Shown: positions 1 to 64,000 of the stretch, in pieces | Position numbering within the stretch: the stretch's first letter is position 1 | Layout of the letters: each line of letters opens with the position of its first letter | Program-made: the position numbers and the translations under genes | Notes under the pieces: generated by a model | What the model was told of the DNA's origin: nothing | Databases searched by the model: none | Seen by the model: the letters and a program-made list of their open reading frames with translations, nothing else | Source of the DNA: Thiohalocapsa sp. | Lineage (GTDB): Bacteria; Pseudomonadota; Gammaproteobacteria; Chromatiales; Chromatiaceae | Assembly (NCBI GenBank): GCA_021736785.1 | Contig: JAIPFF010000005.1 | Location: 62,001-126,000, forward strand | Reading direction: 5' to 3' | Length of the DNA: 64,000 nucleotides

Positions 1-1269
1 GCCGATCCCGAAGCCGCGCGAGTCCCGGGCAAAGAACGGCGTGCGCCCGCGGGGCACGACGACGATGCCGGACGGCGTGACCACCCAGTCGCGCCGGTCG
101 GCGTCGGCGTCGTAACCGATTCGGGTGCCGTGCTCGATCAGGTTGTGGCGGTCGACGATTGTCCGGCGCAGGCGCGCACCGCGCCCGATGCGGGCGTAGT
201 CCATGATGATGCAGTCTTCCACCTCGGCCCCGGCTTCGATGACCGCCTCGCGACGCACGATGGAATTGACCACCCGCGCGTCTTCGATCACGGTCGCCGC
301 GCCGAGCAGCGAATTGTCGATCTCGCCGCGGGTCACGCGTGCCACCGGGCCCTGGTAGTTGCTGGAGAACACAGGCCACTGGGGGTTGAACAGATCCAGG
401 CGCGGCTCGGCACCGAGCACATCGCGGTGGGCCTCGTAGTAGCTGTCGATAGTGCCGACATCGCGCCAATAGGCAGACTCTTCGTAAGGTTTGATCCCCG
501 GAATGTCGTTGCCAGCGAAGTCATAGGCATAGACGCGTTGATTGGAAGCGAGCATCCGCGGCAGAACGTGGTTGCCGAAGTCGCTCTCGCCGCGCCGGTG
601 CGCATCGCGCAGCGCCCGGACCAGGCAGCCGGAATTGAACACGTAGTTGCCCATCGAGGCATACACCCTGCCGGGATCATCGGGCATGGGCGTGCCCCGC
701 TCGGGCTTTTCTTCGAAGCCGCGGATGCGCCCGTCGGCGTCGGCCGCGATGACGCCGAAGTTGCGTGACTGCTCCGCCGGCACCGGCAGAGCGGCCACCG
801 TCACCTCCGCGTCGCGCTCGATGTGATAGCTGATCATCTGGCTCACATCCATGCGATAGACGTGATCGGCGCCGAACACCAAGACCAGTTCCGGGTGCTG
901 TGTTTCGATCAGGTCGATGTTCTGAGAGACCGCATCCGCCGTCCCGCTGAACCACGCGTTGCCGTCGAGCATCTGCGGCGGCACCACGGTCACGAACTGG
1001 TCGGGAAACAGCGGCGAGATCGTCCAGGCCTTGCGGATGTGCTCGATCAGCGACTGGGATTTGTACTGCACCAACAGGTAGATGGTGTAGATGCCCGAGT
1101 TGACCAGATTGCTGAGCGCGAAGTCGATGATGCGGTAGCGCGAGCCGAACGGCACCGCCGGCTTCGAGCGCTTCTCGGTCAGCGGCATCAGGCGCGAGCC
1201 TTGCCCGCCGGCCATGACCATCGCCATGACATTGCTGGCATAGCGGATTCTCGGTTGTTGCCTGCGCAT
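1..1269 (-). CDS. glgC: glucose-1-phosphate adenylyltransferase (partial, 3' end outside window)
   Basis: ADP-glucose pyrophosphorylase makes ADP-glucose from glucose-1-phosphate and ATP, the committed step of bacterial glycogen synthesis in the cytoplasm. The frame runs open from ATG at 1269 (MRRQQPRIRYASNVMAMVMA) to the window edge, so 423 residues are visible, nearly the usual length of about 420-430. Visible motifs are the nucleotide-binding loop MAGGQGSRLMPLTEKRSKPA, GTADAVSQN, the catalytic VLVFGADHVYRMD, GFEEKP, GNYVF, YWRDVGTIDSYYEA and C-terminal left-handed beta-helix hexad repeats. A GGAGGT leader lies 5 nt before the start. It is downstream of the CBS gene on the same strand and close to the trehalose block, consistent with a role in glucan storage. 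Confidence 0.95.
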   Translation of the reverse strand, partial: MRRQQPRIRYASNVMAMVMAGGQGSRLMPLTEKRSKPAVPFGSRYRIIDFALSNLVNSGIYTIYLLVQYKSQSLIEHIRKAWTISPLFPDQFVTVVPPQMLDGNAWFSGTADAVSQNIDLIETQHPELVLVFGADHVYRMDVSQMISYHIERDAEVTVAALPVPAEQSRNFGVIAADADGRIRGFEEKPERGTPMPDDPGRVYASMGNYVFNSGCLVRALRDAHRRGESDFGNHVLPRMLASNQRVYAYDFAGNDIPGIKPYEESAYWRDVGTIDSYYEAHRDVLGAEPRLDLFNPQWPVFSSNYQGPVARVTRGEIDNSLLGAATVIEDARVVNSIVRREAVIEAGAEVEDCIIMDYARIGRGARLRRTIVDRHNLIEHGTRIGYDADADRRDWVVTPSGIVVVPRGRTPFFARDSRGFGIG

Positions 1270-1447
1270 GCGCACTACCTCCGGGTTACCGGTGTCGGGC
1301 CGCACACCGGGGCTATGGCCGTGCTCTGGGCCGGATCGCCGTGCGTTTACATCGGCAGTGTCTCGACGCCCGGCACGCCCGCCGTGATTGAAAGACCCTG
1401 TAAGTGCACGAGCAAGGATCGGACCGGCGCATGGCGCACCTGCCGGC

Positions 1448-1486
1448 GCCGATCGCCCGAGCCGATCGCCCGAGCCGATCGCCCAA
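1448..1486. repeat. 13-bp tandem repeat, three units
   Basis: Units of GCCGATCGCCCGA; two are identical and the third has one change. It is intergenic and then degenerates into GAGCCC steps. Confidence 0.8.
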
Positions 1487-1526
1487 GCCCGAGCCCGAGC
1501 AGACCCGGAGCGGTCCCTGAACCGGT

Positions 1527-1551
1527 CCCGGGCGGACCCCGGCCGCCCGGG
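1527..1551 (-). terminator. possible terminator hairpin after the CBS gene
   Basis: A perfect 9-bp stem CCCGGGCGG/CCGCCCGGG with a 7-nt loop lies about 35 nt past the stop of the CBS gene. No T tract follows, so it may only be a stabilising hairpin. Confidence 0.4.
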
Positions 1552-1585
1552 CGTTCTTCCGCCGGCCGAGGCCGGACGGGCCGCG

Positions 1586-1960
1586 TCACTCGATGACGAC
1601 ACGCGGGATGTCGTGCATCGAGACGACGCCGCTCACGCGGTCGTCGTCGTCGAGCACGATAAGCCGCGAGACGCCGTGGCGCTCCATCACCTGCAGGGCT
1701 TCGCGCGTGCGCGCTTTTCGACCGATCGTCACCACCAGCTGCGTCATCGCATCGCGCACCGGCGTCTGCGAAAGGTCGCAGCCGCTGGCGGCGGCGCGAA
1801 CGGCGATATCGCGATCGGTGACCGTGCCGACCAGCCGGCCGCCGTCGCGCACGGGCAAGAAGCCGACGTCGTTGCTGTGCATGAACCGAGCGGCGGCCGT
1901 GAGCGGCGCGTCCGCGTTGATGCTGACGATCAGCGGCGTCATGATCTCTTCGACCAGCAC
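1586..1960 (-). CDS. CBS-domain protein
   Basis: A 124-residue protein made of two CBS motifs forming one Bateman module. These bind adenosyl nucleotides and act as energy sensors. Typical strings are VEEIMTPLIVSINADAPL, VGFLPVRDGGRLVGTVTDRD and, in the second half, VRDAMTQLVVTIG, HGVSRLIVLDDD and VSGVVSMHDI. I chose GTG at 1960 because a GGAGG lies 8 nt upstream; a TTG 18 nt earlier would overlap that site. No effector domain is fused, so the partner is unknown. It lies just upstream of glgC on the same strand. A candidate sigma-54-type promoter is at 2083-2097. Confidence 0.85.
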   Translation of the reverse strand: MLVEEIMTPLIVSINADAPLTAAARFMHSNDVGFLPVRDGGRLVGTVTDRDIAVRAAASGCDLSQTPVRDAMTQLVVTIGRKARTREALQVMERHGVSRLIVLDDDDRVSGVVSMHDIPRVVIE

Positions 1961-2082
1961 CTTGATTACCTCCGACAATCTTCAATGGGGCGGGCACCGT
2001 GCGCCGGCGAAATGCCGGCGGCGGCGACAACCGCCCGGACGGCGCTTCCGACCGAAAGGCAGGGCGCCATCGGAGCTATCCA

Positions 2083-2097
2083 GCAAAATGCGGACCC
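2083..2097 (-). promoter_or_regulatory. candidate sigma-54 promoter (CBS gene)
   Basis: GGGTCCGCATTTTGC: GG and GC separated by exactly 10 nt, with TTGCT at the -12 element. It is about 120 nt before the GTG start. The -24 element is imperfect. Confidence 0.4.
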
Positions 2098-2256
2098 ACG
2101 TCCGCGCGAATCCTTCCGTCCGTCCCCCACCACACGCTGCGTAATGACACGGATTACACGGGTCGCCCCGGTCTTCTAGGCTGATGAAGTGGTGCCGAGC
2201 TTCTCGCGCGGTGCCGCCCCGAAACCACCGACCGCGGAGGGCAGAGTCCCAACAAG

Positions 2257-2739
2257 ATGAAGATCGCGACGAAAACGGTTCTCCGATCCGACAACGCGCC
2301 GACGGCAGCGGAGGACGAGCCCTGCCGCTCCGGGCTTCAGCGCGAACGGCTCGATGCGGGCGACGACATCAGCATCCTGATCGTCGACGACAACGCCGAC
2401 GTCGCCGCAGCGCTGTCGCTGCTGCTGCAACTGCTCGGCTGTCGTGTCATTACGGCCGCATCCGGCGCGGAAGCCCTGTCCGCCACGCAAGCAGGGCCTC
2501 CGCGGATGGCGCTGCTCGATATCGGCCTGCCGGACATCGACGGTCTGGAACTGGCGCGCCGCCTACGCCGGCGCTACCCCTCCGTCGACCAGCTCCGACT
2601 GGTCGCGATCAGCGGCTACGGCTACGACGAAGACCGCCGCGAGGCCTTCGACGCGGGCTTCGACGAGCACCTCACCAAGCCCGTGGGCCGGGACACCCTG
2701 CAGGCGCTCATCGCGCGTGTCGGAGCGGGTGCAGCCTAA
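2257..2739 (+). CDS. stand-alone response-regulator receiver protein
   Basis: A 160-residue protein with a poorly conserved N-terminal 35 residues followed by one CheY-like receiver domain and no output domain. The acidic pocket is LIVDDNAD, the phospho-acceptor is Asp88 in LLDIGLPDIDG, the switch region is VAISGYGYDED, and the conserved Lys141 is in HLTKPVG. The domain closely resembles the C-terminal receiver of the hybrid kinase at 36649-39042 (shared VDDN-DVAAALSLLL, DIGLPDIDGLE-ARRLR, AGFDEHL-KPV), so both may belong to one phosphorelay. The start is uncertain because the leader is weak. Confidence 0.85.
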   Translation: MKIATKTVLRSDNAPTAAEDEPCRSGLQRERLDAGDDISILIVDDNADVAAALSLLLQLLGCRVITAASGAEALSATQAGPPRMALLDIGLPDIDGLELARRLRRRYPSVDQLRLVAISGYGYDEDRREAFDAGFDEHLTKPVGRDTLQALIARVGAGAA

Positions 2740-2804
2740 CGCTATCGCCGACGCAGTCGCCCGCATCGCAGACCGCGCGCCCGCGGGCAACGGGCGCGAA
2801 GCAA

Positions 2805-2819
2805 TGGCGCCGGAATTGC
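2805..2819 (+). promoter_or_regulatory. candidate sigma-54 promoter (BON gene)
   Basis: TGGCGCCGGAATTGC matches the -24/-12 pattern with exact GG-N10-GC spacing and TTGC. It is about 80 nt before the ATG at 2899. Confidence 0.6.
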
Positions 2820-2898
2820 ATCGATTCGATGACAAGACAGTCCTGATCCCGACGAGCGGGACGCCATCAGCTCATCCACGATAGCGGGAGGTCCGCGC

Positions 2899-3606
2899 AT
2901 GAACAGCTTCAAGCACGCAGAGCGGCTGCATAAAGCCCTCGCCAATGATCCGGATACCCGGCCCTTCGCCGACCGAATTCATCTGCTGCCCGGCGAGCCT
3001 TGGCGCATCGAGGGCCAGGTCGACAGTATCGCCGCGCGACGCAAAGTGATTCGATTGGCGCGCAAATCCCTGCCCACGGGCTACATCGAAGACGGCGTGA
3101 CGCTGTCGCCCGCCCTCAGTCAGTCCGACGAAGACTTGGCCAAAGCGGTGCGCGATGCATTGCGCGAGGATTCCTCGCTCGCGGGCGTGCGCGTGCTCGA
3201 GCCCGGCATGCATCCGCCGCCGGTCAACCGGCCCTGGGTCGGCGTGCTGGTGCGTGACGGCATCGTTCACTTGGGCGGCTGGCTGCATAGCCACGCCGAT
3301 AAGGCGGTCGCCGAGGGACTGGCATGGGAGACCAACGCCGCGCGGGATGTGGACAACCTGATCCACTGCGAGCCGCGCCGCCCGCGCTCGGACGCCGACA
3401 TCGCCGAAGCGGCGATGACGTTGATCCACGACAACGAGGCGCTGAAGGACCAGCCTATTCGAGTCGATGTCGACCCCGGCAGCGCCCCCCTGCACGGGCA
3501 GGTGGAAGACGCGCAACGACGCTCGCTGGCGCGCACCTTGTGCTGGTTCGTGCCGGCCGTTCGGCAGGTCGAGGACGACTTATCGGTGCGACGCCCGATG
3601 CGATAG
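2899..3606 (+). CDS. BON-domain protein
   Basis: A 235-residue protein with no clear signal peptide. I see three degenerate BON-like segments at roughly residues 5-70, 75-160 and 165-230. The middle one has DEDLAKAVRDALREDSSLAG, then VRDGIVHLGGWLHSHADKAVAEGLAW and DVDNLIHCEPR. BON modules are associated with envelope and phospholipid binding in OsmY-like proteins. The lack of an export signal is unlike the other BON proteins in this window. Function is unknown. It is probably transcribed from the promoter at 2805. Confidence 0.75.
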   Translation: MNSFKHAERLHKALANDPDTRPFADRIHLLPGEPWRIEGQVDSIAARRKVIRLARKSLPTGYIEDGVTLSPALSQSDEDLAKAVRDALREDSSLAGVRVLEPGMHPPPVNRPWVGVLVRDGIVHLGGWLHSHADKAVAEGLAWETNAARDVDNLIHCEPRRPRSDADIAEAAMTLIHDNEALKDQPIRVDVDPGSAPLHGQVEDAQRRSLARTLCWFVPAVRQVEDDLSVRRPMR

Positions 3607-3695
3607 CCCCGAGACGACGGTTGGGCGCGGCAGTCCATCGGCGCCCTGCCCGGCCGCCCTATCGAGCCCGGCCGGTCGCCGACGCCCGCCGGCAT

Positions 3696-4583
3696 TCAGC
3701 CGGACATCTTCCCGCGCCGGCGCAGCAGCCGGTCGCCGCCCGCCACGGCAATCGCGCTCCACAACGGCAGCAGCAGCAACAGCCCTTCGAAGCCCCGCGT
3801 CGCGACCGCGGCCGCGCCCACCGCGGCGCTGAGCATTTGACCGGTGCGTACCCGCGACGGATGCAGCGGCAGGCCGGTGTCGTCGGCGACGCTGTGCAGC
3901 TTGCCGGCATCGCGGATCACCACCACGAACAGCATCAACAGGACCAGGGCCGGGAGCAGCGCCGCCGGGTGCGGCAGCCCGACAGGCAACGGACCCGCCC
4001 CGGTGAATGTGCGCGCCACGAAGACCGCGACCACCAGCGCGAGCAGCGACAGCAGGGCCGCGGTGGCGACGCTGCGCAGGCTGCGCGGCGGGAGCATCCC
4101 GTCCAGCACCAGCGCCGCCGCGCCGGCCGCGAGATAGACCCAGTCCGAGCCGGCATCCGCCAGCCAGATACCGAGCCCGAGCACGGCGAGCGCATCGGCC
4201 AGCGTCGCCGGGGCGCCGGTGGTCCGGTTGACCACGCGCATCGCCAGCAGCAGCGCGAAGCACTCGGCAATCCCGGGCAGCGGAAGCGGCGTCGGCCAGG
4301 TCAGCGACAGGCCGATGGCGAGGGCGGCCGCGCACAGCCCGGCGGCACCCAGGGCAGCCATCTCATGGTCCGGATCCAGCTCCCGGCAAATCGCCCAGGC
4401 GAGGAACACCGCCAGCGCCAAACGCAGTGCATCGCTCCAAGACGCGACCCATTGCTCGGACGCGGTGCCGAGTACCAGCCCCGCCGTAACGAGCACGGCG
4501 GCGCTCCCGCCGACAATCCAGCGGTTCGTGGCATGGCCGAAGTCCAGCGGGCGGCCGATTCCGGATAGGCTGCGGATATCCAT
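3696..4583 (-). CDS. polytopic membrane protein of unknown function
   Basis: A 295-residue, very hydrophobic protein with about nine predicted membrane helices (for example AAVLVTAGLVLGTAS, LALAVFLAWAICREL, LLPALVLLMLFVVVI) and a basic C-terminus (RLLRRRGKMSG). I recognise no family. The start at 4583 is supported by GGGAG 7 nt upstream; the open frame extends further but that part does not look coding. It is divergent from the YbaK-like gene, and the shared 440-bp region carries promoter and enhancer-like motifs. Confidence 0.75.
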   Translation of the reverse strand: MDIRSLSGIGRPLDFGHATNRWIVGGSAAVLVTAGLVLGTASEQWVASWSDALRLALAVFLAWAICRELDPDHEMAALGAAGLCAAALAIGLSLTWPTPLPLPGIAECFALLLAMRVVNRTTGAPATLADALAVLGLGIWLADAGSDWVYLAAGAAALVLDGMLPPRSLRSVATAALLSLLALVVAVFVARTFTGAGPLPVGLPHPAALLPALVLLMLFVVVIRDAGKLHSVADDTGLPLHPSRVRTGQMLSAAVGAAAVATRGFEGLLLLLPLWSAIAVAGGDRLLRRRGKMSG

Positions 4584-4697
4584 GGGTGTTCTCCCGGGTC
4601 GGGCGCGTCGCCGCGGAGCGATGTTCCCGTGTGGAGGCGGATACGGGACCGAGACCGCGCCGGCGGCGATTGCGCGAAAATAGATAGCGGACAAGGA

Positions 4698-4712
4698 GCG
4701 GAATGCGTGCCA
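4698..4712 (-). promoter_or_regulatory. candidate sigma-54 promoter (membrane protein)
   Basis: TGGCACGCATTCCGC: a perfect -24 heptamer TGGCACG and correctly spaced GC, with CC in place of TT before the -12 GC. It is about 115 nt before the start at 4583. Confidence 0.55.
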
Positions 4713-4792
4713 GCCCCGGTCGTGAATGAAGTCCCCCACGATACGCTGTTCGGCGCCCGACGGGTGGCCAATGCAGCGTATATCGTTGCATT

Positions 4793-4808
4793 CGGGGGCA
4801 TTTGCCGG
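4793..4808 (+). promoter_or_regulatory. putative enhancer motif (UAS)
   Basis: CGGGGGCATTTGCCGG, a copy of the recurrent CGGKGCATTTGCCCC motif. It faces a second, inverted copy at 4814-4830, so ATTTGC and GCAAAT form a palindrome separated by 12 nt. Confidence 0.5.
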
Positions 4809-4813
4809 CCGGC

Positions 4814-4830
4814 GGGTGCAAATCCACCGG
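4814..4830 (-). promoter_or_regulatory. putative enhancer motif (UAS), inverted copy
   Basis: Reads CCGGTGGATTTGCACCC on the minus strand. It is the partner of the copy at 4793 and resembles the copy at 43531. Confidence 0.45.
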
Positions 4831-4958
4831 GCCGGGGCTTTATACGTCATTCACGCTCGCCGCGATGGGTAATCGTCCGGATTCGCAGCGTCCCCCAGGG
4901 TCGCTACATTGCCGGCTCGGCAACGCGGGAAACGTCCCGCGGCCGCTACGATACAACG

Positions 4959-4973
4959 CGGCAACGCCGATGC
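4959..4973 (+). promoter_or_regulatory. weak candidate sigma-54 promoter (YbaK-like gene)
   Basis: CGGCAACGCCGATGC has correct GG-N10-GC spacing and GGCA at -24, but only ATGC at -12. It is about 50 nt before the start. Confidence 0.35.
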
Positions 4974-5023
4974 GAACAACGGGCGCCACGCAAGCGCCGC
5001 GACCCGACACGGGGAGGAAGCCG

Positions 5024-5500
5024 GTGGCAACATCGATGGGGCTCGACGATCTTCTGCACGCGCAGGACGTTCACTGCGCGCTGCTGCCGACGTATCTGCG
5101 CGCACCGCACGGCCAAGGTGCTCGCGGCAGGATCCCGATCACGGGCGCCCACCGGATCGCCACCGGACTGCTGTTGGCCGACCGCCTCGGCTCCGCCCTG
5201 GCCGTCATTCCAAAGGATCGGGCGCTCGACCTCGGCGCCATGCAGCAAGAATTCGGCCGGCAGTTCCACGTATTGGGGCGAATCGACGCCTCCCGCGTCG
5301 GATCCGGGCTGGCCGCCGCCGCCGGCTCGACGCCGACGCCGGCCGGCATCGAGCTGTTCGTCGACCAATCTCTGGTCCTGCTCTCCTATGTCTACCTGGA
5401 GACCGCCGATCCGAATCGGTTGGCGCGCCTCGACGGCGACTCGTTCCGCAGCCTGTTCTATGGCGCCTGGTGCGGACGCATCACCCGCAAGCCGGATTGA
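5024..5500 (+). CDS. YbaK/EbsC-family (aminoacyl-tRNA deacylase-like) protein
   Basis: A 158-residue protein resembling the YbaK/ProXp editing fold, which hydrolyses mischarged aminoacyl-tRNAs. Family-like strings are GLLLADRLGSALAVIPKDR, LDLGAMQQEFGR and, near the C-terminus, VDQSLVLLSYVYLETAD. The Lys usually found near the start of the core (family pattern KxLLL) is not evident, so activity is uncertain. I prefer GTG at 5024, 6 nt after GGAGG; ATG at 5036 is the alternative. The open frame continues upstream but runs through the regulatory region. Confidence 0.65.
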   Translation: MATSMGLDDLLHAQDVHCALLPTYLRAPHGQGARGRIPITGAHRIATGLLLADRLGSALAVIPKDRALDLGAMQQEFGRQFHVLGRIDASRVGSGLAAAAGSTPTPAGIELFVDQSLVLLSYVYLETADPNRLARLDGDSFRSLFYGAWCGRITRKPD

Positions 5501-5591
5501 CCCCGGGCGCGCACCTGCATCTATTGCGCAACGCCGCGAGGGGCGCCGGGGGCAAGGCGGCCGGCGCCGGACCGCAATGCAGACCCCGCGA

Positions 5592-5606
5592 AGGCATCGT
5601 TGTTGC
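5592..5606 (+). promoter_or_regulatory. candidate sigma-54 promoter (disulfide reductase gene)
   Basis: AGGCATCGTTGTTGC: exact GG-N10-GC spacing, GGCA and TTGCT. It is about 68 nt before the ATG at 5674. Confidence 0.55.
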
Positions 5607-5673
5607 TTGTCCTTGCGCGAGCAGCGGCGCCGGTCGGGCGCCGGCATCGACGACGCGGCGGGAGGACATGCCC

Positions 5674-7098
5674 ATGAGCGAACGCTACGACGCGATCATC
5701 ATCGGAGCCGGCCAGGCCGGACCACCGCTGGCACTGCGGCTGGCCGGCCAAGGCCTGACGACGGCGCTGATCGAGCGCCGCCAGGTCGGCGGCAGCTGCG
5801 TGAACTTCGGTTGCACGCCCACCAAGGCGATGGTCGCCAGCGCCCGCGCGGCTTGGGCGGCACGGCGTGCCGGTGAGCTGGGCGTGCGCATCGGCGGCAG
5901 CATCGACGTCGACCTGGCAGCGGTGAAGGCGCGCACCGACGCCATCGTCGCGAGCTCCCGCGACGGGCTGCGCGAGGCGCTGTCGTCGCAAGACCATATC
6001 GCGCTCATCGAGGCCCATGCGCGTTTCACCGGCACCCGTACCGTGAGCGCCGGCGGGCGCGAGCTGAGCGCTCCGCGCATCTTCATCAACACCGGCACCC
6101 GCAGCGCCGTGCCGCCGATTCCCGGGCTGGAAGCATCCGGCTATTGGACGCCGAGCAGCGTGAGCCGGGCGGAAACGCTGCCGGAGCATCTCATCGTCCT
6201 CGGCGGCGGCGCGACCGGCGTCGAGTATGCGCAGATGTTCGGGCGCTTCGGCAGCCGGGTGACGCTGATCGAGCGTCATGCGCGCCTGCTCCCGGGCGAG
6301 GACTCCGACGTCTCCGCCGCCGTTCAGCGCATCCTGGAGTCGGAAGGCATCGACGTCCAGGTGGGCGCCGAGGCGAAGCAGGTGCAAGGGTCGGCCGGCG
6401 ACATCGCCCTGCGGTTCTCCGCCGGCGGCAGCGAGCAGACCGTACAGGGCGATCGACTCCTGCTCGCACTCGGGCGCCGCCCCAATAGCGACGACCTCGA
6501 CCTGGAAGCTGCCGGCGTTGCGGTGGACGCCGACGGACATATCCCGGTCGACGAGATACTGCGCACCGGCGTGGACGGCATCTGGGCCCTCGGCGACGTC
6601 AACGGCAAAGGGGCGTTTACGCATACGGCCTACGACGACTATCGCATCGTCGCCGACCAACTGTTCGGTGAAGGCCGGCGCTCGCTCGACGACCGCATCC
6701 ACGCGGCCGCTGTCTACATCGATCCGCCGCTGGGGCGCGTAGGACTCGACGAGACGCAGATCCGCGCCGCCTCCCGCGGCACCTTGCTGGCGAAAATGCC
6801 GATGAGCGCAGTCTCCCGCGCCACGGAGCGCGGCGAGACCGAAGGCTTCATGAAGGTGCTGGTGGACGAGCAAAGCAGCCGCATCCTCGGCGCAACCGTG
6901 CTCGGCATCGGCGGCGACGAGGTCGTCCAGGCCCTGCTCATCGCCATGGCCGCCGGCGCCCCCTATCAGCTGATCCGCGACCTCACCGGCATCCACCCGA
7001 CCGTGAGCGAACTGCTGCCGAGCCTGTTCGCGAGCCTCGAGCGTATGGAATCGCCCGTCGACGCGCAGGCCGGCGAAGCCGCGCGGCAGCAGGGCTAG
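5674..7098 (+). CDS. FAD-dependent pyridine nucleotide-disulfide oxidoreductase (mercuric-reductase-like)
   Basis: A 474-residue class I flavoprotein disulfide reductase. It has the N-terminal FAD loop IIIGAGQAGPPLA, the redox pair GGSCVNFGCTPTKAM, the NAD(P) loop VLGGGATGVEYAQMFGRFG, the second FAD motif GIWALGDVNGKGAFTH and a C-terminal dimer domain ending in HPTVSELLP with the catalytic His-Glu dyad. It lacks both the N-terminal heavy-metal domain and the C-terminal Cys pair of true MerA, so mercury reduction is doubtful; the substrate is unknown. ATG 5674 is favoured over ATG 5668 because GGAGG ends 8 nt before it. It probably forms a single-gene unit under the promoter at 5592. Confidence 0.88.
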   Translation: MSERYDAIIIGAGQAGPPLALRLAGQGLTTALIERRQVGGSCVNFGCTPTKAMVASARAAWAARRAGELGVRIGGSIDVDLAAVKARTDAIVASSRDGLREALSSQDHIALIEAHARFTGTRTVSAGGRELSAPRIFINTGTRSAVPPIPGLEASGYWTPSSVSRAETLPEHLIVLGGGATGVEYAQMFGRFGSRVTLIERHARLLPGEDSDVSAAVQRILESEGIDVQVGAEAKQVQGSAGDIALRFSAGGSEQTVQGDRLLLALGRRPNSDDLDLEAAGVAVDADGHIPVDEILRTGVDGIWALGDVNGKGAFTHTAYDDYRIVADQLFGEGRRSLDDRIHAAAVYIDPPLGRVGLDETQIRAASRGTLLAKMPMSAVSRATERGETEGFMKVLVDEQSSRILGATVLGIGGDEVVQALLIAMAAGAPYQLIRDLTGIHPTVSELLPSLFASLERMESPVDAQAGEAARQQG

Positions 7099-7227
7099 AC
7101 CCGCCGCCGGCGGCCGGCTCGGCGGGCCGAGACGGCCGTCGCTTAGGAGGACCGAATGGCGGCGCGATGGAACGCGGGCAAGGTAAGGATCCGCCGCTCT
7201 TTATGCCGCCCCGCCCCGGCTCCGCCG

Positions 7228-10200
7228 CTACAGCAAGCTCAACAGCGTCGCCACGGCGGCTGCCCGGCGCTCGGGGCGGCGCTGCAATGCCAGCGCGAGC
7301 CCATCGACGGCGCTGGTCAGCGCATACAGCCGCGCCAGCAGCCAGGCGTGCTCCGGGGAGGCACCGATGGCGGCGCCGGCGGCCGCGTCGTTGTAGGCCG
7401 ACATCAGCCGCTGGACCGCCCCCCGGCGCCAGTTCGCCAGCGGCTCCTGCAGGCGCTCGCGCGGGTGCGGGTGCTCCTGCGCCATGGCGAGCAGGACGCG
7501 CTCGACGGTCTCGTGCAGCGAGTAGATCAGACCGCCCACGTCGGCGAGCGGCGGGCGCTTCAGTCGGCGCGATTCGCGCGGCACGTCCAACGGTCCGCCG
7601 GCGCCGGTGAGCACGACATCGTGCTCGGCGACGAGCACCCGCGCCAGGCTGAGGTCACCGTGCAGACGCAGCTTCGCGGGCCCGAAGCCGAGCGCCGTCG
7701 CCTCGGCGAAATGCGATTCCAGTCCGCTGTCGTGGGCCAGCAGCCGGTCTGCCTCCGAGCGCGCCGCCTCCGGCAGGGCGTCACGCTCGCGGTGCAGGCG
7801 ATCCAAGGTGCGTGCCGCCGTTCGCATCATGTCCGCGCGCCAGGCAGCCGCCTCGTCGTCGGTGACGGGCTCGGGCCGGAACGCCTCGCCGCCTCGGGTC
7901 AGCGCCAAGTGCAGCTCGGCGGTGCGCCGCCCGAGGGCATCGATCAATGCGTCCAGGCTGATCTGCCCCGGGTCCAGTCGCCAGTCGTCGTCGGGGCGCG
8001 AGAAGAAGAATTCGTCGTACAGCCGCTCCAGGTGCTCGCGGATGAAGGTTTGCAGGTCGCCCTGGTTCGGCACGAACCGCTCCACCACCGCCAGGGTGCA
8101 GACGGCGCCGTCCGCAAACCGATAGTCCAGGTGCCCGGCCAGCGCCGGTATGCCGTCGAACGGGACGTCGTCGGTCAGCAGGCGCGCCGTCTCGATGAGC
8201 GGGTCCGGTGCGCCCGGCGCGCCGCCCTCGCCGCCGCGCGCCGCGGGGCAGCGCAACGTCTTCAGCAGCAGCCGCTCGCCGAGCACCACACCATTGTCCG
8301 GATCCTCGGGCAACAGATGGGTCGGCGCATCGAGACAGTCTCCGGCGAGCGCCCCGAAAGCCCGGGTCGGGTGTGCCGAGAGCCGGCCGTCACCGAGCGC
8401 GAGCAGCTCGCCGCCTTCGCCCGTCGCACGCACCAGCGCCTGCACGAAGGAGGTATCCGCGAGCGCCTCGTGCATCAGCCCCGGGGTTGCCTGCATGCGC
8501 GCCTGCGCCAGCGTCGTGGCCGCGGCCGGCACCGTCGGCAAGGCCGCATCCGGCGTCTGCCAGGTCAAGGCCAACGGCAGCAATAGCCGCTCGGCGGGCG
8601 CTTCGGCGAGCTCGACCCGGACCAGGGTCAACATCCACTCGTCCCAGATCCGCGCCGCCTCGATGGTGACGCGCTGCACCTGCGCCTGTTGCCGGGTCTC
8701 GCGCCCGTCCGTCGCACAGCGCCCGCAGCGCCCGGTCAGATAGGCGGGCAGCACGCGGCTCTGCAGCAATGCAACGGCCCGCAGCGCCGTTTGCCGGCGC
8801 TCGGCGAGATCGGGCTGCAGGCTCAGCCAGCCCTCCGGCAGCACCAGCGTCGCCAGCCGCGGCGCGGCCACGCGCTCGTCGTGCCAGGCCGGGGCGTCGG
8901 CATCCTCGGAGAGCAGAAACCAGTAGAAGCCATGGCCCGGAAGCGTCAGCAGATAGGGTAGCTCGCCGATCGGAGGGAAGGACGTCTGGCCCATCAGCTC
9001 GATCGGGACGCGGCCGTTGAAGCGAGACAGATCGAGCTCCACCGGCTGCGCGCCGCGGCCCAGATTGGCGACGCACAAGACCGCCTCGCCGGCGTCTTCC
9101 GGCGCATCCTCGGCGGGCGCGCTCACGGAAGACACCGCTTGAGGAGCACCCTCGCCGCCGTAACGGCGGACATAGGCGAGGATCTTCCGGTTGCCCGGAT
9201 GCAGCAGCTCCATGGTGCCGCGGCCGAACACCCGGTGCGCCTTGCGCACCTCGATGATCCGTCGCATCCAGTTCAGCAGCGACGACGGCGTGCGCGCCTG
9301 TGCCTCGACATTGACGGACTGGTAGCCGTAGATCGGATCCATGATCGGCGGCAGGTATAGCTGTTCCGGGTCGGCGCGGGAGAAGCCGGCGTTGCGGTCC
9401 GGCGACCACTGCATCGGCGTGCGCACGCCGTTGCGATCGCCCAGATAGATGTTGTCGCCCATGCCGAGCTCGTCGCCATAATACAGAATCGGCGAGCCGG
9501 GCATGGACAGCAGCAGGCTGACCATGAGCCGGATCTTGTCCTGGTCGTTGCCGAGCAGCGGCGCCAGACGGCGGCGGATGCCGACGTTCACCCGCATGCG
9601 CGGGTCCGCCGCATAGGTCCGGTACATGTAGTCGCGCTCTCGGTCGCTGACCATCTCGAGCGTCAGCTCGTCGTGATTGCGCAGAAAAATGGCCCACTGG
9701 CAGTTGGCGGGAATCTCCGGCGTCTGCTCCAGGATCTCGACGATGGGGTGACGCTCCTCCTGCGCCAGCGCCATGTACATGCGCGGCATCAGCGGGAAGT
9801 GATAGGCCATGTGGCACTCGTCGCCGTCGCCGAAATAGTCACGCACGTCCTCGGGCCACTGATTGGCCTCGGCCAGGAACATGCGGTTCTCGTAGTGGGC
9901 GTCGACGACGGCGCGCATGCGCTTGATGACGGCGTGGGTCTCCGGCAGGTTTTCGTTGCTGGTGCCTTCGCGCACGCACAGGTACGGAATCGCGTCCAGC
10001 CGCAACCCGTCGACACCCAGATCCAGCCAGAACCGCATCACCCTGATCATCGCCTTCACCACCTGCGGGTTGTTGTGGTTCAGGTCCGGCTGATGGGAAA
10101 AGAAGCGGTGCCAATAGTACTGCTCGGCCTCCGGATCCCAAGTCCAGTTCGAGGCCTCGCTGTCGGTGAAGATGATCCGCGTTTCGGAAAAGCGGCTGTC

Positions 10201-10632
10201 GTCGTCGCTCCAGACGTAGAAGTTGCGCTTGCTGGAACCGCGCGGTGCCCGCCGTGCCGCCTGAAACCAGGGATGCTGATCGGAAGTATGGTTGACGACC
10301 AGCTCGACGATGACCCGCAGGCCGCGCCGGTGCGCGGCGCCGACAAAGCGCCGGAAGTCTCGCCGCGTGCCGTAGGCGGAATGGATATTCCGATAGTCGG
10401 AGATATCGTAGCCGTCGTCGCGCATGGGCGACGGGTAAAAGGGCAGAATCCAGAGGGTGTTGACGCCGAGCTCGCGCACGTAGTCGAGCTTCTGCGTCAA
10501 ACCGCGGAAGTCGCCGACGCCGTCTCCATCGGTGTCGAAAAACGCCTTCACGTGGGTCTGGTAAATGATGGCGTCCTTGTACCAGAGCGGATCGGACTCG
10601 GGGGTGTTCGGTTGCGTGCTCGGTTGCATCAT
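7228..10632 (-). CDS. treS: trehalose synthase fused to a maltokinase-like domain
   Basis: A 1134-residue two-module protein. Residues about 15-560 are a GH13 trehalose synthase that interconverts maltose and trehalose: DPLWYKDAIIYQTHVKAF, VVNHTSDQHPWF, nucleophile Asp213 in GLRLDAIPY, acid/base Glu255 in FLAEANQW, and Asp321 in LRNHDE. Residues about 600-1134 resemble the maltokinase (Pep2/Mak) fused to TreS in many proteobacteria. The kinase core looks damaged: HGDLSLARVL near residue 993 replaces the usual HGDxHLGQVL, and TGAGGP near residue 1012 stands where the metal-binding DFEGEP is expected. The start is ATG 10632 (tandem ATGs); an upstream TTG is less likely. It follows the small secreted-protein gene on the same strand. 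Confidence 0.93.
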   Translation of the reverse strand: MMQPSTQPNTPESDPLWYKDAIIYQTHVKAFFDTDGDGVGDFRGLTQKLDYVRELGVNTLWILPFYPSPMRDDGYDISDYRNIHSAYGTRRDFRRFVGAAHRRGLRVIVELVVNHTSDQHPWFQAARRAPRGSSKRNFYVWSDDDSRFSETRIIFTDSEASNWTWDPEAEQYYWHRFFSHQPDLNHNNPQVVKAMIRVMRFWLDLGVDGLRLDAIPYLCVREGTSNENLPETHAVIKRMRAVVDAHYENRMFLAEANQWPEDVRDYFGDGDECHMAYHFPLMPRMYMALAQEERHPIVEILEQTPEIPANCQWAIFLRNHDELTLEMVSDRERDYMYRTYAADPRMRVNVGIRRRLAPLLGNDQDKIRLMVSLLLSMPGSPILYYGDELGMGDNIYLGDRNGVRTPMQWSPDRNAGFSRADPEQLYLPPIMDPIYGYQSVNVEAQARTPSSLLNWMRRIIEVRKAHRVFGRGTMELLHPGNRKILAYVRRYGGEGAPQAVSSVSAPAEDAPEDAGEAVLCVANLGRGAQPVELDLSRFNGRVPIELMGQTSFPPIGELPYLLTLPGHGFYWFLLSEDADAPAWHDERVAAPRLATLVLPEGWLSLQPDLAERRQTALRAVALLQSRVLPAYLTGRCGRCATDGRETRQQAQVQRVTIEAARIWDEWMLTLVRVELAEAPAERLLLPLALTWQTPDAALPTVPAAATTLAQARMQATPGLMHEALADTSFVQALVRATGEGGELLALGDGRLSAHPTRAFGALAGDCLDAPTHLLPEDPDNGVVLGERLLLKTLRCPAARGGEGGAPGAPDPLIETARLLTDDVPFDGIPALAGHLDYRFADGAVCTLAVVERFVPNQGDLQTFIREHLERLYDEFFFSRPDDDWRLDPGQISLDALIDALGRRTAELHLALTRGGEAFRPEPVTDDEAAAWRADMMRTAARTLDRLHRERDALPEAARSEADRLLAHDSGLESHFAEATALGFGPAKLRLHGDLSLARVLVAEHDVVLTGAGGPLDVPRESRRLKRPPLADVGGLIYSLHETVERVLLAMAQEHPHPRERLQEPLANWRRGAVQRLMSAYNDAAAGAAIGASPEHAWLLARLYALTSAVDGLALALQRRPERRAAAVATLLSLL

Positions 10633-10746
10633 CCCGGCTGGATTTCGGCCAGACAATCGATAAGGAACGGCGGTGGACGGAGCCCGGCGGGCGCGCGCGG
10701 GCGCCGGGCCCGTCGGACGGCGCGGCGCGCGGGCGCCGCGGCGACG

Positions 10747-11100
10747 TCAGCGCTGGACGTCCGGATTACCCTCGCCGAAGCCCCCGTGCACGTCGGCCTC
10801 CTCGGCGTAGGGCCGCTCGGTCTCGGGTGCGCCCGGGCGCAGCGACGGGTTGCCCTCGGCCACTTCGTCCGGGTAGCGCTCGGCCTCCGCTGTACCCGCC
10901 TCGCCGGCAGCCTCGGTTTCCGGCGGCAGCCCGTTGCCGCGATCGCCGACGACATCGGGGTTATCTTCGGCAAAGCCTGAGTACTTCTCCACCGGGTCAT
11001 GCCCGGCGTCCGCGTCGGCCGCCTCGGTCTGTGCTTGCAGCGGCAAGGCCGCGGCCAAGGCGATCATCGACGTGAACAGAATCAGATTTCGGTGTTTCAT
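10747..11100 (-). CDS. small secreted protein with repeated E[DG]NP motif
   Basis: A 117-residue acidic protein. The signal peptide MKHRNLILFTSMIALAAALP ends near LQAQ. The mature part carries three related segments: GFAEDNPDVVG, EVAEGNPSLRPG and GFGEGNPDVQR. I recognise no family. The start has GGAG 7 nt upstream. A sigma-54-like promoter at 11356-11370 lies 240 nt upstream, and treS follows 114 nt downstream, so the two may be co-transcribed. Confidence 0.7.
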   Translation of the reverse strand: MKHRNLILFTSMIALAAALPLQAQTEAADADAGHDPVEKYSGFAEDNPDVVGDRGNGLPPETEAAGEAGTAEAERYPDEVAEGNPSLRPGAPETERPYAEEADVHGGFGEGNPDVQR

Positions 11101-11355
11101 GGCGAGCTCCGTTATCTCTGCGTGGTGTAACTCAATGGTGTGCCGGCATGGTGTGCCGGCGTGGGCATTGCCGATGTTCCGAGCTCGGGCAGCACCGGCT
11201 CGCGTGCCCCGCACCCGCATGCCTCCGCCATCGCTGCTTGATGCCCGACGCGACGGCCGGGAACCGCTTGCCGCCGCTGAGCCCGGAACGCTCGCCCCGG
11301 ACATCGGCGGCAAATCGGCTCCGCTGGGGCGGCGCCGCGATACACGGAAAATTAC

Positions 11356-11370
11356 GCAAGGGCCGGGCCA
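11356..11370 (-). promoter_or_regulatory. candidate sigma-54 promoter (secreted protein/treS)
   Basis: TGGCCCGGCCCTTGC on the minus strand: TGGC, exact 10-nt GG to GC spacing, TTGC. Confidence 0.5.
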
Positions 11371-11540
11371 TAGGCCTTGCCGCCCTGGCGATACGCCCGA
11401 GCCGATACGTACGACTGACCGCCCAGAGGCCGCTTCTGCCGCTTCTGCCGTGACGTAAACCCGGGGCGGGCCGCCGCGGACAAGCCGACTTCGGCCGTGG
11501 CATCGCCCGGCTGCTCCTTTCGGCGTGACGCGGCCCCGAT

Positions 11541-11556
11541 CGGGGTGCATTCCCCC
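11541..11556 (+). promoter_or_regulatory. putative enhancer motif (UAS)
   Basis: CGGGGTGCATTCCCCC, a degenerate copy of CGGKGCATTTGCCCC. It is 74 nt upstream of the treZ promoter candidate. Confidence 0.4.
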
Positions 11557-11629
11557 AAGGCCGGCTGATATCCCCCGCTGCCCGGCCGAGATCGCCGCCG
11601 CCGCCGGCTACCCGGGCCGACCTCTACGC

Positions 11630-11644
11630 TGGTACGCCTTCTGC
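11630..11644 (+). promoter_or_regulatory. candidate sigma-54 promoter (treZ operon)
   Basis: TGGTACGCCTTCTGC followed by A: only two positions differ from TGGCACG-N4-TTGCA. It is about 52 nt before the treZ ATG. Confidence 0.65.
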
Positions 11645-11695
11645 ACGCGTCTTCATAGTCTCGACGACTTTGTTTCGCGAAAGCAGGTAGAGCCT

Positions 11696-13588
11696 ATGAG
11701 TCAAGCACGCCACCGCATGCCATTCGGCGCCGAGATCACCGATGAAGGCTCGGTCCGATTCCGGCTGTGGGCGCCTGCCGCCGAGGCGGTCACGCTCGAT
11801 GTGGGGGACGGCGGCGGCCCGCGTCAGGAGCTGCAGATGTCGCCCGCCGGCGACGGCTGGTTCGAGCACGTCACCGATATGGCCGGCCCCGGAAGCCGCT
11901 ATCGGTTTCTCGTCACCGGGCCGCGCACGGACGGCGCCAAGGCCATACCCGATCCGGCCTCGCGCTACCAACCCGGAGACGTGCACGGCTTCAGCGAAGT
12001 GATCGACCCGACGCGCTTCGACTGGAAGGACGACGAGCCCGAAGGCCCGTGGCGCGGCCGTCCGCGGGAGGAGGCGATCTTCTACGAGCTGCACGTCGGC
12101 AGCTTTTCCCCTGAAGGCACCTTCGCCGGCGCTGCCCGGCGACTGGACCACCTCGCGGCGCTGGGCATCACCGCCATCGAGCTGATGCCGGTGGCCGCGT
12201 TTCCGGGCCGGCGCAACTGGGGCTACGACGGCGTGCTGCCCTTCGCACCGGACGCAAGCTACGGCCGGCCGGACGACCTGAAGGCACTGGTGCAGCAAGC
12301 CCACCGGCACGGACTGATGGTCTTCCTCGACGTCGTCTACAACCACTTCGGCCCCGAGGGAAACTATCTGCACCTGTACGCACCGCAGTTCTTTACCGAC
12401 CGGCATCAAACACCCTGGGGAGCCGGTATCAACTTCGATGGCGAGCGCAGCGGCCCGGTGCGCGATTTCTTCATCCAGAACGCCCTCTACTGGCTAGAAG
12501 AGTACCGGCTCGACGGCCTGCGCCTGGACGCCGTGCACGCCATTGCCGACGACTCCGATCCGGACATCTTGACCGCCCTCGCGGACGCGGTGAACCAGGG
12601 TCCGGGCCGCGAGCGCGCGGTCCATTTGGTGCTGGAGAACGACCACAATGCGGCCCATTACCTGCAACGGCGCGACGACGGCACGCCGCGCCTGTACACG
12701 TCGCAATGGAACGACGACTTTCATCACGCGGCGCATCTGCTGCTCACCGGAGAGCGCGACGGTTACTACGCCGACTATGCCGATCAGCCCGCCCGGCGTC
12801 TCGGCCGCTGCCTCGCCGAGGGCTTCGCCTATCAGGGCGAGCCATCGGCTTATCGCGACGGCGCCGCCCGCGGCGAGCCGAGCGCATCGCTGCCGCCGAC
12901 GGCGTTTATCAACCTGATTCAAAATCACGATCAGGTCGGCAACCGCGCCTTCGGCGAGCGCATCGGCGCGCTGGCTTCGGAAGAGGCGCTGCGGGCAATG
13001 ACGGCCCTGTTGCTGCTGGCGCCCTCCCCGCCGCTGCTGTTCATGGGACAGGAATTCGGTGCCGACACGCCGTTCCTGTTCTTTTGCGATTTCGGCGACG
13101 ACCTGGCCGAGTCCGTGACCGAAGGGCGGCGGCGCGAATTCGCCCGCTTCGAGCGTTTCGCCGACGACAACGCCAGGCAGGCGATCCCCGATCCCAACGA
13201 CCGGCAAACCTTCGAGCGCTCGCGCCTGGACTGGAGCACCCTCCCCGAAGTGCGCCACCGCCAGTGGCTGCAGTTCCACCGGTTGCTGCTGCAACTGCGC
13301 CACGCTCGGATCGTGCCGCGCCTGGCGGGCATGGACGGCGGCGGCGCTGCCTTCGACGTCATCGGCGAAGGCGGACTGCAGGTGCGCTGGCGCCTCGGCG
13401 ACGGCAGCCGCTTGACGCTGTTCGCGAACCTGGCGGCAGCGGCAATCGACGCCGCCGGCCTGCAGCATCAGCACGCCGCCGACCGGCTTTACCTGGAGCC
13501 CCTGAGCGCGGAGCCGGCGCTGCGCAACGGCCGCCTGCCGCCATGGACCGTTGCCTGGTACCTGCAAGACGCTCCGGGTCAAGTCTGA
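11696..13588 (+). CDS. treZ: malto-oligosyltrehalose trehalohydrolase
   Basis: A 630-residue GH13 enzyme that releases trehalose from maltooligosyl-trehalose, the second step of the TreY-TreZ route from glycogen or maltodextrin. The N-terminal E-set module (VRFRLWAPAAEAVTLDV) is followed by the TIM barrel: EAIFYELHVGSFSPEGTF, GYDGVLPFAPDASYG, DVVYNHFGPEGNYL, nucleophile Asp278 in LRLDAVHAI, Glu314 in VLENDHN, Asp412 in IQNHDQVGNRA and FMGQEFG. ATG 11696 is chosen because the region before it is regulatory. It is first in an operon with the malQ-treY fusion 91 nt downstream. Confidence 0.95.
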   Translation: MSQARHRMPFGAEITDEGSVRFRLWAPAAEAVTLDVGDGGGPRQELQMSPAGDGWFEHVTDMAGPGSRYRFLVTGPRTDGAKAIPDPASRYQPGDVHGFSEVIDPTRFDWKDDEPEGPWRGRPREEAIFYELHVGSFSPEGTFAGAARRLDHLAALGITAIELMPVAAFPGRRNWGYDGVLPFAPDASYGRPDDLKALVQQAHRHGLMVFLDVVYNHFGPEGNYLHLYAPQFFTDRHQTPWGAGINFDGERSGPVRDFFIQNALYWLEEYRLDGLRLDAVHAIADDSDPDILTALADAVNQGPGRERAVHLVLENDHNAAHYLQRRDDGTPRLYTSQWNDDFHHAAHLLLTGERDGYYADYADQPARRLGRCLAEGFAYQGEPSAYRDGAARGEPSASLPPTAFINLIQNHDQVGNRAFGERIGALASEEALRAMTALLLLAPSPPLLFMGQEFGADTPFLFFCDFGDDLAESVTEGRRREFARFERFADDNARQAIPDPNDRQTFERSRLDWSTLPEVRHRQWLQFHRLLLQLRHARIVPRLAGMDGGGAAFDVIGEGGLQVRWRLGDGSRLTLFANLAAAAIDAAGLQHQHAADRLYLEPLSAEPALRNGRLPPWTVAWYLQDAPGQV

Positions 13589-13679
13589 GCCCGGGCCTGA
13601 GCCCGGATGCGAGCACCGGCCCGAGTACGAGCGATCACAGGCCCGAGCCCGGCGACGACATCAACGCCACGAGCACCCA

Positions 13680-16600
13680 ATGAATCCCACTCCCGAGCTC
13701 GACCGTCTCTGCGCCCACTTCGGCATCGCCGCAACTTACCGCGACTTCCGGGGCGAGGAGCAACGCGCGGACGACTACACACGCCGCGCCCTGCTGCGCG
13801 CCCTCGGCGTCGATGCCGGCGACCCGGATACCGAGGCGCGCAGCCTGCGCGAGACGCTGGACCGGTCCTGGCGGCGGATGCTGCCGCCGGTGGTGGTGCG
13901 CCGCCAAGGCGATCCGGCGCCGACGCTTGCGCTGACGATGCCCGAGGACGGCCCGGAAGCTCCCTGCTTCGTGCTGCTGGAAGAAGACGGGACGCGGGCG
14001 GACGGCGTCATCAACCTGGACGCCCTGCCGGTGGACGAGCGCCGCGACATCGACGGGCGCGCCTGGCTGCGCCGGACCTTCTCCGTGCCGACGCCGTCCG
14101 TGCTCGGCTACCACCGCTTGTTGCTCTACGCCGACGATCGGTCCGCGGCTGCCGCGCACGCCGACGGGCAGGCGGTGCTGGCCGAAACGACGGTCATCGT
14201 CGCCCCCGAGCGCTGCTGGCAGCCGCAAGACGCCGGCGGCCGGTCGTTCGGGCTGATCACGCAACTGCCCGCGCTGCGCTCCGCGCGTAACTGGGGCATC
14301 GGCGATTTCACCGACCTGATGCGGCTGGTGGAGATCGGCGCCGCGGCCGGCGCCGGCATGATCGCCCCGGGACCGCTGCACGCGCTGTTTCCGACGCGCC
14401 CGGAGCGCTGCAATCCCTACGCGCCGTCGAGCCGGCGCTTTCTCAATCCGCTATACATCGACGTCGACGCCGTCCCGGACGTGCTCGAGTGCGAAGCGGC
14501 CCGTGCGCGTATCGACAGCGACGACTTCCGGGCATCGCTGCGCGCGCTGCGCGGCGAGCCGCTGCTGGACTACGGCGGCGTCGCCGCGGCCAAGCTCGAC
14601 ATGCTGACGCGTCTATTCCGCCATTTCCGTACCCGACACCTCGAGCCCGGCAGCGAGCGCGCGCAAGCATTCGCCGGCTTTCGGCGGGCGCAAGGCGACG
14701 TATTGGAACGCTTTGGGCTATTCCAGGCGCTCGCCGAGCACATGGCAGACGCCGACACCGGCCCGCGCGGCTTCGACGACTGGCCAGAGCCGTTGCGCGA
14801 CCCGGACTCGGAGGCCGTTCGCGACTTCGCGCGCGCGCACGCCGAGCGCATCGACTTCTTCGTCTGGGTGCAGTGGATCGCGCAGCAACAGCTCGAGGCC
14901 GCCGCCGCCCGCTGTGCCGTGCTCGGCATGCCGTACGGCCTTTGCCTCGACCTCGCCGTCGGCGCGGCCCCCGACGGCGCCGACTGCTGGACCGCGCGCG
15001 GGCGCTACGTGTCCGGCGCCCACGTCGGCGCGCCGCCCGACGACTTCAGCCCGAAGGGCCAGGACTGGCATGTGCTGGCTTGGCATCCGATGGCGCTGCG
15101 CGAGAGCGGCTACGCGCCGTTCGCGGCCGAGCTGCGGGCCAACATGCAAGCCGCCGGCGCGCTGCGGATCGATCACATCATGGGGCTGATGCGGCTGTAC
15201 TTGGTGCCGGAGGGTGCCCCGGCGCACGCATCGACCTATGTGGCGTACCCGTTCGAAGAGCTGCTAGGCGTCCTGGCGCTGGAGAGCGTGCGCAATCGCT
15301 GCATGATCATCGGCGAGGATCTCGGCACGGTACCGGACGAAGTGCGCGCCGCGATGTCGGACAACGGCATCCTGTCGACACGGGTGCTCTACTTCGAGCG
15401 CGCCGAAGACGGTGGCTTCCCTGCGCCGGGCGACTATCCGCCGGACGCCGTGGTTACCGCGGGCACCCACGACTTGCCGCCGCTGGCCGGTTTCTGGCAA
15501 GGCATCGATCTGGAGCGCCGCCGGGAGCTGTCTCTTTTTCCGACCGAGCAGGACTACGAGCAGCGCCTGCTGCAGCGCGGCAACGACCGCGCCCGGCTGT
15601 TGTTCGCCCTCGACCGCGAGGGACTCCTGCCCGCCGCCGACGGCGTCGACCCCGTCAGCTTGTCCAGCCTGTCGCCCGCGCATCTTCGGGCCGTGCAGGT
15701 CTACCTGGCGCGCACACCGTCGCGACTGATGCTGTTGCAGACTTCCGACCTGCTCGGGGAGACGGAGCAAGTCAACCTGCCCGGCAGCGGCAGTGCCTAT
15801 CCGAACTGGCGCAGGCGCCAGTCATTGGCGCTGGAGCACTGGCTGGAGCAGCCGGACATCGGCCGCACTCTCGGCGCGGTGCGCGGCGAGCGCGGCGCGT
15901 CGGCCGACGTGCCGGCGCCTTTGCGTCGGCCCGACGGCGGCGACGGCGCCGAACGGGCCGCCGCGGAGCGCGCGTCGGAGTCGTCCGCGCTCGAGCAGGG
16001 CGGAGCATCCGGAACCGGACGCGGACGGGGGCCGGCGCTGCGCGCCGCCATCCCGCGCGCCACCTACCGGCTGCAACTGCACGCCGGCTTCGGCTTCGCC
16101 GAGGCGGCGGCACTGCTGCCTTACCTGAGTGCACTCGGCATCAGCCACTGCTACTGCTCGCCCTATCTGAAAGCCCGACCCGGCAGCAGTCACGGCTACG
16201 ACGTCGTCGCCCATGACCGGCTCAACCCCGAGCTGGGCAGTGCGCAGGACTACGAACGCTTCTGCGACAGCCTCAAGCAGCACGGCATGGGGCAAATCGT
16301 CGACATGGTGCCGAACCACGTCGGCATCATGGGGGCGGAAAACCCCTGGTGGCTGGATGTGCTGGAGAACGGCCCCGCTTCGGCCTACGCCGATTTCTTC
16401 GACATCGATTGGCATCCGCTGAAGCAGGAACTGCACAACAAGGTGCTGGTGCCGGTGCTGGGGGGCCACTACGGCGATGTCCTCGACCGCGGAGAACTGG
16501 CGCTGGTCTTCGACGACGGCGCCTTTCGCGTCGATTACTACGAGCACCGTTTCCCGATCGACCCGCGCGAGTATCCGCGCATCCTCACGCCCGGACTGGA

Positions 16601-19124
16601 AGGCCTGCGCGAGCGCCTCGGCGACGGAAGCGACGCGCTGGAGGCGTTCGAGAGCCTGGTCACCGCGTTCTCGAATCTGCCGCCGCGCGACGCGGCGGAC
16701 CCGCCCGCGCTCGCCGAGCGCCGGCGCGACAAAGAGCTGCATAAGCAGCGCCTCGGCGCACTCTGTGCCGAGCACGCCGACATCCAGCACTATGTGCGCG
16801 GCTGCGTGCAGGCCTACAACGGCAGCGACGACTACCCCGCCGATAGCGCGCGTCTGCACGCGCTGCTCGAGGCGCAGGCCTACCGGCTCGCGGATTGGCG
16901 GGTCGCCGCCGACGAGATCAACTACCGCCGCTTCTTCGACATCAACGATCTCGCTTCGCTGCGTATCGAGAACCCGGATGTGTTCGAGGCCACCCATGCG
17001 CGGGTGCTGGATCTAATCGGCGAGGGTCGTATCGACGGCCTGCGTATCGACCATCCGGACGGCCTCTACGACCCCGAGGCCTATTTCGATCGGCTGCAGC
17101 GCCGCGCCGCCGAAGTGCTGGAGCCGGCCCGCGAGCCCGGCGGCGACGATCGCCCGCTGTATCTGGTGGCGGAGAAGATCCTGGTCGGCGACGAGCAACT
17201 GCGCGCCGATTGGCCCGTGCACGGCACCACGGGCTACGACTTCGCGACCCTCTGCGACGCTTTGTTCGTCGACCCGCTCGGCGAGGAGAGCATGAACGTC
17301 TGCTACCGCGAGTTTACCGACCGCGAGGTCGGCTTTGCGGACAGCGTCTATGCGGCCAAGCGGCTGGTGATGAAGCACTTGCTCTCGAGCGAGCTGCACG
17401 TGCTGGCCAGCGAGGTCTCGCGCATCGCCGAGATGGACCCCCACACCCGCGACTACACGCTGGATGCGCTGCGCGGTGCGCTGATGGAAGTGGTCGCCTG
17501 CTTCCCCGTCTACCGCACCTATATGACCGAGCGCGGCATCTCCGCGGCCGACCGCCATCAGGTGCTGAAGGCGGTGTCGGAGGCGCGCCGGCGCAGCTCG
17601 ATGCCGGATCTTTCGGTGATCGACTTCGTGCGTGACGTGCTGCTCACCGACATTGCCGACGGCAAACCCGAGGCTTACCGCGCGCGGGTGCTGCGCCTGG
17701 CGCTCAAGTTCCAGCAGTACACCGGGCCGGTCACGGCCAAGGGCGTCGAGGACACGGCCTTTTATCGCTGGCATCGGCTCGTTTCGCTGAACGAGGTCGG
17801 CGGCGACCCGGAGCGCTTCGGCATCGCCGTCGAGGCCTTTCATCGCGCCTGCTCGCGGCGCCGCGAGCAGTGGCCGCATGCGATGCTGGCGGGCTCGACC
17901 CACGACAGCAAGCGCTCGGAGGACGTGCGCGCGCGCCTGAGCGTACTCTCGGAGATTCCGGAGGTCTGGAGCGCAAGGGTTCAACGCTGGACGCTGATGA
18001 ACCGCCGGCTTCGGCGCGAATCCGCCGCCGGCGGCCCGATGCCGGACGCGAATGCCGAGTATCTGTTCTACCAGACTCTGGTCGGCGTCTGGCCGCCGCG
18101 GCGCCCGAGCGGCGAGGCCCTGGATCGCTTGCGCGGGCGGGTGCGCGACTACATGGCAAAGGCCGCCAAGGAAGCCAAACAGCACACCGCCTGGACCAAT
18201 CCCGACGAAGACTACGAGGCCGCCCTGGCCGCCTTCGTCGACGCGGCCACCGACCCGGCCAGAAGCACTGCGTTTCTCGACGACTTCGAGTCCTTCCTGC
18301 GGCCCGTTGCCCGGCTCGGCCTCTACAACAGCCTGTCGCAGGCGCTGCTGCGTCTCACCGCGCCGGGGGTTCCGGACATCTACCAGGGCACCGAGTTGTG
18401 GGATTTCAGCTTGGTGGATCCCGACAACCGCAGGCCGGTGGATTTCGCGCTGCGCCAAGCCCTGCTGCATTCACTGCCGGGGGCCGAGGCCGGCGACGAC
18501 AGCCCCGGGCAGGCCGACGGCAATGCGGCGCCGGGAACCGCGGCGATGGCACGGCCAGACGCCGTTCCGGATTTCCGGGAGGCGGGCCGCGACCTCGAAG
18601 GGGAACTGCAGCACGGGCGCATCAAGCTGCACCTGATCCACCGTGCGCTCGGCCTGCGCCGGGATGCGCCGGCGCTGTTCGAGCACGGCGAATACCGCCC
18701 GCTCGCGATCACCGGCCCGCATGCCGAGCGGCTCTGCGCATTTGCCAGGGCGCAGCCGGGCGCGCGGACCAACAGCCGCCGCGCGACCGAGACCGGCATC
18801 CACGCGGTCATCGTGCTCGCGCCGCGGCTGATCGCCCGGCTCACGAGCCCGCCGGACGACGGAAAGACCCGGGCCGAGGCCGATAGCCGCTTCGCCGTGC
18901 TGGATCCGTTCGACGATCGGGGCTGGGAGGACACGCTGGTGGAACTGCCCGACGACCTGCTGCCTGCCGGCGCAGGGGGCGGACTAACGGCGAGCGCATC
19001 GGCGACGAATGAGCTCGCCGGCGGCAACGTGCCTCTGCTGGCAGCCGAGGCAGGCGCGGCGGTCCGCGCCTCCGACGTCCTGCGCCGCTTCCCGGTGGGT
19101 CTGTTGAGCGTCCGCCTCTCTTGA
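13680..19124 (+). CDS. malQ-treY: 4-alpha-glucanotransferase / malto-oligosyltrehalose synthase fusion
   Basis: One 1814-codon frame encodes two enzymes. Residues 1 to about 735 are a GH77 amylomaltase that disproportionates maltodextrins: SARNWGIGDFTDL, nucleophile Asp498 in LRIDHIMGLMRLY, Glu546 in IIGEDLGTVP, Asp598 in GTHDLPPLAGFW. A low-complexity linker of about 50 residues contains no Met. From about residue 786 (PRATYRLQLHAGFGF) comes a GH13 maltooligosyl-trehalose synthase: YCSPYLKARPGSSHGYDVV, Asp1124 in GLRIDHPDGLYDP, Glu1165 in LVAEKIL, Asp1409 in STHDSKRSEDVRARL, and YQGTELWDFSLVDPDNRRPVD. The fusion links production of long chains to trehalose formation. Both active sites look intact. 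ATG 13680 has a weak leader; coupling with treZ is likely. Confidence 0.93.
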   Translation: MNPTPELDRLCAHFGIAATYRDFRGEEQRADDYTRRALLRALGVDAGDPDTEARSLRETLDRSWRRMLPPVVVRRQGDPAPTLALTMPEDGPEAPCFVLLEEDGTRADGVINLDALPVDERRDIDGRAWLRRTFSVPTPSVLGYHRLLLYADDRSAAAAHADGQAVLAETTVIVAPERCWQPQDAGGRSFGLITQLPALRSARNWGIGDFTDLMRLVEIGAAAGAGMIAPGPLHALFPTRPERCNPYAPSSRRFLNPLYIDVDAVPDVLECEAARARIDSDDFRASLRALRGEPLLDYGGVAAAKLDMLTRLFRHFRTRHLEPGSERAQAFAGFRRAQGDVLERFGLFQALAEHMADADTGPRGFDDWPEPLRDPDSEAVRDFARAHAERIDFFVWVQWIAQQQLEAAAARCAVLGMPYGLCLDLAVGAAPDGADCWTARGRYVSGAHVGAPPDDFSPKGQDWHVLAWHPMALRESGYAPFAAELRANMQAAGALRIDHIMGLMRLYLVPEGAPAHASTYVAYPFEELLGVLALESVRNRCMIIGEDLGTVPDEVRAAMSDNGILSTRVLYFERAEDGGFPAPGDYPPDAVVTAGTHDLPPLAGFWQGIDLERRRELSLFPTEQDYEQRLLQRGNDRARLLFALDREGLLPAADGVDPVSLSSLSPAHLRAVQVYLARTPSRLMLLQTSDLLGETEQVNLPGSGSAYPNWRRRQSLALEHWLEQPDIGRTLGAVRGERGASADVPAPLRRPDGGDGAERAAAERASESSALEQGGASGTGRGRGPALRAAIPRATYRLQLHAGFGFAEAAALLPYLSALGISHCYCSPYLKARPGSSHGYDVVAHDRLNPELGSAQDYERFCDSLKQHGMGQIVDMVPNHVGIMGAENPWWLDVLENGPASAYADFFDIDWHPLKQELHNKVLVPVLGGHYGDVLDRGELALVFDDGAFRVDYYEHRFPIDPREYPRILTPGLEGLRERLGDGSDALEAFESLVTAFSNLPPRDAADPPALAERRRDKELHKQRLGALCAEHADIQHYVRGCVQAYNGSDDYPADSARLHALLEAQAYRLADWRVAADEINYRRFFDINDLASLRIENPDVFEATHARVLDLIGEGRIDGLRIDHPDGLYDPEAYFDRLQRRAAEVLEPAREPGGDDRPLYLVAEKILVGDEQLRADWPVHGTTGYDFATLCDALFVDPLGEESMNVCYREFTDREVGFADSVYAAKRLVMKHLLSSELHVLASEVSRIAEMDPHTRDYTLDALRGALMEVVACFPVYRTYMTERGISAADRHQVLKAVSEARRRSSMPDLSVIDFVRDVLLTDIADGKPEAYRARVLRLALKFQQYTGPVTAKGVEDTAFYRWHRLVSLNEVGGDPERFGIAVEAFHRACSRRREQWPHAMLAGSTHDSKRSEDVRARLSVLSEIPEVWSARVQRWTLMNRRLRRESAAGGPMPDANAEYLFYQTLVGVWPPRRPSGEALDRLRGRVRDYMAKAAKEAKQHTAWTNPDEDYEAALAAFVDAATDPARSTAFLDDFESFLRPVARLGLYNSLSQALLRLTAPGVPDIYQGTELWDFSLVDPDNRRPVDFALRQALLHSLPGAEAGDDSPGQADGNAAPGTAAMARPDAVPDFREAGRDLEGELQHGRIKLHLIHRALGLRRDAPALFEHGEYRPLAITGPHAERLCAFARAQPGARTNSRRATETGIHAVIVLAPRLIARLTSPPDDGKTRAEADSRFAVLDPFDDRGWEDTLVELPDDLLPAGAGGGLTASASATNELAGGNVPLLAAEAGAAVRASDVLRRFPVGLLSVRLS

Positions 19125-19175
19125 CCGTCCGCCCCTGTTGATCATCCGCCGATCCAACCCCCGGAGACCGCCACC

Positions 19176-19871
19176 ATGAAGATTCTCATCACCGGCAGCA
19201 ACCGCGGCCTCGGACTGGAGCTGACCAGGCAATACGCCGAGGACGCCTGGCAGGTGTTCGCCACCTGCCGCCACCCCGCCGACGCCTGTGAGCTGCACGC
19301 GCTGGCCGGCCGGCATTCCGGGATCAGCATTCACCGGCTGGACGTAACCAGCCCGGACGACATGCGCGCCATCGCCCGCGAACTGCGGGGCGAGGCGCTC
19401 GACGTGCTGTTCAACAATGCAGGGGTCTATCTGGAAGAACGCTACGACGCGCCCCGCCTCGGCGCCGTGCGCTACGAAGAGTGGCGGCGAACGCTCGAGG
19501 TCAACACGCTCGGTGCGGTCAGAGTCACGGAAGCGCTGCTGCCGAACCTCCTCTCGGCGCCGAAGCCGGTGGTGGCCACCATGACCAGCCACATGGGCAG
19601 CATCGACGACATCGATATGCCCGGCAGCCTGTATTACCGCTCCAGCAAAGCCGCGCTCAACGCCGCGATGCAAGTGCTCTCGGCGGAGCTCGCGCCGAAG
19701 AATGTGGGCTTGCTGCTGCTGCACCCGGGCGGCGTGCGCACGCGCATGGGCCCGAGCGACGGCATCGGCGCCGACGAGAGCGTGCGTGGTCTGCGCCGCC
19801 GGCTGGAGGAATTCTCGCTCGAGCAAAGCGGGCGATTCGTGCGCTACGACGGCACCGAGATGCCTTGGTGA
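19176..19871 (+). CDS. SDR-family oxidoreductase
   Basis: A 231-residue classical short-chain dehydrogenase of the C-factor-like type. The cofactor motif TGSNRGLG is at residues 6-13, NNAG at 80-83, and the catalytic Tyr154 and Lys158 are in YYRSSK. Substrate is unknown. It follows malQ-treY by 51 nt with GGAG upstream, so it is probably in the same operon. Confidence 0.9.
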   Translation: MKILITGSNRGLGLELTRQYAEDAWQVFATCRHPADACELHALAGRHSGISIHRLDVTSPDDMRAIARELRGEALDVLFNNAGVYLEERYDAPRLGAVRYEEWRRTLEVNTLGAVRVTEALLPNLLSAPKPVVATMTSHMGSIDDIDMPGSLYYRSSKAALNAAMQVLSAELAPKNVGLLLLHPGGVRTRMGPSDGIGADESVRGLRRRLEEFSLEQSGRFVRYDGTEMPW

Positions 19872-19951
19872 GCCCGCGGCGGGGCACCGACCGGAGCGGG
19901 TAACGGCAACTGCGGCGGCATGCGCCGGCGCGCGGGAAGACGGGGAAAACG

Positions 19952-20740
19952 ATGGCTGCCTACTACATCGGCACGTCGGGTTGGTCCTACGACCACTGGG
20001 TGGGGCCGTTCTACCCGAAGGATCTGCCCGCCGAGGAGCGGCTGGCCTACTACGCCCGGCATCTGCACAGCACCGAAATCAACAACAGTTTCTACCGCCT
20101 GCCGTCCGAGGCGGTCCTTGCCGACTGGCTCGAGCGTGTTCCCGATGGCTTCGTCTTCGCCGCGAAGGCGAGCCGCTATATCACCCATATGAAGAAACTG
20201 AAAGATCCCGAGGACACCCTGCCGCCGTTGCTGACGCGCATCGGGCGGCTCGGCGACAAGCTCGGGCCGCTGCTGTTTCAGCTGCCGCCGAATTGGCACC
20301 GCAATACCGAGCGTCTGGCGCGCTTCCTCGACAAGCTGGAGCCCGGCCATCGATACAGCATCGAGCTGCGCGACCACAGTTGGCTCGACGACGAGATCCT
20401 GCGGGTGCTCGCCGACGCCGGCGCGGCGTTTTGCATCTACGAGCTCGATGGCTTCCGTTCGCCGCTGGAAGTGACCGCCGATTTCGCCTATGTGCGGCTG
20501 CACGGTCCCGACGGACCCTACCGCGGCGACTACGACGAGGCGGCGTTGGACACCTGGGCCGAGCGCATCGCCGAGTGGGTCGGCCGCGGCATCGACGTCT
20601 ACTGCTATTTCGACAACGACGAAGCGGGCTACGCGGTGCGCGACGCACGCGCCCTGAGCGCGCGCCTGGACGCCCGTCAGGACAGTCGCCCAGACGCACG
20701 CCCCGACGCGCGCCCGAAACCGGACTCCGCCGCGGGCTAG
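19952..20740 (+). CDS. DUF72 (YecE-like) protein
   Basis: A 262-residue TIM-barrel-like protein with the family hallmarks YIGTSGWSYDHWVGPFYP, STEINNSFYRLPS, FVFAAKASRYITHMKKL, GPLLFQLPPNW, VRLHGPDG and YCYFDNDEAGYAVRDA. The biochemical role of the family is not established. The C-terminal tail is a low-complexity Asp/Arg/Pro stretch. Gene order suggests co-transcription with the surrounding glucan genes. Confidence 0.88.
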   Translation: MAAYYIGTSGWSYDHWVGPFYPKDLPAEERLAYYARHLHSTEINNSFYRLPSEAVLADWLERVPDGFVFAAKASRYITHMKKLKDPEDTLPPLLTRIGRLGDKLGPLLFQLPPNWHRNTERLARFLDKLEPGHRYSIELRDHSWLDDEILRVLADAGAAFCIYELDGFRSPLEVTADFAYVRLHGPDGPYRGDYDEAALDTWAERIAEWVGRGIDVYCYFDNDEAGYAVRDARALSARLDARQDSRPDARPDARPKPDSAAG

Positions 20741-20805
20741 CCGCGCGGCGGCACGCCGCATCCTCGAACAGACAGTCACCGACGAGCACAAGGGAGTCAT
20801 CAGGC

Positions 20806-22227
20806 ATGCAAACCGCACAGAACGACATTCCAAGCGGACCGCGGATCTACAATCTGTTTCCGACACTGCTGGGTCCGATACCGAAATGGCACGGGCAACT
20901 GCCGGCCATCGCGGACATGGGCTTCGACTGGATCTTCCTGAACCCGTTTCACTTACCGGGCGCCTCGGGCAGCCTCTACGCCGTCAAGGACGACCGGCGC
21001 CTGCATCCGCTGCTGCGCCCGGACGACGACACGCCTGCGGATACCCTGCTGTCGGATTTCACCGCCGCCGCGCACGAGGCGGGGCTGCGCGTCATGGTCG
21101 ACCTGGTCATCAATCACACCGCCAAGGACGGCGTGCTGGTGGACGAGCACCCGGAGTGGTTTGCACGTGACGAGAACGGCGACATTCGCTCGCCCTCGGT
21201 GACCGATCTGGACGACCCCGACAAAGTCACCGTCTGGGAAGACCTGGCCGAGCTCGACTACCGCGAGCGCCCCGAGCGCGACGCGATGCTGTCCTACTGG
21301 CAGGCGCTGATCGGGCGCTATATCGCGCTCGGCTTCGACGGTTTCCGCTGCGACGCGGCCTACAAGCTCCCTGGCGAGATCTGGCGCGGCCTCATCGAGG
21401 CTGCCCACGGCGACGACGCGGATGCGCGCTTCTTCGCCGAAACACTGGGCGCGCCGCTGGAGGACATCGAGCAGCTGCGCCCCGCCGGATTCGACTACCT
21501 GTTCAACAGCGCCAAGTGGTGGGATTTCCGCAGCGACTGGCTGCTGGAGCAATACCAGCAGTTCCGCCACCTGGCGCCGTCCATCGCTTTTCCCGAGAGC
21601 CACGATACCGAGCGCCTGGCGGCGCAGAGCGACGGCAGCGAGCGCGAATCGCGCTTTCGCTACTTGTTCGCCGCGGTCTTCTCCGCCGGCGTCATGATGC
21701 CGATCGGCTATGAGCTCGGCTTTCGGCGGCCGCTGCATGTGGTCGAGACCAGCCCCGAGGACTGGGCCGAGCAGCTCGAGGAGCCGGACTTCGATATCAG
21801 CGCTTTCGTCGGCCGCGTCAATGCGATGAAGCGCGACACACCGGTGCTGAACGAGGAAGGCCCGCAGCAGCGCTTCACCGAGCCGGACGCGAATCCGCTG
21901 GGCCTGCTGCGCCGTTCACGCGACGGCCAGCGACGCTGCGCGGTGCTGATCAATCCGCACCGCGACGATGCCGCCCTTTTTCCGCGCGCGGCGCTGGCGG
22001 ATGCCCTCGGCTGCGCGTCTGACGCTCTGCACGAGATCACCCCGCTCGACCCGCAGCACGCGACGCCGCCCGAGGCGCGGCCGCAGCAACCGCAATCGAA
22101 GCCGGCTCACGCCTCCCAACGGAGCGGGCGAAACCGGCCCGACGGCGACCCTTCGCTGGAACTGGCGCCGCGAACCCTGCGCATCTTCATCCCCGGTGAC
22201 GGGCCGACAGCAGGCAAGCCGGGATGA
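20806..22227 (+). CDS. GH13 alpha-amylase-family enzyme
   Basis: A 473-residue GH13 protein without signal peptide. Barrel motifs are MVDLVINHTAKDGVLVDEHP, nucleophile Asp183 in GFDGFRCDAAYKLPGE, acid/base Glu212 in FFAETLG and transition-state Asp267 in FPESHDTERLA. The sequence around region I and the EHPEWF string recall GlgE-type maltosyltransferases, but the protein is far shorter than GlgE (about 660-700 residues), so specificity is open. GGGAG precedes ATG 20806. It sits between the DUF72 gene and the phosphoglycerate mutase gene in one direction. Confidence 0.85.
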   Translation: MQTAQNDIPSGPRIYNLFPTLLGPIPKWHGQLPAIADMGFDWIFLNPFHLPGASGSLYAVKDDRRLHPLLRPDDDTPADTLLSDFTAAAHEAGLRVMVDLVINHTAKDGVLVDEHPEWFARDENGDIRSPSVTDLDDPDKVTVWEDLAELDYRERPERDAMLSYWQALIGRYIALGFDGFRCDAAYKLPGEIWRGLIEAAHGDDADARFFAETLGAPLEDIEQLRPAGFDYLFNSAKWWDFRSDWLLEQYQQFRHLAPSIAFPESHDTERLAAQSDGSERESRFRYLFAAVFSAGVMMPIGYELGFRRPLHVVETSPEDWAEQLEEPDFDISAFVGRVNAMKRDTPVLNEEGPQQRFTEPDANPLGLLRRSRDGQRRCAVLINPHRDDAALFPRAALADALGCASDALHEITPLDPQHATPPEARPQQPQSKPAHASQRSGRNRPDGDPSLELAPRTLRIFIPGDGPTAGKPG

Positions 22228-22234
22228 TCCGGGC

Positions 22235-22249
22235 TGGCCCGCCATTTGC
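22235..22249 (+). promoter_or_regulatory. candidate sigma-54 promoter (phosphoglycerate mutase)
   Basis: TGGCCCGCCATTTGC: TGGC, exact spacing and TTGC. It is about 45 nt before the ATG at 22292 and would allow separate expression of the last gene of the block. Confidence 0.6.
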
Positions 22250-22291
22250 GCTTTCGATGTACCAACCCCGAAACCATTCCGGAGGACAACG

Positions 22292-23527
22292 ATGGATATC
22301 ACCGACGTCTGGGAAGAACTGATCACGCCCGGAGGACGCATCGTCTACTTGGTCATGGACGGGCTCGGCGGCCTGCCGAGCGAATCGAGCGGCCGCACCG
22401 CCCTCGATACGGCGGAGACGCCCAACCTGGATTATCTGGCCCGCGACTCGTCCTGCGGATTGCTGGAAATCGTCGGCCCCGGCATTACGCCGGGCAGTGG
22501 TCCGGGCCATCTGGCCCTATTCGGCTACGATCCGCTGCGCTGGCGCATCGGCCGCGGTGTGCTGTCGGCGCTGGGCGTCGACTTCAGGCTGCGCCCCGGC
22601 GATCTGGCGGCGCGAGTCAACTTCGCGACATTCGACGACGACGGCAAGGTGGCCGACCGGCGCGCGGGGCGCATCTCCACCGAGCTCAACCGCAAGCTCT
22701 GCCGCAAGGTCCTGGACGCCTTGGATCTCGACTTCGACGGCGAAGTGTTTCTCGAGACCGAGTCCGAGCATCGCGCGGTGCTGGTGCTGCGCGGCAAAGG
22801 TCTCAGCGACGAGCTGCCGGATACCGACCCGCAGCGCACCGGCGTGCCCCCGATCGCCATGAAACCGGACACCGAGTCGGTGTCCGAGCCGGTCTCCGAG
22901 GCCGCCGCGAAGAGTGCCGAGGTACTGACCGAACTGCTGCGACAGGCGCATGCCGCCCTGCAGGACGAGTCACCGGCCAACGGTATGCTGGTGCGCGGTT
23001 TTCAGATTTACCGGCGGATTCCGGGCCTCAAGCAGCGCTTCGGACTCAACGGTCTTTGCATTGCCGGCTATCCCATGTACCGCGGCCTGTCGCGGTTGCT
23101 CGGCATGGACGTGGCGGAATCGCCGGCGGACATCGAAGGGCTGTTTCAGTCCTTCGAATCGCACTTCGGCGATGATCACGACTTCTATTTTCTGCACGTA
23201 AAAGGCACGGATTCCGCCGGCGAGGACGGCGACATCGTCCGCAAGGTCGCCGTGATCGAGGAGGTGGATCGGCGCCTGCCGCGGCTGCTGGAAGCCAAGC
23301 CCGACGTGCTGGTGATCACCGGCGACCATTCGACCCCGGCCGTGATGTCCGCCCATAGCTGGCATCCGGTGCCGGTGCTGCTGCACGCGAAGTACGCGCG
23401 CCGCGGCGCTGCCAAGCGCTTCGACGAGACCGCCTGCCTCGGCGGCGCCCTGTCGCTGCGCCCCGGTTCTCACCTGCTGGGGCTGGCGCTCGGGCACGCG
23501 GGGCGGTTGAAGAAGTTCGGCGCCTGA
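22292..23527 (+). CDS. apgM: 2,3-bisphosphoglycerate-independent phosphoglycerate mutase, archaeal type (ApgM-like)
   Basis: A 411-residue alkaline-phosphatase-superfamily mutase that interconverts 3- and 2-phosphoglycerate. Metal and phospho-Ser motifs are YLVMDGLGGLP near residue 22, ITPGSGPGHLALFGYDP (Ser nucleophile), HVKGTDSAGEDGD and ITGDHSTP. An internal segment of about 30 residues rich in Glu and Ala looks like an insert. GGAGG ends 6 nt before the start. Its place in an alpha-glucan block suggests linkage of sugar breakdown to lower glycolysis. Confidence 0.88.
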   Translation: MDITDVWEELITPGGRIVYLVMDGLGGLPSESSGRTALDTAETPNLDYLARDSSCGLLEIVGPGITPGSGPGHLALFGYDPLRWRIGRGVLSALGVDFRLRPGDLAARVNFATFDDDGKVADRRAGRISTELNRKLCRKVLDALDLDFDGEVFLETESEHRAVLVLRGKGLSDELPDTDPQRTGVPPIAMKPDTESVSEPVSEAAAKSAEVLTELLRQAHAALQDESPANGMLVRGFQIYRRIPGLKQRFGLNGLCIAGYPMYRGLSRLLGMDVAESPADIEGLFQSFESHFGDDHDFYFLHVKGTDSAGEDGDIVRKVAVIEEVDRRLPRLLEAKPDVLVITGDHSTPAVMSAHSWHPVPVLLHAKYARRGAAKRFDETACLGGALSLRPGSHLLGLALGHAGRLKKFGA

Positions 23528-23530
23528 GTA

Positions 23531-23660
23531 GCGCCCGGGCGGACCTGCGCCCGGGCGGACCTGGGCCCGGACGTGCTTCCGGGCGCACGCCCGGGAGTGC
23601 GCCCAGGCGTGCTCCGGGTCTTGCTCCGGGTCTTGCTCCGGGGCTCACTCCGGGAGCAGG
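23531..23660. repeat. GC-rich tandem repeats between convergent genes
   Basis: A 16-bp unit GCGCCCGGGCGGACCT occurs twice in tandem (23531-23562), followed by degenerate GCTCCGGGTCTT steps (near 23611-23634). It sits between the apgM stop and the ftsH stop and may act as a bidirectional stop or be a slippage-prone spacer. Confidence 0.7.
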
Positions 23661-23667
23661 CCCGGGG

Positions 23668-25680
23668 TCAGCGGGAAGCGGCGGCGCGCCGGTCCGAATC
23701 CGCTGCCTCGCCTTGGCCGCGCAGCAGCTCTTCGACGTCCTCGCGGCCGAGCGTCTCCGCCTCCAGCAGCGCGTCGACGATGGTCTCGAGCGCGTCGCGA
23801 TGCCCCTGCATCAGTTCGCGCGCCCGATCCTCGATGCCCGAGATCAGGCGCTTGACCTCGTCATCGATGAGCTTGGCGGTCGCATCGCTGTAGTCCGGCG
23901 ATTGCGCCATCTCGCGGCCGAGAAAGACATGCTCGTCGCCGCGCTTGAGCGCCACCGGTCCGATGGCCTCGCTCATGCCCCAACGGCAGACCATGCGGCG
24001 CGCCAGCTCGGTGGCGTGCGACAGGTCCGCCTGGGCGCCGTTGGTGACCTCGCCGAACACCAGCTGCTCGGCGATGCGCCCGCCCAGCATCACGCCGATA
24101 CGGTCCTTCAGGTAGCTCTCCGTAAAGGTGCGCCGCTCCTCCTCCGGCAATTGCTCGGTGGCGCCGAGTGCACGCCCGCGGGGGATCACCGTCACCTTGT
24201 CCAGCGCGTCCGCATTCGGCAGCAGCCAGGCCAGTAGGGCATGGCCGCATTCGTGGTAGGCCACCATGCGGCGCTCCTCGTCGCCGATGCCCCGGTCACG
24301 CTCGGCGCCGAGCACCAGCTTGTCGCGCGCCGCATCGAACAGCGACATATCGACGGCGTCGCGGCGCTCGCGCCCGGCCAGCAGCGCGGCCTCGTTGACC
24401 AGGTTCTGCAGGTCGGCACCGGAGAAGCCGACCGTGCGGGCCGCCAGCAGATCCAGATCCACGTCGTCGCCGAGCACGATCTTCTTGGCATGCACCGCGA
24501 GGATTTCGCGCCGGGCGTCGCGCCCGGGCAGTTCCAAGTGCACCTTGCGGTCGAACCGCCCGGGGCGCAGCAGCGCCTGATCGAGCACATCCGGACGGTT
24601 GGTCGCGGCCAGGACGATGATGTCCTGCTGTGGCGTGAAGCCGTCCATTTCGCTCAGGATCTGGTTCAGGGTCTGCTCGCGCTCGTCGTGGCCGCCGCCG
24701 ACGCCGGCGCCGCGGGTACGGCCGACGGCGTCGATCTCGTCGATGAAAATGACGCAAGGCGCCTCTTTCTTGGCCGCGTCGAACAGGTCGCGCACGCGCG
24801 AGGCGCCCACACCGACGAACATCTCGACGAACTCCGAGCCGCTGATGCTGTAGAACGGCACGCCGGCCTCCCCCGCCACCGCCCGCGCGAGCATGGTCTT
24901 GCCGGTGCCGGGCGGGCCCACCAGCAGCACGCCCTTGGGCATGGTCGCGCCGACGCTGCGAAAGCGGCGCGGGTCCGATAGATGGTCGATAATCTCGGCC
25001 AGGTCGGCCTTGGCGTTCGGCAGTCCGGCCACGTCGTCGAGCGTCGTCTGCGTATCCTGCTCGCGGAAGCGCTTCGCCTTGGACTTGCCGAAACCGAGGA
25101 TGCCGCCCTGCGCGCCGCCGCCGCCTCCGCCGCCCATCATGCGCTGCTGCATGCGCCAACTGATGTACAGGAATGCGCCCAGGATCAGGATCCAAGGCAC
25201 CAGGGACATCAGCATGCGGCCCCAGGCCCCGGTGTCCGGGGATTCCGCGAAAATCTCGACGCCGCGGCGCTCGAGCAGCGGCAGCAGCTGCGGATCATCG
25301 ACCCGCGGCATCGTGCTCTCGAAGCGCACACCGGGCCGAAACGCCTCGATCACGCCGGCTTCTTCGGCATCGTCCGGGCGGTCTTCGACGAAGCGCCCGC
25401 TGATGGCGTCCCCCTTGAAGGTGACGCGCGCGATCAAGTCCTGCTCGACCGCGGTCTTGAAACCGGAGTAACCGAGCTGGACGACGGTCGGCCCCGAGAG
25501 CCATGTAAACAGCAAAAACCATCCGAGCAGCGCCAGCGCCGCGATCAGGTAGCGCCGCCGAGACGGGCCCGGACCGGCCCCGTCTTTCGACCCGTCATCG
25601 TCGCCGACGATGGCTTGCTTGGCCTTGGCGAGCCACGCTTTGACGCGCTCCGACGGTATGCGGTACGACAGCATCGGCAT
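23668..25680 (-). CDS. ftsH: ATP-dependent zinc metalloprotease FtsH
   Basis: A 670-residue membrane AAA+ protease that degrades membrane and soluble proteins. Two N-terminal helices ([14 protein letters not shown] near 48-61 and [19 protein letters not shown] near 157-175) flank a periplasmic domain. Then come Walker A GPPGTGKT, Walker [12 protein letters not shown], the pore FVGVGA, SRH region [20 protein letters not shown] and the zinc motif HECGH (His476; Cys replaces the usual Ala). It is not next to rlmE or folP as the housekeeping copy often is, and the N-terminus is longer than usual, so it may be an accessory stress copy. It ends a minus-strand series beginning at 26756. Confidence 0.95.
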
Positions 25681-25692
25681 CTCGCCCGACAG

Positions 25693-25860
25693 TCAAAGGG
25701 CCCGGCGGCCGCGGCCCAGGATCAGGAACACCAGCGCCACGACCAAGCCGACGACGAACAGGATCCAGGCAATATTGGTCGCCGTGCCGGCGATGCCCGA
25801 GAAGCCGAGTGCGCCGGCGATCAGCGCGACGATCAGAAAGATCAATGCCCATTGCAACAT
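25693..25860 (-). CDS. DUF1328 small membrane protein
   Basis: A 55-residue protein ([20 protein letters not shown] at the N-terminus) with two hydrophobic helices and a basic GRGRRAL end, matching the YtjA/DUF1328 family. The stop lies 12 nt before ftsH and GGAGG is 5 nt before the ATG, so it is probably translated from the ftsH transcript. Function is unknown. Confidence 0.88.
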
Positions 25861-25936
25861 GGGTGCCTCCGTTGGGTTGATGCATGAAGGAAAGCCGCCC
25901 GCGCGGCCAATATGGCCGGCACGCCCGGCCGGCCGC

Positions 25937-26395
25937 TCAGACGCCCTTACCGCCGCCGCGTTGGGCCGGCGTGTGCCGCAGGCCCTGGAATTCGTCCGGA
26001 CTCAGCAAGCCGTTGCCATCGGCATCCATTGCCTCGAAGTGGCCTTGCAGGCGCGGCAGCGCCCGTGCCTCGTCGGCCGACAGCGCGGCGTCGCCGTCGG
26101 TGTCGAGTGCGCCGAAACAGGCCATGGTCGCGGTCTCGCCGAAGATGCCCTGCTCGAAGGGTGCGCAGGCCTCCGGCACGCGATCGGTGGCCGCGCCGGC
26201 CCCGCAAGCGCTGCCGGCGACGAGCGCCAGCAGCACCGCGCCGGGGGCCGCTAGCCGGCGACTCGGGGCCGATACCCTCGAGCCCGCTATCCTCGGAGCC
26301 CCTGTCCTCGGAGCCCCTGTCCTCGAAGCAGATGTCCTCGGAGCCAGTGTCCCGGGAGCCGGCGTCCTCGGAGCCGGTTTCCTGGCGGACGGCAT
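25937..26395 (-). CDS. EF-hand-domain exported protein
   Basis: The C-terminal 80 residues hold two canonical EF-hand loops, [12 protein letters not shown] and [12 protein letters not shown], suggesting calcium binding. Before them lies a hydrophobic stretch ([14 protein letters not shown]) that could be a signal peptide. The true start is unclear: ATG 26395 gives 152 residues, but its first 50 residues translate a 15-bp minisatellite into Ala-Pro-Arg-Thr-Gly steps, and no good Shine-Dalgarno is seen. Confidence 0.7.
26275..26394. repeat. 15-bp tandem repeat, about eight units
   Basis: Units close to TCCTCGGAGCCCCTG repeat from 26275 to 26394, with two identical copies at 26290-26319 and the others diverged. 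The array overlaps the 5' part of the EF-hand frame. Confidence 0.85.
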
Positions 26396-26516
26396 CCGCG
26401 AGCTCGGTTCTTGCAGCCGGCCGGCATTGCGGTCCCGCCAAGGCGCTCGCGCAGGGACCGGCGGTCTCCCGCCGAGACGCGACGGCTCGGTCGAGAAGTG
26501 ACGCATCCGCGGCGCT

Positions 26517-26756
26517 TCAAGGCTTGGTCGGGGTGCTGTAGTCACGCTCCACCTCCGGGTCTTCCTCTTTCGCGCGGGCGCGGCCCTTCTCTTCGCTGCG
26601 GGCGGCCTCCTCGGGATCCTGGTCGCCGGCCTTGCGGGCGGCCTCGTCCACTTTGCCGGAGCGCACGTGCGCGCGAGTGTCGGCGTTGTATTCACGCGCC
26701 GCCTCCCGGTTGCCTTCGCCCTGATTGTCTTGCTTTTCGGACTTTCGATCGGTCAT
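26517..26756 (-). CDS. small hydrophilic protein, unknown function
   Basis: A 79-residue charged protein (MTDRKSEKQDNQGEGNREAA at the N-terminus) with no hydrophobic segment. The GEGNREAAREYN and GKVDEAARKAGD strings recall small stress-associated proteins common in proteobacteria, but I cannot name a domain. GAGGGG lies 7 nt before the ATG. It is first in a minus-strand series with the EF-hand, DUF1328 and ftsH genes. Confidence 0.75.
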   Translation of the reverse strand: MTDRKSEKQDNQGEGNREAAREYNADTRAHVRSGKVDEAARKAGDQDPEEAARSEEKGRARAKEEDPEVERDYSTPTKP

Positions 26757-26822
26757 TGCATTGCCCCTCGTTGGCCATCGGAACCGACAGGCTCCGATGG
26801 ATCAGGTGTCGTTCGACAAAAC

Positions 26823-26837
26823 GCAGATTCCATGCCA
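26823..26837 (-). promoter_or_regulatory. candidate sigma-54 promoter (26756-to-ftsH series)
   Basis: TGGCATGGAATCTGC: TGGCATG at -24, exact spacing, CTGC at -12. It is about 70 nt before the ATG at 26756. Confidence 0.6.
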
Positions 26838-26923
26838 CGGGCGCCGCCGGGGATGCGCACGGGCCGGCCAGGGCCATGTCGGGCGGACAACCGCGAAGAA
26901 TCCGGATGCGACCGGTCCCGGCG

Positions 26924-26937
26924 CGGGGCATTTGCAC
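26924..26937 (+). promoter_or_regulatory. putative enhancer motif (UAS)
   Basis: CGGGGCATTTGCAC, a copy of CGGKGCATTTGCCCC about 87 nt upstream of the minus-strand promoter at 26823. Confidence 0.5.
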
Positions 26938-27037
26938 TGACGGATGGGGCTGTTGCCCCGGCGCAATCCCCTACGCGGGCGAAATTCGGCGCCGGGGGAT
27001 GCGCTTGGAGGGTCGCTCGGGGTCGGGCATTCGTCGG

Positions 27038-27807
27038 CTAACGGGTCATCATGCGCACATCGCGCTCCTCGCCGGTCGGACTCGGGTGAGGCACCAGTTT
27101 CGCGCTGCGCAGCTCGTCCGCCCAGACGGCGAGGTTGAGTACCTGCCCGCCGCGGTTCCACCAGTCGATCGCCTGAGGCGGAACCAGGCAGCGCGTGGCC
27201 GGGCGGGGCCGCTCCGGCCGCTGTCGGGTCCGAACGCGACTTCCAGATAGGCCAAAGACCAGTCGCTGTCGTCGATCAGCAAATCCATCAGCCGCATTTG
27301 CGCGCCGTCGGCGGTCTCGACCCGGCAATCGCGCAGTTCTTCCCAACGCACCAAGTGACTGCTGTCGATCATGGCGTCCTCGGATGCGCCGTCGGACACG
27401 ACCGCGGTGTTCTCCGGCGCCGGCGGCGCCGGCGGGTCTTGCTGGTTTTCGGGCGCAACGGCGGTACGCCACTGCTGCTCCCAGCCCGGCGGCGGCGCCG
27501 CACGTGCGCTGATCTCGGCCGGCACTTTGCCGGCCTCGAGGACGGGGCCGGAGCGCAGGAATCGCGCATCCATAGCAATGCCGATCTCGCCGGCCGGCTC
27601 ATCGATGCCGCCGATTGCGGCGACGTTGACCAGCACCTGACGGTCCGGCGCCCAGGCTTGGGCGTCGGCGCCGAGGAAGGGTACGCGCCATGCGTCGGTG
27701 TCGACCAACAGGCTCATCACGCCGGCGCTCGCACCATCCACGGTACGCACCTGCCATCCCAGTATTCGGTTTGCGGACAGATAACGGACGTTCGTTGCGG
27801 AAGTCAT
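27038..27807 (-). pseudogene. PRC-barrel-type protein gene with frameshift
   Basis: From ATG 27807 (MTSATNVRYLSANRILGWQV, GGAG 7 nt upstream) the frame encodes two PRC-barrel-like halves, the second ending in SLAYLEVAFGPDS. The sense then jumps to another frame that continues RCLVPPQAIDWWNRGGQ to a stop at 27038. The shift falls in a GC-rich run near 27190-27230. Without the shift the product would be about 255 residues, similar in layout to the intact PRC protein at 54230-55027. It may be a sequencing error or true gene decay; as given, translation ends at 27049 with a changed tail. Confidence 0.7.
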
Positions 27808-28057
27808 CGCGGGTCTCCTGCGCAGCGCAGACGATGCGGAGCGCACGCCTTGCACCGGCGCTCGTCGCGGACGTGGCACGCCGGCGGCGATATACGACAG
27901 CCTCGGTCCGCTCGGCATTCGACGGTTCGGGAAGCGCTGAAACAGTCGGCACTTCCCGTGCGGGGCAGGACGCCCCGCCAGTCTCAAGCGTCCAAGCGCT
28001 TGAACACGAAGGAACCCGGAAACCGCGTTTTCGGGCTCCGTCTCTCCGTAGGGGGTC

Positions 28058-28318
28058 TCAGTGGCCCTGGTCAGTGCCGCTGTGCTCGCGGTGGCGGCGC
28101 TCGACGGCATCGGCCTGCTCGCGGCGCCAAGCGGCGAAGCACGCCGGCGAGCAGAAATACACGGCGTACTCCACCCCTTCCGGCTGGATGGCCTCATCCG
28201 GCGGGATCTCCTGTTTGCATTGCTCGCAAGGGATCGGTGCAGGCGCCTGCACCGGCGCTTGGTCGCGACGCTTCACCGGCTCGCCGTCCTTCGCCGGGTC
28301 GGTCTTTTTCGCTGGCAT
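28058..28318 (-). CDS. small zinc-ribbon protein (DUF3330-like)
   Basis: An 86-residue protein. A Lys/Pro-rich N-terminus is followed by a likely zinc site, CEQCKQEIPPDEA and YFCSPACFAAW, giving CxxC plus CxxxC. This resembles the DUF3330 family. The role is unknown. AGGTGA lies 4 nt before the ATG, and a sigma-54-like promoter is at 28372. Confidence 0.75.
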   Translation of the reverse strand: MPAKKTDPAKDGEPVKRRDQAPVQAPAPIPCEQCKQEIPPDEAIQPEGVEYAVYFCSPACFAAWRREQADAVERRHREHSGTDQGH

Positions 28319-28371
28319 CTTTCACCTCGCAGGCATCTTGCCGCCGCTCGGGCGCTGGTCTCCTCCAAGAT

Positions 28372-28386
28372 GCAAAAGTCGGGCCC
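28372..28386 (-). promoter_or_regulatory. candidate sigma-54 promoter (zinc-ribbon gene)
   Basis: GGGCCCGACTTTTGC followed by A: exact GG-N10-GC and TTGCA. It is about 54 nt before the ATG at 28318. Confidence 0.5.
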
Positions 28387-28399
28387 TTGTCCGGCGCCC

Positions 28400-28423
28400 G
28401 ATCCCCTGTCGGATCCCCTGTCG
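28400..28423. repeat. 12-bp tandem repeat, two units
   Basis: GATCCCCTGTCG occurs twice head to tail between the zinc-ribbon and MBL-rhodanese genes. Confidence 0.7.
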
Positions 28424-28486
28424 GAGCCGGCGTCGGGCGGGATCCCGCGCTCCGACGCAATGCCGGCAGCCCGAGCGCCACGCCCG

Positions 28487-29878
28487 TCAGGAGGTCGTCG
28501 GGAGGCCCTCGGCCTCCCAACCGGTCATCCCGCCGAGCACGTTCATGACCCGGCGGTGGCCGCGGGCCTGAAGCACGCTCGCCGCCACCGATGAGCGGTA
28601 ACCGCTGCCGCAGATGACGGCCACGCTCTTGTCGCGCGGGATCTCGTCGGCGCGGCGGACAATCTCGGCGCCGGTGATGTGCACCGCCTCGGGGATGTGT
28701 CCCGCGTGCCATTCGGCGGGCTGGCGAACGTCGAGCACGAACAGATCGCGATCCTGCTCGATGCCGCGCAGCAACTGGTGAACTGTCCATTGGGGCAGCA
28801 CATCGATGGGTTTTCCGGCCGTGCGCCAGCCGAACATGCCGCCGGCAAGCCAGCCCTTCGGCAAGTCGTAGCCGATACGCAGCAGCTGCCAGCAGACATC
28901 CCATAGATCGTCCGCGCGATCGAGCACCAGCACGACGTCCTGATCGGGGGGCAGGATGCTGCCGGCCCAAGTGGCGAACGCATTGCCGGCGCCGACATTC
29001 AAGGCCGCCGGGATATGCGCGGAGAAGGCCTCGGGCGAGCGGCAGTCCAATACGATGGCGCCCTCGTCGCGCAGCCGCTCGAAGCTCTCGATGCCGAGCG
29101 GAGGAGGATCCGCGAGCACGCCCAGCAGCGGCGGACCTTCGGTATTGAAGCGGCGCATTCGCGGCCAGTACGGGGGCACCGCCGGAAGATCGGTCAGATC
29201 CATGCACTGGCGCACGAACTCCTGCTCGCTCGAGAGGCTGCGAAGGACTTGGTTCAGGCGCCGCTCGTAGCCGACGGTGGTGGACAGGCGGCTGCCGATA
29301 TTGCCGCCGCACAGCGAGCCGGCGACATGGGTCGGAAACACTTCGACGTAGTCCGGCAGCCGCAAGATCTTCTCGCGCAGCGTGTCGCAGAAGGTCTCGG
29401 CGCTGCGCCTGGCCTGCTCCTCGCCGCCCAACAAGTCCGGGCGCGCCAAGTCGCCGACCAACAGCGCGCCGCCCGAGAGCAGCAGCGCCGGCTCGTCGCC
29501 GCGGGAATGGTCGGTCAGCAGCAGGCTGATGTGCTCGGGCGTGTGCCCGGGCGTATGCAGAAATTCGAGCTCCACTTCGCCCATGCGCAGGCGCTCGCCA
29601 TCGTCCATGGCGCGCACCGGATAACCGAGCTCGGCGCGGGCACCCGCCAGCAGCTGCACCGATTCGCGCACCGGCAGCTCGCAGATACCGGTCACGTAAT
29701 CGTTGTGCTGATGGGTATCGCAGGCATAGCGGATACGCATACCCTGCTCGCGGGCCTCCGAAAAGTAGGTCTCGACGTCCCGGCGCACATCGAGCACCAA
29801 TGCCTCGCCGGTCTCTTCCGAGCCGACGAAATAGGAGGCATGCCCGAGGCTCTCGAGGTAGAACTGCTTGAAGAACAT
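28487..29878 (-). CDS. MBL-fold hydrolase with two rhodanese domains
   Basis: A 463-residue protein. Residues 1 to about 250 are a metallo-beta-lactamase fold of the persulfide-dioxygenase-like group: CDTHQHNDYVTG, FLHTPGHTPEH, LVGDLARPDLLG and VFPTHVAGSLCG. Two rhodanese domains follow. The first (IVLDCRSPEAFSAHIP) lacks a Cys in its active loop, while the second ends with CGSGYRSSVAA and can act as a sulfurtransferase. The likely role is sulfane-sulfur handling, by family knowledge. AGGAG lies 9 nt before ATG 29878. Confidence 0.88.
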   Translation of the reverse strand: MFFKQFYLESLGHASYFVGSEETGEALVLDVRRDVETYFSEAREQGMRIRYACDTHQHNDYVTGICELPVRESVQLLAGARAELGYPVRAMDDGERLRMGEVELEFLHTPGHTPEHISLLLTDHSRGDEPALLLSGGALLVGDLARPDLLGGEEQARRSAETFCDTLREKILRLPDYVEVFPTHVAGSLCGGNIGSRLSTTVGYERRLNQVLRSLSSEQEFVRQCMDLTDLPAVPPYWPRMRRFNTEGPPLLGVLADPPPLGIESFERLRDEGAIVLDCRSPEAFSAHIPAALNVGAGNAFATWAGSILPPDQDVVLVLDRADDLWDVCWQLLRIGYDLPKGWLAGGMFGWRTAGKPIDVLPQWTVHQLLRGIEQDRDLFVLDVRQPAEWHAGHIPEAVHITGAEIVRRADEIPRDKSVAVICGSGYRSSVAASVLQARGHRRVMNVLGGMTGWEAEGLPTTS

Positions 29879-30108
29879 TCGCTTCGGCTCCTGTATTGCA
29901 GTGACTAGGCAGGCCGGCTCGGCGCAAGGACCGAGCGCCCCGCGCGAGCGGCGATGGGCTCCCCGGGCGACCGGTCGGCCGGCTTCGGGCCGAGCCCTCG
30001 CGCCCGAGCGCGAGCGGCCGTTGCGTTCAAGGTGGCGGACATCGGGTCGATCGACCCAATCCCCCCCGGCGCGCGGCCGCCCCGATACGGTGGCGGCGCA
30101 GGCTGCCG

Positions 30109-30597
30109 TTACGGGAACGGCGGCGAGCCGGCCGGATCGGGCCCGAGGATCGGCACCTCGGGGTGCCGCTCGCTCAGGCGTTTCTCGATGCGCTCGAGAT
30201 CGTCGTGCGCGACGTCCGCCGCGATCACGAGCTCGCCTTTGCGCAGCAACTCCGCTTGGCGGCTGACGGGCTCCACCGCGTTTCGGCTGCGCAGCAGCCA
30301 CCAGCCGGCACCGCCGGCCGCGCCGAGCAGCAACAGCAGCACGCCGGCGACCGGGCTCAGGCCGCCCAGCAGCAGCATCGCCAGCAGCACGCCGGCAGCA
30401 CCCACAGCGGCACCCTCGACCAGCGCCGCGTTATCGGTGCGCCAGCGCGTCACAGCGACCGGCAGCGCCTTCGGCGGATGGCGGCCATAGACCCGAATGT
30501 GCTCGCGCTCCACGCCCTCCTGCATCAGCTCTTCGACCAGCGTCGGGGTCATGGACGGGCGGCGTACCCGGATAAATAGTTCGGTCGATAGGGTCAT
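30109..30597 (-). CDS. membrane protein, unknown function
   Basis: A 162-residue protein. A soluble N-terminal part (LFIRVRRPSMTPTLVEELMQ, HIRVYGRHP) precedes a hairpin of two hydrophobic helices (AAVGAAGVLLAMLLLGGL, PVAGVLLLLLGAAGG) and a C-terminal DLERIEKRLSERHPEV segment. The layout resembles stress-type glycine-zipper membrane proteins, but no family is certain. It is divergent from the encapsulin operon and shares its regulatory region. Confidence 0.7.
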   Translation of the reverse strand: MTLSTELFIRVRRPSMTPTLVEELMQEGVEREHIRVYGRHPPKALPVAVTRWRTDNAALVEGAAVGAAGVLLAMLLLGGLSPVAGVLLLLLGAAGGAGWWLLRSRNAVEPVSRQAELLRKGELVIAADVAHDDLERIEKRLSERHPEVPILGPDPAGSPPFP

Positions 30598-30769
30598 TGA
30601 ACTGGCCTGCTTCTGTCGGATGACTCGGTTTCACCGCGGCCGCGGAACACTGCGATGCGTTGCGCGACCCGGCACGACGGCGCGTCTTCAGCCGGTGGCG
30701 TTGCCGGCGGCGCCCCGCGGCTCCCCCCGGACTTTCCGGAAGACTTACCGAAACACTTTTCCGATCGGC

Positions 30770-30784
30770 GCAACTCGCATGCCA
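30770..30784 (-). promoter_or_regulatory. candidate sigma-54 promoter (membrane protein at 30597)
   Basis: TGGCATGCGAGTTGC: near-consensus, with TGGCATG, exact spacing and TTGC. Confidence 0.65.
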
Positions 30785-30848
30785 CGCGGGCAGGCGCCGC
30801 GTCGGGGACCCGATGCCGGGCCGGCGGACGGCATCGGTGCCCGCCGAT

Positions 30849-30863
30849 CGGTGCATTTGCCCC
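30849..30863 (+). promoter_or_regulatory. putative enhancer motif (UAS)
   Basis: CGGTGCATTTGCCCC, the best copy of the recurrent motif. It is 65 nt from the minus-strand promoter and 124 nt from the plus-strand promoter. Confidence 0.55.
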
Positions 30864-30986
30864 GCTGCCGTGGCTTATGCCCCGTTCGCCGGGACCGCCA
30901 TGGCCTGGAGCGCAACGCCCGGCGACGGCGTCCGGGCGGGCGCGGCGCTCGCATGCGCTCGACCCGCTTGCGCCGACACCGTCCGA

Positions 30987-31001
30987 TGGTATGCCCCTTG
31001 C
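30987..31001 (+). promoter_or_regulatory. candidate sigma-54 promoter (encapsulin operon)
   Basis: TGGTATGCCCCTTGC followed by T: exact GG-N10-GC and TTGCT. It is about 95 nt before the ferritin ATG. Confidence 0.6.
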
Positions 31002-31095
31002 TGTCCCTCTCGGTGCAAACGACACGGAGCCGCCGGCGCAAGTCGCCGCAACCATGGCGGCTCCGACACTCACCGACGCAACCAGGAGCGATCAC

Positions 31096-31560
31096 ATGGC
31101 TGACGCGTCCCAAGGACTGCACGAGGCCGTATCCGACCTCAGCACCCTCACCCGCGATGTCCATCGCGCGCTGGTCTCCCTGCAGGAAGAGCTGGAGGCC
31201 GTCGACTGGTACCGCCAACGCGCCGAGGCCTGCAGCGACGGCGCACTGCGGGCCGTGCTGGAGCACAACATGCGCGAGGAGATCGAGCACGCGGCGATGG
31301 TGCTCGAGTGGATCCGACGCAGCGACGCCGACTTCGACGAGCATCTCAGAACCTATCTCTTCACCGAGCTGCCCATCACGGAGGTGGAAGAGGCGGAAAC
31401 CGGCGATGCCGGGGAGCGCGAGCCCGAGTCCGCTTCGCAACCGCAGGCAGAGTCCGCGCCGGAGCCGGCACAGGCGCCCGCTGCGCCGAGTCCGGGCCTG
31501 ACGCGCGAGACATTCACACTCGGCAGTTTGAAGGCATCGCGCCGGGGGGGACGGTCATGA
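31096..31560 (+). CDS. encapsulated ferritin-like protein (EncFtn)
   Basis: A 154-residue protein. Residues 1-95 match encapsulated ferritins, which oxidise Fe(II) inside encapsulin shells. The metal-site residues Glu32, Trp38, Tyr39, Glu62 and His65 fall in SLQEELEAVDWYRQR and NMREEIEHAAMVLEWIRR. An Ala/Pro/Glu-rich linker leads to a C-terminal cargo-loading peptide, FTLGSLK (within LTRETFTLGSLKASRRG), the type that docks to the inner shell. AGGAG lies 8 nt before ATG 31096. The stop overlaps the encapsulin start (ATGA). Confidence 0.93.
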   Translation: MADASQGLHEAVSDLSTLTRDVHRALVSLQEELEAVDWYRQRAEACSDGALRAVLEHNMREEIEHAAMVLEWIRRSDADFDEHLRTYLFTELPITEVEEAETGDAGEREPESASQPQAESAPEPAQAPAAPSPGLTRETFTLGSLKASRRGGRS

Positions 31561-32372
31561 GCGTGCTCAATCGCGGCGCCGCCGGCCTTTCCGGCGAGAT
31601 CTGGGAGCGCATCGATGCAGCGGCGCTGGAGGCAGCCGCCGACCTGCTGACCGCGCGCCGATTTCTCGACATCGACGGGCCCTTCGGCATCGGACTCACC
31701 AGCCTGGAGGTCGGCCCGGAGACCCGGGTGCAGGATTCCGGCGAGGAGCTCGCCGCAAGCATCGGCAGCCTGACGATACCGGTGCCGCTGCTGCAGCAGC
31801 CCTGCGCGCTGAGCGTGCGCCGCATCGAGGGCCACTTGAACCTGGGCCTGCCGCTGGATCTGCGCCCGGTCGAAGATGCCGCCGAGGCGGTTGCCCGGCG
31901 CGAGGAACAGCTGATCTATCGCGGCATCCCGGAGCTCGGGCTGGTCGGGCTCACGAACGCCGAGGGACGTGCCAGCGTCGCCTGCGGCGACTGGTCCAGC
32001 GTCGAGCAGGCACTCAACGATGTGCTGGACGCGGTCAATCGGCTCGATGCCAACGGCTTCAACGGTCCCTACGCGCTGGCCCTGTCGCCGAGCCGCTTCA
32101 ACGCGCTGTTCAGGCGCTACGAATGCAGCGATACGATGCAGCTCGACCATCTGAGCCGGCTTTGCGAGGGCGGTCTATTCAAGGCCCCCATCGACGGCGC
32201 CGTGCTGTTGGATCCGCGCGTCGGCGAGCTGAAGCTCGGCCAAGACCTGCGGGTCGGCTTCTCCGCCAACGACGGTGTCCATTTCAAGCTCTATGTCTCC
32301 GAGAGCTTGACCTTGCTGCTCGATGATCCGGCTGCGATCTGCACGCTCGAAGAACAGGGAGCCGCGGGCTGA
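31557..32372 (+). CDS. encapsulin shell protein (family 1)
   Basis: A 271-residue HK97-fold protein that self-assembles into a protein nanocompartment. The sequence shows the family 1 pattern: an N-terminal helix binding cargo (LNRGAAGLSGEIWERIDAAA), RRFLDIDGPFGIGLTSLEVG, ALSVRRIEGHLNLGLPLDL, an E-loop with EEQLIYRGIPELGLVGL, and a C-terminal LRVGFSANDGVHFKLYVSES. It is translationally coupled to its ferritin cargo by a 4-nt overlap. A role in iron storage or oxidative protection is inferred from the cargo. Confidence 0.94.
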   Translation: MSVLNRGAAGLSGEIWERIDAAALEAAADLLTARRFLDIDGPFGIGLTSLEVGPETRVQDSGEELAASIGSLTIPVPLLQQPCALSVRRIEGHLNLGLPLDLRPVEDAAEAVARREEQLIYRGIPELGLVGLTNAEGRASVACGDWSSVEQALNDVLDAVNRLDANGFNGPYALALSPSRFNALFRRYECSDTMQLDHLSRLCEGGLFKAPIDGAVLLDPRVGELKLGQDLRVGFSANDGVHFKLYVSESLTLLLDDPAAICTLEEQGAAG

Positions 32373-32384
32373 GGAACCCCGGCG

Positions 32385-34454
32385 ATGGACTTCAAGCGCA
32401 ACCCGGACACGGACTTTCGCCCCCTCGACGCGCTGAGCGAGCAGCAGGCGCGCGAGGAGGCAAAGGCGCTGCGCGAGGGCATCCGCTACCACGATCATCG
32501 CTATTACGTGGAGGCCGACCCGGTGATCTCGGATGCGGTCTACGACCGCTTGCTCGAGCGCCTGCAGCGGCTCGAGGACAGATTCGCGGACTTGCGCAGC
32601 GATGACTCTCCGACCCAGCGGGTCGGCTCCGAGCCGGTCGGCGAACTGGAAAAGGTCAGCCACAGGGCGCCGATGCTGAGTCTGGAGTCGGTATCCGGGG
32701 AAAGCGACGTGGTCCCGTTCCTCGAGCGCCTCGGCCAAGGCACGGACCGCGGCGGTGCGCGGGTGGCGCTGGAGCCCAAATTCGACGGGCTCTCGGTGGA
32801 GCTGGTGTTCGAAGACGGCCGCTTCGCCAACGGCTCGACCCGCGGCGACGGCGAGACCGGCGAAGACATCACCCACAACCTGCGCACCGTTCGCGCACTG
32901 CCGATGCGGCTTCGCGGCGACGGCCACGCGCCTGCGCGGCTCGCGGTACGTGCCGAGGTCTTCATGACCCGCTCGGGCTTCACGGCGCTGAACCGCGACC
33001 GCGTGCAGCGCGGCGAGGAGCCGTTCGCGAATCCGCGCAATGCCGCGGCCGGTTTGATGCGCCAGCTCGACCCGCGCAATGTCGCCGGGAGGCCGCTCGA
33101 CCTGTTCTGCTACGAATTGCTCGGCATCGACGGCGAGGATGCCCCCGAGACACACCGCGATATGCTCGCCCGGTTCGCCGACCTGGGCCTCAAGACCTGC
33201 CCGCTGAACCGCTCGGGAATGGGCATCGACGACGTCCGTGCCTACCACGAAGACTTGCGCGGGCAGCGCGACGGGCTCGACTACGACATCGACGGCATCG
33301 TCATCAAGCTCGATGCGCGCCGCCGCCGGGGGGAGCTGGGTACCCGCACACGCAGTCCCCGCTGGGCGCTGGCCTGGAAGTTTCCGCCGCGCGAAGAGAT
33401 CACACGGCTCGAAGAGATCACCGTCGCCGTCGGGCGCACCGGCATCCTGACGCCGGTGGCGCTGCTGGCGCCCGTGGATGTCGGCGGCGTCACGGTGAGC
33501 CGGGCGACGCTGCACAACATCGACGAAGTGCGCCGCAAAGACGTGCGCCCCGGTGACCGGGTCCGGGTCATCCGCGCCGGCGACGTGATCCCGGAGATCG
33601 CCGAGCGGGTCGACGACTGCGGGGACGCGAGCGGCGCCTCCCGCTCCGAGCCTTTCGAAATGCCCTCGCACTGCCCCGTCTGCGGAACCGATGTCCTGCG
33701 CGAAGGCGCCTATGTGCGCTGTCCGGCGGGGCTGGCCTGCGAGGCGCAGCTGGTCGGCCATATCACCCACTACGCCGATGCGCAGGCGCTCGATATCGAC
33801 GGGCTGGGCGAGGAGACCACGCGCCGGCTGGTGGAGCACGGCCTGGTGCACGACCTCGCCGACCTATACCGGCTGTCCGCCGAGGACATCGCCGCCCTGG
33901 AGGGCTTCGGCAAGCGTTCGTCGGAGAAGCTCGTCGCCGCCATCGATGCGGCCCGCGAGCCGTCGCTGGAGCGTTTCCTGTATGCCCTCGGCATCCGCCA
34001 CGTCGGCCAAAGCAACGCCCGCATCCTGGCCCATGCGCTGAACGAGCTCGACAGGGTGGCCGCGGCGACCCGGCAGGAGCTCACCGCGTTGCCGGAGATC
34101 GGACCTGAAATCGCCGAATCCGTGGTCGCGTTCTTCCGCAACGACCGCAACCGCCGGGTGCTGGAGCGGCTGCAGGCGGCCGGCGTCAAGGTGCGGGCGG
34201 TCGACGACAGGCAAGCGGACGGCCCCTTGTCGGGCAAGACCTTTGTCTTTACCGGAAGTCTGGACAACTATACCCGCGACGAGGCCGAGGCAGCGGTGCA
34301 GGCGCGCGGCGCCAAAGCGACCGCGGACGTCAGCAGCCGAACCGATTTCGTGGTCGCCGGCGCCGAGCCGGGCGCCAAAATCGAGCGCGCGGGCGAGCTC
34401 GGTGTAGAGGTGATCGACGAGCGCCGGTTCGCACGATTACTGGAGCGCGGGTGA
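32385..34454 (+). CDS. ligA: NAD-dependent DNA ligase (LigA-type)
   Basis: A 689-residue ligase with the full LigA domain order: Ia (YHDHRYYVEADPVISDAVYD), the adenylation domain with Lys132 in LEPKFDGLSVEL (Phe in place of the usual Leu) and GSTRGDGETGEDIT, the OB fold, a Cys4 zinc finger (HCPVCG and CPAGLACEAQ), helix-hairpin-helix repeats and a C-terminal BRCT domain (SGKTFVFTGSLDNYTRDEAE). It starts 12 nt after encapsulin. Its place in a stress block suggests an accessory repair ligase, but whether another ligA exists cannot be told here. Confidence 0.94.
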   Translation: MDFKRNPDTDFRPLDALSEQQAREEAKALREGIRYHDHRYYVEADPVISDAVYDRLLERLQRLEDRFADLRSDDSPTQRVGSEPVGELEKVSHRAPMLSLESVSGESDVVPFLERLGQGTDRGGARVALEPKFDGLSVELVFEDGRFANGSTRGDGETGEDITHNLRTVRALPMRLRGDGHAPARLAVRAEVFMTRSGFTALNRDRVQRGEEPFANPRNAAAGLMRQLDPRNVAGRPLDLFCYELLGIDGEDAPETHRDMLARFADLGLKTCPLNRSGMGIDDVRAYHEDLRGQRDGLDYDIDGIVIKLDARRRRGELGTRTRSPRWALAWKFPPREEITRLEEITVAVGRTGILTPVALLAPVDVGGVTVSRATLHNIDEVRRKDVRPGDRVRVIRAGDVIPEIAERVDDCGDASGASRSEPFEMPSHCPVCGTDVLREGAYVRCPAGLACEAQLVGHITHYADAQALDIDGLGEETTRRLVEHGLVHDLADLYRLSAEDIAALEGFGKRSSEKLVAAIDAAREPSLERFLYALGIRHVGQSNARILAHALNELDRVAAATRQELTALPEIGPEIAESVVAFFRNDRNRRVLERLQAAGVKVRAVDDRQADGPLSGKTFVFTGSLDNYTRDEAEAAVQARGAKATADVSSRTDFVVAGAEPGAKIERAGELGVEVIDERRFARLLERG

Positions 34455-34716
34455 GCGCGGGATATCCCCATCTGCCAACACCGATGCCCTCGCCTATGAT
34501 TATGCATACAGCAATCCGTCGGCTCGACGCCGGACACCGCACGGCGGCAGAGTCAGCGGCGGTCGCGCAACCGGGCGTCGGCATCACCGGCCTGTCGCGT
34601 CCGGGCTCGACCACGCCGCCGCCAGCCTTTTTCGAAGCCGGCGACGGCAGTCTTTGCATCGCAGCCGCGCCGTCGCGCCGTCGCGGCAATGCCCGCCAAG
34701 GCCATTCAATCAGCTA

Positions 34717-35892
34717 ATGAAAGACGCTTTCAACGCCCCCGGCACAGACGCAGGGCTCCCCGCCCCCGACACCCTCGGACAAGCCGTGCTGGATGCAATC
34801 CCGGCCCAGATCGCCGTCCTGGACTTGTCGGGGAACATCATCGCCGTCAACCTCGCATGGCAGCTGTTCGCCGCCGAGAATGGCGGATCGCCCGACCTCG
34901 AGCACGGCGTCGGCCTGAATTATCTCGACATCTGCCGCCGCGCCGAGGGTGCCGATGCCATCGAGGCACAATGGATCGCCGACGGCATCGCCGCGGTGCT
35001 CGAGGGGCGCTCGGGCCGGTTTCTTTACGAATACCCCTGCAACTCACCCGATTGCGAGCGCTGGTTCACGATCATGGCGGTCCCGCTGCGGGATTCCGTC
35101 GCCGGCGCGGTATTGCTGCATACCGACATTTCCGCGCAGAAGCGCGCCGAGCGCGACAGCCGCAAGGCGCGCGAGGCCACCGCGCAGGCCGCGCGGCTCA
35201 ATGCCGTCGGTATCCTGGCGCACTCGGTCGTGCACGAGCTCGCGCAGCCGCTGAGCGCCGCGAGCTTCTTCAGCGCGACCGCGGTCGCACTGCTCGAGCG
35301 CGACGGCGCGCAAGCGAAGGATCTCGACAAGGTGCTGAACGGCGTCGACACGCAGATCAAGCGCGCCGCCGACATCGTGCAGCGCCTGCGAGAGTTCGTC
35401 CGCACGCGCAAGATCCGCAAAGAGTGCGTCGAGGTCGCCGAGATCCTGGTCCGCGCACTGACCCTGCTGCGCTGGTTCGCCAAGGACAAGCATGTCGAGA
35501 TCCGGCTGGCGCACCCGATGCCGAGTGTCACGGTCAACGCCGACTCGATACAATTGGAACAAGTGTTGGTGAACTTGGTCAGCAATAGTATTCATGCCAT
35601 CGACGCCGCGCAGATGCAGCAGCGCGAGGTCTTGGTCGCATTGTCTCTGAAGCAAGACCAGGTCGAGATCAGCGTCAGCGACACCGGCCCCGGCCTGCCG
35701 CCCGACGATAGTCCCGACTACCTGTTCGATCTGTTCGCACCGCCGAAGAGCGCCGGCCTCGGCATGGGGCTCGCGATCAGCCGCGAGATCGTCGAGGCCC
35801 ACGGCGGTAAGCTATGGGCCGAGCAGGCGCCCTCCGGGGGTGCCGTCTTTCATTTCACACTGCCTTTGCCGGCTCCGCTTGCCTGCACATGA
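34717..35892 (+). CDS. PAS-domain sensor histidine kinase (FixL-like)
   Basis: A 391-residue soluble kinase. One PAS domain (about residues 20-140: PAQIAVLDLSGNIIAVN) precedes the HisKA region with phospho-acceptor His173 in SVVHELAQPLSAAS, the N box LVNLVSNSIHAID, and SVSDTGPGLP with LGMGLAISREIVEAHGG. I see no membrane segment, and heme binding by the PAS domain cannot be judged. Its stop overlaps the start of the response regulator (ATGA), so the two form a coupled pair. I chose ATG 34717 because the upstream frame looks non-coding. Confidence 0.88.
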   Translation: MKDAFNAPGTDAGLPAPDTLGQAVLDAIPAQIAVLDLSGNIIAVNLAWQLFAAENGGSPDLEHGVGLNYLDICRRAEGADAIEAQWIADGIAAVLEGRSGRFLYEYPCNSPDCERWFTIMAVPLRDSVAGAVLLHTDISAQKRAERDSRKAREATAQAARLNAVGILAHSVVHELAQPLSAASFFSATAVALLERDGAQAKDLDKVLNGVDTQIKRAADIVQRLREFVRTRKIRKECVEVAEILVRALTLLRWFAKDKHVEIRLAHPMPSVTVNADSIQLEQVLVNLVSNSIHAIDAAQMQQREVLVALSLKQDQVEISVSDTGPGLPPDDSPDYLFDLFAPPKSAGLGMGLAISREIVEAHGGKLWAEQAPSGGAVFHFTLPLPAPLACT

Positions 35893-36518
35893 CCGACACT
35901 CAAACTGTTTTCGTCGTCGATGATGACGACGCCATGCGCCAATCCCTGCACATGCTGCTCGAGGGCAACGGCTTCCGGGTATCGACCTTCGAGTCGGCAC
36001 GGGCATTTTTGGAAGGAGCCGATCCGAACGACGCCGGCTGCCTGTTGCTTGATTTGCGCATGCCGGACATGAACGGTCTGGAACTGCAGGAGGCGCTGTA
36101 CGACCACGGATATGATCTGCCGATTCTGTTTCTCTCGGCGTTCGCGGATGTGCCTTCCACGGTGCATGCCATCAAGGGCGGCGCCTTCGACTTCCTCGAG
36201 AAGCCGATTGCCATCGACACCCTGATCGCGCGCATCCGCGAGTCCCTGGCGGAGGATCTGGAGCGGCGCAGTGCGCGCGGCGAGGAGCGCAAGATCCGCG
36301 CCCGCTTCGAGCAGCTGACCCCGCGCGAGCGCGAGGTCATGACCCTGGCGACGCGGGGATTCTCGAATAAGGACATCGCGCTGGCGCTCGGCATCAGCAC
36401 GCGAACGGTAGAGAACCACCGAGCACACGTGATGGAGAAAATGGGCGCGGACAACATTGCCGTCCTCTGTCAAATGGCAGTTGCTTGTCCGCTCTCGGAC
36501 GTCCCCACCTCGACTTGA
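35889..36518 (+). CDS. FixJ/NarL-type response regulator
   Basis: A 209-residue regulator. The receiver domain has VVDDDDAM, phospho-acceptor Asp55 in LLLDLRMPDMNG and Lys in FLEKPI. A linker leads to a LuxR-type helix-turn-helix: LTPREREVMTLATRGFSNKD and LGISTRTVENHRAHVMEKMG. The partner is the kinase encoded immediately upstream. The DNA target is unknown. LuxR-type regulators act with sigma-70-type polymerase, so it is not itself the sigma-54 activator proposed for the window. Confidence 0.92.
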   Translation: MTDTQTVFVVDDDDAMRQSLHMLLEGNGFRVSTFESARAFLEGADPNDAGCLLLDLRMPDMNGLELQEALYDHGYDLPILFLSAFADVPSTVHAIKGGAFDFLEKPIAIDTLIARIRESLAEDLERRSARGEERKIRARFEQLTPREREVMTLATRGFSNKDIALALGISTRTVENHRAHVMEKMGADNIAVLCQMAVACPLSDVPTST

Positions 36519-36648
36519 GCAGAACGCCCGCGAACCGGCGCGGGCAAGCGATCGGCGTATTCCGTACCGTCCCCCTATCACGACGGCTGCGCAACACGGG
36601 CTCTCCGGACAACGCTGCGCTTGTCGTCACACCCATGAAGCGGGAGCG

Positions 36649-39042
36649 ATGGCCGGGCACAACGACGATAGACAACACGCCGCCGCGGCGGATCCGAGCG
36701 CATCCGATGACGCCGGACGCAGCCACGATTGCGCGAAACAGGGCCGGCGCCCCGGCGTCCCGGAGCTCGCCGCCGACGACTGGCAGCTGATCGCAAACTG
36801 CGGTTACGACTGGGAGTACTGGGTCGGGCCGGACGGACGCCTACGCTGGATGTCGCCGTCCTGCGAGCGCATCACCGGCTATCCCGCGGCGCGCTTTTTC
36901 GCGGACCCGGATCTTCTGCTGCGTATGGTACATCCCGAGGACCGCGGGATTCTGCGCCGCCACCTGCGCGAGCAACTCGGGGCCGAGGAGCCCTGCCGGT
37001 TGCAGTTCCGGGGCCACCGGGCCGACGGCGAGGTCCGCTGGCTCGAGCATATTTGCCAGCCCGTGCTCGCCGCCGACGGCAGCTTCGCCGGGCGCCGGGT
37101 CAGCACCCGCGATGTCACCGAAAGCCGAGCCACGCAGGAAAAGCTGCGTCAGCGCGAACGGGAGCTCGAGACGCTGACCGAGAACTCTCCGGATATCGTC
37201 GTGCGCTTCGATCGCAATCTACGCCACCGCTATGTCAATGCCGCCGTGGAGCGCGCTACCGGCTTGAAGGCGGAGCAATTCTTCGGCAAGACCAATGAAG
37301 AGCTCGGCATGCCGTCGGCCCTCTGCGCGCGTTGGAGCTCTGCGCTGCACGAGGTATTTCGCAGCGGCGAGCCCGCGCACCTGGACTTCTCGTTTCCGGC
37401 CCCCGACGGCGAGCGTTACTACAGCCTCCGGGCCGTCCCCGAGCGGGCATCGGACGGCGGCATCGAGACCGTGCTGTGCACAACCCGCGACGAAACCGCG
37501 CGCCGGGCCGCGGAGAGCCGGGTGCAGACACTCGCGACCGTTGTCGAGACATCGCGCGACTTCATCGGCGTCGCCGATCTCGACGGCCGCGGACTGTATC
37601 TGAACGCGGCGGGTCAGGCCCTGGTCGGTCTCGGCGGCGACGACGCCGTAGAGAACCGGCCCATCGAAGACTATCTGTTCCCGGAAGACATCGCCTTTGT
37701 CCGCGACACGATCATGCCGGCGGTAATGAGCGAAGGGCGTTGGCACGGGGAATTCCGCTTCCGCCATTTTACGACGGGTCAGCCGATCGACGTGCATTGG
37801 GACATCGTGCGTATCGACGATCCCGACACCGGATTGCCGACGCGGATCGCGACCGTCACCCGGGATATCCGCAAAGAAAAGGCGGCTGCGGCGGCGTTGA
37901 TCGAGTCGGGCCGACGCAAGGATGATTTCCTCGCCATGCTCGGGCATGAGCTGCGCAATCCGATGGCACCGATCCGCAGCGCCATCGACCTGCTGCATCT
38001 GCTGAAGGCCGACGACGATCCACGTATCGCACAGGCGATCGCCATCCTCGACCGACAGTCCGCCCATCTCTCGCGCCTGCTCGACGACCTGCTCGACGTC
38101 TCGCGCATTATTCGAGGAAAGCTGCACTTGGAGCGGGGGCTGATCGACTTGCGCGACGTGATCCGCGAAGTCGCCGACAGCGTCGCATCGACCATGACCG
38201 CGCGCGGGCATGTGTTCGAGACGTTGTTGCCCGAGGCGGCGTTGATGGTCGACGGCGATCGCGTGCGGTTGTCGCAGATCCTCCTCAATCTGCTGATCAA
38301 TGCCGCCGACTACACACCGCACGGCGGTCACGTCCGGCTCGTTGCCGAAGCCACCGAAGGCCAGGTGCGCGTGGGCATCCGCGACAGCGGCAGGGGCATG
38401 GCGCCCGAGCAGATCGAGCATCTATTCGGAGCCTTCTCGCGCGGCGGTGCCGAAGGCCGGCCATCGGGCGGCAGCGCCGAAGGCCACCCGGCAGGCGGAC
38501 TCGGACTCGGACTGACCATCTCCCGACGACTCGCGGAGATGCACGGCGGGCGGCTGACGGCACGCAGCAATTGGCCGGACCCGGGCTCCGAGCTGACCCT
38601 TTGCCTGCCGCCCTCGACGCCCGCCGGCGGCGGGTCCGCCGAGACACCGGCGCCTGACGCACCGACCCCCTCGGCGGGTACCTCGAGCGTACTGATCGTG
38701 GACGACAACACGGATGTCGCCGCCGCGCTGTCCCTGCTGCTGGACGCGCTGGGCTATCGCCCTCAAGTTGCCGCGACCGGCACCCGGGCGCTGGAGCTCG
38801 CCCGTCGGATCAGGCCCGACCTTGCCTTCATCGACATCGGCCTGCCGGACATCGATGGTCTCGAGGTGGCGCGCCGGCTGCGCGCCACGCAGCCGGACAA
38901 AAGCCGGCTGCTGCTGGTGGCGCTCACCGGTTACGGCCACGCCGAGGCGCGGCAGCGCTCCTTGGCCGCCGGCTTCGACGAGCACCTAGCCAAGCCGGTG
39001 GACTTGAGCACGCTCAAGGCCCTGCTCGCGCGTTTGAACTAG
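36649..39042 (+). CDS. hybrid sensor histidine kinase with three PAS domains and receiver
   Basis: A protein of about 797 residues with no membrane segment. Three PAS domains occur in order (WQLIANCGYDWEYWVGPDG; ENSPDIVVRFDRNLRHRYVN; TSRDFIGVADLDGRGLYLN). Next are HisKA with His433 in LAMLGHELRNPMAPIRSA, an ATPase domain (LNLLINAADYTPHGG, GIRDSGRGMAPEQ, GLGLGLTISRRLAEMHGG) and a C-terminal receiver with Asp729 in FIDIGLPDIDG. The receiver is strikingly similar to the stand-alone receiver at 2257-2739. The start is uncertain: ATG 36649 has GGGAG only 2 nt upstream, and the frame is open further up. Confidence 0.88.
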   Translation: MAGHNDDRQHAAAADPSASDDAGRSHDCAKQGRRPGVPELAADDWQLIANCGYDWEYWVGPDGRLRWMSPSCERITGYPAARFFADPDLLLRMVHPEDRGILRRHLREQLGAEEPCRLQFRGHRADGEVRWLEHICQPVLAADGSFAGRRVSTRDVTESRATQEKLRQRERELETLTENSPDIVVRFDRNLRHRYVNAAVERATGLKAEQFFGKTNEELGMPSALCARWSSALHEVFRSGEPAHLDFSFPAPDGERYYSLRAVPERASDGGIETVLCTTRDETARRAAESRVQTLATVVETSRDFIGVADLDGRGLYLNAAGQALVGLGGDDAVENRPIEDYLFPEDIAFVRDTIMPAVMSEGRWHGEFRFRHFTTGQPIDVHWDIVRIDDPDTGLPTRIATVTRDIRKEKAAAAALIESGRRKDDFLAMLGHELRNPMAPIRSAIDLLHLLKADDDPRIAQAIAILDRQSAHLSRLLDDLLDVSRIIRGKLHLERGLIDLRDVIREVADSVASTMTARGHVFETLLPEAALMVDGDRVRLSQILLNLLINAADYTPHGGHVRLVAEATEGQVRVGIRDSGRGMAPEQIEHLFGAFSRGGAEGRPSGGSAEGHPAGGLGLGLTISRRLAEMHGGRLTARSNWPDPGSELTLCLPPSTPAGGGSAETPAPDAPTPSAGTSSVLIVDDNTDVAAALSLLLDALGYRPQVAATGTRALELARRIRPDLAFIDIGLPDIDGLEVARRLRATQPDKSRLLLVALTGYGHAEARQRSLAAGFDEHLAKPVDLSTLKALLARLN

Positions 39043-39358
39043 GGCTCGGGAAACGGCCCGACGCCGTATCGGTGAAGCCCCTATGTTTGTGTAGTTGTAC
39101 GGATTTCCCTTTCATTACCAGCGCACTAGGCTTTAGGGAAAGGAGGCGCCGGTGCGCAGTTTCGGTCTTAGGGTCGGAATTCTCCGGCCGGCGCGGAAGG
39201 CCCGAGCGGCAAGGTCGCTCGATCCGCCGCACCGACGTGCTCGACAGGCTGCTGCAATCTCGCCGCGCCATCCGCCGGACATTGTTCCAACGCGACCGCA
39301 GGCCGGGCTCGAGCCGTCCGCCGCCGCGGCATCCGCAACATCGCGAGGAGGTATCGAC
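39043..39358. other. intergenic region with AT-richer tract and inverted repeat
   Basis: Sequence near 39080-39140 is clearly less GC-rich than its surroundings. It holds an inverted repeat TTTCCCT/AGGGAAA (39104-39110 and 39135-39141), followed by AGGAGG and an in-frame GTG at 39152. It could be a promoter or leader region for the DUF2934 gene. Confidence 0.4.
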
Positions 39359-39631
39359 ATGGTCGGCCGAAGATCTTCGATGACATCGGCGCGCGCCGCG
39401 TCCGTGCGCGCCGGTACCGATACCCGTGCCGGACATATCCAGCGGGCGGCAGGTGTGATCGGCCCGGTGCCGCATCCGGACGATGCCGCCGCGCAGCGCG
39501 CGGAGCGGGTCCGCAGCGAGGCCTACTTCATCGCCGCGAGACGCGGCTTCGAGCCCGGCCATGAGATCGAGGACTGGCTGGCCGCCGAACGCTCTGTGGA
39601 CGATGCAACACGACCAATCCCTCGGAAATAA
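39359..39631 (+). CDS. DUF2934-domain protein
   Basis: A 90-residue protein whose C-terminal half matches DUF2934: AERVRSEAYFIAARRGFEPG followed by HEIEDWLAAER. The N-terminal part is low-complexity. Start ATG 39359 has AGGAGG 7 nt upstream. A GTG at 39152, also with AGGAGG, would give 159 residues, but the added part looks non-coding. It is 15 nt before the PilZ gene. Function of the family is unknown. Confidence 0.8.
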   Translation: MVGRRSSMTSARAASVRAGTDTRAGHIQRAAGVIGPVPHPDDAAAQRAERVRSEAYFIAARRGFEPGHEIEDWLAAERSVDDATRPIPRK

Positions 39632-39646
39632 ACAGGAGATAAGCAT

Positions 39647-40030
39647 ATGATGGAACATCGATGGCATTCACGCGTAAGCATTGCGCTGCCGGTCGGCCTG
39701 CACTTCGGTGACGGCGCCTACGCGTGGGGAACGGCGGTCGACATCGGCGGCGGCGGCATGTACATCCGTACCGCCATGCGTCCGCAACGAAACGGTTGCG
39801 TGGACATCCGCATGACCGTGCCCTGCTCATTCGGGGAATGCAGCATCCGGCTGCCGTCGATGATCGTGCATCGCAACCAAGACGGCGTCGGACTCATGTT
39901 CCGCGACCTCGACGAACAGGCCGAAGAAGCGGTCCGACAGTTGCTCAGAGGCGAGGCGCGCCGCCGGCCGCCGACGCCGTTGCAGCAACCGATGACCGAA
40001 CGCCATAAGGCGACGGCACCGCGCCGCTAA
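39647..40030 (+). CDS. PilZ-domain protein
   Basis: A 127-residue protein with an N-terminal PilZ domain, the c-di-GMP-binding fold: RWHSR gives the RxxxR motif and VDIGGGGMYIRT the (D/N)xSxxG-like motif, with Gly replacing Ser. A basic, Pro-rich tail of about 25 residues follows. AGGAG precedes ATG 39647. It is likely co-transcribed with the DUF2934 gene and may couple second-messenger level to an unknown target. Confidence 0.85.
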   Translation: MMEHRWHSRVSIALPVGLHFGDGAYAWGTAVDIGGGGMYIRTAMRPQRNGCVDIRMTVPCSFGECSIRLPSMIVHRNQDGVGLMFRDLDEQAEEAVRQLLRGEARRRPPTPLQQPMTERHKATAPRR

Positions 40031-40265
40031 ACGACGAAAGAAAGCGCAACCGACAACGGCATCGGCGGACACGCGGTGCACCTGTTCCGAGGCCGGCTCC
40101 GAAGCCGCCTCCGAAGCCGGCCCCGCAACCGGCATCGCGCACCGCGACAAGCGGCGATCCGCAGCCGCTTTTCGGAATCATGGGGGCTCCGGCTCCGGCC
40201 TGATTCGCAGTCGGATGTCAGCTTCCGGATCCCGCCGAATGACAGGCCGAATTTCCGGGCGCGAT

Positions 40266-41555
40266 TCAGAGCCGATCGTTCAGCATGAAACCGACGCCGA
40301 TACGGTTCACGGAGTGATCGTAGTCGAGCAGGCTCTCGCCGAATCCATTGAAGTATTGCGCATAGACCCGCAGGCGCTCGCCGAGCGGATAGCTCCAGTC
40401 GAGCTGCACGGTGGGATGGCTAACGCTGCGCAGCATGATCCCCAGGTGGTGCTTGCCCAGCGAGTAGCCGGCGCGCAGCTCGCCGTATCCGAGAAAATCA
40501 TCGATATCGGGGTTGTCCGGCGGATTGGCGCCGAGCAAAGTCCACAGCCGCAGAGACAGGTCGAAGTCGCCGCGCTCGACGGCGACCTCGCCGGTCAGCC
40601 GGTTCCAGCTGCGGGATAAGGGCTCCGAGCGCCCGTTCGACTGGTGGTTCAGCGCCCCGCGTACCGAGCGCAGCCGCCAGCCGAGCGCCGATAACTTCGG
40701 CTGCCAATGCAGGCCGAGCTCCGGCTCGTAGTTGGTCTCGCGGAACGGCGAGGAGTATTCCTGGTTGTAGGCCTGAAAGAAGGCGAGCTGGGTGTAGCCG
40801 AAGTACAGGTCGAGGGGCTGGCGGGCGATGCGCGTCCAGACCGGCACCTCGAAGCTGATCTGGAACTTCATTTCCACGTCGTCGAAGGCGTCGTCGCCGA
40901 AAAACGGAATGTCGATGGACTCCTGCTCCGGCACGTTGCGGTTCACGTTGCTGTTGTAGGTAACCGGCAACAGGTAGTTGCGCCGGTACGGCCGAAGGCC
41001 GAAGGTTCGGCGCTCGTCGGCCCGCGCCGCGGCCTCGGCGTCCGCGACGGCCGCCGCTTCGTCGTCTCCGCGGCGGGCGGCATCCGGCCGTCCGGCATCA
41101 TCGGAGCCCTCCACGCTCATCGGGCGGCTCGCGCCGGACGGCGCGCCGGCGACCGGCGCGAGCACCGTTTCCGGCGTATACGGGTCGGCGGATTGCGCGT
41201 CGCCTCTGCCGCGGGCATCGGGCGTCGTTGCAGCGGGCTCTTCGGACGCCTGCTCGGCACCCATGACAACGGCATCGGCGGCGAGCGCATCGAAGCAGGC
41301 GAGCCGCGTCGACTCGGAGGCGATGACCGAGCAACGGGCGAGCGCGCTGTCGATGGAGGCGGCGGCCGTACCGGGCAGCATCGGCGCAAGCGCGGCCAGC
41401 AGCAATACGGGGCCTGCCCGCAGGGCGTCCCGGGCCGTCGAGCGCGCGGAGAAAAGACTTGCGGGCGGCATGCGCGAGCGATGCAGGCGTTGCGCGGCAT
41501 GCCCCGTGTGACCGGGCAAAACGGCGTTCGGACAGCGCTCGAGGCGATTGTTCAT
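40266..41555 (-). CDS. pldA: outer membrane phospholipase A (PldA)
   Basis: A 429-residue protein. After an N-terminal region with a possible signal helix (AGPVLLLAALAPMLPGTAAA) and a low-complexity spacer, the C-terminal 260 residues form the phospholipase A1 beta-barrel: YNSNVNRNVPEQESIDIPFF and the catalytic segment LNHQSNGRSEPLSRSWNR with His304 and Ser306. It hydrolyses outer-membrane phospholipids when the barrel dimerises. The start at 41555 has AGGAG 5 nt upstream. The N-terminal 190 residues are longer than in E. coli PldA (about 290 residues in total), and the signal segment starts unusually late. Confidence 0.9.
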   Translation of the reverse strand: MNNRLERCPNAVLPGHTGHAAQRLHRSRMPPASLFSARSTARDALRAGPVLLLAALAPMLPGTAAASIDSALARCSVIASESTRLACFDALAADAVVMGAEQASEEPAATTPDARGRGDAQSADPYTPETVLAPVAGAPSGASRPMSVEGSDDAGRPDAARRGDDEAAAVADAEAAARADERRTFGLRPYRRNYLLPVTYNSNVNRNVPEQESIDIPFFGDDAFDDVEMKFQISFEVPVWTRIARQPLDLYFGYTQLAFFQAYNQEYSSPFRETNYEPELGLHWQPKLSALGWRLRSVRGALNHQSNGRSEPLSRSWNRLTGEVAVERGDFDLSLRLWTLLGANPPDNPDIDDFLGYGELRAGYSLGKHHLGIMLRSVSHPTVQLDWSYPLGERLRVYAQYFNGFGESLLDYDHSVNRIGVGFMLNDRL

Positions 41556-41873
41556 GCGGACTCCTGTCGAGGATCGGAGGTGGACGGGGGGCGGCGAAGA
41601 AGCGGCACACGGAAGACGCCGGCGACTGTGCGGGACCCGCCATTTTACGCGAGTCGACGCCTCGCGTGTGCGAGCCGCGGCGCGGCCCGTGCGGCCATCG
41701 CGCACAGACGCGGCGCCTTGGCAGCGATCGATGTCGGCGCGGCCGGCGCTCGCTGCCCGGTTCCGGGGTTTTCCCGTGCGCTTCCGGTCGGCTCGGGGCG
41801 AGGCCGGTCGAGTCGGGCCGGTCGGGGCCGGTAGAGCAAGGGAGAGACCGATCGGATCGCGGCGGTCACCGGC
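41556..41873. other. intergenic region, nothing recognised
   Basis: A 318-bp stretch between two minus-strand genes. I see only degenerate GGTCGG-rich steps near 41790-41840 and no promoter that I would defend. Confidence 0.4.
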
Positions 41874-43244
41874 TCAATCGGCTTGCCCGTCGCCGCTGCG
41901 CAGCTGTGCCTCGATCAGTGCATCCGCCTCGTCCGCCAACGCCCTGACGCCGTCGGACACGTCGACCCGATAGCGCGCGCTTGCATCGAGCAAGCGCAGC
42001 TCGGGCGGCAGGCGCCGGCGCTGTGTCGCCAGCCGCTCGCGTGCCTGCTCCAGCGTCGGCCGCGGCTTCAGCACCTCCCCGTGCGCCATCACCTGTTGCA
42101 GCAGCGCCTCGCCGTCCGCCGGCTCGTCTTCGCACTGAATCGTGTCGCCGATCATGGTGCCGTCGGCGTCGTAGCGGCGGACAACTTGCTTGCGCCCGGG
42201 CCAGGTAGCCTTGTGCTCGGAGTGCTTGCGGCGCGGCTTGCCGGCGTACTCGGCCAGCTTGTAGGCGCAGTCCAGGTAGGGCGCGTCGGCGGAGGTATCG
42301 AGCTTGCTGCCGATACCGAAGCCGTCGATGGGTGCATCCGCCTCCAGCAGCGCCTTCACGCGATGCTCGTCGAGCCCGCCGCTGGCGAAGATACGCACGT
42401 CGCCGAGGCCGCCGTCGTCGAGGATGCGCCGCACTTTGCGCGCATGCTCGCCGAGATCGCCGCTGTCGATGCGCACGGCACCGATGCGGATGCCGGCTTG
42501 CGCCAGCTTCTCGGCCAGCCCGGTCAGCTTCTGCGCCGCGAGCTCGGTGTCGTAGGTATCGATCAGCAGCACCAGGTTCTTCGGGCGGGCGCGGGCGAAA
42601 TGCTCGAAGGCATCGATCTCGTCGTCATGGGCCTCGATGAACGAGTGCGCCATCGTGCCGTAGATCGGGATACCGAAGCGCGGCGCGGCCAGCACCGTGG
42701 AGCTGCCGGCAAAACCGGCCAGATAGCTCGAGCGCGCTGCCAGCAGTCCCGCCTCGGCGCCGTGCGCTCGGCGCAGCCCGAAGTCCACCAGCAGCTTATC
42801 CGGCGCTGCCTCGACGCAGCGCGCGGCCTTGCCGGCGATCAGGATTTGGTACTGCAGCAGATTGATGATGCGCGTCTCCATCAACTGCGCCTGCGGAATC
42901 GGCGCGCTCACGCGCAGCACCGGCTCGTCGGGGAAGAACACCGTGCCCTCCGCCATTGCGTGCACGCTGCCCGTAAAACGAAAGCCGCGCAGATAATCGA
43001 CGAAGTCGGCGCCGAAGCGCCCGCTCTCGGCAACCCAATCCAGTTCTTCTTCGGTGAACTGTGCCCGGGAGAGTGCGTCCAGCACCGACGCCAGGCCGGC
43101 GGCCACCAGATAGCCGTGGCCCGGCGGGGTTTCACGCACGAAGAAATCGAACACCGCCTCCTCTTGCATGCCGCGCGCGTGATAAGCCTCGAGCATCGCC
43201 AGCTCGTAGAGATCGGTCAACAGCAGTCCGGTGGCGGGGATCAT
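41874..43244 (-). CDS. pncB: nicotinate phosphoribosyltransferase
   Basis: A 456-residue enzyme of NAD salvage that makes nicotinate mononucleotide from nicotinate and PRPP. Family strings are GLLLTDLYELAMLEAYHARG, FDFFVRETPPGHGYLVAAGL, FGLRRAHGAEAGLLAARSSY, TMAHSFIEAHDDE, VLLIDTYDTELAAQK, AVRIDSGDLGEHARKVR, IFASGGLDEHRV and GFGIGSKLDTS. GGAGG lies 5 nt before ATG 43244. It is divergent from an isochorismatase-fold gene that probably supplies nicotinate. Confidence 0.94.
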   Translation of the reverse strand: MIPATGLLLTDLYELAMLEAYHARGMQEEAVFDFFVRETPPGHGYLVAAGLASVLDALSRAQFTEEELDWVAESGRFGADFVDYLRGFRFTGSVHAMAEGTVFFPDEPVLRVSAPIPQAQLMETRIINLLQYQILIAGKAARCVEAAPDKLLVDFGLRRAHGAEAGLLAARSSYLAGFAGSSTVLAAPRFGIPIYGTMAHSFIEAHDDEIDAFEHFARARPKNLVLLIDTYDTELAAQKLTGLAEKLAQAGIRIGAVRIDSGDLGEHARKVRRILDDGGLGDVRIFASGGLDEHRVKALLEADAPIDGFGIGSKLDTSADAPYLDCAYKLAEYAGKPRRKHSEHKATWPGRKQVVRRYDADGTMIGDTIQCEDEPADGEALLQQVMAHGEVLKPRPTLEQARERLATQRRRLPPELRLLDASARYRVDVSDGVRALADEADALIEAQLRSGDGQAD

Positions 43245-43474
43245 GCAGCCTCCTCGATGTTCGGGCCCGCCAGAGCGCGGGGCGAGTTGTCGGCGCACGC
43301 GCGCGGATGCGGCGTCTGCGATTTCGGCCTGCCGGCGCCCGATTTCGTTTTTAGCCCACGTGCGCGGATGCGGCGGCTTGTCCGCTCTGGATTCCGTGCG
43401 GGACGGCCCCCTGCCTCGCGCGCCGAAGCGGCGCCCGGCGCGGTATCGCCGGCCATTCGGATGTCATGGCCAAT

Positions 43475-43489
43475 GCAAGCGCAATGCCG
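43475..43489 (-). promoter_or_regulatory. candidate sigma-54 promoter (pncB)
   Basis: CGGCATTGCGCTTGC followed by A: GGCA, exact spacing and TTGCA. The predicted leader is long, about 220 nt. Confidence 0.5.
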
Positions 43490-43530
43490 CACGGGCCGCA
43501 CTTGCGGCATCGCCTTCTCGCGTCGACGGC

Positions 43531-43545
43531 GGGGCAAATCCACCG
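43531..43545 (-). promoter_or_regulatory. putative enhancer motif (UAS)
   Basis: Reads CGGTGGATTTGCCCC on the minus strand; one mismatch to the motif copy at 30849. Confidence 0.5.
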
Positions 43546-43709
43546 CCGCTGCGGTGCATCCGAGCCATCGGACAGCTGTGTCGGCGCCCCGGCCGCACCG
43601 ATCCGCGTGCGCCGAGCAGCCACCGCGGGCCCGATCCCCGCTGCACCGAACCGGCAATCTTGCGGCCTGCCGGCGAAGGCGCCCGGGGCCCGGTGGGTGC
43701 GCCGACGCG

Positions 43710-43724
43710 TGGCCCCCGGCTTGC
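43710..43724 (+). promoter_or_regulatory. candidate sigma-54 promoter (nicotinamidase-like gene)
   Basis: TGGCCCCCGGCTTGC followed by A: TGGC, exact spacing and TTGCA. It is about 42 nt before the ATG at 43766. Confidence 0.6.
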
Positions 43725-43765
43725 AAACCTCGAGCGATACCCGAGCACAACCGCAAGAGGCAGCA

Positions 43766-44467
43766 ATGACCCACATCGACCCGCTCAGAGCAGCGCTGCT
43801 GATCGTCGATATGCAGCCCGATTTCATGCCGGGAGGCCCCCTGCCGGTGGAGTCGTCCACCGGCAACGGAGACAGCGACACCGCGGCCATCGTCGCCCCC
43901 GTGCGGGCGCTGATGGCATCCGGTCCGTTCCGCCTGCAGGTCGCCACACAGGATTGGCATCCGCCGGCGCACATGTCCTTCGCCGGCAGTCATCCGGGAC
44001 ACGAGGTCTTCGACAGCATCGAGGTGCACGGTCATGAGCAAACCCTCTGGCCGGAGCACTGCCTGCAAGGCACCGACGGTGCCGCGATTCATTCCGGACT
44101 GCCGCTGGAGCGCCTATCCGCCATCGTGCGCAAGGGCATGGACGAGGACGCGGACTCCTACAGCGGCTTTCGCAACAATTGGGGCCCCGGCGGCGAGCGC
44201 GCCCCCACCGGGCTGGCCGGCTATCTGCGCGAGCGCGGCGTCGACAGCGTCTTCTGCTGCGGCCTCGCGCGCGATGTCTGCGTGAAATGGACGGCGCAGG
44301 ACGCGGTCGGCGCGGGATTCAAGAGCTATTTCATCTGGGACCTGACTTGGCCCGTCGAATCCGATAACGACAGCCAAGTGCGCGACGCGCTGCAATCGCA
44401 CGGCGTGGAAATCGTCACCGCCGACATGCTCTCCGGCACCGCCCCGGGACTGGAGCGTACCGGCTGA
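43766..44467 (+). CDS. pncA: isochorismatase-family hydrolase, probable nicotinamidase
   Basis: A 233-residue cysteine hydrolase. Asp15 in LLIVDMQPDF, Lys123 in VRKGMDED and Cys172 in GLARDVCV form the catalytic triad; DWHP near residue 63 supplies metal ligands typical of nicotinamidases. The divergent position next to pncB supports conversion of nicotinamide to nicotinate. An Ala/Gly-rich upstream frame is not part of the gene. The start has AGAGG 6 nt before it. Confidence 0.88.
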   Translation: MTHIDPLRAALLIVDMQPDFMPGGPLPVESSTGNGDSDTAAIVAPVRALMASGPFRLQVATQDWHPPAHMSFAGSHPGHEVFDSIEVHGHEQTLWPEHCLQGTDGAAIHSGLPLERLSAIVRKGMDEDADSYSGFRNNWGPGGERAPTGLAGYLRERGVDSVFCCGLARDVCVKWTAQDAVGAGFKSYFIWDLTWPVESDNDSQVRDALQSHGVEIVTADMLSGTAPGLERTG

Positions 44468-44476
44468 GGCGCCCCC

Positions 44477-44502
44477 GCCCCGGAGCGTCACGGCGTCGGG
44501 GC
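44477..44502. terminator. possible bidirectional terminator hairpin
   Basis: Stem GCCCCG/CGGGGC with a 14-nt loop between convergent genes (nicotinamidase-like and secreted protein). No T tract. Confidence 0.3.
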
Positions 44503-44542
44503 GAAAGCGCGGCAGCCGTCCGCGCCGGAGCCGGCGCGCCGC

Positions 44543-45142
44543 CTATTCGATGACCGACTCGGACTCCGGGCCGCGGAAGAACCTCTCCGTCGCCGCGAGC
44601 GCCGCCGTCAGGTCGTCGCGCATCGCGTCCACCATGGCCCGATTATCGAATTGCAGTGCCTTCGCCTTCACCGCCGGGTCGAGCAGCTCGATGACGATGT
44701 TGCCTGGCTTGGCGCGGTAGGACTGCGGCTTTTCGGGATCGCGCTGATAGACCAGGATGCGCTGCGCCGACAGCATGGTGTTGGACGGGCGCTTGTCGAT
44801 TTCGGAGGAGAAGCGCTCCGGGTCGTAGGCATCGATGATCTTGTTGTGCATCATCATGCCTTCGCTGCGCAGCATGATATCCACGTCGGTGACGTGCTGG
44901 TCGGTCCAGCCGCGATGAAACAGCTCGGCACGTAAGATGTCGACCACCGAGTGGAAGTCGTCGATGCCGCTGAGCTCGGCGCGCATCAGCTCGCCCACTT
45001 GCGTCACGGGGGATTCGCCGGCGGGGGCCGCGGCGGCCGGCTCGGCCTCTTGCGCGGCGGCACTGGAGACCGCCAGCAATAATGCGAGCCCCATCGGCGC
45101 GGCAAAGCGTGCGGGGCGGATGTCGGTCGGGGCTGTTTTCAT
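44543..45142 (-). CDS. exported protein, unknown function
   Basis: A 199-residue protein with an N-terminal signal peptide (FAAPMGLALLLAVSSAAAQ) and an Ala/Pro-rich start to the mature part, followed by a charged helical domain (MRAELSGIDDFHSVVDILRA, DVDIMLRSEGMMMHNKII). I recognise no family. AGGAG lies 7 nt before ATG 45142. It is third in a likely operon after the six-BON gene and cfa. Confidence 0.75.
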   Translation of the reverse strand: MKTAPTDIRPARFAAPMGLALLLAVSSAAAQEAEPAAAAPAGESPVTQVGELMRAELSGIDDFHSVVDILRAELFHRGWTDQHVTDVDIMLRSEGMMMHNKIIDAYDPERFSSEIDKRPSNTMLSAQRILVYQRDPEKPQSYRAKPGNIVIELLDPAVKAKALQFDNRAMVDAMRDDLTAALAATERFFRGPESESVIE

Positions 45143-45222
45143 GTCGGATCTCCTGAGGGTACGTTGTCGCGGCTCGTCACGCGTCGGCGTCCCGCGAGCC
45201 GCGATCGGGCGCGCGGTCACGC

Positions 45223-46422
45223 TCAGCGCAGCGAGCGGTAGCTGCCCGGGCGGCTCGGCTTGCTCAGCACCAGTTGCCATAGCTGCCCCTTGCGCGAGCG
45301 GAAGAAACCGGCGCAGCAGTGCAGGTAGTACTTCCACATGCGGTAGAAGCGCCGGTCGTAGCCGGCCGCCTCGAGCGCGGGCCATCCGCGCTCGAAGTTG
45401 CGCCACCAGGCCATCAAGGTGCGGTCGTAGTCCGCGCCGAAGCCATGCCAGTCCTCGAGCACGAAGTCCCGGCGCGTGGCGCGCGCCAGCGTCTCGGTGT
45501 TCGGCAGCTCGCCATTGGGGAAGATGTAGGCATCGATCCAGGGATCGTTGACGGGCTCGGCGGTGCGTGTGCCGATGGTCTGCAGCAGGAACAGGCCATC
45601 GTCGCTCAGCAGTTCCGCGATACGGCGAAAATAGCCCGCGTGGTTCTTGCGGCCGACGTGCTCGAACATGCCGACGGAGACGACCTTGTCGAAGCGACCC
45701 TGCAGCGAACGGTAGTCGGCCAGGCGGATCTCCACGGGCAACCCGGCGCAGCGCTCGCGCGCAAGGGCTGCCTGCTCTTTCGAGACGGTCACACCGAGCA
45801 CGCGCACGCCGCGCGTGCGCGCGGCATATTCCGCGAGACCGCCCCAGCCACAGCCGATATCGAGCACATGCTCGCCGGGGCGCAGATCGAGCTTGCGGCA
45901 GATCAGCTCGAGCTTCGCCGACTGCGCCGCATCGAGGCTGTCGGCCTCGGCCCAGTAGCCGCAGCTGTAGCTCATGGTCGGATCGAGCATGGTGCGATAG
46001 ACGTCGTTGCCGATGTCGTAGTGGCGCTCGCCGACCTCGAATGCGCGGCCGCGGGTCTGGCGATTCCACAGGCGCGTCTTCGCCACCGCGAGGGCGAGCT
46101 GCAGCCGAACGGGTCCGGTGAGCCGCGACTCCACATCGGCGGCGAGCAGGCGGGTCAGGGTCTCGTCCAAGCGGCGCGCGTCCCATTGGCCGTCCATGTA
46201 GGACTCGCCGAGCCCAAGCGAGCCGTGGCGCAGCATGCGCTCGAAACAGGCCGGATCGCTGATCTGCATATCCTGCGGGCGCGAGCCGTCGAAGCGGATG
46301 TCCGCCGGCTCGACGAGGGCCTGCAGCAACGCCCTCTGCTCACCGCCGCGCGGGGGCGCGATGCGGATCCCGCGCGGTCGCGCGGCAACAATGGATGGAT
46401 TGGCGTCGTGGGGCACACTCAT
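45223..46422 (-). CDS. cfa: cyclopropane-fatty-acyl-phospholipid synthase
   Basis: A 399-residue SAM-dependent enzyme that methylenates unsaturated acyl chains of membrane phospholipids, usually on entry to stationary phase or under acid stress. Family strings are LGLGESYMDGQWD, ERHYDIGNDVYRTMLDPTMS, YSCGYWAEADSLDAAQ, the SAM site VLDIGCGWGGLAEYAA, and VGMFEHVGRKNHAGYFRRI. It is preceded 61 nt upstream by the six-BON gene on the same strand; AGGAGG lies 10 nt before the start. Confidence 0.95.
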   Translation of the reverse strand: MSVPHDANPSIVAARPRGIRIAPPRGGEQRALLQALVEPADIRFDGSRPQDMQISDPACFERMLRHGSLGLGESYMDGQWDARRLDETLTRLLAADVESRLTGPVRLQLALAVAKTRLWNRQTRGRAFEVGERHYDIGNDVYRTMLDPTMSYSCGYWAEADSLDAAQSAKLELICRKLDLRPGEHVLDIGCGWGGLAEYAARTRGVRVLGVTVSKEQAALARERCAGLPVEIRLADYRSLQGRFDKVVSVGMFEHVGRKNHAGYFRRIAELLSDDGLFLLQTIGTRTAEPVNDPWIDAYIFPNGELPNTETLARATRRDFVLEDWHGFGADYDRTLMAWWRNFERGWPALEAAGYDRRFYRMWKYYLHCCAGFFRSRKGQLWQLVLSKPSRPGSYRSLR

Positions 46423-46483
46423 GACGAAACAACCTCCTGCGCTGGGCTAAGCGGACCCGATGGGCCTGAGCGATTCGCGGGCT

Positions 46484-48079
46484 TCACTCGACCTTCAGCT
46501 GATTGCTGACGAATAAGGCGCCCCCTTCGTAGGCGTTCTCCTCGGCGGCGCGATATTCGCGCCAGGTAGCGACGCTGCCCGTCAACATGGCCCTGCCGTC
46601 GGTGACGTCGATATCGATATCGTCCGAGTCGACGAACGGGCTCCAGAACAGTTCGTCGTGGATCTCGTCGTGGATTTCCCGGTCGCTGCGCCCGGCCGGC
46701 GGATAGCGCAGAATCTCGGTCATGCTCGGATAACCGGAAGTGTCGAAGGGCTCGCGCAGCCCGTTCGCGTGGGCGACTTGCAGCAGGTTGGTCACGCGCG
46801 TCACGCCCCGCGCCTTCGCGGCGAGGCGCTCGGCCTCGCGGCGCTCGAGCTGCGAATCGACGCTGCCGGACAGCCGCGCGGCACCTTCGTCGACGGCGAC
46901 CTCGATCTGCTCGGCGTCGGTCATCGGGCTGACCGCCAGACGGCTTTCGATGTCCACCTCGATGGCGGCATCGGAGCGGGCCGTCTCCGGGCGCACTTTG
47001 ACTCGGTTGGTCACCCCGGTGACGCCGACGGTGTTGCTCGCCAGCCCGGCCACGGCCCGCTTGGCCTCCAGGTTGTCGACGGTGCCGCGCAGCGTGACCC
47101 AGCCGCCGGCCACTTCCGGCTCGAGCTCGAAGGCCATCACACGCGGGTCCAGCGCGGCGGCATCCAGCAGCGCCCGGCGGATCTCCGCGTCGCTCTTGTC
47201 GACGTATTTGCCGTCGCGCAGCATCGCCCGCTCCGCCCACCAGCGCACTTCGAGGCCCGTCACATCCACGGCATCGACACCGCTGACCAGCGCCAGCGAT
47301 TCCGCGGCACGCTTCTCTTCCAGGCTGCCGACGGCGCCGGTGAGCGTGACGACGCCGTCGTCCACCGCGACGTCGATCAAGCCGTCTTCCACCGACACGG
47401 CCCAGCGCAGCCGCTGCGCGATCTCGTCGCGGATCTCGTTGTCGAGGCGCTCGTCCGGCGTGCTGACTTCGATGTCGTTGACCACACCGATCACGCCGCG
47501 CACCGATCGCGCCACCGTATCGACCAGGTCGAGCTCGGCCCACGACTGCACGCGCCCCGACAGCGTGACCACGTTGTTCTGCACCGCGACGTCGATCTCG
47601 TAGGCGTCGGCCGCCGGGTCGGCGCGCAACGCCTCTTCCACGGAGCGCTTGATGCCGGCATCGGACACCATCACCGACGGCGTGACCTCGATCCGGTTGC
47701 CGACGGCGCGCACGCCCTTGACGCGACCGGCGACGCGCTCGGCGCGGTCTTTGGCCAGCAGGTTGCCGACTTGGCCGGTCAGGGACGCGATGCCGTCTTC
47801 GACCTCGATATCGATCCGGTTCACATCGACGACGCCGTCGATCAGCAGTTGGTCCTCGATGGCGTCGGCGATCTCCCGATCGCCGAGCCGGGCCTGCGCG
47901 GCGGGTGCCTCGGCTTCGGCCACGGCTTGGGCAGGGGGTTGGGCCACGGGCTGGGCCAGCGCCGATGCGCTGCCGGGCCAACCGGGGCCGATCAGGACAG
48001 GCGACGCGGCCAGCAGGCAGGCGGCCAGCGTAGCGCCGACCGGAGCCGAAAGACCGAAGAGACGAGGATCATGCGACAT
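46484..48079 (-). CDS. exported protein with six BON domains
   Basis: A 531-residue protein. A signal peptide (GATLAACLLAASPVLIG, ending near ASALAQ) is followed by six BON repeats from about residue 68 to the C-terminus. Each has the pattern [D/N]xEIxxxIexxL ... I-V-V-dGxVxLtGxVxsxxek...A...v.GV..V.N.i.V. Examples are DIEVEDGIASLTGQVGN, DVAVDDGVVTLTGAVGS and DIDVTDGRAMLTGSVAT. OsmY, with two BON domains, is the known periplasmic stress relative. Start ATG 48079 has GGGAG 9 nt upstream. Probable first gene of an operon with cfa and 45142. Confidence 0.9.
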   Translation of the reverse strand: MSHDPRLFGLSAPVGATLAACLLAASPVLIGPGWPGSASALAQPVAQPPAQAVAEAEAPAAQARLGDREIADAIEDQLLIDGVVDVNRIDIEVEDGIASLTGQVGNLLAKDRAERVAGRVKGVRAVGNRIEVTPSVMVSDAGIKRSVEEALRADPAADAYEIDVAVQNNVVTLSGRVQSWAELDLVDTVARSVRGVIGVVNDIEVSTPDERLDNEIRDEIAQRLRWAVSVEDGLIDVAVDDGVVTLTGAVGSLEEKRAAESLALVSGVDAVDVTGLEVRWWAERAMLRDGKYVDKSDAEIRRALLDAAALDPRVMAFELEPEVAGGWVTLRGTVDNLEAKRAVAGLASNTVGVTGVTNRVKVRPETARSDAAIEVDIESRLAVSPMTDAEQIEVAVDEGAARLSGSVDSQLERREAERLAAKARGVTRVTNLLQVAHANGLREPFDTSGYPSMTEILRYPPAGRSDREIHDEIHDELFWSPFVDSDDIDIDVTDGRAMLTGSVATWREYRAAEENAYEGGALFVSNQLKVE

Positions 48080-48198
48080 ACGACGTGCTCCCTCTGCGCT
48101 GAGCGGACCACTTCCGGAAGGCGCCGATAGCGCCGCGAAGGCTCCGCGTGAATCTGCCGGGCGGGCCGATTGTTCGGGACCGCTCTTCGCGGATCTCA

Positions 48199-48213
48199 GC
48201 AAAGTCGGTGCCA
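48199..48213 (-). promoter_or_regulatory. candidate sigma-54 promoter (six-BON operon)
   Basis: TGGCACCGACTTTGC followed by T: near-consensus TGGCAC, exact spacing, TTGCT. It is about 120 nt before the ATG. Confidence 0.65.
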
Positions 48214-48329
48214 CCGGCAGCGGCGGCGCAGAGGCCGGGGCTGGCGCCGCCGGGCAACCCCACGCCCGGTCGGGCAGGCGCCCGCGCACCGCGCCGCTCA
48301 CGCCGCGGCGGGTGATTCGCACCGCGCTC

Positions 48330-48344
48330 GGGGTAAATGCACCG
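48330..48344 (-). promoter_or_regulatory. putative enhancer motif (UAS)
   Basis: Reads CGGTGCATTTACCCC on the minus strand; one mismatch to the copy at 30849. It is 117 nt upstream of the promoter at 48199. Confidence 0.5.
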
Positions 48345-48524
48345 CCTCGCATGCGCCCGACCGGGCGGTTCAGGCCGATGCTGACGCCAAGGCCCGCGCC
48401 AAGGCGCCCGGCGGCGGCGCATCAAAACCGGCGGCGCCGCATCGAGCTGCGAATCGGGTCCGCACTCGCACCGGCGCAAGCGCGCGGGCACCCGCGCGCG
48501 CGAGTCCGGCGTCCGCGCGCCCGG

Positions 48525-48539
48525 CGGCATCGGCCTTGC
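48525..48539 (+). promoter_or_regulatory. candidate sigma-54 promoter (sodC)
   Basis: CGGCATCGGCCTTGC followed by T: GGCA, exact spacing, TTGCT. The leader to the sodC ATG would be about 200 nt. Confidence 0.45.
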
Positions 48540-48753
48540 TATGACGCTAGCGCACTCAAGCCATCCGACCGCCGAGTACCGGGGCACAGGCGTCCCAGCG
48601 CGGCGGGGCGCAAGGCTTGCGATGCTCGACCCGGCGACGGCGGGGAACGTCTTGCCAGAAGCCGCTCATCCCGGACCCGCGTCGGTTGCCGCCGGCGGTC
48701 CCGCCGTCGCCGGGCTCGTCGCCAACACCTCCAAATCAACAGGGATACAAGCC

Positions 48754-49293
48754 ATGTCAGTCACGCACGTGATCAATCGTCCGCTCTACGGCGCCATGCT
48801 GGCGGCCGCTCTGACCGGCGGCATCGTCCTTTCCGGCACGGCCGCGGCAGACGTCGCCGTGGCCGAGGCCTCCATCAAGAACCTAGACGGCGAGACCATC
48901 GGCACCGCCGTACTGCGCGAGACGGACGCCGGCGTGCTGCTGCACGTCAAGCTGGCCGGACTGCCGCCCGGTGTGCACGGCTTCCATATCCACGAGAAAG
49001 GCAAATGCGAGCCGCCGTTCGCGACCGCCGGCGGCCACTTGACGGTGGACGACAGCGAGCACGGCTACTTCAAAGCGCAGGGCCCCCACGCCGGAGACAT
49101 GCCCAACATCCACGTCCCCGAAAGCGGCGAGTTGGAGTTGGAAGTGCTGACCGGCGTCGAGGAACTGGAGCCGCAGCTGTTCGACGCGGACGGCGCCTCG
49201 CTGGTGATCCACCGCGGCGCCGACGACTACCGCAGTCAGCCATCGGGCGACGCCGGCGAGCGGATCGCCTGCGGTGTCATCGAAGCCAAGTAG
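48754..49293 (+). CDS. sodC: superoxide dismutase [Cu-Zn]
   Basis: A 179-residue periplasmic enzyme that dismutates superoxide. The signal peptide (YGAMLAAALTGGIVLSGTAAA) precedes the Cu/Zn site: HGFHIHEKGKCEPPF, GGHLTVDD, GPHAGDMPNIHV, VIHRGADDY and GDAGERIACGVI, so all metal ligands and the disulfide cysteines are present. The GGHLT string replaces the usual GGHFNP. Start ATG 48754 was chosen because the signal peptide begins there. The BON gene 155 nt downstream may be on the same transcript. Confidence 0.95.
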   Translation: MSVTHVINRPLYGAMLAAALTGGIVLSGTAAADVAVAEASIKNLDGETIGTAVLRETDAGVLLHVKLAGLPPGVHGFHIHEKGKCEPPFATAGGHLTVDDSEHGYFKAQGPHAGDMPNIHVPESGELELEVLTGVEELEPQLFDADGASLVIHRGADDYRSQPSGDAGERIACGVIEAK

Positions 49294-49299
49294 CCGTGG

Positions 49300-49319
49300 C
49301 CGGCCGCGTGGGCGGCCGG
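49300..49319 (+). terminator. hairpin after sodC
   Basis: A perfect 8-bp stem CCGGCCGC/GCGGCCGG with a 4-nt loop, 6 nt past the sodC stop. No T tract follows. Confidence 0.45.
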
Positions 49320-49448
49320 GTAAACCGACTCGGCCACCGCCGTCTGCCGGTATTGCGGCCGTTGCGCAGCCCGGCAGTCCGTATCCGCAGCCTCGCAACC
49401 CCGCAACCCCGCAGCTCCTGCCCGAAAAGCAGGCAACAGGAGAACATC

Positions 49449-50300
49449 ATGCGCAGTTCGATCATCCCCGCATTCAGCGCCTTGCTGCTGTGTGCCGCAT
49501 TCGTCGCCGGCCCGCGGGCGGCGACCACGCTGGAGCAGGCCGAGCAACAGATCCCCGGCTCCGACCTTTGGATCGAGGGCCAGTTGGAAACCATCTATGC
49601 CCTCAACGAGCACTTGAATCCGTTCGGGATCGAGGTCGAGTCCGAGAGCGGCCAAGTGACACTCGGCGGCAGCGTACCGAGCGAGACTCAGCGCCGGCTG
49701 GCGGAGCAGTTGGCGCGTGACATCGCCGAGATTCGGTCCGTGGAAAACAACATCGCGGTCCATCCCGACGCCGCGCTACCGGCACCGAAAGCACTCTACG
49801 CGGTGGTCTCCGATGCCAACATCACGACGCGAATAGAACTGCGGCTGCTCTGGAACCGCGAGACGAGCAGCCTCGACATCGATGTCGACACGGCCGACGG
49901 CGAGGTCCGCTTGGGCGGCACCGCCGCGAGCGAGGCCGAGCGGCAGGCGGCCGAACGCATCGCACTCGGGACCGAGGGCGTGCGCGCCGTCGAGAATTCG
50001 ATCACTGTCGCGGAGGGCGGCGGCACCGGCGAGGCGTCCTCGGACACCGACGCCGCCGCATCGCCGCTTCCCTCGATGCCCGTCGGCGATGCCTGGATCA
50101 CCGCGCGCGTGGAGATGTCGTTGCGTTTCGACAGCGAGATCAAGGACGGCAATATCGATGTTTCCACCGACAACGGCGTGGTCTCGCTGACGGGCACGGT
50201 GCGCAGCCAGGCGCAGAAGGAGAAGGCGGCCGAGGTCGCCGGCGGCATCATCGGCGTGAAGCAGGTCGACAACGCCCTGCGTATCGCACAGGCATCCTGA
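49449..50300 (+). CDS. exported protein with three BON domains
   Basis: A 283-residue protein with a signal peptide (IIPAFSALLLCAAFVAGPRA) and three BON domains at about residues 35-105, 120-190 and 215-280. The first begins PGSDLWIEGQLETIYALNEH, and this N-terminal arrangement is shared with the paralogue at 55160-56107 (PGSDLWAEARLITTYSINEH). AGGAG lies 7 nt before ATG 49449. It follows sodC on the same strand; I found no separate promoter. Confidence 0.88.
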   Translation: MRSSIIPAFSALLLCAAFVAGPRAATTLEQAEQQIPGSDLWIEGQLETIYALNEHLNPFGIEVESESGQVTLGGSVPSETQRRLAEQLARDIAEIRSVENNIAVHPDAALPAPKALYAVVSDANITTRIELRLLWNRETSSLDIDVDTADGEVRLGGTAASEAERQAAERIALGTEGVRAVENSITVAEGGGTGEASSDTDAAASPLPSMPVGDAWITARVEMSLRFDSEIKDGNIDVSTDNGVVSLTGTVRSQAQKEKAAEVAGGIIGVKQVDNALRIAQAS

Positions 50301-50327
50301 ACCGCCGCGACCGCGGCCGGGCGGCAG

Positions 50328-50350
50328 GGGTCGCGGGTCGCGGGTCGCGA
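50328..50350. repeat. 7-bp tandem repeat between convergent genes
   Basis: GGGTCGC occurs about three times in tandem between the three-BON gene and the P460-BON gene. Confidence 0.6.
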
Positions 50351-50375
50351 CGGGTAGCCGGTCATCGATGATCGG

Positions 50376-51407
50376 TCATTGCCGCGCGATCGCCAGTTCG
50401 TTGTCGACGAGGCCGACCCCGTACAGAGAGCGTACGATGCGCGCCGCGCGGGCCTTCTGCTCCGCGTCGCCGACCTGCCCGGCCAGCGTCACCCGGCCGC
50501 CCTCGACCCGGATCTCGACCTGCCCGGCGTCCACGTCCGCATCGCCGGCGAGTATTTCGCCGATACGCTGCTTCAGCGTCGCGTCCTCCGGCCGCGGCGT
50601 GTCGGCGGTGACGGCCAGCGCCGGGTCGACGTAAGTTGCGTTGACGACTCCGCCGCTGCCGCGCGCCTCGTCCGCGATGCGCCGGGCCCGGTGACTCTGG
50701 GGAATCGTGGCGACGCTGCCCGACAGCGTGACGATGGCGTTATCGACCTCGGCCTCGAGATCGAAGGGCGCCAGTTCCTTGTCCCATGCGAGGCGCTCGT
50801 TGATGCGCTGCTCGAGAATGGCATCCTCATCGGACGCCTGACCGGGCGCCCCCTGCGCGGGCCCCGGGGCCGCCTGCTCGTCGTCCATCGTCGACTTCCC
50901 CGCGACGGCGATGCCCCCGACGCTGCGCGGCTTCGAGAATACATAGTCTCGGTCGGCGACTTGGGTGTGGCATTCGAAGCAGTCCTTCGCTTCATCGATG
51001 TCCTTCGCGGTCCCGTCATTGCCGAACAGCGCGAACCGCCATCCGCCGGTGTCCTCGGCGGCCGCCACTTTGCGCATCACGGCGACGGCCGCGGGCTCGC
51101 CCTCGTTCAGCGTCCCCTCGCCCTGTTCCAAGGCGTAGACCAGGCCCAGGAATTCGCTCCCCTCGGGATAGGGCCCGCCTTTGCGGAAGGCCTCGACGCC
51201 GCGGTCATTGACGTAGAAGTGATGAAAACCGTGCAGCGGGTTGTCCGGCTCGGACACGACGAAGGCGTTGACGAAGCGATAGCCTTCGAGCGTGTCCGGC
51301 ATGCCCGGCGCTTCGGCGCGCGCGGCCCCGGGCGCGGCGAGCATTGCGGCGACGGCGCTTGCGGCGACGGCGCGCGGGACGTAAGCAGAGAGTCTTGCCC
51401 TTGACAT
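50376..51407 (-). CDS. cytochrome P460-type domain fused to two BON domains
   Basis: A 343-residue exported protein. A signal peptide (AASAVAAMLAAPGAARA) is followed by a cytochrome P460-like domain (EGYRFVNAFVVSEPDNPLHG, FHHFYVNDRGVEAFRKGG, GWRFALFGNDG) with a c-type heme site, Cys143, Cys146 and His147 in DCFECHTQV. A linker leads to two BON domains (about 190-260 and 270-340). P460 domains oxidise small nitrogen compounds or bind heme in several proteobacteria; this fusion would place the heme at a BON-bound site in the envelope. GGAG lies 7 nt before the start. Confidence 0.88.
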   Translation of the reverse strand: MSRARLSAYVPRAVAASAVAAMLAAPGAARAEAPGMPDTLEGYRFVNAFVVSEPDNPLHGFHHFYVNDRGVEAFRKGGPYPEGSEFLGLVYALEQGEGTLNEGEPAAVAVMRKVAAAEDTGGWRFALFGNDGTAKDIDEAKDCFECHTQVADRDYVFSKPRSVGGIAVAGKSTMDDEQAAPGPAQGAPGQASDEDAILEQRINERLAWDKELAPFDLEAEVDNAIVTLSGSVATIPQSHRARRIADEARGSGGVVNATYVDPALAVTADTPRPEDATLKQRIGEILAGDADVDAGQVEIRVEGGRVTLAGQVGDAEQKARAARIVRSLYGVGLVDNELAIARQ

Positions 51408-51453
51408 GAAAAGTCTCCGATTCGATGAACGACAGGGGTGGCTCGGCAGGACT

Positions 51454-51468
51454 GCAGCATCCGCGCCA
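51454..51468 (-). promoter_or_regulatory. candidate sigma-54 promoter (P460-BON gene)
   Basis: TGGCGCGGATGCTGC followed by A: TGGC, exact spacing, CTGCA. It is about 50 nt before the ATG at 51407. Confidence 0.6.
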
Positions 51469-51516
51469 GCGCGCCGCCGGCAGCCCGGTCCGCCGAGCGC
51501 CGGCGGATGCGCGCGG

Positions 51517-52089
51517 TCAGTCCCCCGAGCCTTTGCCGCGCTCCGGGAAGAACGGCGTCATGCGCCGAAGTACGTTGTCCTTCAGCAGCCATTCGTGGCG
51601 CAGCGCACCGCCGACGTGAAGCAGGATCAGCGCCACCACCAGCACCGCGCCGAGCGCGTGCAGCGTCCAGATAATGCCTTGCAGCGACTCGCTTTCCGGC
51701 AGCAGACTCGGCAGTTTCAAGCCAAAAAACGGAATCGGCTGTCCGAACGCGCTGACCAGCAAATAGCCGCCGATGGGCAGACCGATCAGCAGCAGGTAGA
51801 ACAGCCAATGCGTACCGCGCGCGACGCCTTGCTGCCAGCGCGGCAGCGTCTCCGGCAGCCGCGGCACCGGATTGGACCGCCGCCAGAACAAGCGCAGCAG
51901 CATCAGCAGCAAAATGGACAGACCGAGGGAGGTGTGAATCGGAAACAGCCCGCCCCAGGGGGCCGAGTCCGACGGCAGCGCGGCCAGCGTAAAGCCGACC
52001 GCAAGCTGGACCAGCACGGCCAGCGCGACAAGCCAATGCAGCGCTTGCTGCACGACACCCCATCGATCATCGGAGTTATGGGTTTGCAT
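51517..52089 (-). CDS. cytochrome b561
   Basis: A 190-residue membrane diheme cytochrome that passes electrons between quinol and periplasmic carriers. About four helices carry His residues in ALHWLVALAVLVQL, FPIHTSLGLSILLL, GTHWLFYLLLIG, TLHALGAVLVVAL and LLHVGGALRHEWL, matching the bacterial (CybB) type. GAGG lies 5 nt before ATG 52089. It is directly upstream of the P460-BON gene on the same strand, so the two may form one electron path. Confidence 0.92.
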   Translation of the reverse strand: MQTHNSDDRWGVVQQALHWLVALAVLVQLAVGFTLAALPSDSAPWGGLFPIHTSLGLSILLLMLLRLFWRRSNPVPRLPETLPRWQQGVARGTHWLFYLLLIGLPIGGYLLVSAFGQPIPFFGLKLPSLLPESESLQGIIWTLHALGAVLVVALILLHVGGALRHEWLLKDNVLRRMTPFFPERGKGSGD

Positions 52090-52141
52090 GAGAACCTCGC
52101 TATAGGCGGGCGCTCCGGGCGGAGCGGGTCCACTGCGCGAG

Positions 52142-52156
52142 TCAGGAAACGTGCCA
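52142..52156 (-). promoter_or_regulatory. candidate sigma-54 promoter, imperfect -12 (cytochrome b561)
   Basis: TGGCACGTTTCCTGA: a perfect -24 TGGCACG, but GA in place of GC at -12. Confidence 0.4.
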
Positions 52157-52253
52157 GCATGGCTCATCGTCCGCATCGGCCACGGGGCCTCGGGGGCCGC
52201 GGCCCGGCCCGGCCGGCGCCGCGCAGCCGCGGGCCGAGGTTTGCCGCGGCGTT

Positions 52254-52267
52254 CGGGGCATTTGCCC
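52254..52267 (+). promoter_or_regulatory. putative enhancer motif (UAS)
   Basis: CGGGGCATTTGCCC, a full match to the motif core. It is 98 nt from the minus-strand and 114 nt from the plus-strand promoter candidate. Confidence 0.5.
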
Positions 52268-52380
52268 TGAGCGCGGTTGCTAACCACCAAGCCCCGGCCC
52301 GCCGGCCGCGGCCGAGCCGCGCGGGGCGCGTTTCGGCGAAACCGCGGCGGCGCGGCAGGGCGCAGGCGGCGCGGGCGGCA

Positions 52381-52395
52381 GGGCACTCTTCTTGC
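52381..52395 (+). promoter_or_regulatory. candidate sigma-54 promoter (HAD-otsB)
   Basis: GGGCACTCTTCTTGC followed by T: GGCAC, exact spacing, TTGCT. It is about 140 nt before the ATG at 52536. Confidence 0.6.
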
Positions 52396-52535
52396 TCGAT
52401 AAACAGCGTGCTCGGAGCCGCCCGCGTGCGGACCTTGCGACAGGAAGCCGCCGGTCGTTCTCGCCACGGTGCCGTTTCTCGGGTGCCGTCGCCGCCGGCC
52501 CCGGCGGCCTCGTTTCATCCGGACAGGATCCCGCC

Positions 52536-54095
52536 ATGCCCGACGAGCCCACACTGACCCTCTCCCGCGCGCGGATCGATGCCGTCCTGTTCGATCTGGA
52601 CGGCGTTGTCACGCGCACCGCCACGGTCCATGCGAGCGCCTGGAAGCGGATGTTCGACGGCTACCTGCGCGAGCGCCAGGCCGAAGAGGGCGAGGACCAC
52701 AGTCCTTTCGATGCCGATCGCGACTACCGGCGCTACGTGGACGGCAAGCCGAGGATCAAGGGCGTCAACCACTTCCTGATCGCCCGCGGCATCGATCTAC
52801 CCGAGGGCGATCCCGAAGACCCGCCGGACAAGGAGACCCTGTGGGGCCTCGGCAACCGCAAGAACCAGCTGTTCCGCGAAGCACTGAAAGAGCGCGGCGT
52901 CGAGCTGTACGGCTGCTCGGTCGCACTGCTGCACCGACTGCGCGACGCGGGCTACCGTACCGCCGTGGTCACCGCCAGCAAAAACTGCGACCTGATCCTC
53001 GCCGAGGCGGGTATCGCCGACCTGTTCGATGCCCGTGTCGACGGCGTCGAGGCCGAGCGCCTGGAGCTCGCCGGCAAGCCCGACGCGGACACGTTTATCG
53101 AAGCCGCCGAGCGCCTGCACTGCGCGCCGGAGCGCTGCGCCGTGCTCGAAGACGCGGTCGCCGGCGTGCGCGCGGCGCGGCGCGGCCGCTTCGGTCTGGT
53201 CATCGGCGTCGACCGCGATGGCCAGAGCCGCCACCTCGAAGAGCAAGGCGCGGACGTGGTCCTCGATGACCTCTGCCGGATCCGCGTCGAGGGCACCGAG
53301 AGCACCGTGCCCCCGCTGCTGACCGACAAGACGCGGGTCTCCGCGCGGCTCGCCGACAAGAGCCCCGCCCTGTTCCTGGACTACGACGGCACGCTCACCC
53401 CTATCGTCGAGCGCCCGGAGGACGCCGTGCTTTCGCAGGCCATGCGCGAGACCCTGCGCGAGGCCGCCCGCGCGATGACGGTTGCCGTCGTCAGCGGGCG
53501 GGATCTGGAGGACGTGCGCTCGCTCGTCGGTCTGGATGAAATGATTTACGCGGGCAGCCACGGCTTCGAGATCCGCGGCCCCGACTTGGACCTCGAGCTG
53601 CACGAGGGCATCGATGCCCTCGATGACCTGCGCCAAGCCGCGGAGACGCTGTCGGAGCGCTTGGCATCCGTCGACGGCGCGCAAATCGAGCGCAAGCGCT
53701 TCGCCGTGGCGGTGCATTTCCGGCGCGTCGCCGAGGCGGACACGGAGGCCGTCGAGCGGGCGGTCGCGGCGACCGCCGAGGCACACCCTCGGCTGCGGCG
53801 CACCGGCGGCAAGAAGATCTTCGAGCTGCGCCCCGACATCGACTGGGACAAGGGCCGCGCCGTGGCCTGGCTGCTGTCGAAGCTCGGCCTCGACGGCCAA
53901 GACGTCCTGCCGATCTATATCGGCGACGACGAAACCGACGAGGATGCGTTCCAAGCGCTGCGCGGGCGCGGCGGCCTCGGCATTCTGGTAGCCGAAGAGC
54001 CGACCGCAAGCGCCGCCGGCTACCGGCTGCGCGACAGCGAGGACGTTCGCGCCCTGCTCGCGCACTTGGTCGAGTCCGAGCGCGAAGGACGCTGA
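52536..54095 (+). CDS. otsB: HAD phosphatase/phosphoglucomutase domain fused to trehalose-6-phosphate phosphatase
   Basis: A 519-residue two-domain protein. Residues 1 to about 255 are a beta-phosphoglucomutase-like HAD domain: AVLFDLDGVVTRTATVHA, VVTASKN and AVLEDAVAGVRAARRG. Residues about 265-519 are an OtsB phosphatase: LFLDYDGTLTPIVERPEDA, VAVVSGRDLEDVRSLVG, KIFELRPDIDWDKGRAVAWL and IYIGDDETDEDAF. This order is known from mycobacterial OtsB1, in which a GH65 domain follows in the same chain; here GH65 is a separate gene at 57159. No otsA is seen in the window, so the source of trehalose-6-phosphate is unknown. Confidence 0.92.
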   Translation: MPDEPTLTLSRARIDAVLFDLDGVVTRTATVHASAWKRMFDGYLRERQAEEGEDHSPFDADRDYRRYVDGKPRIKGVNHFLIARGIDLPEGDPEDPPDKETLWGLGNRKNQLFREALKERGVELYGCSVALLHRLRDAGYRTAVVTASKNCDLILAEAGIADLFDARVDGVEAERLELAGKPDADTFIEAAERLHCAPERCAVLEDAVAGVRAARRGRFGLVIGVDRDGQSRHLEEQGADVVLDDLCRIRVEGTESTVPPLLTDKTRVSARLADKSPALFLDYDGTLTPIVERPEDAVLSQAMRETLREAARAMTVAVVSGRDLEDVRSLVGLDEMIYAGSHGFEIRGPDLDLELHEGIDALDDLRQAAETLSERLASVDGAQIERKRFAVAVHFRRVAEADTEAVERAVAATAEAHPRLRRTGGKKIFELRPDIDWDKGRAVAWLLSKLGLDGQDVLPIYIGDDETDEDAFQALRGRGGLGILVAEEPTASAAGYRLRDSEDVRALLAHLVESEREGR

Positions 54096-54175
54096 TCGGC
54101 CAAGCCCGTGCCCGGTTTCGTAGCCGCGGTCCGGTGCCCCGCCCCTAGCCCGTTAGACCGCCCGTTAGAGCGATA

Positions 54176-54215
54176 GGCGCCCGATCCGAGCTCGATCCGA
54201 GCTCGATCGGGCGCC
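54176..54215. terminator. strong bidirectional hairpin between convergent genes
   Basis: Perfect 11-bp stem GGCGCCCGATC/GATCGGGCGCC with an 18-nt loop built of repeated CGAGCTCGATC. It lies between the HAD-otsB and PRC-barrel stops. Confidence 0.55.
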
Positions 54216-54229
54216 CGAAGCCTGCGCGC

Positions 54230-55027
54230 TCAATCGCGGGCGCGGCCGCGGGGTCGTCCGTAGTAGTCGAACAGCACGGTTTCCTGCTCGATATTCACTG
54301 GCTCGCTCGGGTCGAACTCAGGCGCTTCTTCCACCAGGTCGGGGCCGACGCCGATCAATAAGCGGTTATCGACCCAGTCGATGCTCTCGACCCATTCCAC
54401 CGGCAGGAGCACCTTGCGCGAGAACGGCAGCCGCGAGGTATCGAGCGCCAGCATCTTGATCTGCCAAGAGACATCGTCGGCAATCATGTCGACGACGCGG
54501 CCGACGTCGGTGCCGTCTTCGACGCAGCGCACATGGTAGCCGCTGACCTCGTTCAGGGAGCGCAAGTGCACGTGCTCGGTCTCTTCGAGCGCCTGCGGCG
54601 CGACCGCGGGTGTCTTCGGCTCGCTCGGCCGGGGCTCGATGCGCACCTGTTGCTCGGCGGTCATGCTCGACGGCAGCGGATAGTCCCCCCAAACACCGCT
54701 GCCGAGCCAATAATGGGGCAGCGCGTAGAAGACATTGAAGGCGTGCTCGTAGCGGCGCGAGATCGGCGCGTCGCTGTCGAGCGGCGGACTTTGCTCGATC
54801 TGCTCGCGCGTCAACAGGACCGGTATGCGGCGCGTCTCCCAGTCGGGACGGCCGATCTGGGCGGGCGAAATCAGCACCTTGCGCCCGTGCAGCCAGCGCG
54901 AGGTGTCGGCGACCAGATAGCGCACCGCCCAATCGCGATCGTCGAACAGAAAGTCCGCGCATTTGCCGATGTCGTCGTCGATGGCCTCGAGGACATAACC
55001 TTCAGGGACGGCGAGGCTTCTCAACAT
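54230..55027 (-). CDS. PRC-barrel-domain protein
   Basis: A 265-residue protein with two PRC-barrel-like modules: residues 1-85 (GYVLEAIDDDIGKCADFLFD, VRYLVADTSRWLHGRKVLIS) and residues 165-235 (VSGYHVRCVEDGTDVGRVVD, LALDTSRLPFSRKVLLPVEW). A linker contains YEHAFNVFYALPHYWLG. PRC barrels bind RNA or protein partners in varied systems; function here is unknown. AAGGAG lies 7 nt before ATG 55027. It follows the BON gene at 55160 on the same strand and is probably co-transcribed with it. Confidence 0.85.
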   Translation of the reverse strand: MLRSLAVPEGYVLEAIDDDIGKCADFLFDDRDWAVRYLVADTSRWLHGRKVLISPAQIGRPDWETRRIPVLLTREQIEQSPPLDSDAPISRRYEHAFNVFYALPHYWLGSGVWGDYPLPSSMTAEQQVRIEPRPSEPKTPAVAPQALEETEHVHLRSLNEVSGYHVRCVEDGTDVGRVVDMIADDVSWQIKMLALDTSRLPFSRKVLLPVEWVESIDWVDNRLLIGVGPDLVEEAPEFDPSEPVNIEQETVLFDYYGRPRGRARD

Positions 55028-55159
55028 GATCTTGCTCCTTCGATTGTCGCTATTCGAATCGCGGCGCCGGCGCGCGGCGGATCGGTGCAAATCAGCCGCG
55101 GCCGGCTCGAATCACCCGCCGGGGCGAGCCCCGGCCGGGGCCGGCGGATCGCACCGCGA

Positions 55160-56107
55160 TCAGACCGGCGCCGTGATCTCGAGCTGGTTGTCGACCCGCT
55201 CGACGCCGTTGATGCCGGCGGCGATCTCCTCGGCATCCTGCTTCTGCACCAGCGTCGGAACCTGGCCCTTCAACGTCACGACACCGTCGTTGGTCTGCAC
55301 ATCGATGAGTCCGTGGTTGATGGTGCTGTCGAAGCGCAGCGAGGCCGCCACACGCGTCGTGATCCAGGCGTCGGAGATGGTCTCGCCCGCTTCGGTGACC
55401 ATTGCGCCGGCCTGCTTCGCGAAGCTTGCGTCCGGGTCGACGACGATCTGATTGTCGACGCTGCCGACGCCCTCGGTGCGCCCGGCGATGCGCTCGGCCA
55501 GCGCTTTCTCTTCGTCGGTGCGGACTTTGCCCGTCAGCGTGACATGCTCGCCGTCGGTATCGACGTCGATCAACAGGCCGTTCGTGGTCTCGCTCCACAG
55601 CAGCCGCAGCTTGATCCGAGTCGTCGTGTTGGCTTGGTTGACAAGACGGTAGAAGGGGTTCTCCGCGCCGCTTTGCCCGGTGCCGCCGTCAACCACATCG
55701 AGCCGGTTGTCCACTTGATCGATGCCGCTCAGGTCGCGCGCGAGCTGCTCGGCCAGCGAGCGCTGGGCCTCGTTGTCGACGGTCCCGGTGAGGGTCACGG
55801 TGCCGTCGCTGGCGTCGACACCGATATCGAACGGATTCAGATGCTCGTTGATGCTGTAGGTCGTGATCAGGCGGGCCTCGGCCCACAGGTCCGAGCCGGG
55901 CATTGTTTGCGAGCCCGTCGTCGGAGGTGCCTGATCCTGCGGCGACGACTGCTCCTGCGCGGTCGTCTGCGTCGACTGTTCCTGCGCCGGTAGCGGCGAC
56001 GGCAACAGCAGCAAGGCCGCGGCGATGGCGCTGCCGGTCAACAGTGCGCTCGCGCGGACATCGCGCCGGTAGCGCGTCATGGGGATCGCAAAGGCTTTCG
56101 GATACAT
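55160..56107 (-). CDS. exported protein with three BON domains (paralogue)
   Basis: A 315-residue protein with a signal peptide (LLTGSAIAAALLLLPSPLPA), a Gln/Thr/Ser-rich spacer and three BON domains. It is a clear paralogue of 49449-50300 in order and in key strings (NEHLNPFDIGVDASDGTVTL; NTTTRIKLRLLW; SDAWITTRVAASLRFDS). AAGGAG lies 9 nt before ATG 56107. A candidate sigma-54 promoter is at 56221. Confidence 0.88.
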   Translation of the reverse strand: MYPKAFAIPMTRYRRDVRASALLTGSAIAAALLLLPSPLPAQEQSTQTTAQEQSSPQDQAPPTTGSQTMPGSDLWAEARLITTYSINEHLNPFDIGVDASDGTVTLTGTVDNEAQRSLAEQLARDLSGIDQVDNRLDVVDGGTGQSGAENPFYRLVNQANTTTRIKLRLLWSETTNGLLIDVDTDGEHVTLTGKVRTDEEKALAERIAGRTEGVGSVDNQIVVDPDASFAKQAGAMVTEAGETISDAWITTRVAASLRFDSTINHGLIDVQTNDGVVTLKGQVPTLVQKQDAEEIAAGINGVERVDNQLEITAPV

Positions 56108-56510
56108 GGTTCGACTCTCCTTGCTGTGTGTGGCTTCGGCGCGGGCTCCCTGCCCGACCCGCGGTCGGCGACCGCGGGGCCGGGAGCTTCGCGCCCATTC
56201 GGGGCTCGATACAGCCTCAAGCAACCGCTGCGCCAGACCTTGCGCGGGCTCGCCGCGTCCGCCGCAGCCCGGCCGGAACCGGGCTGCAAACGATCGCACC
56301 CCGCCCGGCGCGCGCCACCGCCGTCGCGGCCCGGCAACCGCCCGGCGCCCGGCGACCGGGGCGGGTGACCTGAAATTTGCATGACGTTCTGCCGAGACCG
56401 AGACACCTCGGCGGCAAGCGGCGCGGGCCGATCCCGGCACCAAGCGGCAGAATTTCGTGTCGGCTCGCGGTCGCGCGCGACAGGCCGCGGCCAGCAACAG
56501 GAGAAGCGAG
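56108..56510. other. divergent regulatory region (BON/PRC operon and PEBP gene)
   Basis: A 403-bp gene-free stretch. It has a promoter candidate on the minus strand at 56221 and an isolated AATTTGCAT near 56374-56382 that only partly fits the recurrent motif. No plus-strand sigma-54 match was found. Confidence 0.45.
56221..56235 (-). promoter_or_regulatory. candidate sigma-54 promoter (BON/PRC operon)
   Basis: TGGCGCAGCGGTTGC followed by T: TGGC, exact spacing, TTGCT. It is about 114 nt before the ATG at 56107. Confidence 0.6.
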
Positions 56511-56975
56511 ATGCCCATGAAGCTCACCTCGCCGGCGTTCGCCACCGGCGGCGATATCCCGGACCGCTACAGCAAGTCGCGGGAAAACGACCAGCCCGAG
56601 CTCATCATCACCGGCGTGCCCGAAGGCACCCGCGAGCTCGCGGTCATCTGCCACGACCCGGACGCCCCGATGCCGCATGGATTTACCCATTGGACGCTGT
56701 ACGGCATCCCCGCGGACACGAAACAGATCGCCAAGAACGGCGAGCGCGCGTACCGGCCGGGCCCCAATGATTTCGGAGAAAGCGGCTACGGCGGCCCGCA
56801 ACCGCCCGAAGGACATGGGCCGCATCACTACTTTTTCTGGCTCTATGCGCTGAACACCGCCGTGGAAGGCACGCCGACGCGCGACGCCTTCCTGCGCGAC
56901 TATGCCGATCATGTCGTCGCGCAAAGCCGCATTGTCGGAATCTACGAAAACCCGGGTGCCGCGGATGTCGCCTAG
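56511..56975 (+). CDS. YbhB/YbcL-family PEBP-like protein
   Basis: A 154-residue cytoplasmic protein of the phosphatidylethanolamine-binding (Raf-kinase-inhibitor-like) fold. Hallmarks are LAVICHDPDAPMPHGFTHWT, GPNDFGESGYGGPQPPEGHG and HHYFFWLYAL. The biological role of bacterial members is unclear. AGGAG lies 7 nt before ATG 56511. It is 183 nt upstream of the GH65 gene. Confidence 0.92.
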   Translation: MPMKLTSPAFATGGDIPDRYSKSRENDQPELIITGVPEGTRELAVICHDPDAPMPHGFTHWTLYGIPADTKQIAKNGERAYRPGPNDFGESGYGGPQPPEGHGPHHYFFWLYALNTAVEGTPTRDAFLRDYADHVVAQSRIVGIYENPGAADVA

Positions 56976-56980
56976 GCGCA

Positions 56981-56995
56981 CGGCGCCTTTGCCCC
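56981..56995 (+). promoter_or_regulatory. putative enhancer motif (UAS), two mismatches
   Basis: CGGCGCCTTTGCCCC, 13 of 15 positions of the motif, upstream of the GH65 gene. I found no convincing promoter partner. Confidence 0.35.
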
Positions 56996-57158
56996 GGGCC
57001 TCGGCCAAGGCCCGCCGCGGCGCCTTGCGCCGCCCCTGCTTCGAATCGGCACTCGAATCGGCACCCGAGCCGACCCCGAACCGGCCCCGGCGCCGGCGCC
57101 GGCCGGCCATGACCCGGCGGCCGCCGCACGGGCCCCGACGACCGACCGGAGACCCGGA

Positions 57159-59615
57159 ATGACCGAGTGGAATTGGACCTACGACGACTATCGCCCCGAG
57201 CAGGAAAAGCTCCGGGAAGCGCTTTGCACACTCGGCAATGGCTATTTCGCCACCCGCGGCGCGGCGCCGGAATCGCGCGCCGGCGACGTGCACTATCCGG
57301 GCAGCTACCTCTCCGGCGGCTATAACCGCCGGAACAGCGAAGTCCAGGGTCGCGTGGTCGAGAACGAAGATCTGGTCAACCTACCCAACTGGCTCGTGCT
57401 GCGGCTGCGTATCGACGGCGGCGATTGGCTGGATCTCGACACGCTCGAGGTGGTCGCTTATCGCCAGAGCCTGGACATGCGCGACGGCATACTGATCCGC
57501 GACGTGACGGTGCTCGACGACGACGGGCGGAAGACACGCGTGGTTCAGCGCCGGCTGGTGCACATGGCGCGCAGCCATCTGGCGGCGCTGCAGACCGAGG
57601 TCGCGGCCTGCAACTGGTCCGGCACGATCGAAGTGGAAAGCGCCCTCGACGGGCGTGTCGTCAACGACGGCGTCGAGCGCTACCGCGGCCTCGAGGGCAA
57701 GCACCTCGCGCCGATCGATGCCGGCGCCGTCGACGAGGACGGCATCTACTTGAAGATGCGCACCAGCCAATCTCGGCTCGAGATCGCGCTGGCCGCTCGG
57801 ACCCGGATCTACCGCAACGGCAGCCATATCGACTTGGAACCGTCGCTGACGCAAGATCCGGACTACGTGGGTCAGACCTTCGCCGCGCACATCGAGCAGG
57901 AGCGCCCGCTCTTGGTCGAGAAGACGGTCGCGCTCTTTACCGGGCGGGATCATGCCATCAGCGAATGCGGCCTCGAGGCCCGGCAAGCGATTCGCGACGC
58001 GCCGCGCTTCGGCGAGCTGCTGACCGAGCATGCGCTGCTCTGGCGCCAGCTCTGGCGGCGCTTCGATCTGCAGCTGAGGCTGCGCGACGACGACGGCGGG
58101 CGCACCGCGTCGATCCTGCGCCTGCATCTCTTCCATCTGCTGGTCACCGCCGCGCCGACCGTCATGGACCTCGACGTCGGCGTGCCCGCCCGCGGCCTGC
58201 ACGGGGAGGCCTACCGCGGCCACATTTTCTGGGACGAGCTGTTCATCTTCCCGATCCTGGATCTGCGCCTGCCGGAGATCACCCGCTCCCTGTTGATGTA
58301 CCGCTACCGCCGGCTGCAGGCCGCCCGCGAGGCCGCGCGCGAGGCCGGTTACCGCGGTGCGATGTATCCCTGGCAGAGCGGCAGCAACGGACGCGAGGAG
58401 AGCCAGAAGCTGCATCTGAACCCCCGCTCCGGGCATTGGACGCCGGACGAGACGCACCTTCAGCGCCACGTCAACGGCGCCATTGCCTACAACATCTGGC
58501 AGTACTTCCAAACCAGCGGGGATGTCGAATTCCTGTCCTTCTACGGCGCCGAGATGTTGCTCGAGATCGCCCGCTTCTGGGCCAGTATCGCAACCCACAA
58601 CCAGGCGCTGGAGCGCTACGAGATCCGCGGCGTGGTCGGGCCGGACGAGTTCCATACCGGCTACCCGGACCGCGCCGAGCCCGGCCTCGACAACCACGCC
58701 TACACCAGCGTGATGGCCGCGTGGGTGCTGTGCCGGGCCCTGGACCTGCGTGCCCACTTGCCGACCGAGCGCTGGGAAGAGCTCAGAGAGTTGCTCGCCA
58801 TCAGCGACGACGAGCTGACCCACTGGCAGACCGTCAGCCGCAAGCTGCGGGTGTGCTTCCACGGCGACGGCATCATCAGCCAGTTCGAGGGCTTCGACGA
58901 CTTGAAGGAATTGGACTGGCAGGCATACCGCGAGCGCTACGACGATATCCAGCGACTCGATCGTATCCTCGAGTCCGAGGGCGATTCGCCGAATCACTAC
59001 AAGGTGACCAAGCAAGCGGATGTACTGATGCTGTTTTACCTGTTCTCCACCGAGGAGCTCCAGCGCCTGTTCGATCGCCTCGGCTACCGCTTCGAGCCGG
59101 ATATGATCCCGCGCAACGTGGAGTACTACGGCGCGCGCACCAGCCACGGCTCGACGCTGAGCCGGGTCGTCGACGCCTGGGTGTTGGCCCGCTCGGATCG
59201 CCCGCGCTCCTGGTCGCTGTTCACCGAAGCGCTCGAAAGCGACGTTGCCGACATCCAGGGCGGCACCACCTCCGAAGGCATCCACCTCGGCGCCATGGCC
59301 GGCACCGTCGACCTCATCGAGCGCTGTTACACCGGCATCGAGATCCGCGACGGCCACCTGTGGCTGAACCCCGACCTGCCGGACGAGCTCGCCGGGCTGA
59401 CCATGCGCCTGCGTTTCCGGGGGCAGACGCTGGAGCTCGAGATCAGCCACGACCTGATGAGACTGCGTGCCGTCTCGCCCGAGACCGACTGTATCCATCT
59501 GCACTGCGACGGACAGGACATCCGCATCGCCGCCGGCGAGACCTACGACATGAAACCGGAGCAAAAGCCGGTGCGCGTCGAGGCACCCCGAGCGCTCGGT
59601 GCATTTGGGCCATAA
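57159..59615 (+). CDS. GH65 disaccharide phosphorylase/hydrolase
   Basis: An 818-residue GH65 protein. Enzymes of this family phosphorolyse trehalose, maltose or kojibiose to beta-glucose-1-phosphate and glucose. The order is an N-terminal beta-sandwich (LREALCTLGNGYFATRGAAP), an (alpha/alpha)6 barrel with YRGHIFWDELFIFPIL and YPWQSGSNGREESQ, catalytic Glu497 in GVVGPDEFHTGYP, the anion site in YYGARTSHGSTLSRVVDAW, and a C-terminal domain. The HAD domain at 52536 could convert the beta-glucose-1-phosphate. Substrate is not certain. GGAG lies 7 nt before the start. Confidence 0.92.
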   Translation: MTEWNWTYDDYRPEQEKLREALCTLGNGYFATRGAAPESRAGDVHYPGSYLSGGYNRRNSEVQGRVVENEDLVNLPNWLVLRLRIDGGDWLDLDTLEVVAYRQSLDMRDGILIRDVTVLDDDGRKTRVVQRRLVHMARSHLAALQTEVAACNWSGTIEVESALDGRVVNDGVERYRGLEGKHLAPIDAGAVDEDGIYLKMRTSQSRLEIALAARTRIYRNGSHIDLEPSLTQDPDYVGQTFAAHIEQERPLLVEKTVALFTGRDHAISECGLEARQAIRDAPRFGELLTEHALLWRQLWRRFDLQLRLRDDDGGRTASILRLHLFHLLVTAAPTVMDLDVGVPARGLHGEAYRGHIFWDELFIFPILDLRLPEITRSLLMYRYRRLQAAREAAREAGYRGAMYPWQSGSNGREESQKLHLNPRSGHWTPDETHLQRHVNGAIAYNIWQYFQTSGDVEFLSFYGAEMLLEIARFWASIATHNQALERYEIRGVVGPDEFHTGYPDRAEPGLDNHAYTSVMAAWVLCRALDLRAHLPTERWEELRELLAISDDELTHWQTVSRKLRVCFHGDGIISQFEGFDDLKELDWQAYRERYDDIQRLDRILESEGDSPNHYKVTKQADVLMLFYLFSTEELQRLFDRLGYRFEPDMIPRNVEYYGARTSHGSTLSRVVDAWVLARSDRPRSWSLFTEALESDVADIQGGTTSEGIHLGAMAGTVDLIERCYTGIEIRDGHLWLNPDLPDELAGLTMRLRFRGQTLELEISHDLMRLRAVSPETDCIHLHCDGQDIRIAAGETYDMKPEQKPVRVEAPRALGAFGP

Positions 59616-59631
59616 CCGGTTGCTTTGCCCC
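59597..59631 (+). promoter_or_regulatory. pair of enhancer-like motifs before the ATPase operon
   Basis: Two near copies of CGGKGCATTTGCCCC: 59597-59611 (13 of 15, overlapping the last GH65 codons) and 59617-59631 (12 of 15, ending TTTGCCCC). They lie 54-75 nt upstream of the promoter at 59686. Confidence 0.4.
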
Positions 59632-59685
59632 ATGCGGCCTCGATAGTCGACCTCGGCGCATCGGCGCGGTCGCCGGCGTCGGCGC

Positions 59686-59700
59686 TGGCGCTGTTCTTGC
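59686..59700 (+). promoter_or_regulatory. candidate sigma-54 promoter (ATPase operon)
   Basis: TGGCGCTGTTCTTGC followed by G: TGGC, exact spacing, TTGC. It is about 130 nt before the atpD ATG. Confidence 0.6.
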
Positions 59701-59715
59701 GTGACTTTGCGGTGA

Positions 59716-61674
<1,959 letters not shown>

Positions 61675-61675
<1 letters not shown>

Positions 61676-62070
61676 TGACACCGAACGACAGGCCCGACAA
61701 GCGCCGGCGCGCAGATGCCGGCAACGCCGGCGACGGCGCACGGGAGCGGCCCTCCGACAGCAGGCGCCCCGACGATGCCGGCAAATCGCCGCAGCGCCGC
61801 TTTCACGAGGAAGTCGGCCACAAAGCCGAGCGCAAGCAGCGCGCGCGCGCCGAGGACGAGCGCACGGTGTTCTTCTGGCTCGGCATGTTCGGGCTCGTCG
61901 GTTGGGCGGTCGCGGTGCCGACAGTGGCCGGCATCGCGCTCGGCGTCTGGCTCGATCGCACCTGGCCCGCGGAGCAGGCGTCCTGGACGCTGACCTTTCT
62001 GTTGATCGGCGTCTTGCTCGGCTGTCTCAACGCCTGGTACTGGGTCAAGCGCGAGAGCGGCGATGACTGA
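61675..62070 (+). CDS. atpQ: N-type ATPase accessory membrane subunit AtpQ (AtpI-like)
   Basis: A 131-residue protein with a highly charged N-terminal 65 residues and two helices: FFWLGMFGLVGWAVAVPTVA and LTFLLIGVLLGCLNAWYWV, joined by GIALGVWLDRTWP. This is the AtpI/AtpQ type placed after epsilon in N-ATPase operons. It overlaps both neighbours by 1-8 nt, showing translational coupling. Confidence 0.85.
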
Positions 62071-63247
62071 CGCCCAGCAGACACAGCAGATCGCCGAGAT
62101 CCTGCTCACCGTCGGCGCTATCTTTCTGGCCGGCTTGGTCGCGGATCTGGTGGGACGGCATACACCCCTGCCGCGGGTGACGCTGCTGCTGCTGGCCGGC
62201 ATTCTGGTCGGCCCGTCGGTCCTGGATCTCCTGCCGCCGTTCACCGACCACTGGTTCCCGGTGCTGACCGATATCGCGCTGGCGATGATCGGCTTTTTGA
62301 TCGGCGAGCAGCTCACGCCCGATTCGCTGCGTAAGCTCGGCCGCCGCGTGCTGATTCTGTCGGCCAGCAAGGTGCTGCTCGCCAGCGCCTGCGTCTTCGC
62401 CGGCTTGCTGCTGATCGGCGTGGGCCTGCCGGCGGCGCTGCTGCTGGCCGGCATCGCACCGGCGACGGCGCCGGCGGCGACCTTCGACGTCGTCCACGAG
62501 TCCGGCGCGCAGGGCGAGTTCACGCAGACACTGCTCGGCGTCGTCGCCATCGATGATGCTTGGGGCATCATGATCTTCACGGTCCTGCTCAGTGTTGCGC
62601 AGGCGCTGTCGGGCGACGGCGGCGAATCCGGCGAGCTGCTGCGGGCAGCGTGGGAGATCTTCGGCGCGATCGGGCTCGGCGCGCTGCTGGCGCTGCCGAT
62701 GGCCTATCTGACCGGGCGCATCGAGCGCGGCGAGCCGACCCAGGCCGAGGCGCTCGGTTTCGTGCTGCTGTGCTCGGGCGTCGCGCTGTGGATCGAGGTG
62801 TCGTACCTGCTCGCCTGCGTGACCTTGGGCGCCGTCGTGGCCAGCCTGGCGAAGCGCCAGCGGCGGCCGTTTCGCGCCATCGAGGGCATCGAATGGCCCT
62901 ACCTGATCCTGTTCTTCCTGCTCGCCGGGGCGTCCCTGCACCTGGACGCCCTGTCCGCGGTGGGCCTGATCGGCGCCGCCTATATCCTGTTGCGCTCGGC
63001 CGGGCTCTACCTCGGCGCACAGCTGGGCGGGCGCCTCGGCGGGGCGCCGCCCACGGTCTACCGCTGGATCGGACTGGCGGTGCTGCCGCAGGCCGGCGTC
63101 GCGCTCGGCTTGGCGCTGGTCGCGGCGCATGCATTTCCGGAGCTCGAGGGCCTGATCCTGCCAACGGTCTTCGGCTCCACCGTATTGTTCGAGTTGATCG
63201 GCCCGATCGGCACGCGCTTCGCGCTGCGGCGCGCCGGAGAGGTGTGA
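62063..63247 (+). CDS. CPA2-type cation/H+ antiporter inserted in the ATPase operon
   Basis: A 394-residue membrane protein with about 12 helices of the sodium/hydrogen-exchanger fold. Visible are PRVTLLLLAGILVGPSVLDL, DIALAMIGFLIGEQLTPDSL, GIAPATAPAATFDVVHE, the LGVVAIDDAWGIMIFTVLL segment with the ion-binding Asp pair, and LPQAGVALGLALVAAHAF. No regulatory TrkA domain follows. Its start overlaps the atpQ end by 8 nt and its stop overlaps the atpR start, so it is an integral member of the operon. It would link ion pumping by the ATPase to cation/proton exchange. Confidence 0.9.
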   Translation: MTDAQQTQQIAEILLTVGAIFLAGLVADLVGRHTPLPRVTLLLLAGILVGPSVLDLLPPFTDHWFPVLTDIALAMIGFLIGEQLTPDSLRKLGRRVLILSASKVLLASACVFAGLLLIGVGLPAALLLAGIAPATAPAATFDVVHESGAQGEFTQTLLGVVAIDDAWGIMIFTVLLSVAQALSGDGGESGELLRAAWEIFGAIGLGALLALPMAYLTGRIERGEPTQAEALGFVLLCSGVALWIEVSYLLACVTLGAVVASLAKRQRRPFRAIEGIEWPYLILFFLLAGASLHLDALSAVGLIGAAYILLRSAGLYLGAQLGGRLGGAPPTVYRWIGLAVLPQAGVALGLALVAAHAFPELEGLILPTVFGSTVLFELIGPIGTRFALRRAGEV

Positions 63248-63591
63248 TGACAGACACGACACTGCTGTTCGCCCTCGCCTTCGCCGGCGGTCTGGCGGTG
63301 GGCTGGGTCTACTTCTACGGCCTGTACCGCACGGTCCGGGCATTACCGCGGGCGGGCCGCCCGGCGCTGCTGCTGGGCGCAAGCCTGCTGCTGCGCGCCG
63401 GCATTCTGATCGGCGGCGCCTGGCTGCTGCTGCGCGCCGGCGCCGGCGCCGGGCACCTGCTGGCGGCGCTGGCGGGCGTGCTCGCCATGCGCGTCCTGCT
63501 GGTCGGGCGTTTCGGAAACCTGCGCGGCGGCGCGCCGTCGCCCACGCGCGCCGCCGCGCGCGACAATGACCCCGGAGATCGCCCGGCATGA
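63247..63591 (+). CDS. atpR: N-type ATPase accessory membrane subunit AtpR
   Basis: A 114-residue protein with three hydrophobic helices (LLFALAFAGGLAVGWVYFYG, ALLLGASLLLRAGILIGGAW and HLLAALAGVLAMRVLLVGRF), matching the AtpR family that precedes subunit a in N-ATPase operons. The intramembrane Arg residues are characteristic. It overlaps the antiporter by 1 nt and atpB by 4 nt. Confidence 0.88.
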   Translation: MTDTTLLFALAFAGGLAVGWVYFYGLYRTVRALPRAGRPALLLGASLLLRAGILIGGAWLLLRAGAGAGHLLAALAGVLAMRVLLVGRFGNLRGGAPSPTRAAARDNDPGDRPA

Positions 63592-64000
63592 CCATCAGCC
63601 CCGACCAAATCGTCCTTTGGCAGTGGGGAGCACTGCATATCAACGCGACGCTGGCCTTCACCTGGCTGATCATGGCGCTGCTGACCGTCGGCTCTTGGCT
63701 GATCACACGGCGGCTGACGACGGGCCCGGAGCTGTCACGCTGGCAGAATTTGCTGGAGGTCGTGGTGACCGGGCTGCGTGATCAAATCCACGATGTCAGC
63801 CGCCGCGATCCGGCTCAGTATCTGCCCTTCGTCGGCACGCTGTTTATCTTCATCGCCACGTCGAATCTGCTGACCATCGTCCCCTACTACCTGCCGCCGA
63901 CCGGCTCGCTGTCGACGACGACCGCGCTCGCGCTGTGCGTGCTGATTGCCGTCCCGCTCTACGGCGTGCTGCAGCAGGGACCGCTCGGCTATCTGCGCCA
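63588..64000 (+). CDS. atpB: N-type ATPase F0 subunit a (partial, cut by window end)
   Basis: The frame from ATG 63588 stays open to the window end, giving 137 residues. The N-terminal part reads WQWGALHINATLAFTWLIMA, followed by LEVVVTGLRDQIHDVSRRDP and FVGTLFIFIATSNLLTIVPYY, typical of subunit a before the essential-Arg helix, which lies outside the window. It overlaps the atpR stop (ATGA). Confidence 0.92.
   Translation, partial: MTISPDQIVLWQWGALHINATLAFTWLIMALLTVGSWLITRRLTTGPELSRWQNLLEVVVTGLRDQIHDVSRRDPAQYLPFVGTLFIFIATSNLLTIVPYYLPPTGSLSTTTALALCVLIAVPLYGVLQQGPLGYLR

Follow-up and report, generated by a model that had tools for sequence, protein, structure and literature searches.

Activators of sigma-54 RNA polymerase usually have narrow regulons, being devoted to nitrogen, flagella or one substrate. 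The sites of most NtrC-family activators precede the promoter by 80 to 150 bp (PMC3844500), and the sigma-54 promoter consensus is given as TGGCAC-N5-7-TTGCT (PMC12316311). In TspS/TspR of Acidithiobacillus caldus, TspR is reported to be a sigma-54-dependent response regulator with the UAS TGTCCCAAATGGGACA (PMC6335251). The window analysed here, the whole stretch of 64,000 nucleotides from Thiohalocapsa sp., holds a recurrent tandem element. From the sequence evidence, we consider it very probable that this element is the UAS of an NtrC-family activator encoded at G000:C62:26763-28187 (the C62 activator), acting via sigma-54 on stress-survival genes.

The sequence-only reading of the window had described a recurrent intergenic 15-mer. 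At up to three mismatches it was found 20 times in the window against 6.5 expected, and 0/100 shuffles reached 20; several of these matches are both strands of a single palindrome. The listed copies were present at 4793/4, 4814/5, 26924, 30849, 43531, 48330, 52254, 56981, 59597 and 59617. The one listed at 11541 had more than three mismatches in the original register, a weaker box, GGTGCATTCCCCCA, being located at 11544. The 15-mer did not hold as the unit: two 14-bp palindromes with the consensus GGKGCAWWTGCMCC, centred 20-21 bp apart, form a larger tandem element, and the 15-mer is one box of such a pair (spacing 19-22 bp), so that 4793 and 4814 belong to one element, as do 59597 and 59617. 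Palindromic dimer sites in helical register, typical of NtrC-family UASs, were thus observed. The box at 56981 had neither a partner nor a sigma-54-like site of at least 9 bits within 300 bp and may be a chance match. A pair absent from the earlier list was detected at 55084, and beyond the window contig C90 has further ones at 133083, 57491 and 23183.

Table 1. Tandem pairs and sigma-54-like promoters along the window.
Feature	Position	Strand	Spacing (bp)	Score	Context
Tandem pair	4795..4828		20	30.6	between divergent genes 3696-4583(-), 5036-5500(+)
Sigma-54-like promoter TGGCACGCATTCCGCT	4697..4712	-			
Weaker tandem pair	11543..11576		19 or 20	21.8	between 10747-11100(-), TreZ-like gene 11717-13588(+)
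Sigma-54-like promoter TGGCCCGGCCCTTGCG	11355..11370	-			
Sigma-54-like promoter TGGTACGCCTTCTGCA	11630..11645	+			
Tandem pair	26925..26959		21	28.0	upstream of small gene 26517-26756(-)
Sigma-54-like promoter TGGCATGGAATCTGCG	26822..26837	-			
Tandem pair, contig's best	30850..30883		20	32.3	between 30109-30597(-), EncFtn/encapsulin genes from 31096(+)
Sigma-54-like promoter TGGCATGCGAGTTGCG	30769..30784	-			
Sigma-54-like promoter TGGTATGCCCCTTGCT	30987..31002	+			
Tandem pair	43531..43566		22	23.4	nicotinate phosphoribosyltransferase 41874-43244(-) / isochorismatase-family (nicotinamidase-like) 43766-44467(+)
Sigma-54-like promoter CGGCATTGCGCTTGCA	43474..43489	-			
Sigma-54-like promoter TGGCCCCCGGCTTGCA	43710..43725	+			
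Tandem pair	48310..48343		20	28.3	six-BON-domain gene 46484-47947(-) / Cu/Zn superoxide dismutase 48754-49293(+)
Sigma-54-like promoter TGGCACCGACTTTGCT	48198..48213	-			
Sigma-54-like promoter CGGCATCGGCCTTGCT	48525..48540	+			
Tandem pair	52255..52288		20	25.1	cytochrome b561 51517-52053(-) / HAD/trehalose-phosphatase protein 52536-54095(+)
Sigma-54-like promoter GGGCACTCTTCTTGCT	52381..52396	+			
Tandem pair	55084..55117			20.5	upstream of PRC-barrel gene 54230-55027(-); no outward sigma-54-like site of at least 10.5 within 300 bp
Single box, doubtful member	56982..56995	+			no partner, no sigma-54-like site within 300 bp
Tandem pair	59598..59631		20	24.4	overlaps GH65 gene end; upstream of apparent second ATP synthase operon, start ~59884(+)
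Sigma-54-like promoter TGGCGCTGTTCTTGCG	59686..59701	+			

The 141-kb contig C90 contained 13 tandem pairs at spacings of 19-22 bp, permuted matrices yielding 0.125 on average and at most 3. Eleven of the 13 were intergenic, intergenic DNA making up 15.7% of the contig as delimited by a purpose-written gene-calling script rather than a standard gene finder; the other two were the pair at 59598, which overlaps the GH65 gene end, and a weak pair at 13267. A search with the exact palindrome GGGGCAWWTGCCCC, one mismatch allowed, matched 15 places genome-wide and 3 in a reversed control. Since the second box is degenerate, it missed most of the sites found later, and it was replaced by a sequence-only profile of the pair, R1. 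The training sites of both R1 and the box matrix came from this genome, and because some second boxes were picked by spacing, the spacing counts of this genome lean towards the chosen value.

With a matrix built from a sigma-54 consensus, 10 of the 13 C90 pairs were seen to have a sigma-54-like site pointing outward at a distance of 30-300 bp, compared with 2.1 of 13 random intergenic points (0/1000 draws reached 10). No outward site was detected for the pairs at 13267 (intragenic), 55084 and 133083. For related genomes, 60 sites were taken from the strong end of the hit list, of which two without flank were dropped; 46 of the remaining 58 had an outward-facing sigma-54-like promoter some 50-150 bp from the pair, as against 4/57 and 2/60 control points. 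The element thus lies upstream of -24/-12 promoters at about 50-200 bp, the position of an NtrC-family UAS. The genome contains one rpoN gene. The motif was neither equally common inside genes, where it was rare, nor generally away from sigma-54-like promoters, nor lost in relatives, the three grounds on which the earlier proposal could have been doubted. Together with the co-occurring activator discussed below, this makes an enhancer site for an NtrC-type activator, as first suggested, the best-supported reading of these sequences.

Palindromic boxes suit many dimeric regulators, and the window itself holds an apparent pair of PAS kinase and FixJ-like regulator. The element might then bind a non-sigma-54 regulator sharing promoters with sigma-54, be it this FixJ-like response regulator (35889-36518) or a dimeric repressor. 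We consider this very improbable: outward sigma-54-like promoters are well downstream of the site and often flank it on both sides, a site placement unusual for repressors and sigma-70 activators, and FixJ-like homologues (~50% identity) were present in 10/10 genomes tested, motif-rich or not, for which reason the FixJ-like regulator was rejected as cognate.

Genes adjoining the pairs include those for trehalose-phosphatase, encapsulin-ferritin, SodC, BON proteins and dodecin. Like tandem structure and promoter placement, conservation at orthologous genes was computed directly: a search with the regulon genes gave 41 matches, 30 of which were examined as loci. Sixteen were loci of at least 60% identity in motif-rich genomes; 11 of these had a pair accompanied by an outward sigma-54-like site, facing the gene in 10 cases, and five had no such unit. 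None of 13 paralogue or motif-poor loci carried it. Neither group includes locus L284, which matched at 43% in a motif-rich genome and has the unit. These data bear on a REP-like repetitive or structural element devoid of regulatory function, which would share the intergenic, palindromic and recurrent nature of the pair. The sites have diverged, yet orthologous genes and distant lineages retain the spacing, the palindrome and the promoter distance, and motif hits track the presence of one regulator, leaving this explanation a negligible probability.

Among 21 activator segments screened, that of the C62 activator was the only one present in 5/5 motif-rich and 0/5 motif-poor genomes; in G001, G005, G009 and G006, 34 candidates were scored out of a larger number of first-look candidates. 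The contig of the window has a single full activator match, PilR, which was rejected as cognate since its segment also hit motif-poor G006, G007 and G019. The C62 protein has the composition of an NtrC-family response regulator, with a receiver (PF00072), a sigma-54 AAA+ domain (PF00158, positions 1-167 of 168) in which GAFTGA could be read, and a Fis-type HTH (PF02954). It fell into no named equivalog (NtrC, AtoC, ZraR, NtrX etc.), the best NCBIfam match being AtoC at 347 for a cut-off of 714, and no cut-off was reached among 25 of 67 matched families. The phospho-acceptor Asp55 and Lys105 were invariant across 12 orthologues. In its operon, a pair (score 29.3) and the sigma-54-like site TGGTACGAGAATTGCG precede a 92-aa gene, a CBS-domain gene and the activator. 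A kinase of one family, the only one covered by this comparison, lies directly upstream of the activator in 55/71 loci; it is adjacent neither in the genome of the window nor in 13 Chromatiaceae-titled loci with 72-79% orthologues. C62 also encodes a PAS hybrid kinase and a HisKA-only protein at 45-49 kb.

At least three motif hits were reached by 25 of the 27 family genomes with a close orthologue of the activator and by 6 of the 167 others (194 genomes; Fisher p ~1e-23, kinship not corrected for; counts compiled by hand from search tables). The filters of this survey were stricter and lose weak matches, and three hits can equal two places because R1 counts both strands of a palindromic place. 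G098 and G143 possessed a close orthologue and had no motif hit at E <=0.3; G124, G195 and G207 had 3-4 hits and no activator match at 1e-90. Four genomes with 38-41% activator matches were classed as lacking an orthologue. Only 3/18 genomes with a 53-65% relative, G072 with its additional partial 77% match being counted among them, reached three hits, for which reason this branch may read another site.

This co-occurrence and the pair copy at the activator's own operon were computed directly. As the C62 gene sits in a motif-controlled operon, regulator and target cannot be told apart by co-occurrence alone, and the pair could serve another sigma-54 activator (NtrC, NtrX, PilR, a NifA-like protein or another paralogue) with the C62 regulator as a mere target. 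This seems improbable to us: the pattern of 5/5 and 0/5 was absent from the other 20 segments (34 candidates scored in the four genomes named above), the NtrX, NtrC and NifA-like segments also matched motif-poor genomes, and distant genomes, too, have the units beside their relatives of the C62 gene.

The latter observation stems from 80 loci retrieved by the activator protein, with no use of the motif. Anchor boxes numbered 105 against 22 in reversed sequence, and partner boxes peaked at spacings of 20-23 (6, 12, 8 and 5; a pair in which both boxes are good counts twice), with 0-3 at every other spacing. Of 46 pairs, 38 had an outward sigma-54-like site, spread over 30 loci, whereas 60 permuted matrices gave a mean of 0.07 and a maximum of 2 such units. 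An earlier count had given 47 units, and one of 30 permuted matrices 32; that count takes each promoter and its control each pair, so that the 38-pair count is the like-for-like comparison. Fifty of the 80 loci showed no unit, and in only 20 did a unit within the 4 kb upstream of the activator face it. Units adjoin relatives of the C62 activator in other Gamma- and Betaproteobacteria: those of Gallionellaceae (L132), Sulfuriferula (L163) and Methylococcales (L142 and L159) lie upstream of the kinase-activator genes and point towards them, with 78-107 bp to the promoter. Most Methylococcales activator loci were without a unit.

We propose that each of the two 14-bp palindromes would be taken by one activator dimer. 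Centres 20-21 bp apart correspond to two helical turns, which would place two dimers side by side on the same DNA face. The protein on the pair, most likely the C62 response regulator, would contact sigma-54 RNA polymerase through a DNA loop and use ATP hydrolysis to open the -24/-12 promoter, which lies 50-150 bp off on one side of the pair or on both. Phosphorylation may act as the switch. The putative enhancer is of a known kind; the content of its predicted regulon is surprising. The C62-type activator, previously unstudied, appears to control an unusually broad set, with trehalose-phosphatase, encapsulin-ferritin, superoxide dismutase, BON proteins, dodecin, NAD salvage and an apparent second ATP synthase as apparent targets, which suggests a role in stress and survival. 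The chances appear evenly balanced that a general stress and dormancy programme, parallel to RpoS, is run by sigma-54 with a single dedicated activator in purple sulfur bacteria and probably also in other Gamma- and Betaproteobacteria, and that in Chromatiaceae the neighbouring kinase was lost and perhaps at least two dozen operons taken over, many of them in one island. With the motif model, further genomes of the group can be searched for the regulon, and site, promoters and regulator are defined enough for a direct bench test.

The palindrome GGKGCAWWTGCMCC in its 20-21 bp tandem was not encountered in the open-access PMC literature, where variants of the string had no match, and among the matches listed there, judged by title and start of abstract, no paper was dedicated to the motif or its regulator. 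With NtrC-family UASs the element shares dimeric palindromes upstream of -24/-12 promoters. Its half-site GGTGCA resembles that of NtrC; here the half-sites face the other way around a 2-bp centre. The UAS of TspR, like GGKGCAWWTGCMCC, is a palindrome with an A/T centre, but TspR as described differs in that it is reported to control adjacent sox genes and to have a kinase (PMC6335251). The Acidithiobacillus relative of the C62 activator (L155, 58%) adjoins a gpsA-like gene and apparent hopanoid genes, as read from the sequence. By reading, no sox genes were recognised near L155 or beside the C62 gene. The RpoS regulon contains trehalose, superoxide dismutase and BON protein genes, and the genes linked to the pairs overlap in kind with this general stress regulon. 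An rpoS gene scoring above its family cut-off is also present in the genome, and we therefore rejected a simple replacement of RpoS. Unlike in the RpoS regulon, control here appears to be exerted via sigma-54 and an activator.

The 15-mer that the sequence-only reading had singled out was confirmed at its sites, apart from 11541, which holds merely a weaker copy, and its count far exceeds chance in the window. Scanning of the whole contig C90 (141,233 bases, the window being C90 62001-126000) showed the 15-mer to be one half of a larger element, a pair of tandem 14-bp palindromic boxes with the consensus GGKGCAWWTGCMCC, spaced by 20 bp and occasionally by 19, 21 or 22. Thirteen pairs scored at least 18, for which column-permuted palindromic matrices gave a mean of 0.125 and a maximum of 3. 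With each spacing from 14 to 44 scanned singly, 9 pairs were counted at 20, 3 at 21 and one each at 19 and 22, all remaining spacings yielding 2 in total. Unseeded partner boxes were also found 19-21 bp off in 4 of 12 loci from outside C90 that a palindromic-core search had delivered (L001, L002, L003, L010). R1, the sequence profile of the pair, matched the genome at 29 separate places (E ≤ 1), 17 of them elsewhere and 12 on C90, a contig that makes up 2.7% of the genome.

A sigma-54 matrix, built from a consensus sequence, was scanned independently of the pairs. On C90, 12 of the 13 sites of at least 13 bits were intergenic, and 10 of the 13 pairs had an outward-pointing site at 30-300 bp; random intergenic points gave 2.1, and 0 of 1000 draws attained 10. 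For 60 pair sites out of 23 related genomes, outward sites clustered at 50-150 bp, measured from the centre of the pair (52 outward vs 2 inward at 11 bits or more), a distance in agreement with the enhancer range of 80-150 bp given in PMC3844500. Here 46 of 58 pairs had an outward site within 30-300 bp, compared with 4/57 and 2/60 at points 800 bp off. The association with sigma-54-like promoters, already noted in the window, holds on the contig and in relatives.

The window genome has one rpoN gene, and a PF00158 search gave 25 matches, of which 21 activator genes were kept as candidates. R1 matches divided related genomes, even within the genus, into motif-rich and motif-poor ones (43, 37, 37, 22, 21, 8 and 7 vs 1, 1 and 1, both strands counted). 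When a chimeric query of the final 120 residues of all 21 activators was run against five genomes of each kind, a single segment, that of the NtrC-family response regulator on contig C62, matched in 5/5 motif-rich and 0/5 motif-poor genomes (E ≤ 1e-15). Of the 194 family genomes, 49 matched the full protein at 1e-90 or better, 27 at 70% identity or more, 18 at 53-65% and 4 near 40%. At least three R1 matches were present in 25 of the 27 genomes with a ≥70% orthologue (exceptions G098 and G143) vs 6 of the 167 others (Fisher p ~1e-23, genomes treated without correction for kinship). Those six are G124, G195, G207, G011, G072 and G153; the last three carry a 60-62% relative, and G072 additionally a partial 77% one. 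The enhancer-binding protein sought by co-occurrence is most likely the C62 activator. Another NtrC-like protein of the genome, of 297 residues, has its sigma-54 domain match in two pieces; because profile positions 62-93 are skipped, it seems to have lost the GAFTGA region, the contact to sigma-54. G011, G012, G016 and G019 also have related C-termini.

At loci of motif-rich genomes with an orthologue, at least 60% identical, of a gene from the predicted regulon, a pair plus outward sigma-54-like site (a unit) was found in the 1.5 kb upstream in 11 of 16 cases, and 10 of these units face the gene. No such unit lay in the 1.5 kb upstream at any of 13 paralogue or motif-poor-genome loci, one of them being that of a 75% identical ATP synthase gene in G007, where the activator is absent.

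The C62 activator's own operon is ordered as pair, sigma-54-like site, 92-aa gene, CBS-domain gene and activator. Eighty activator loci, obtained using the receiver domain alone, contained 105 boxes with at most two mismatches vs 22 in reversed sequence, with partner-box spacing peaking at 20-23. Of 46 pairs scoring at least 20, 38 had an outward promoter, spread over 30 of the 80 loci; 60 permuted matrices gave a mean of 0.07 units and a maximum of 2. A unit faced the activator from up to 4 kb upstream in 20 of 80 loci. Units upstream of and facing kinase-activator genes occurred in Gallionellaceae (L132) and Sulfuriferula (L163), where an apparent yfdX gene lies in between, and in Methylococcales or other proteobacterial MAGs (L142, L158-L160, L166, L186, L187), with 78-107 bp between the promoter and the centre of the pair. 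In most such relatives the recognition helix, GTTRETLRYR, is barely altered. That of a second paralogue in a Thiohalocapsa MAG (L195) ends REKLRYR, not RETLRYR.

A histidine kinase of one family is encoded immediately upstream of the activator in 55 of 71 loci, and L195 has it; beside the activator it is absent in the window genome and in 13 Chromatiaceae-genus loci with 72-79% orthologues. In the receiver, 12 orthologues all share Asp55, Thr83 and Lys105, which makes phosphorylation by an unlinked kinase plausible. Candidates for the upstream kinases are a HisKA-only protein and an adjoining PAS hybrid kinase. Sigma-54-like sites lie close to both genes, and several related loci have genes resembling the two in the vicinity of the activator.

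Coordinates of pairs, activators and neighbouring genes
Feature	Location	Remark
C62 activator gene	G000:C62:26763-28187	
Pair at activator operon	L088 10487	score 29.3
Sigma-54-like site at activator operon		TGGTACGAGAATTGCG
Unseeded pair	C90 133083	contig scan; upstream of gene reading as ppsA
Unseeded pair	C90 57491	contig scan
Unseeded pair	C90 23183	contig scan
Second activator paralogue	L195 10001 onwards	59%, kinase-linked
NtrC-like protein	L036 (G000:C19 ~5947-6378)	297 aa
HisKA-only protein, PAS hybrid kinase	L089 10027-13806 (G000:C62 ~45-49 kb)	216 aa, 936 aa
PAS histidine kinase, FixJ-like response regulator	window 34717-36518	as read; within island
EncFtn, encapsulin, then directly NAD-dependent DNA ligase	window 31096-34454	ligase gene apparent
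Open frame	window 13680-19124	1815 codons

Thirty proteins, one a kinase and the other 29 encoded at pairs or close to them, were scanned against Pfam: 23 were above the family cut-off, 6 had no match and one matched below the cut-off only. Genes beside pairs, in the window and the rest of the genome, encode dodecin, EncFtn with encapsulin, a six-BON protein, Cu/Zn superoxide dismutase, nicotinate phosphoribosyltransferase, an isochorismatase-family protein, a HAD/trehalose-phosphatase protein, cytochrome b561, a PRC-barrel protein, a formamidopyrimidine-glycosylase-like protein, fasciclin, a DsrC-like protein, DJ-1/PfpI, YSC84, glucose-6-phosphate dehydrogenase, a pyruvate-dehydrogenase-type E1 and GH15. 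A TreZ-like gene, a second ATP synthase and PpsA may be added by reading of the sequence only. The EncFtn, encapsulin and ligase-like genes apparently form one operon behind a pair, and the 1815-codon frame, judged by its start, looks like a 4-alpha-glucanotransferase/maltooligosyltrehalose synthase fusion. Their names suggest that the pair-adjacent genes serve stress and survival, not nitrogen or motility.

In conclusion, promoter placement and co-occurrence support the early reading of the repeat as an NtrC-type enhancer and now point to a specific, probable activator. From the sequences we infer that the predicted gene set would be a sigma-54-run stress regulon of the C62 activator. Among the matches listed from the literature searched, none dealt with this site, this activator or the predicted stress regulon; the combination of a sigma-54 enhancer with an NtrC-family activator is an already known kind of system.
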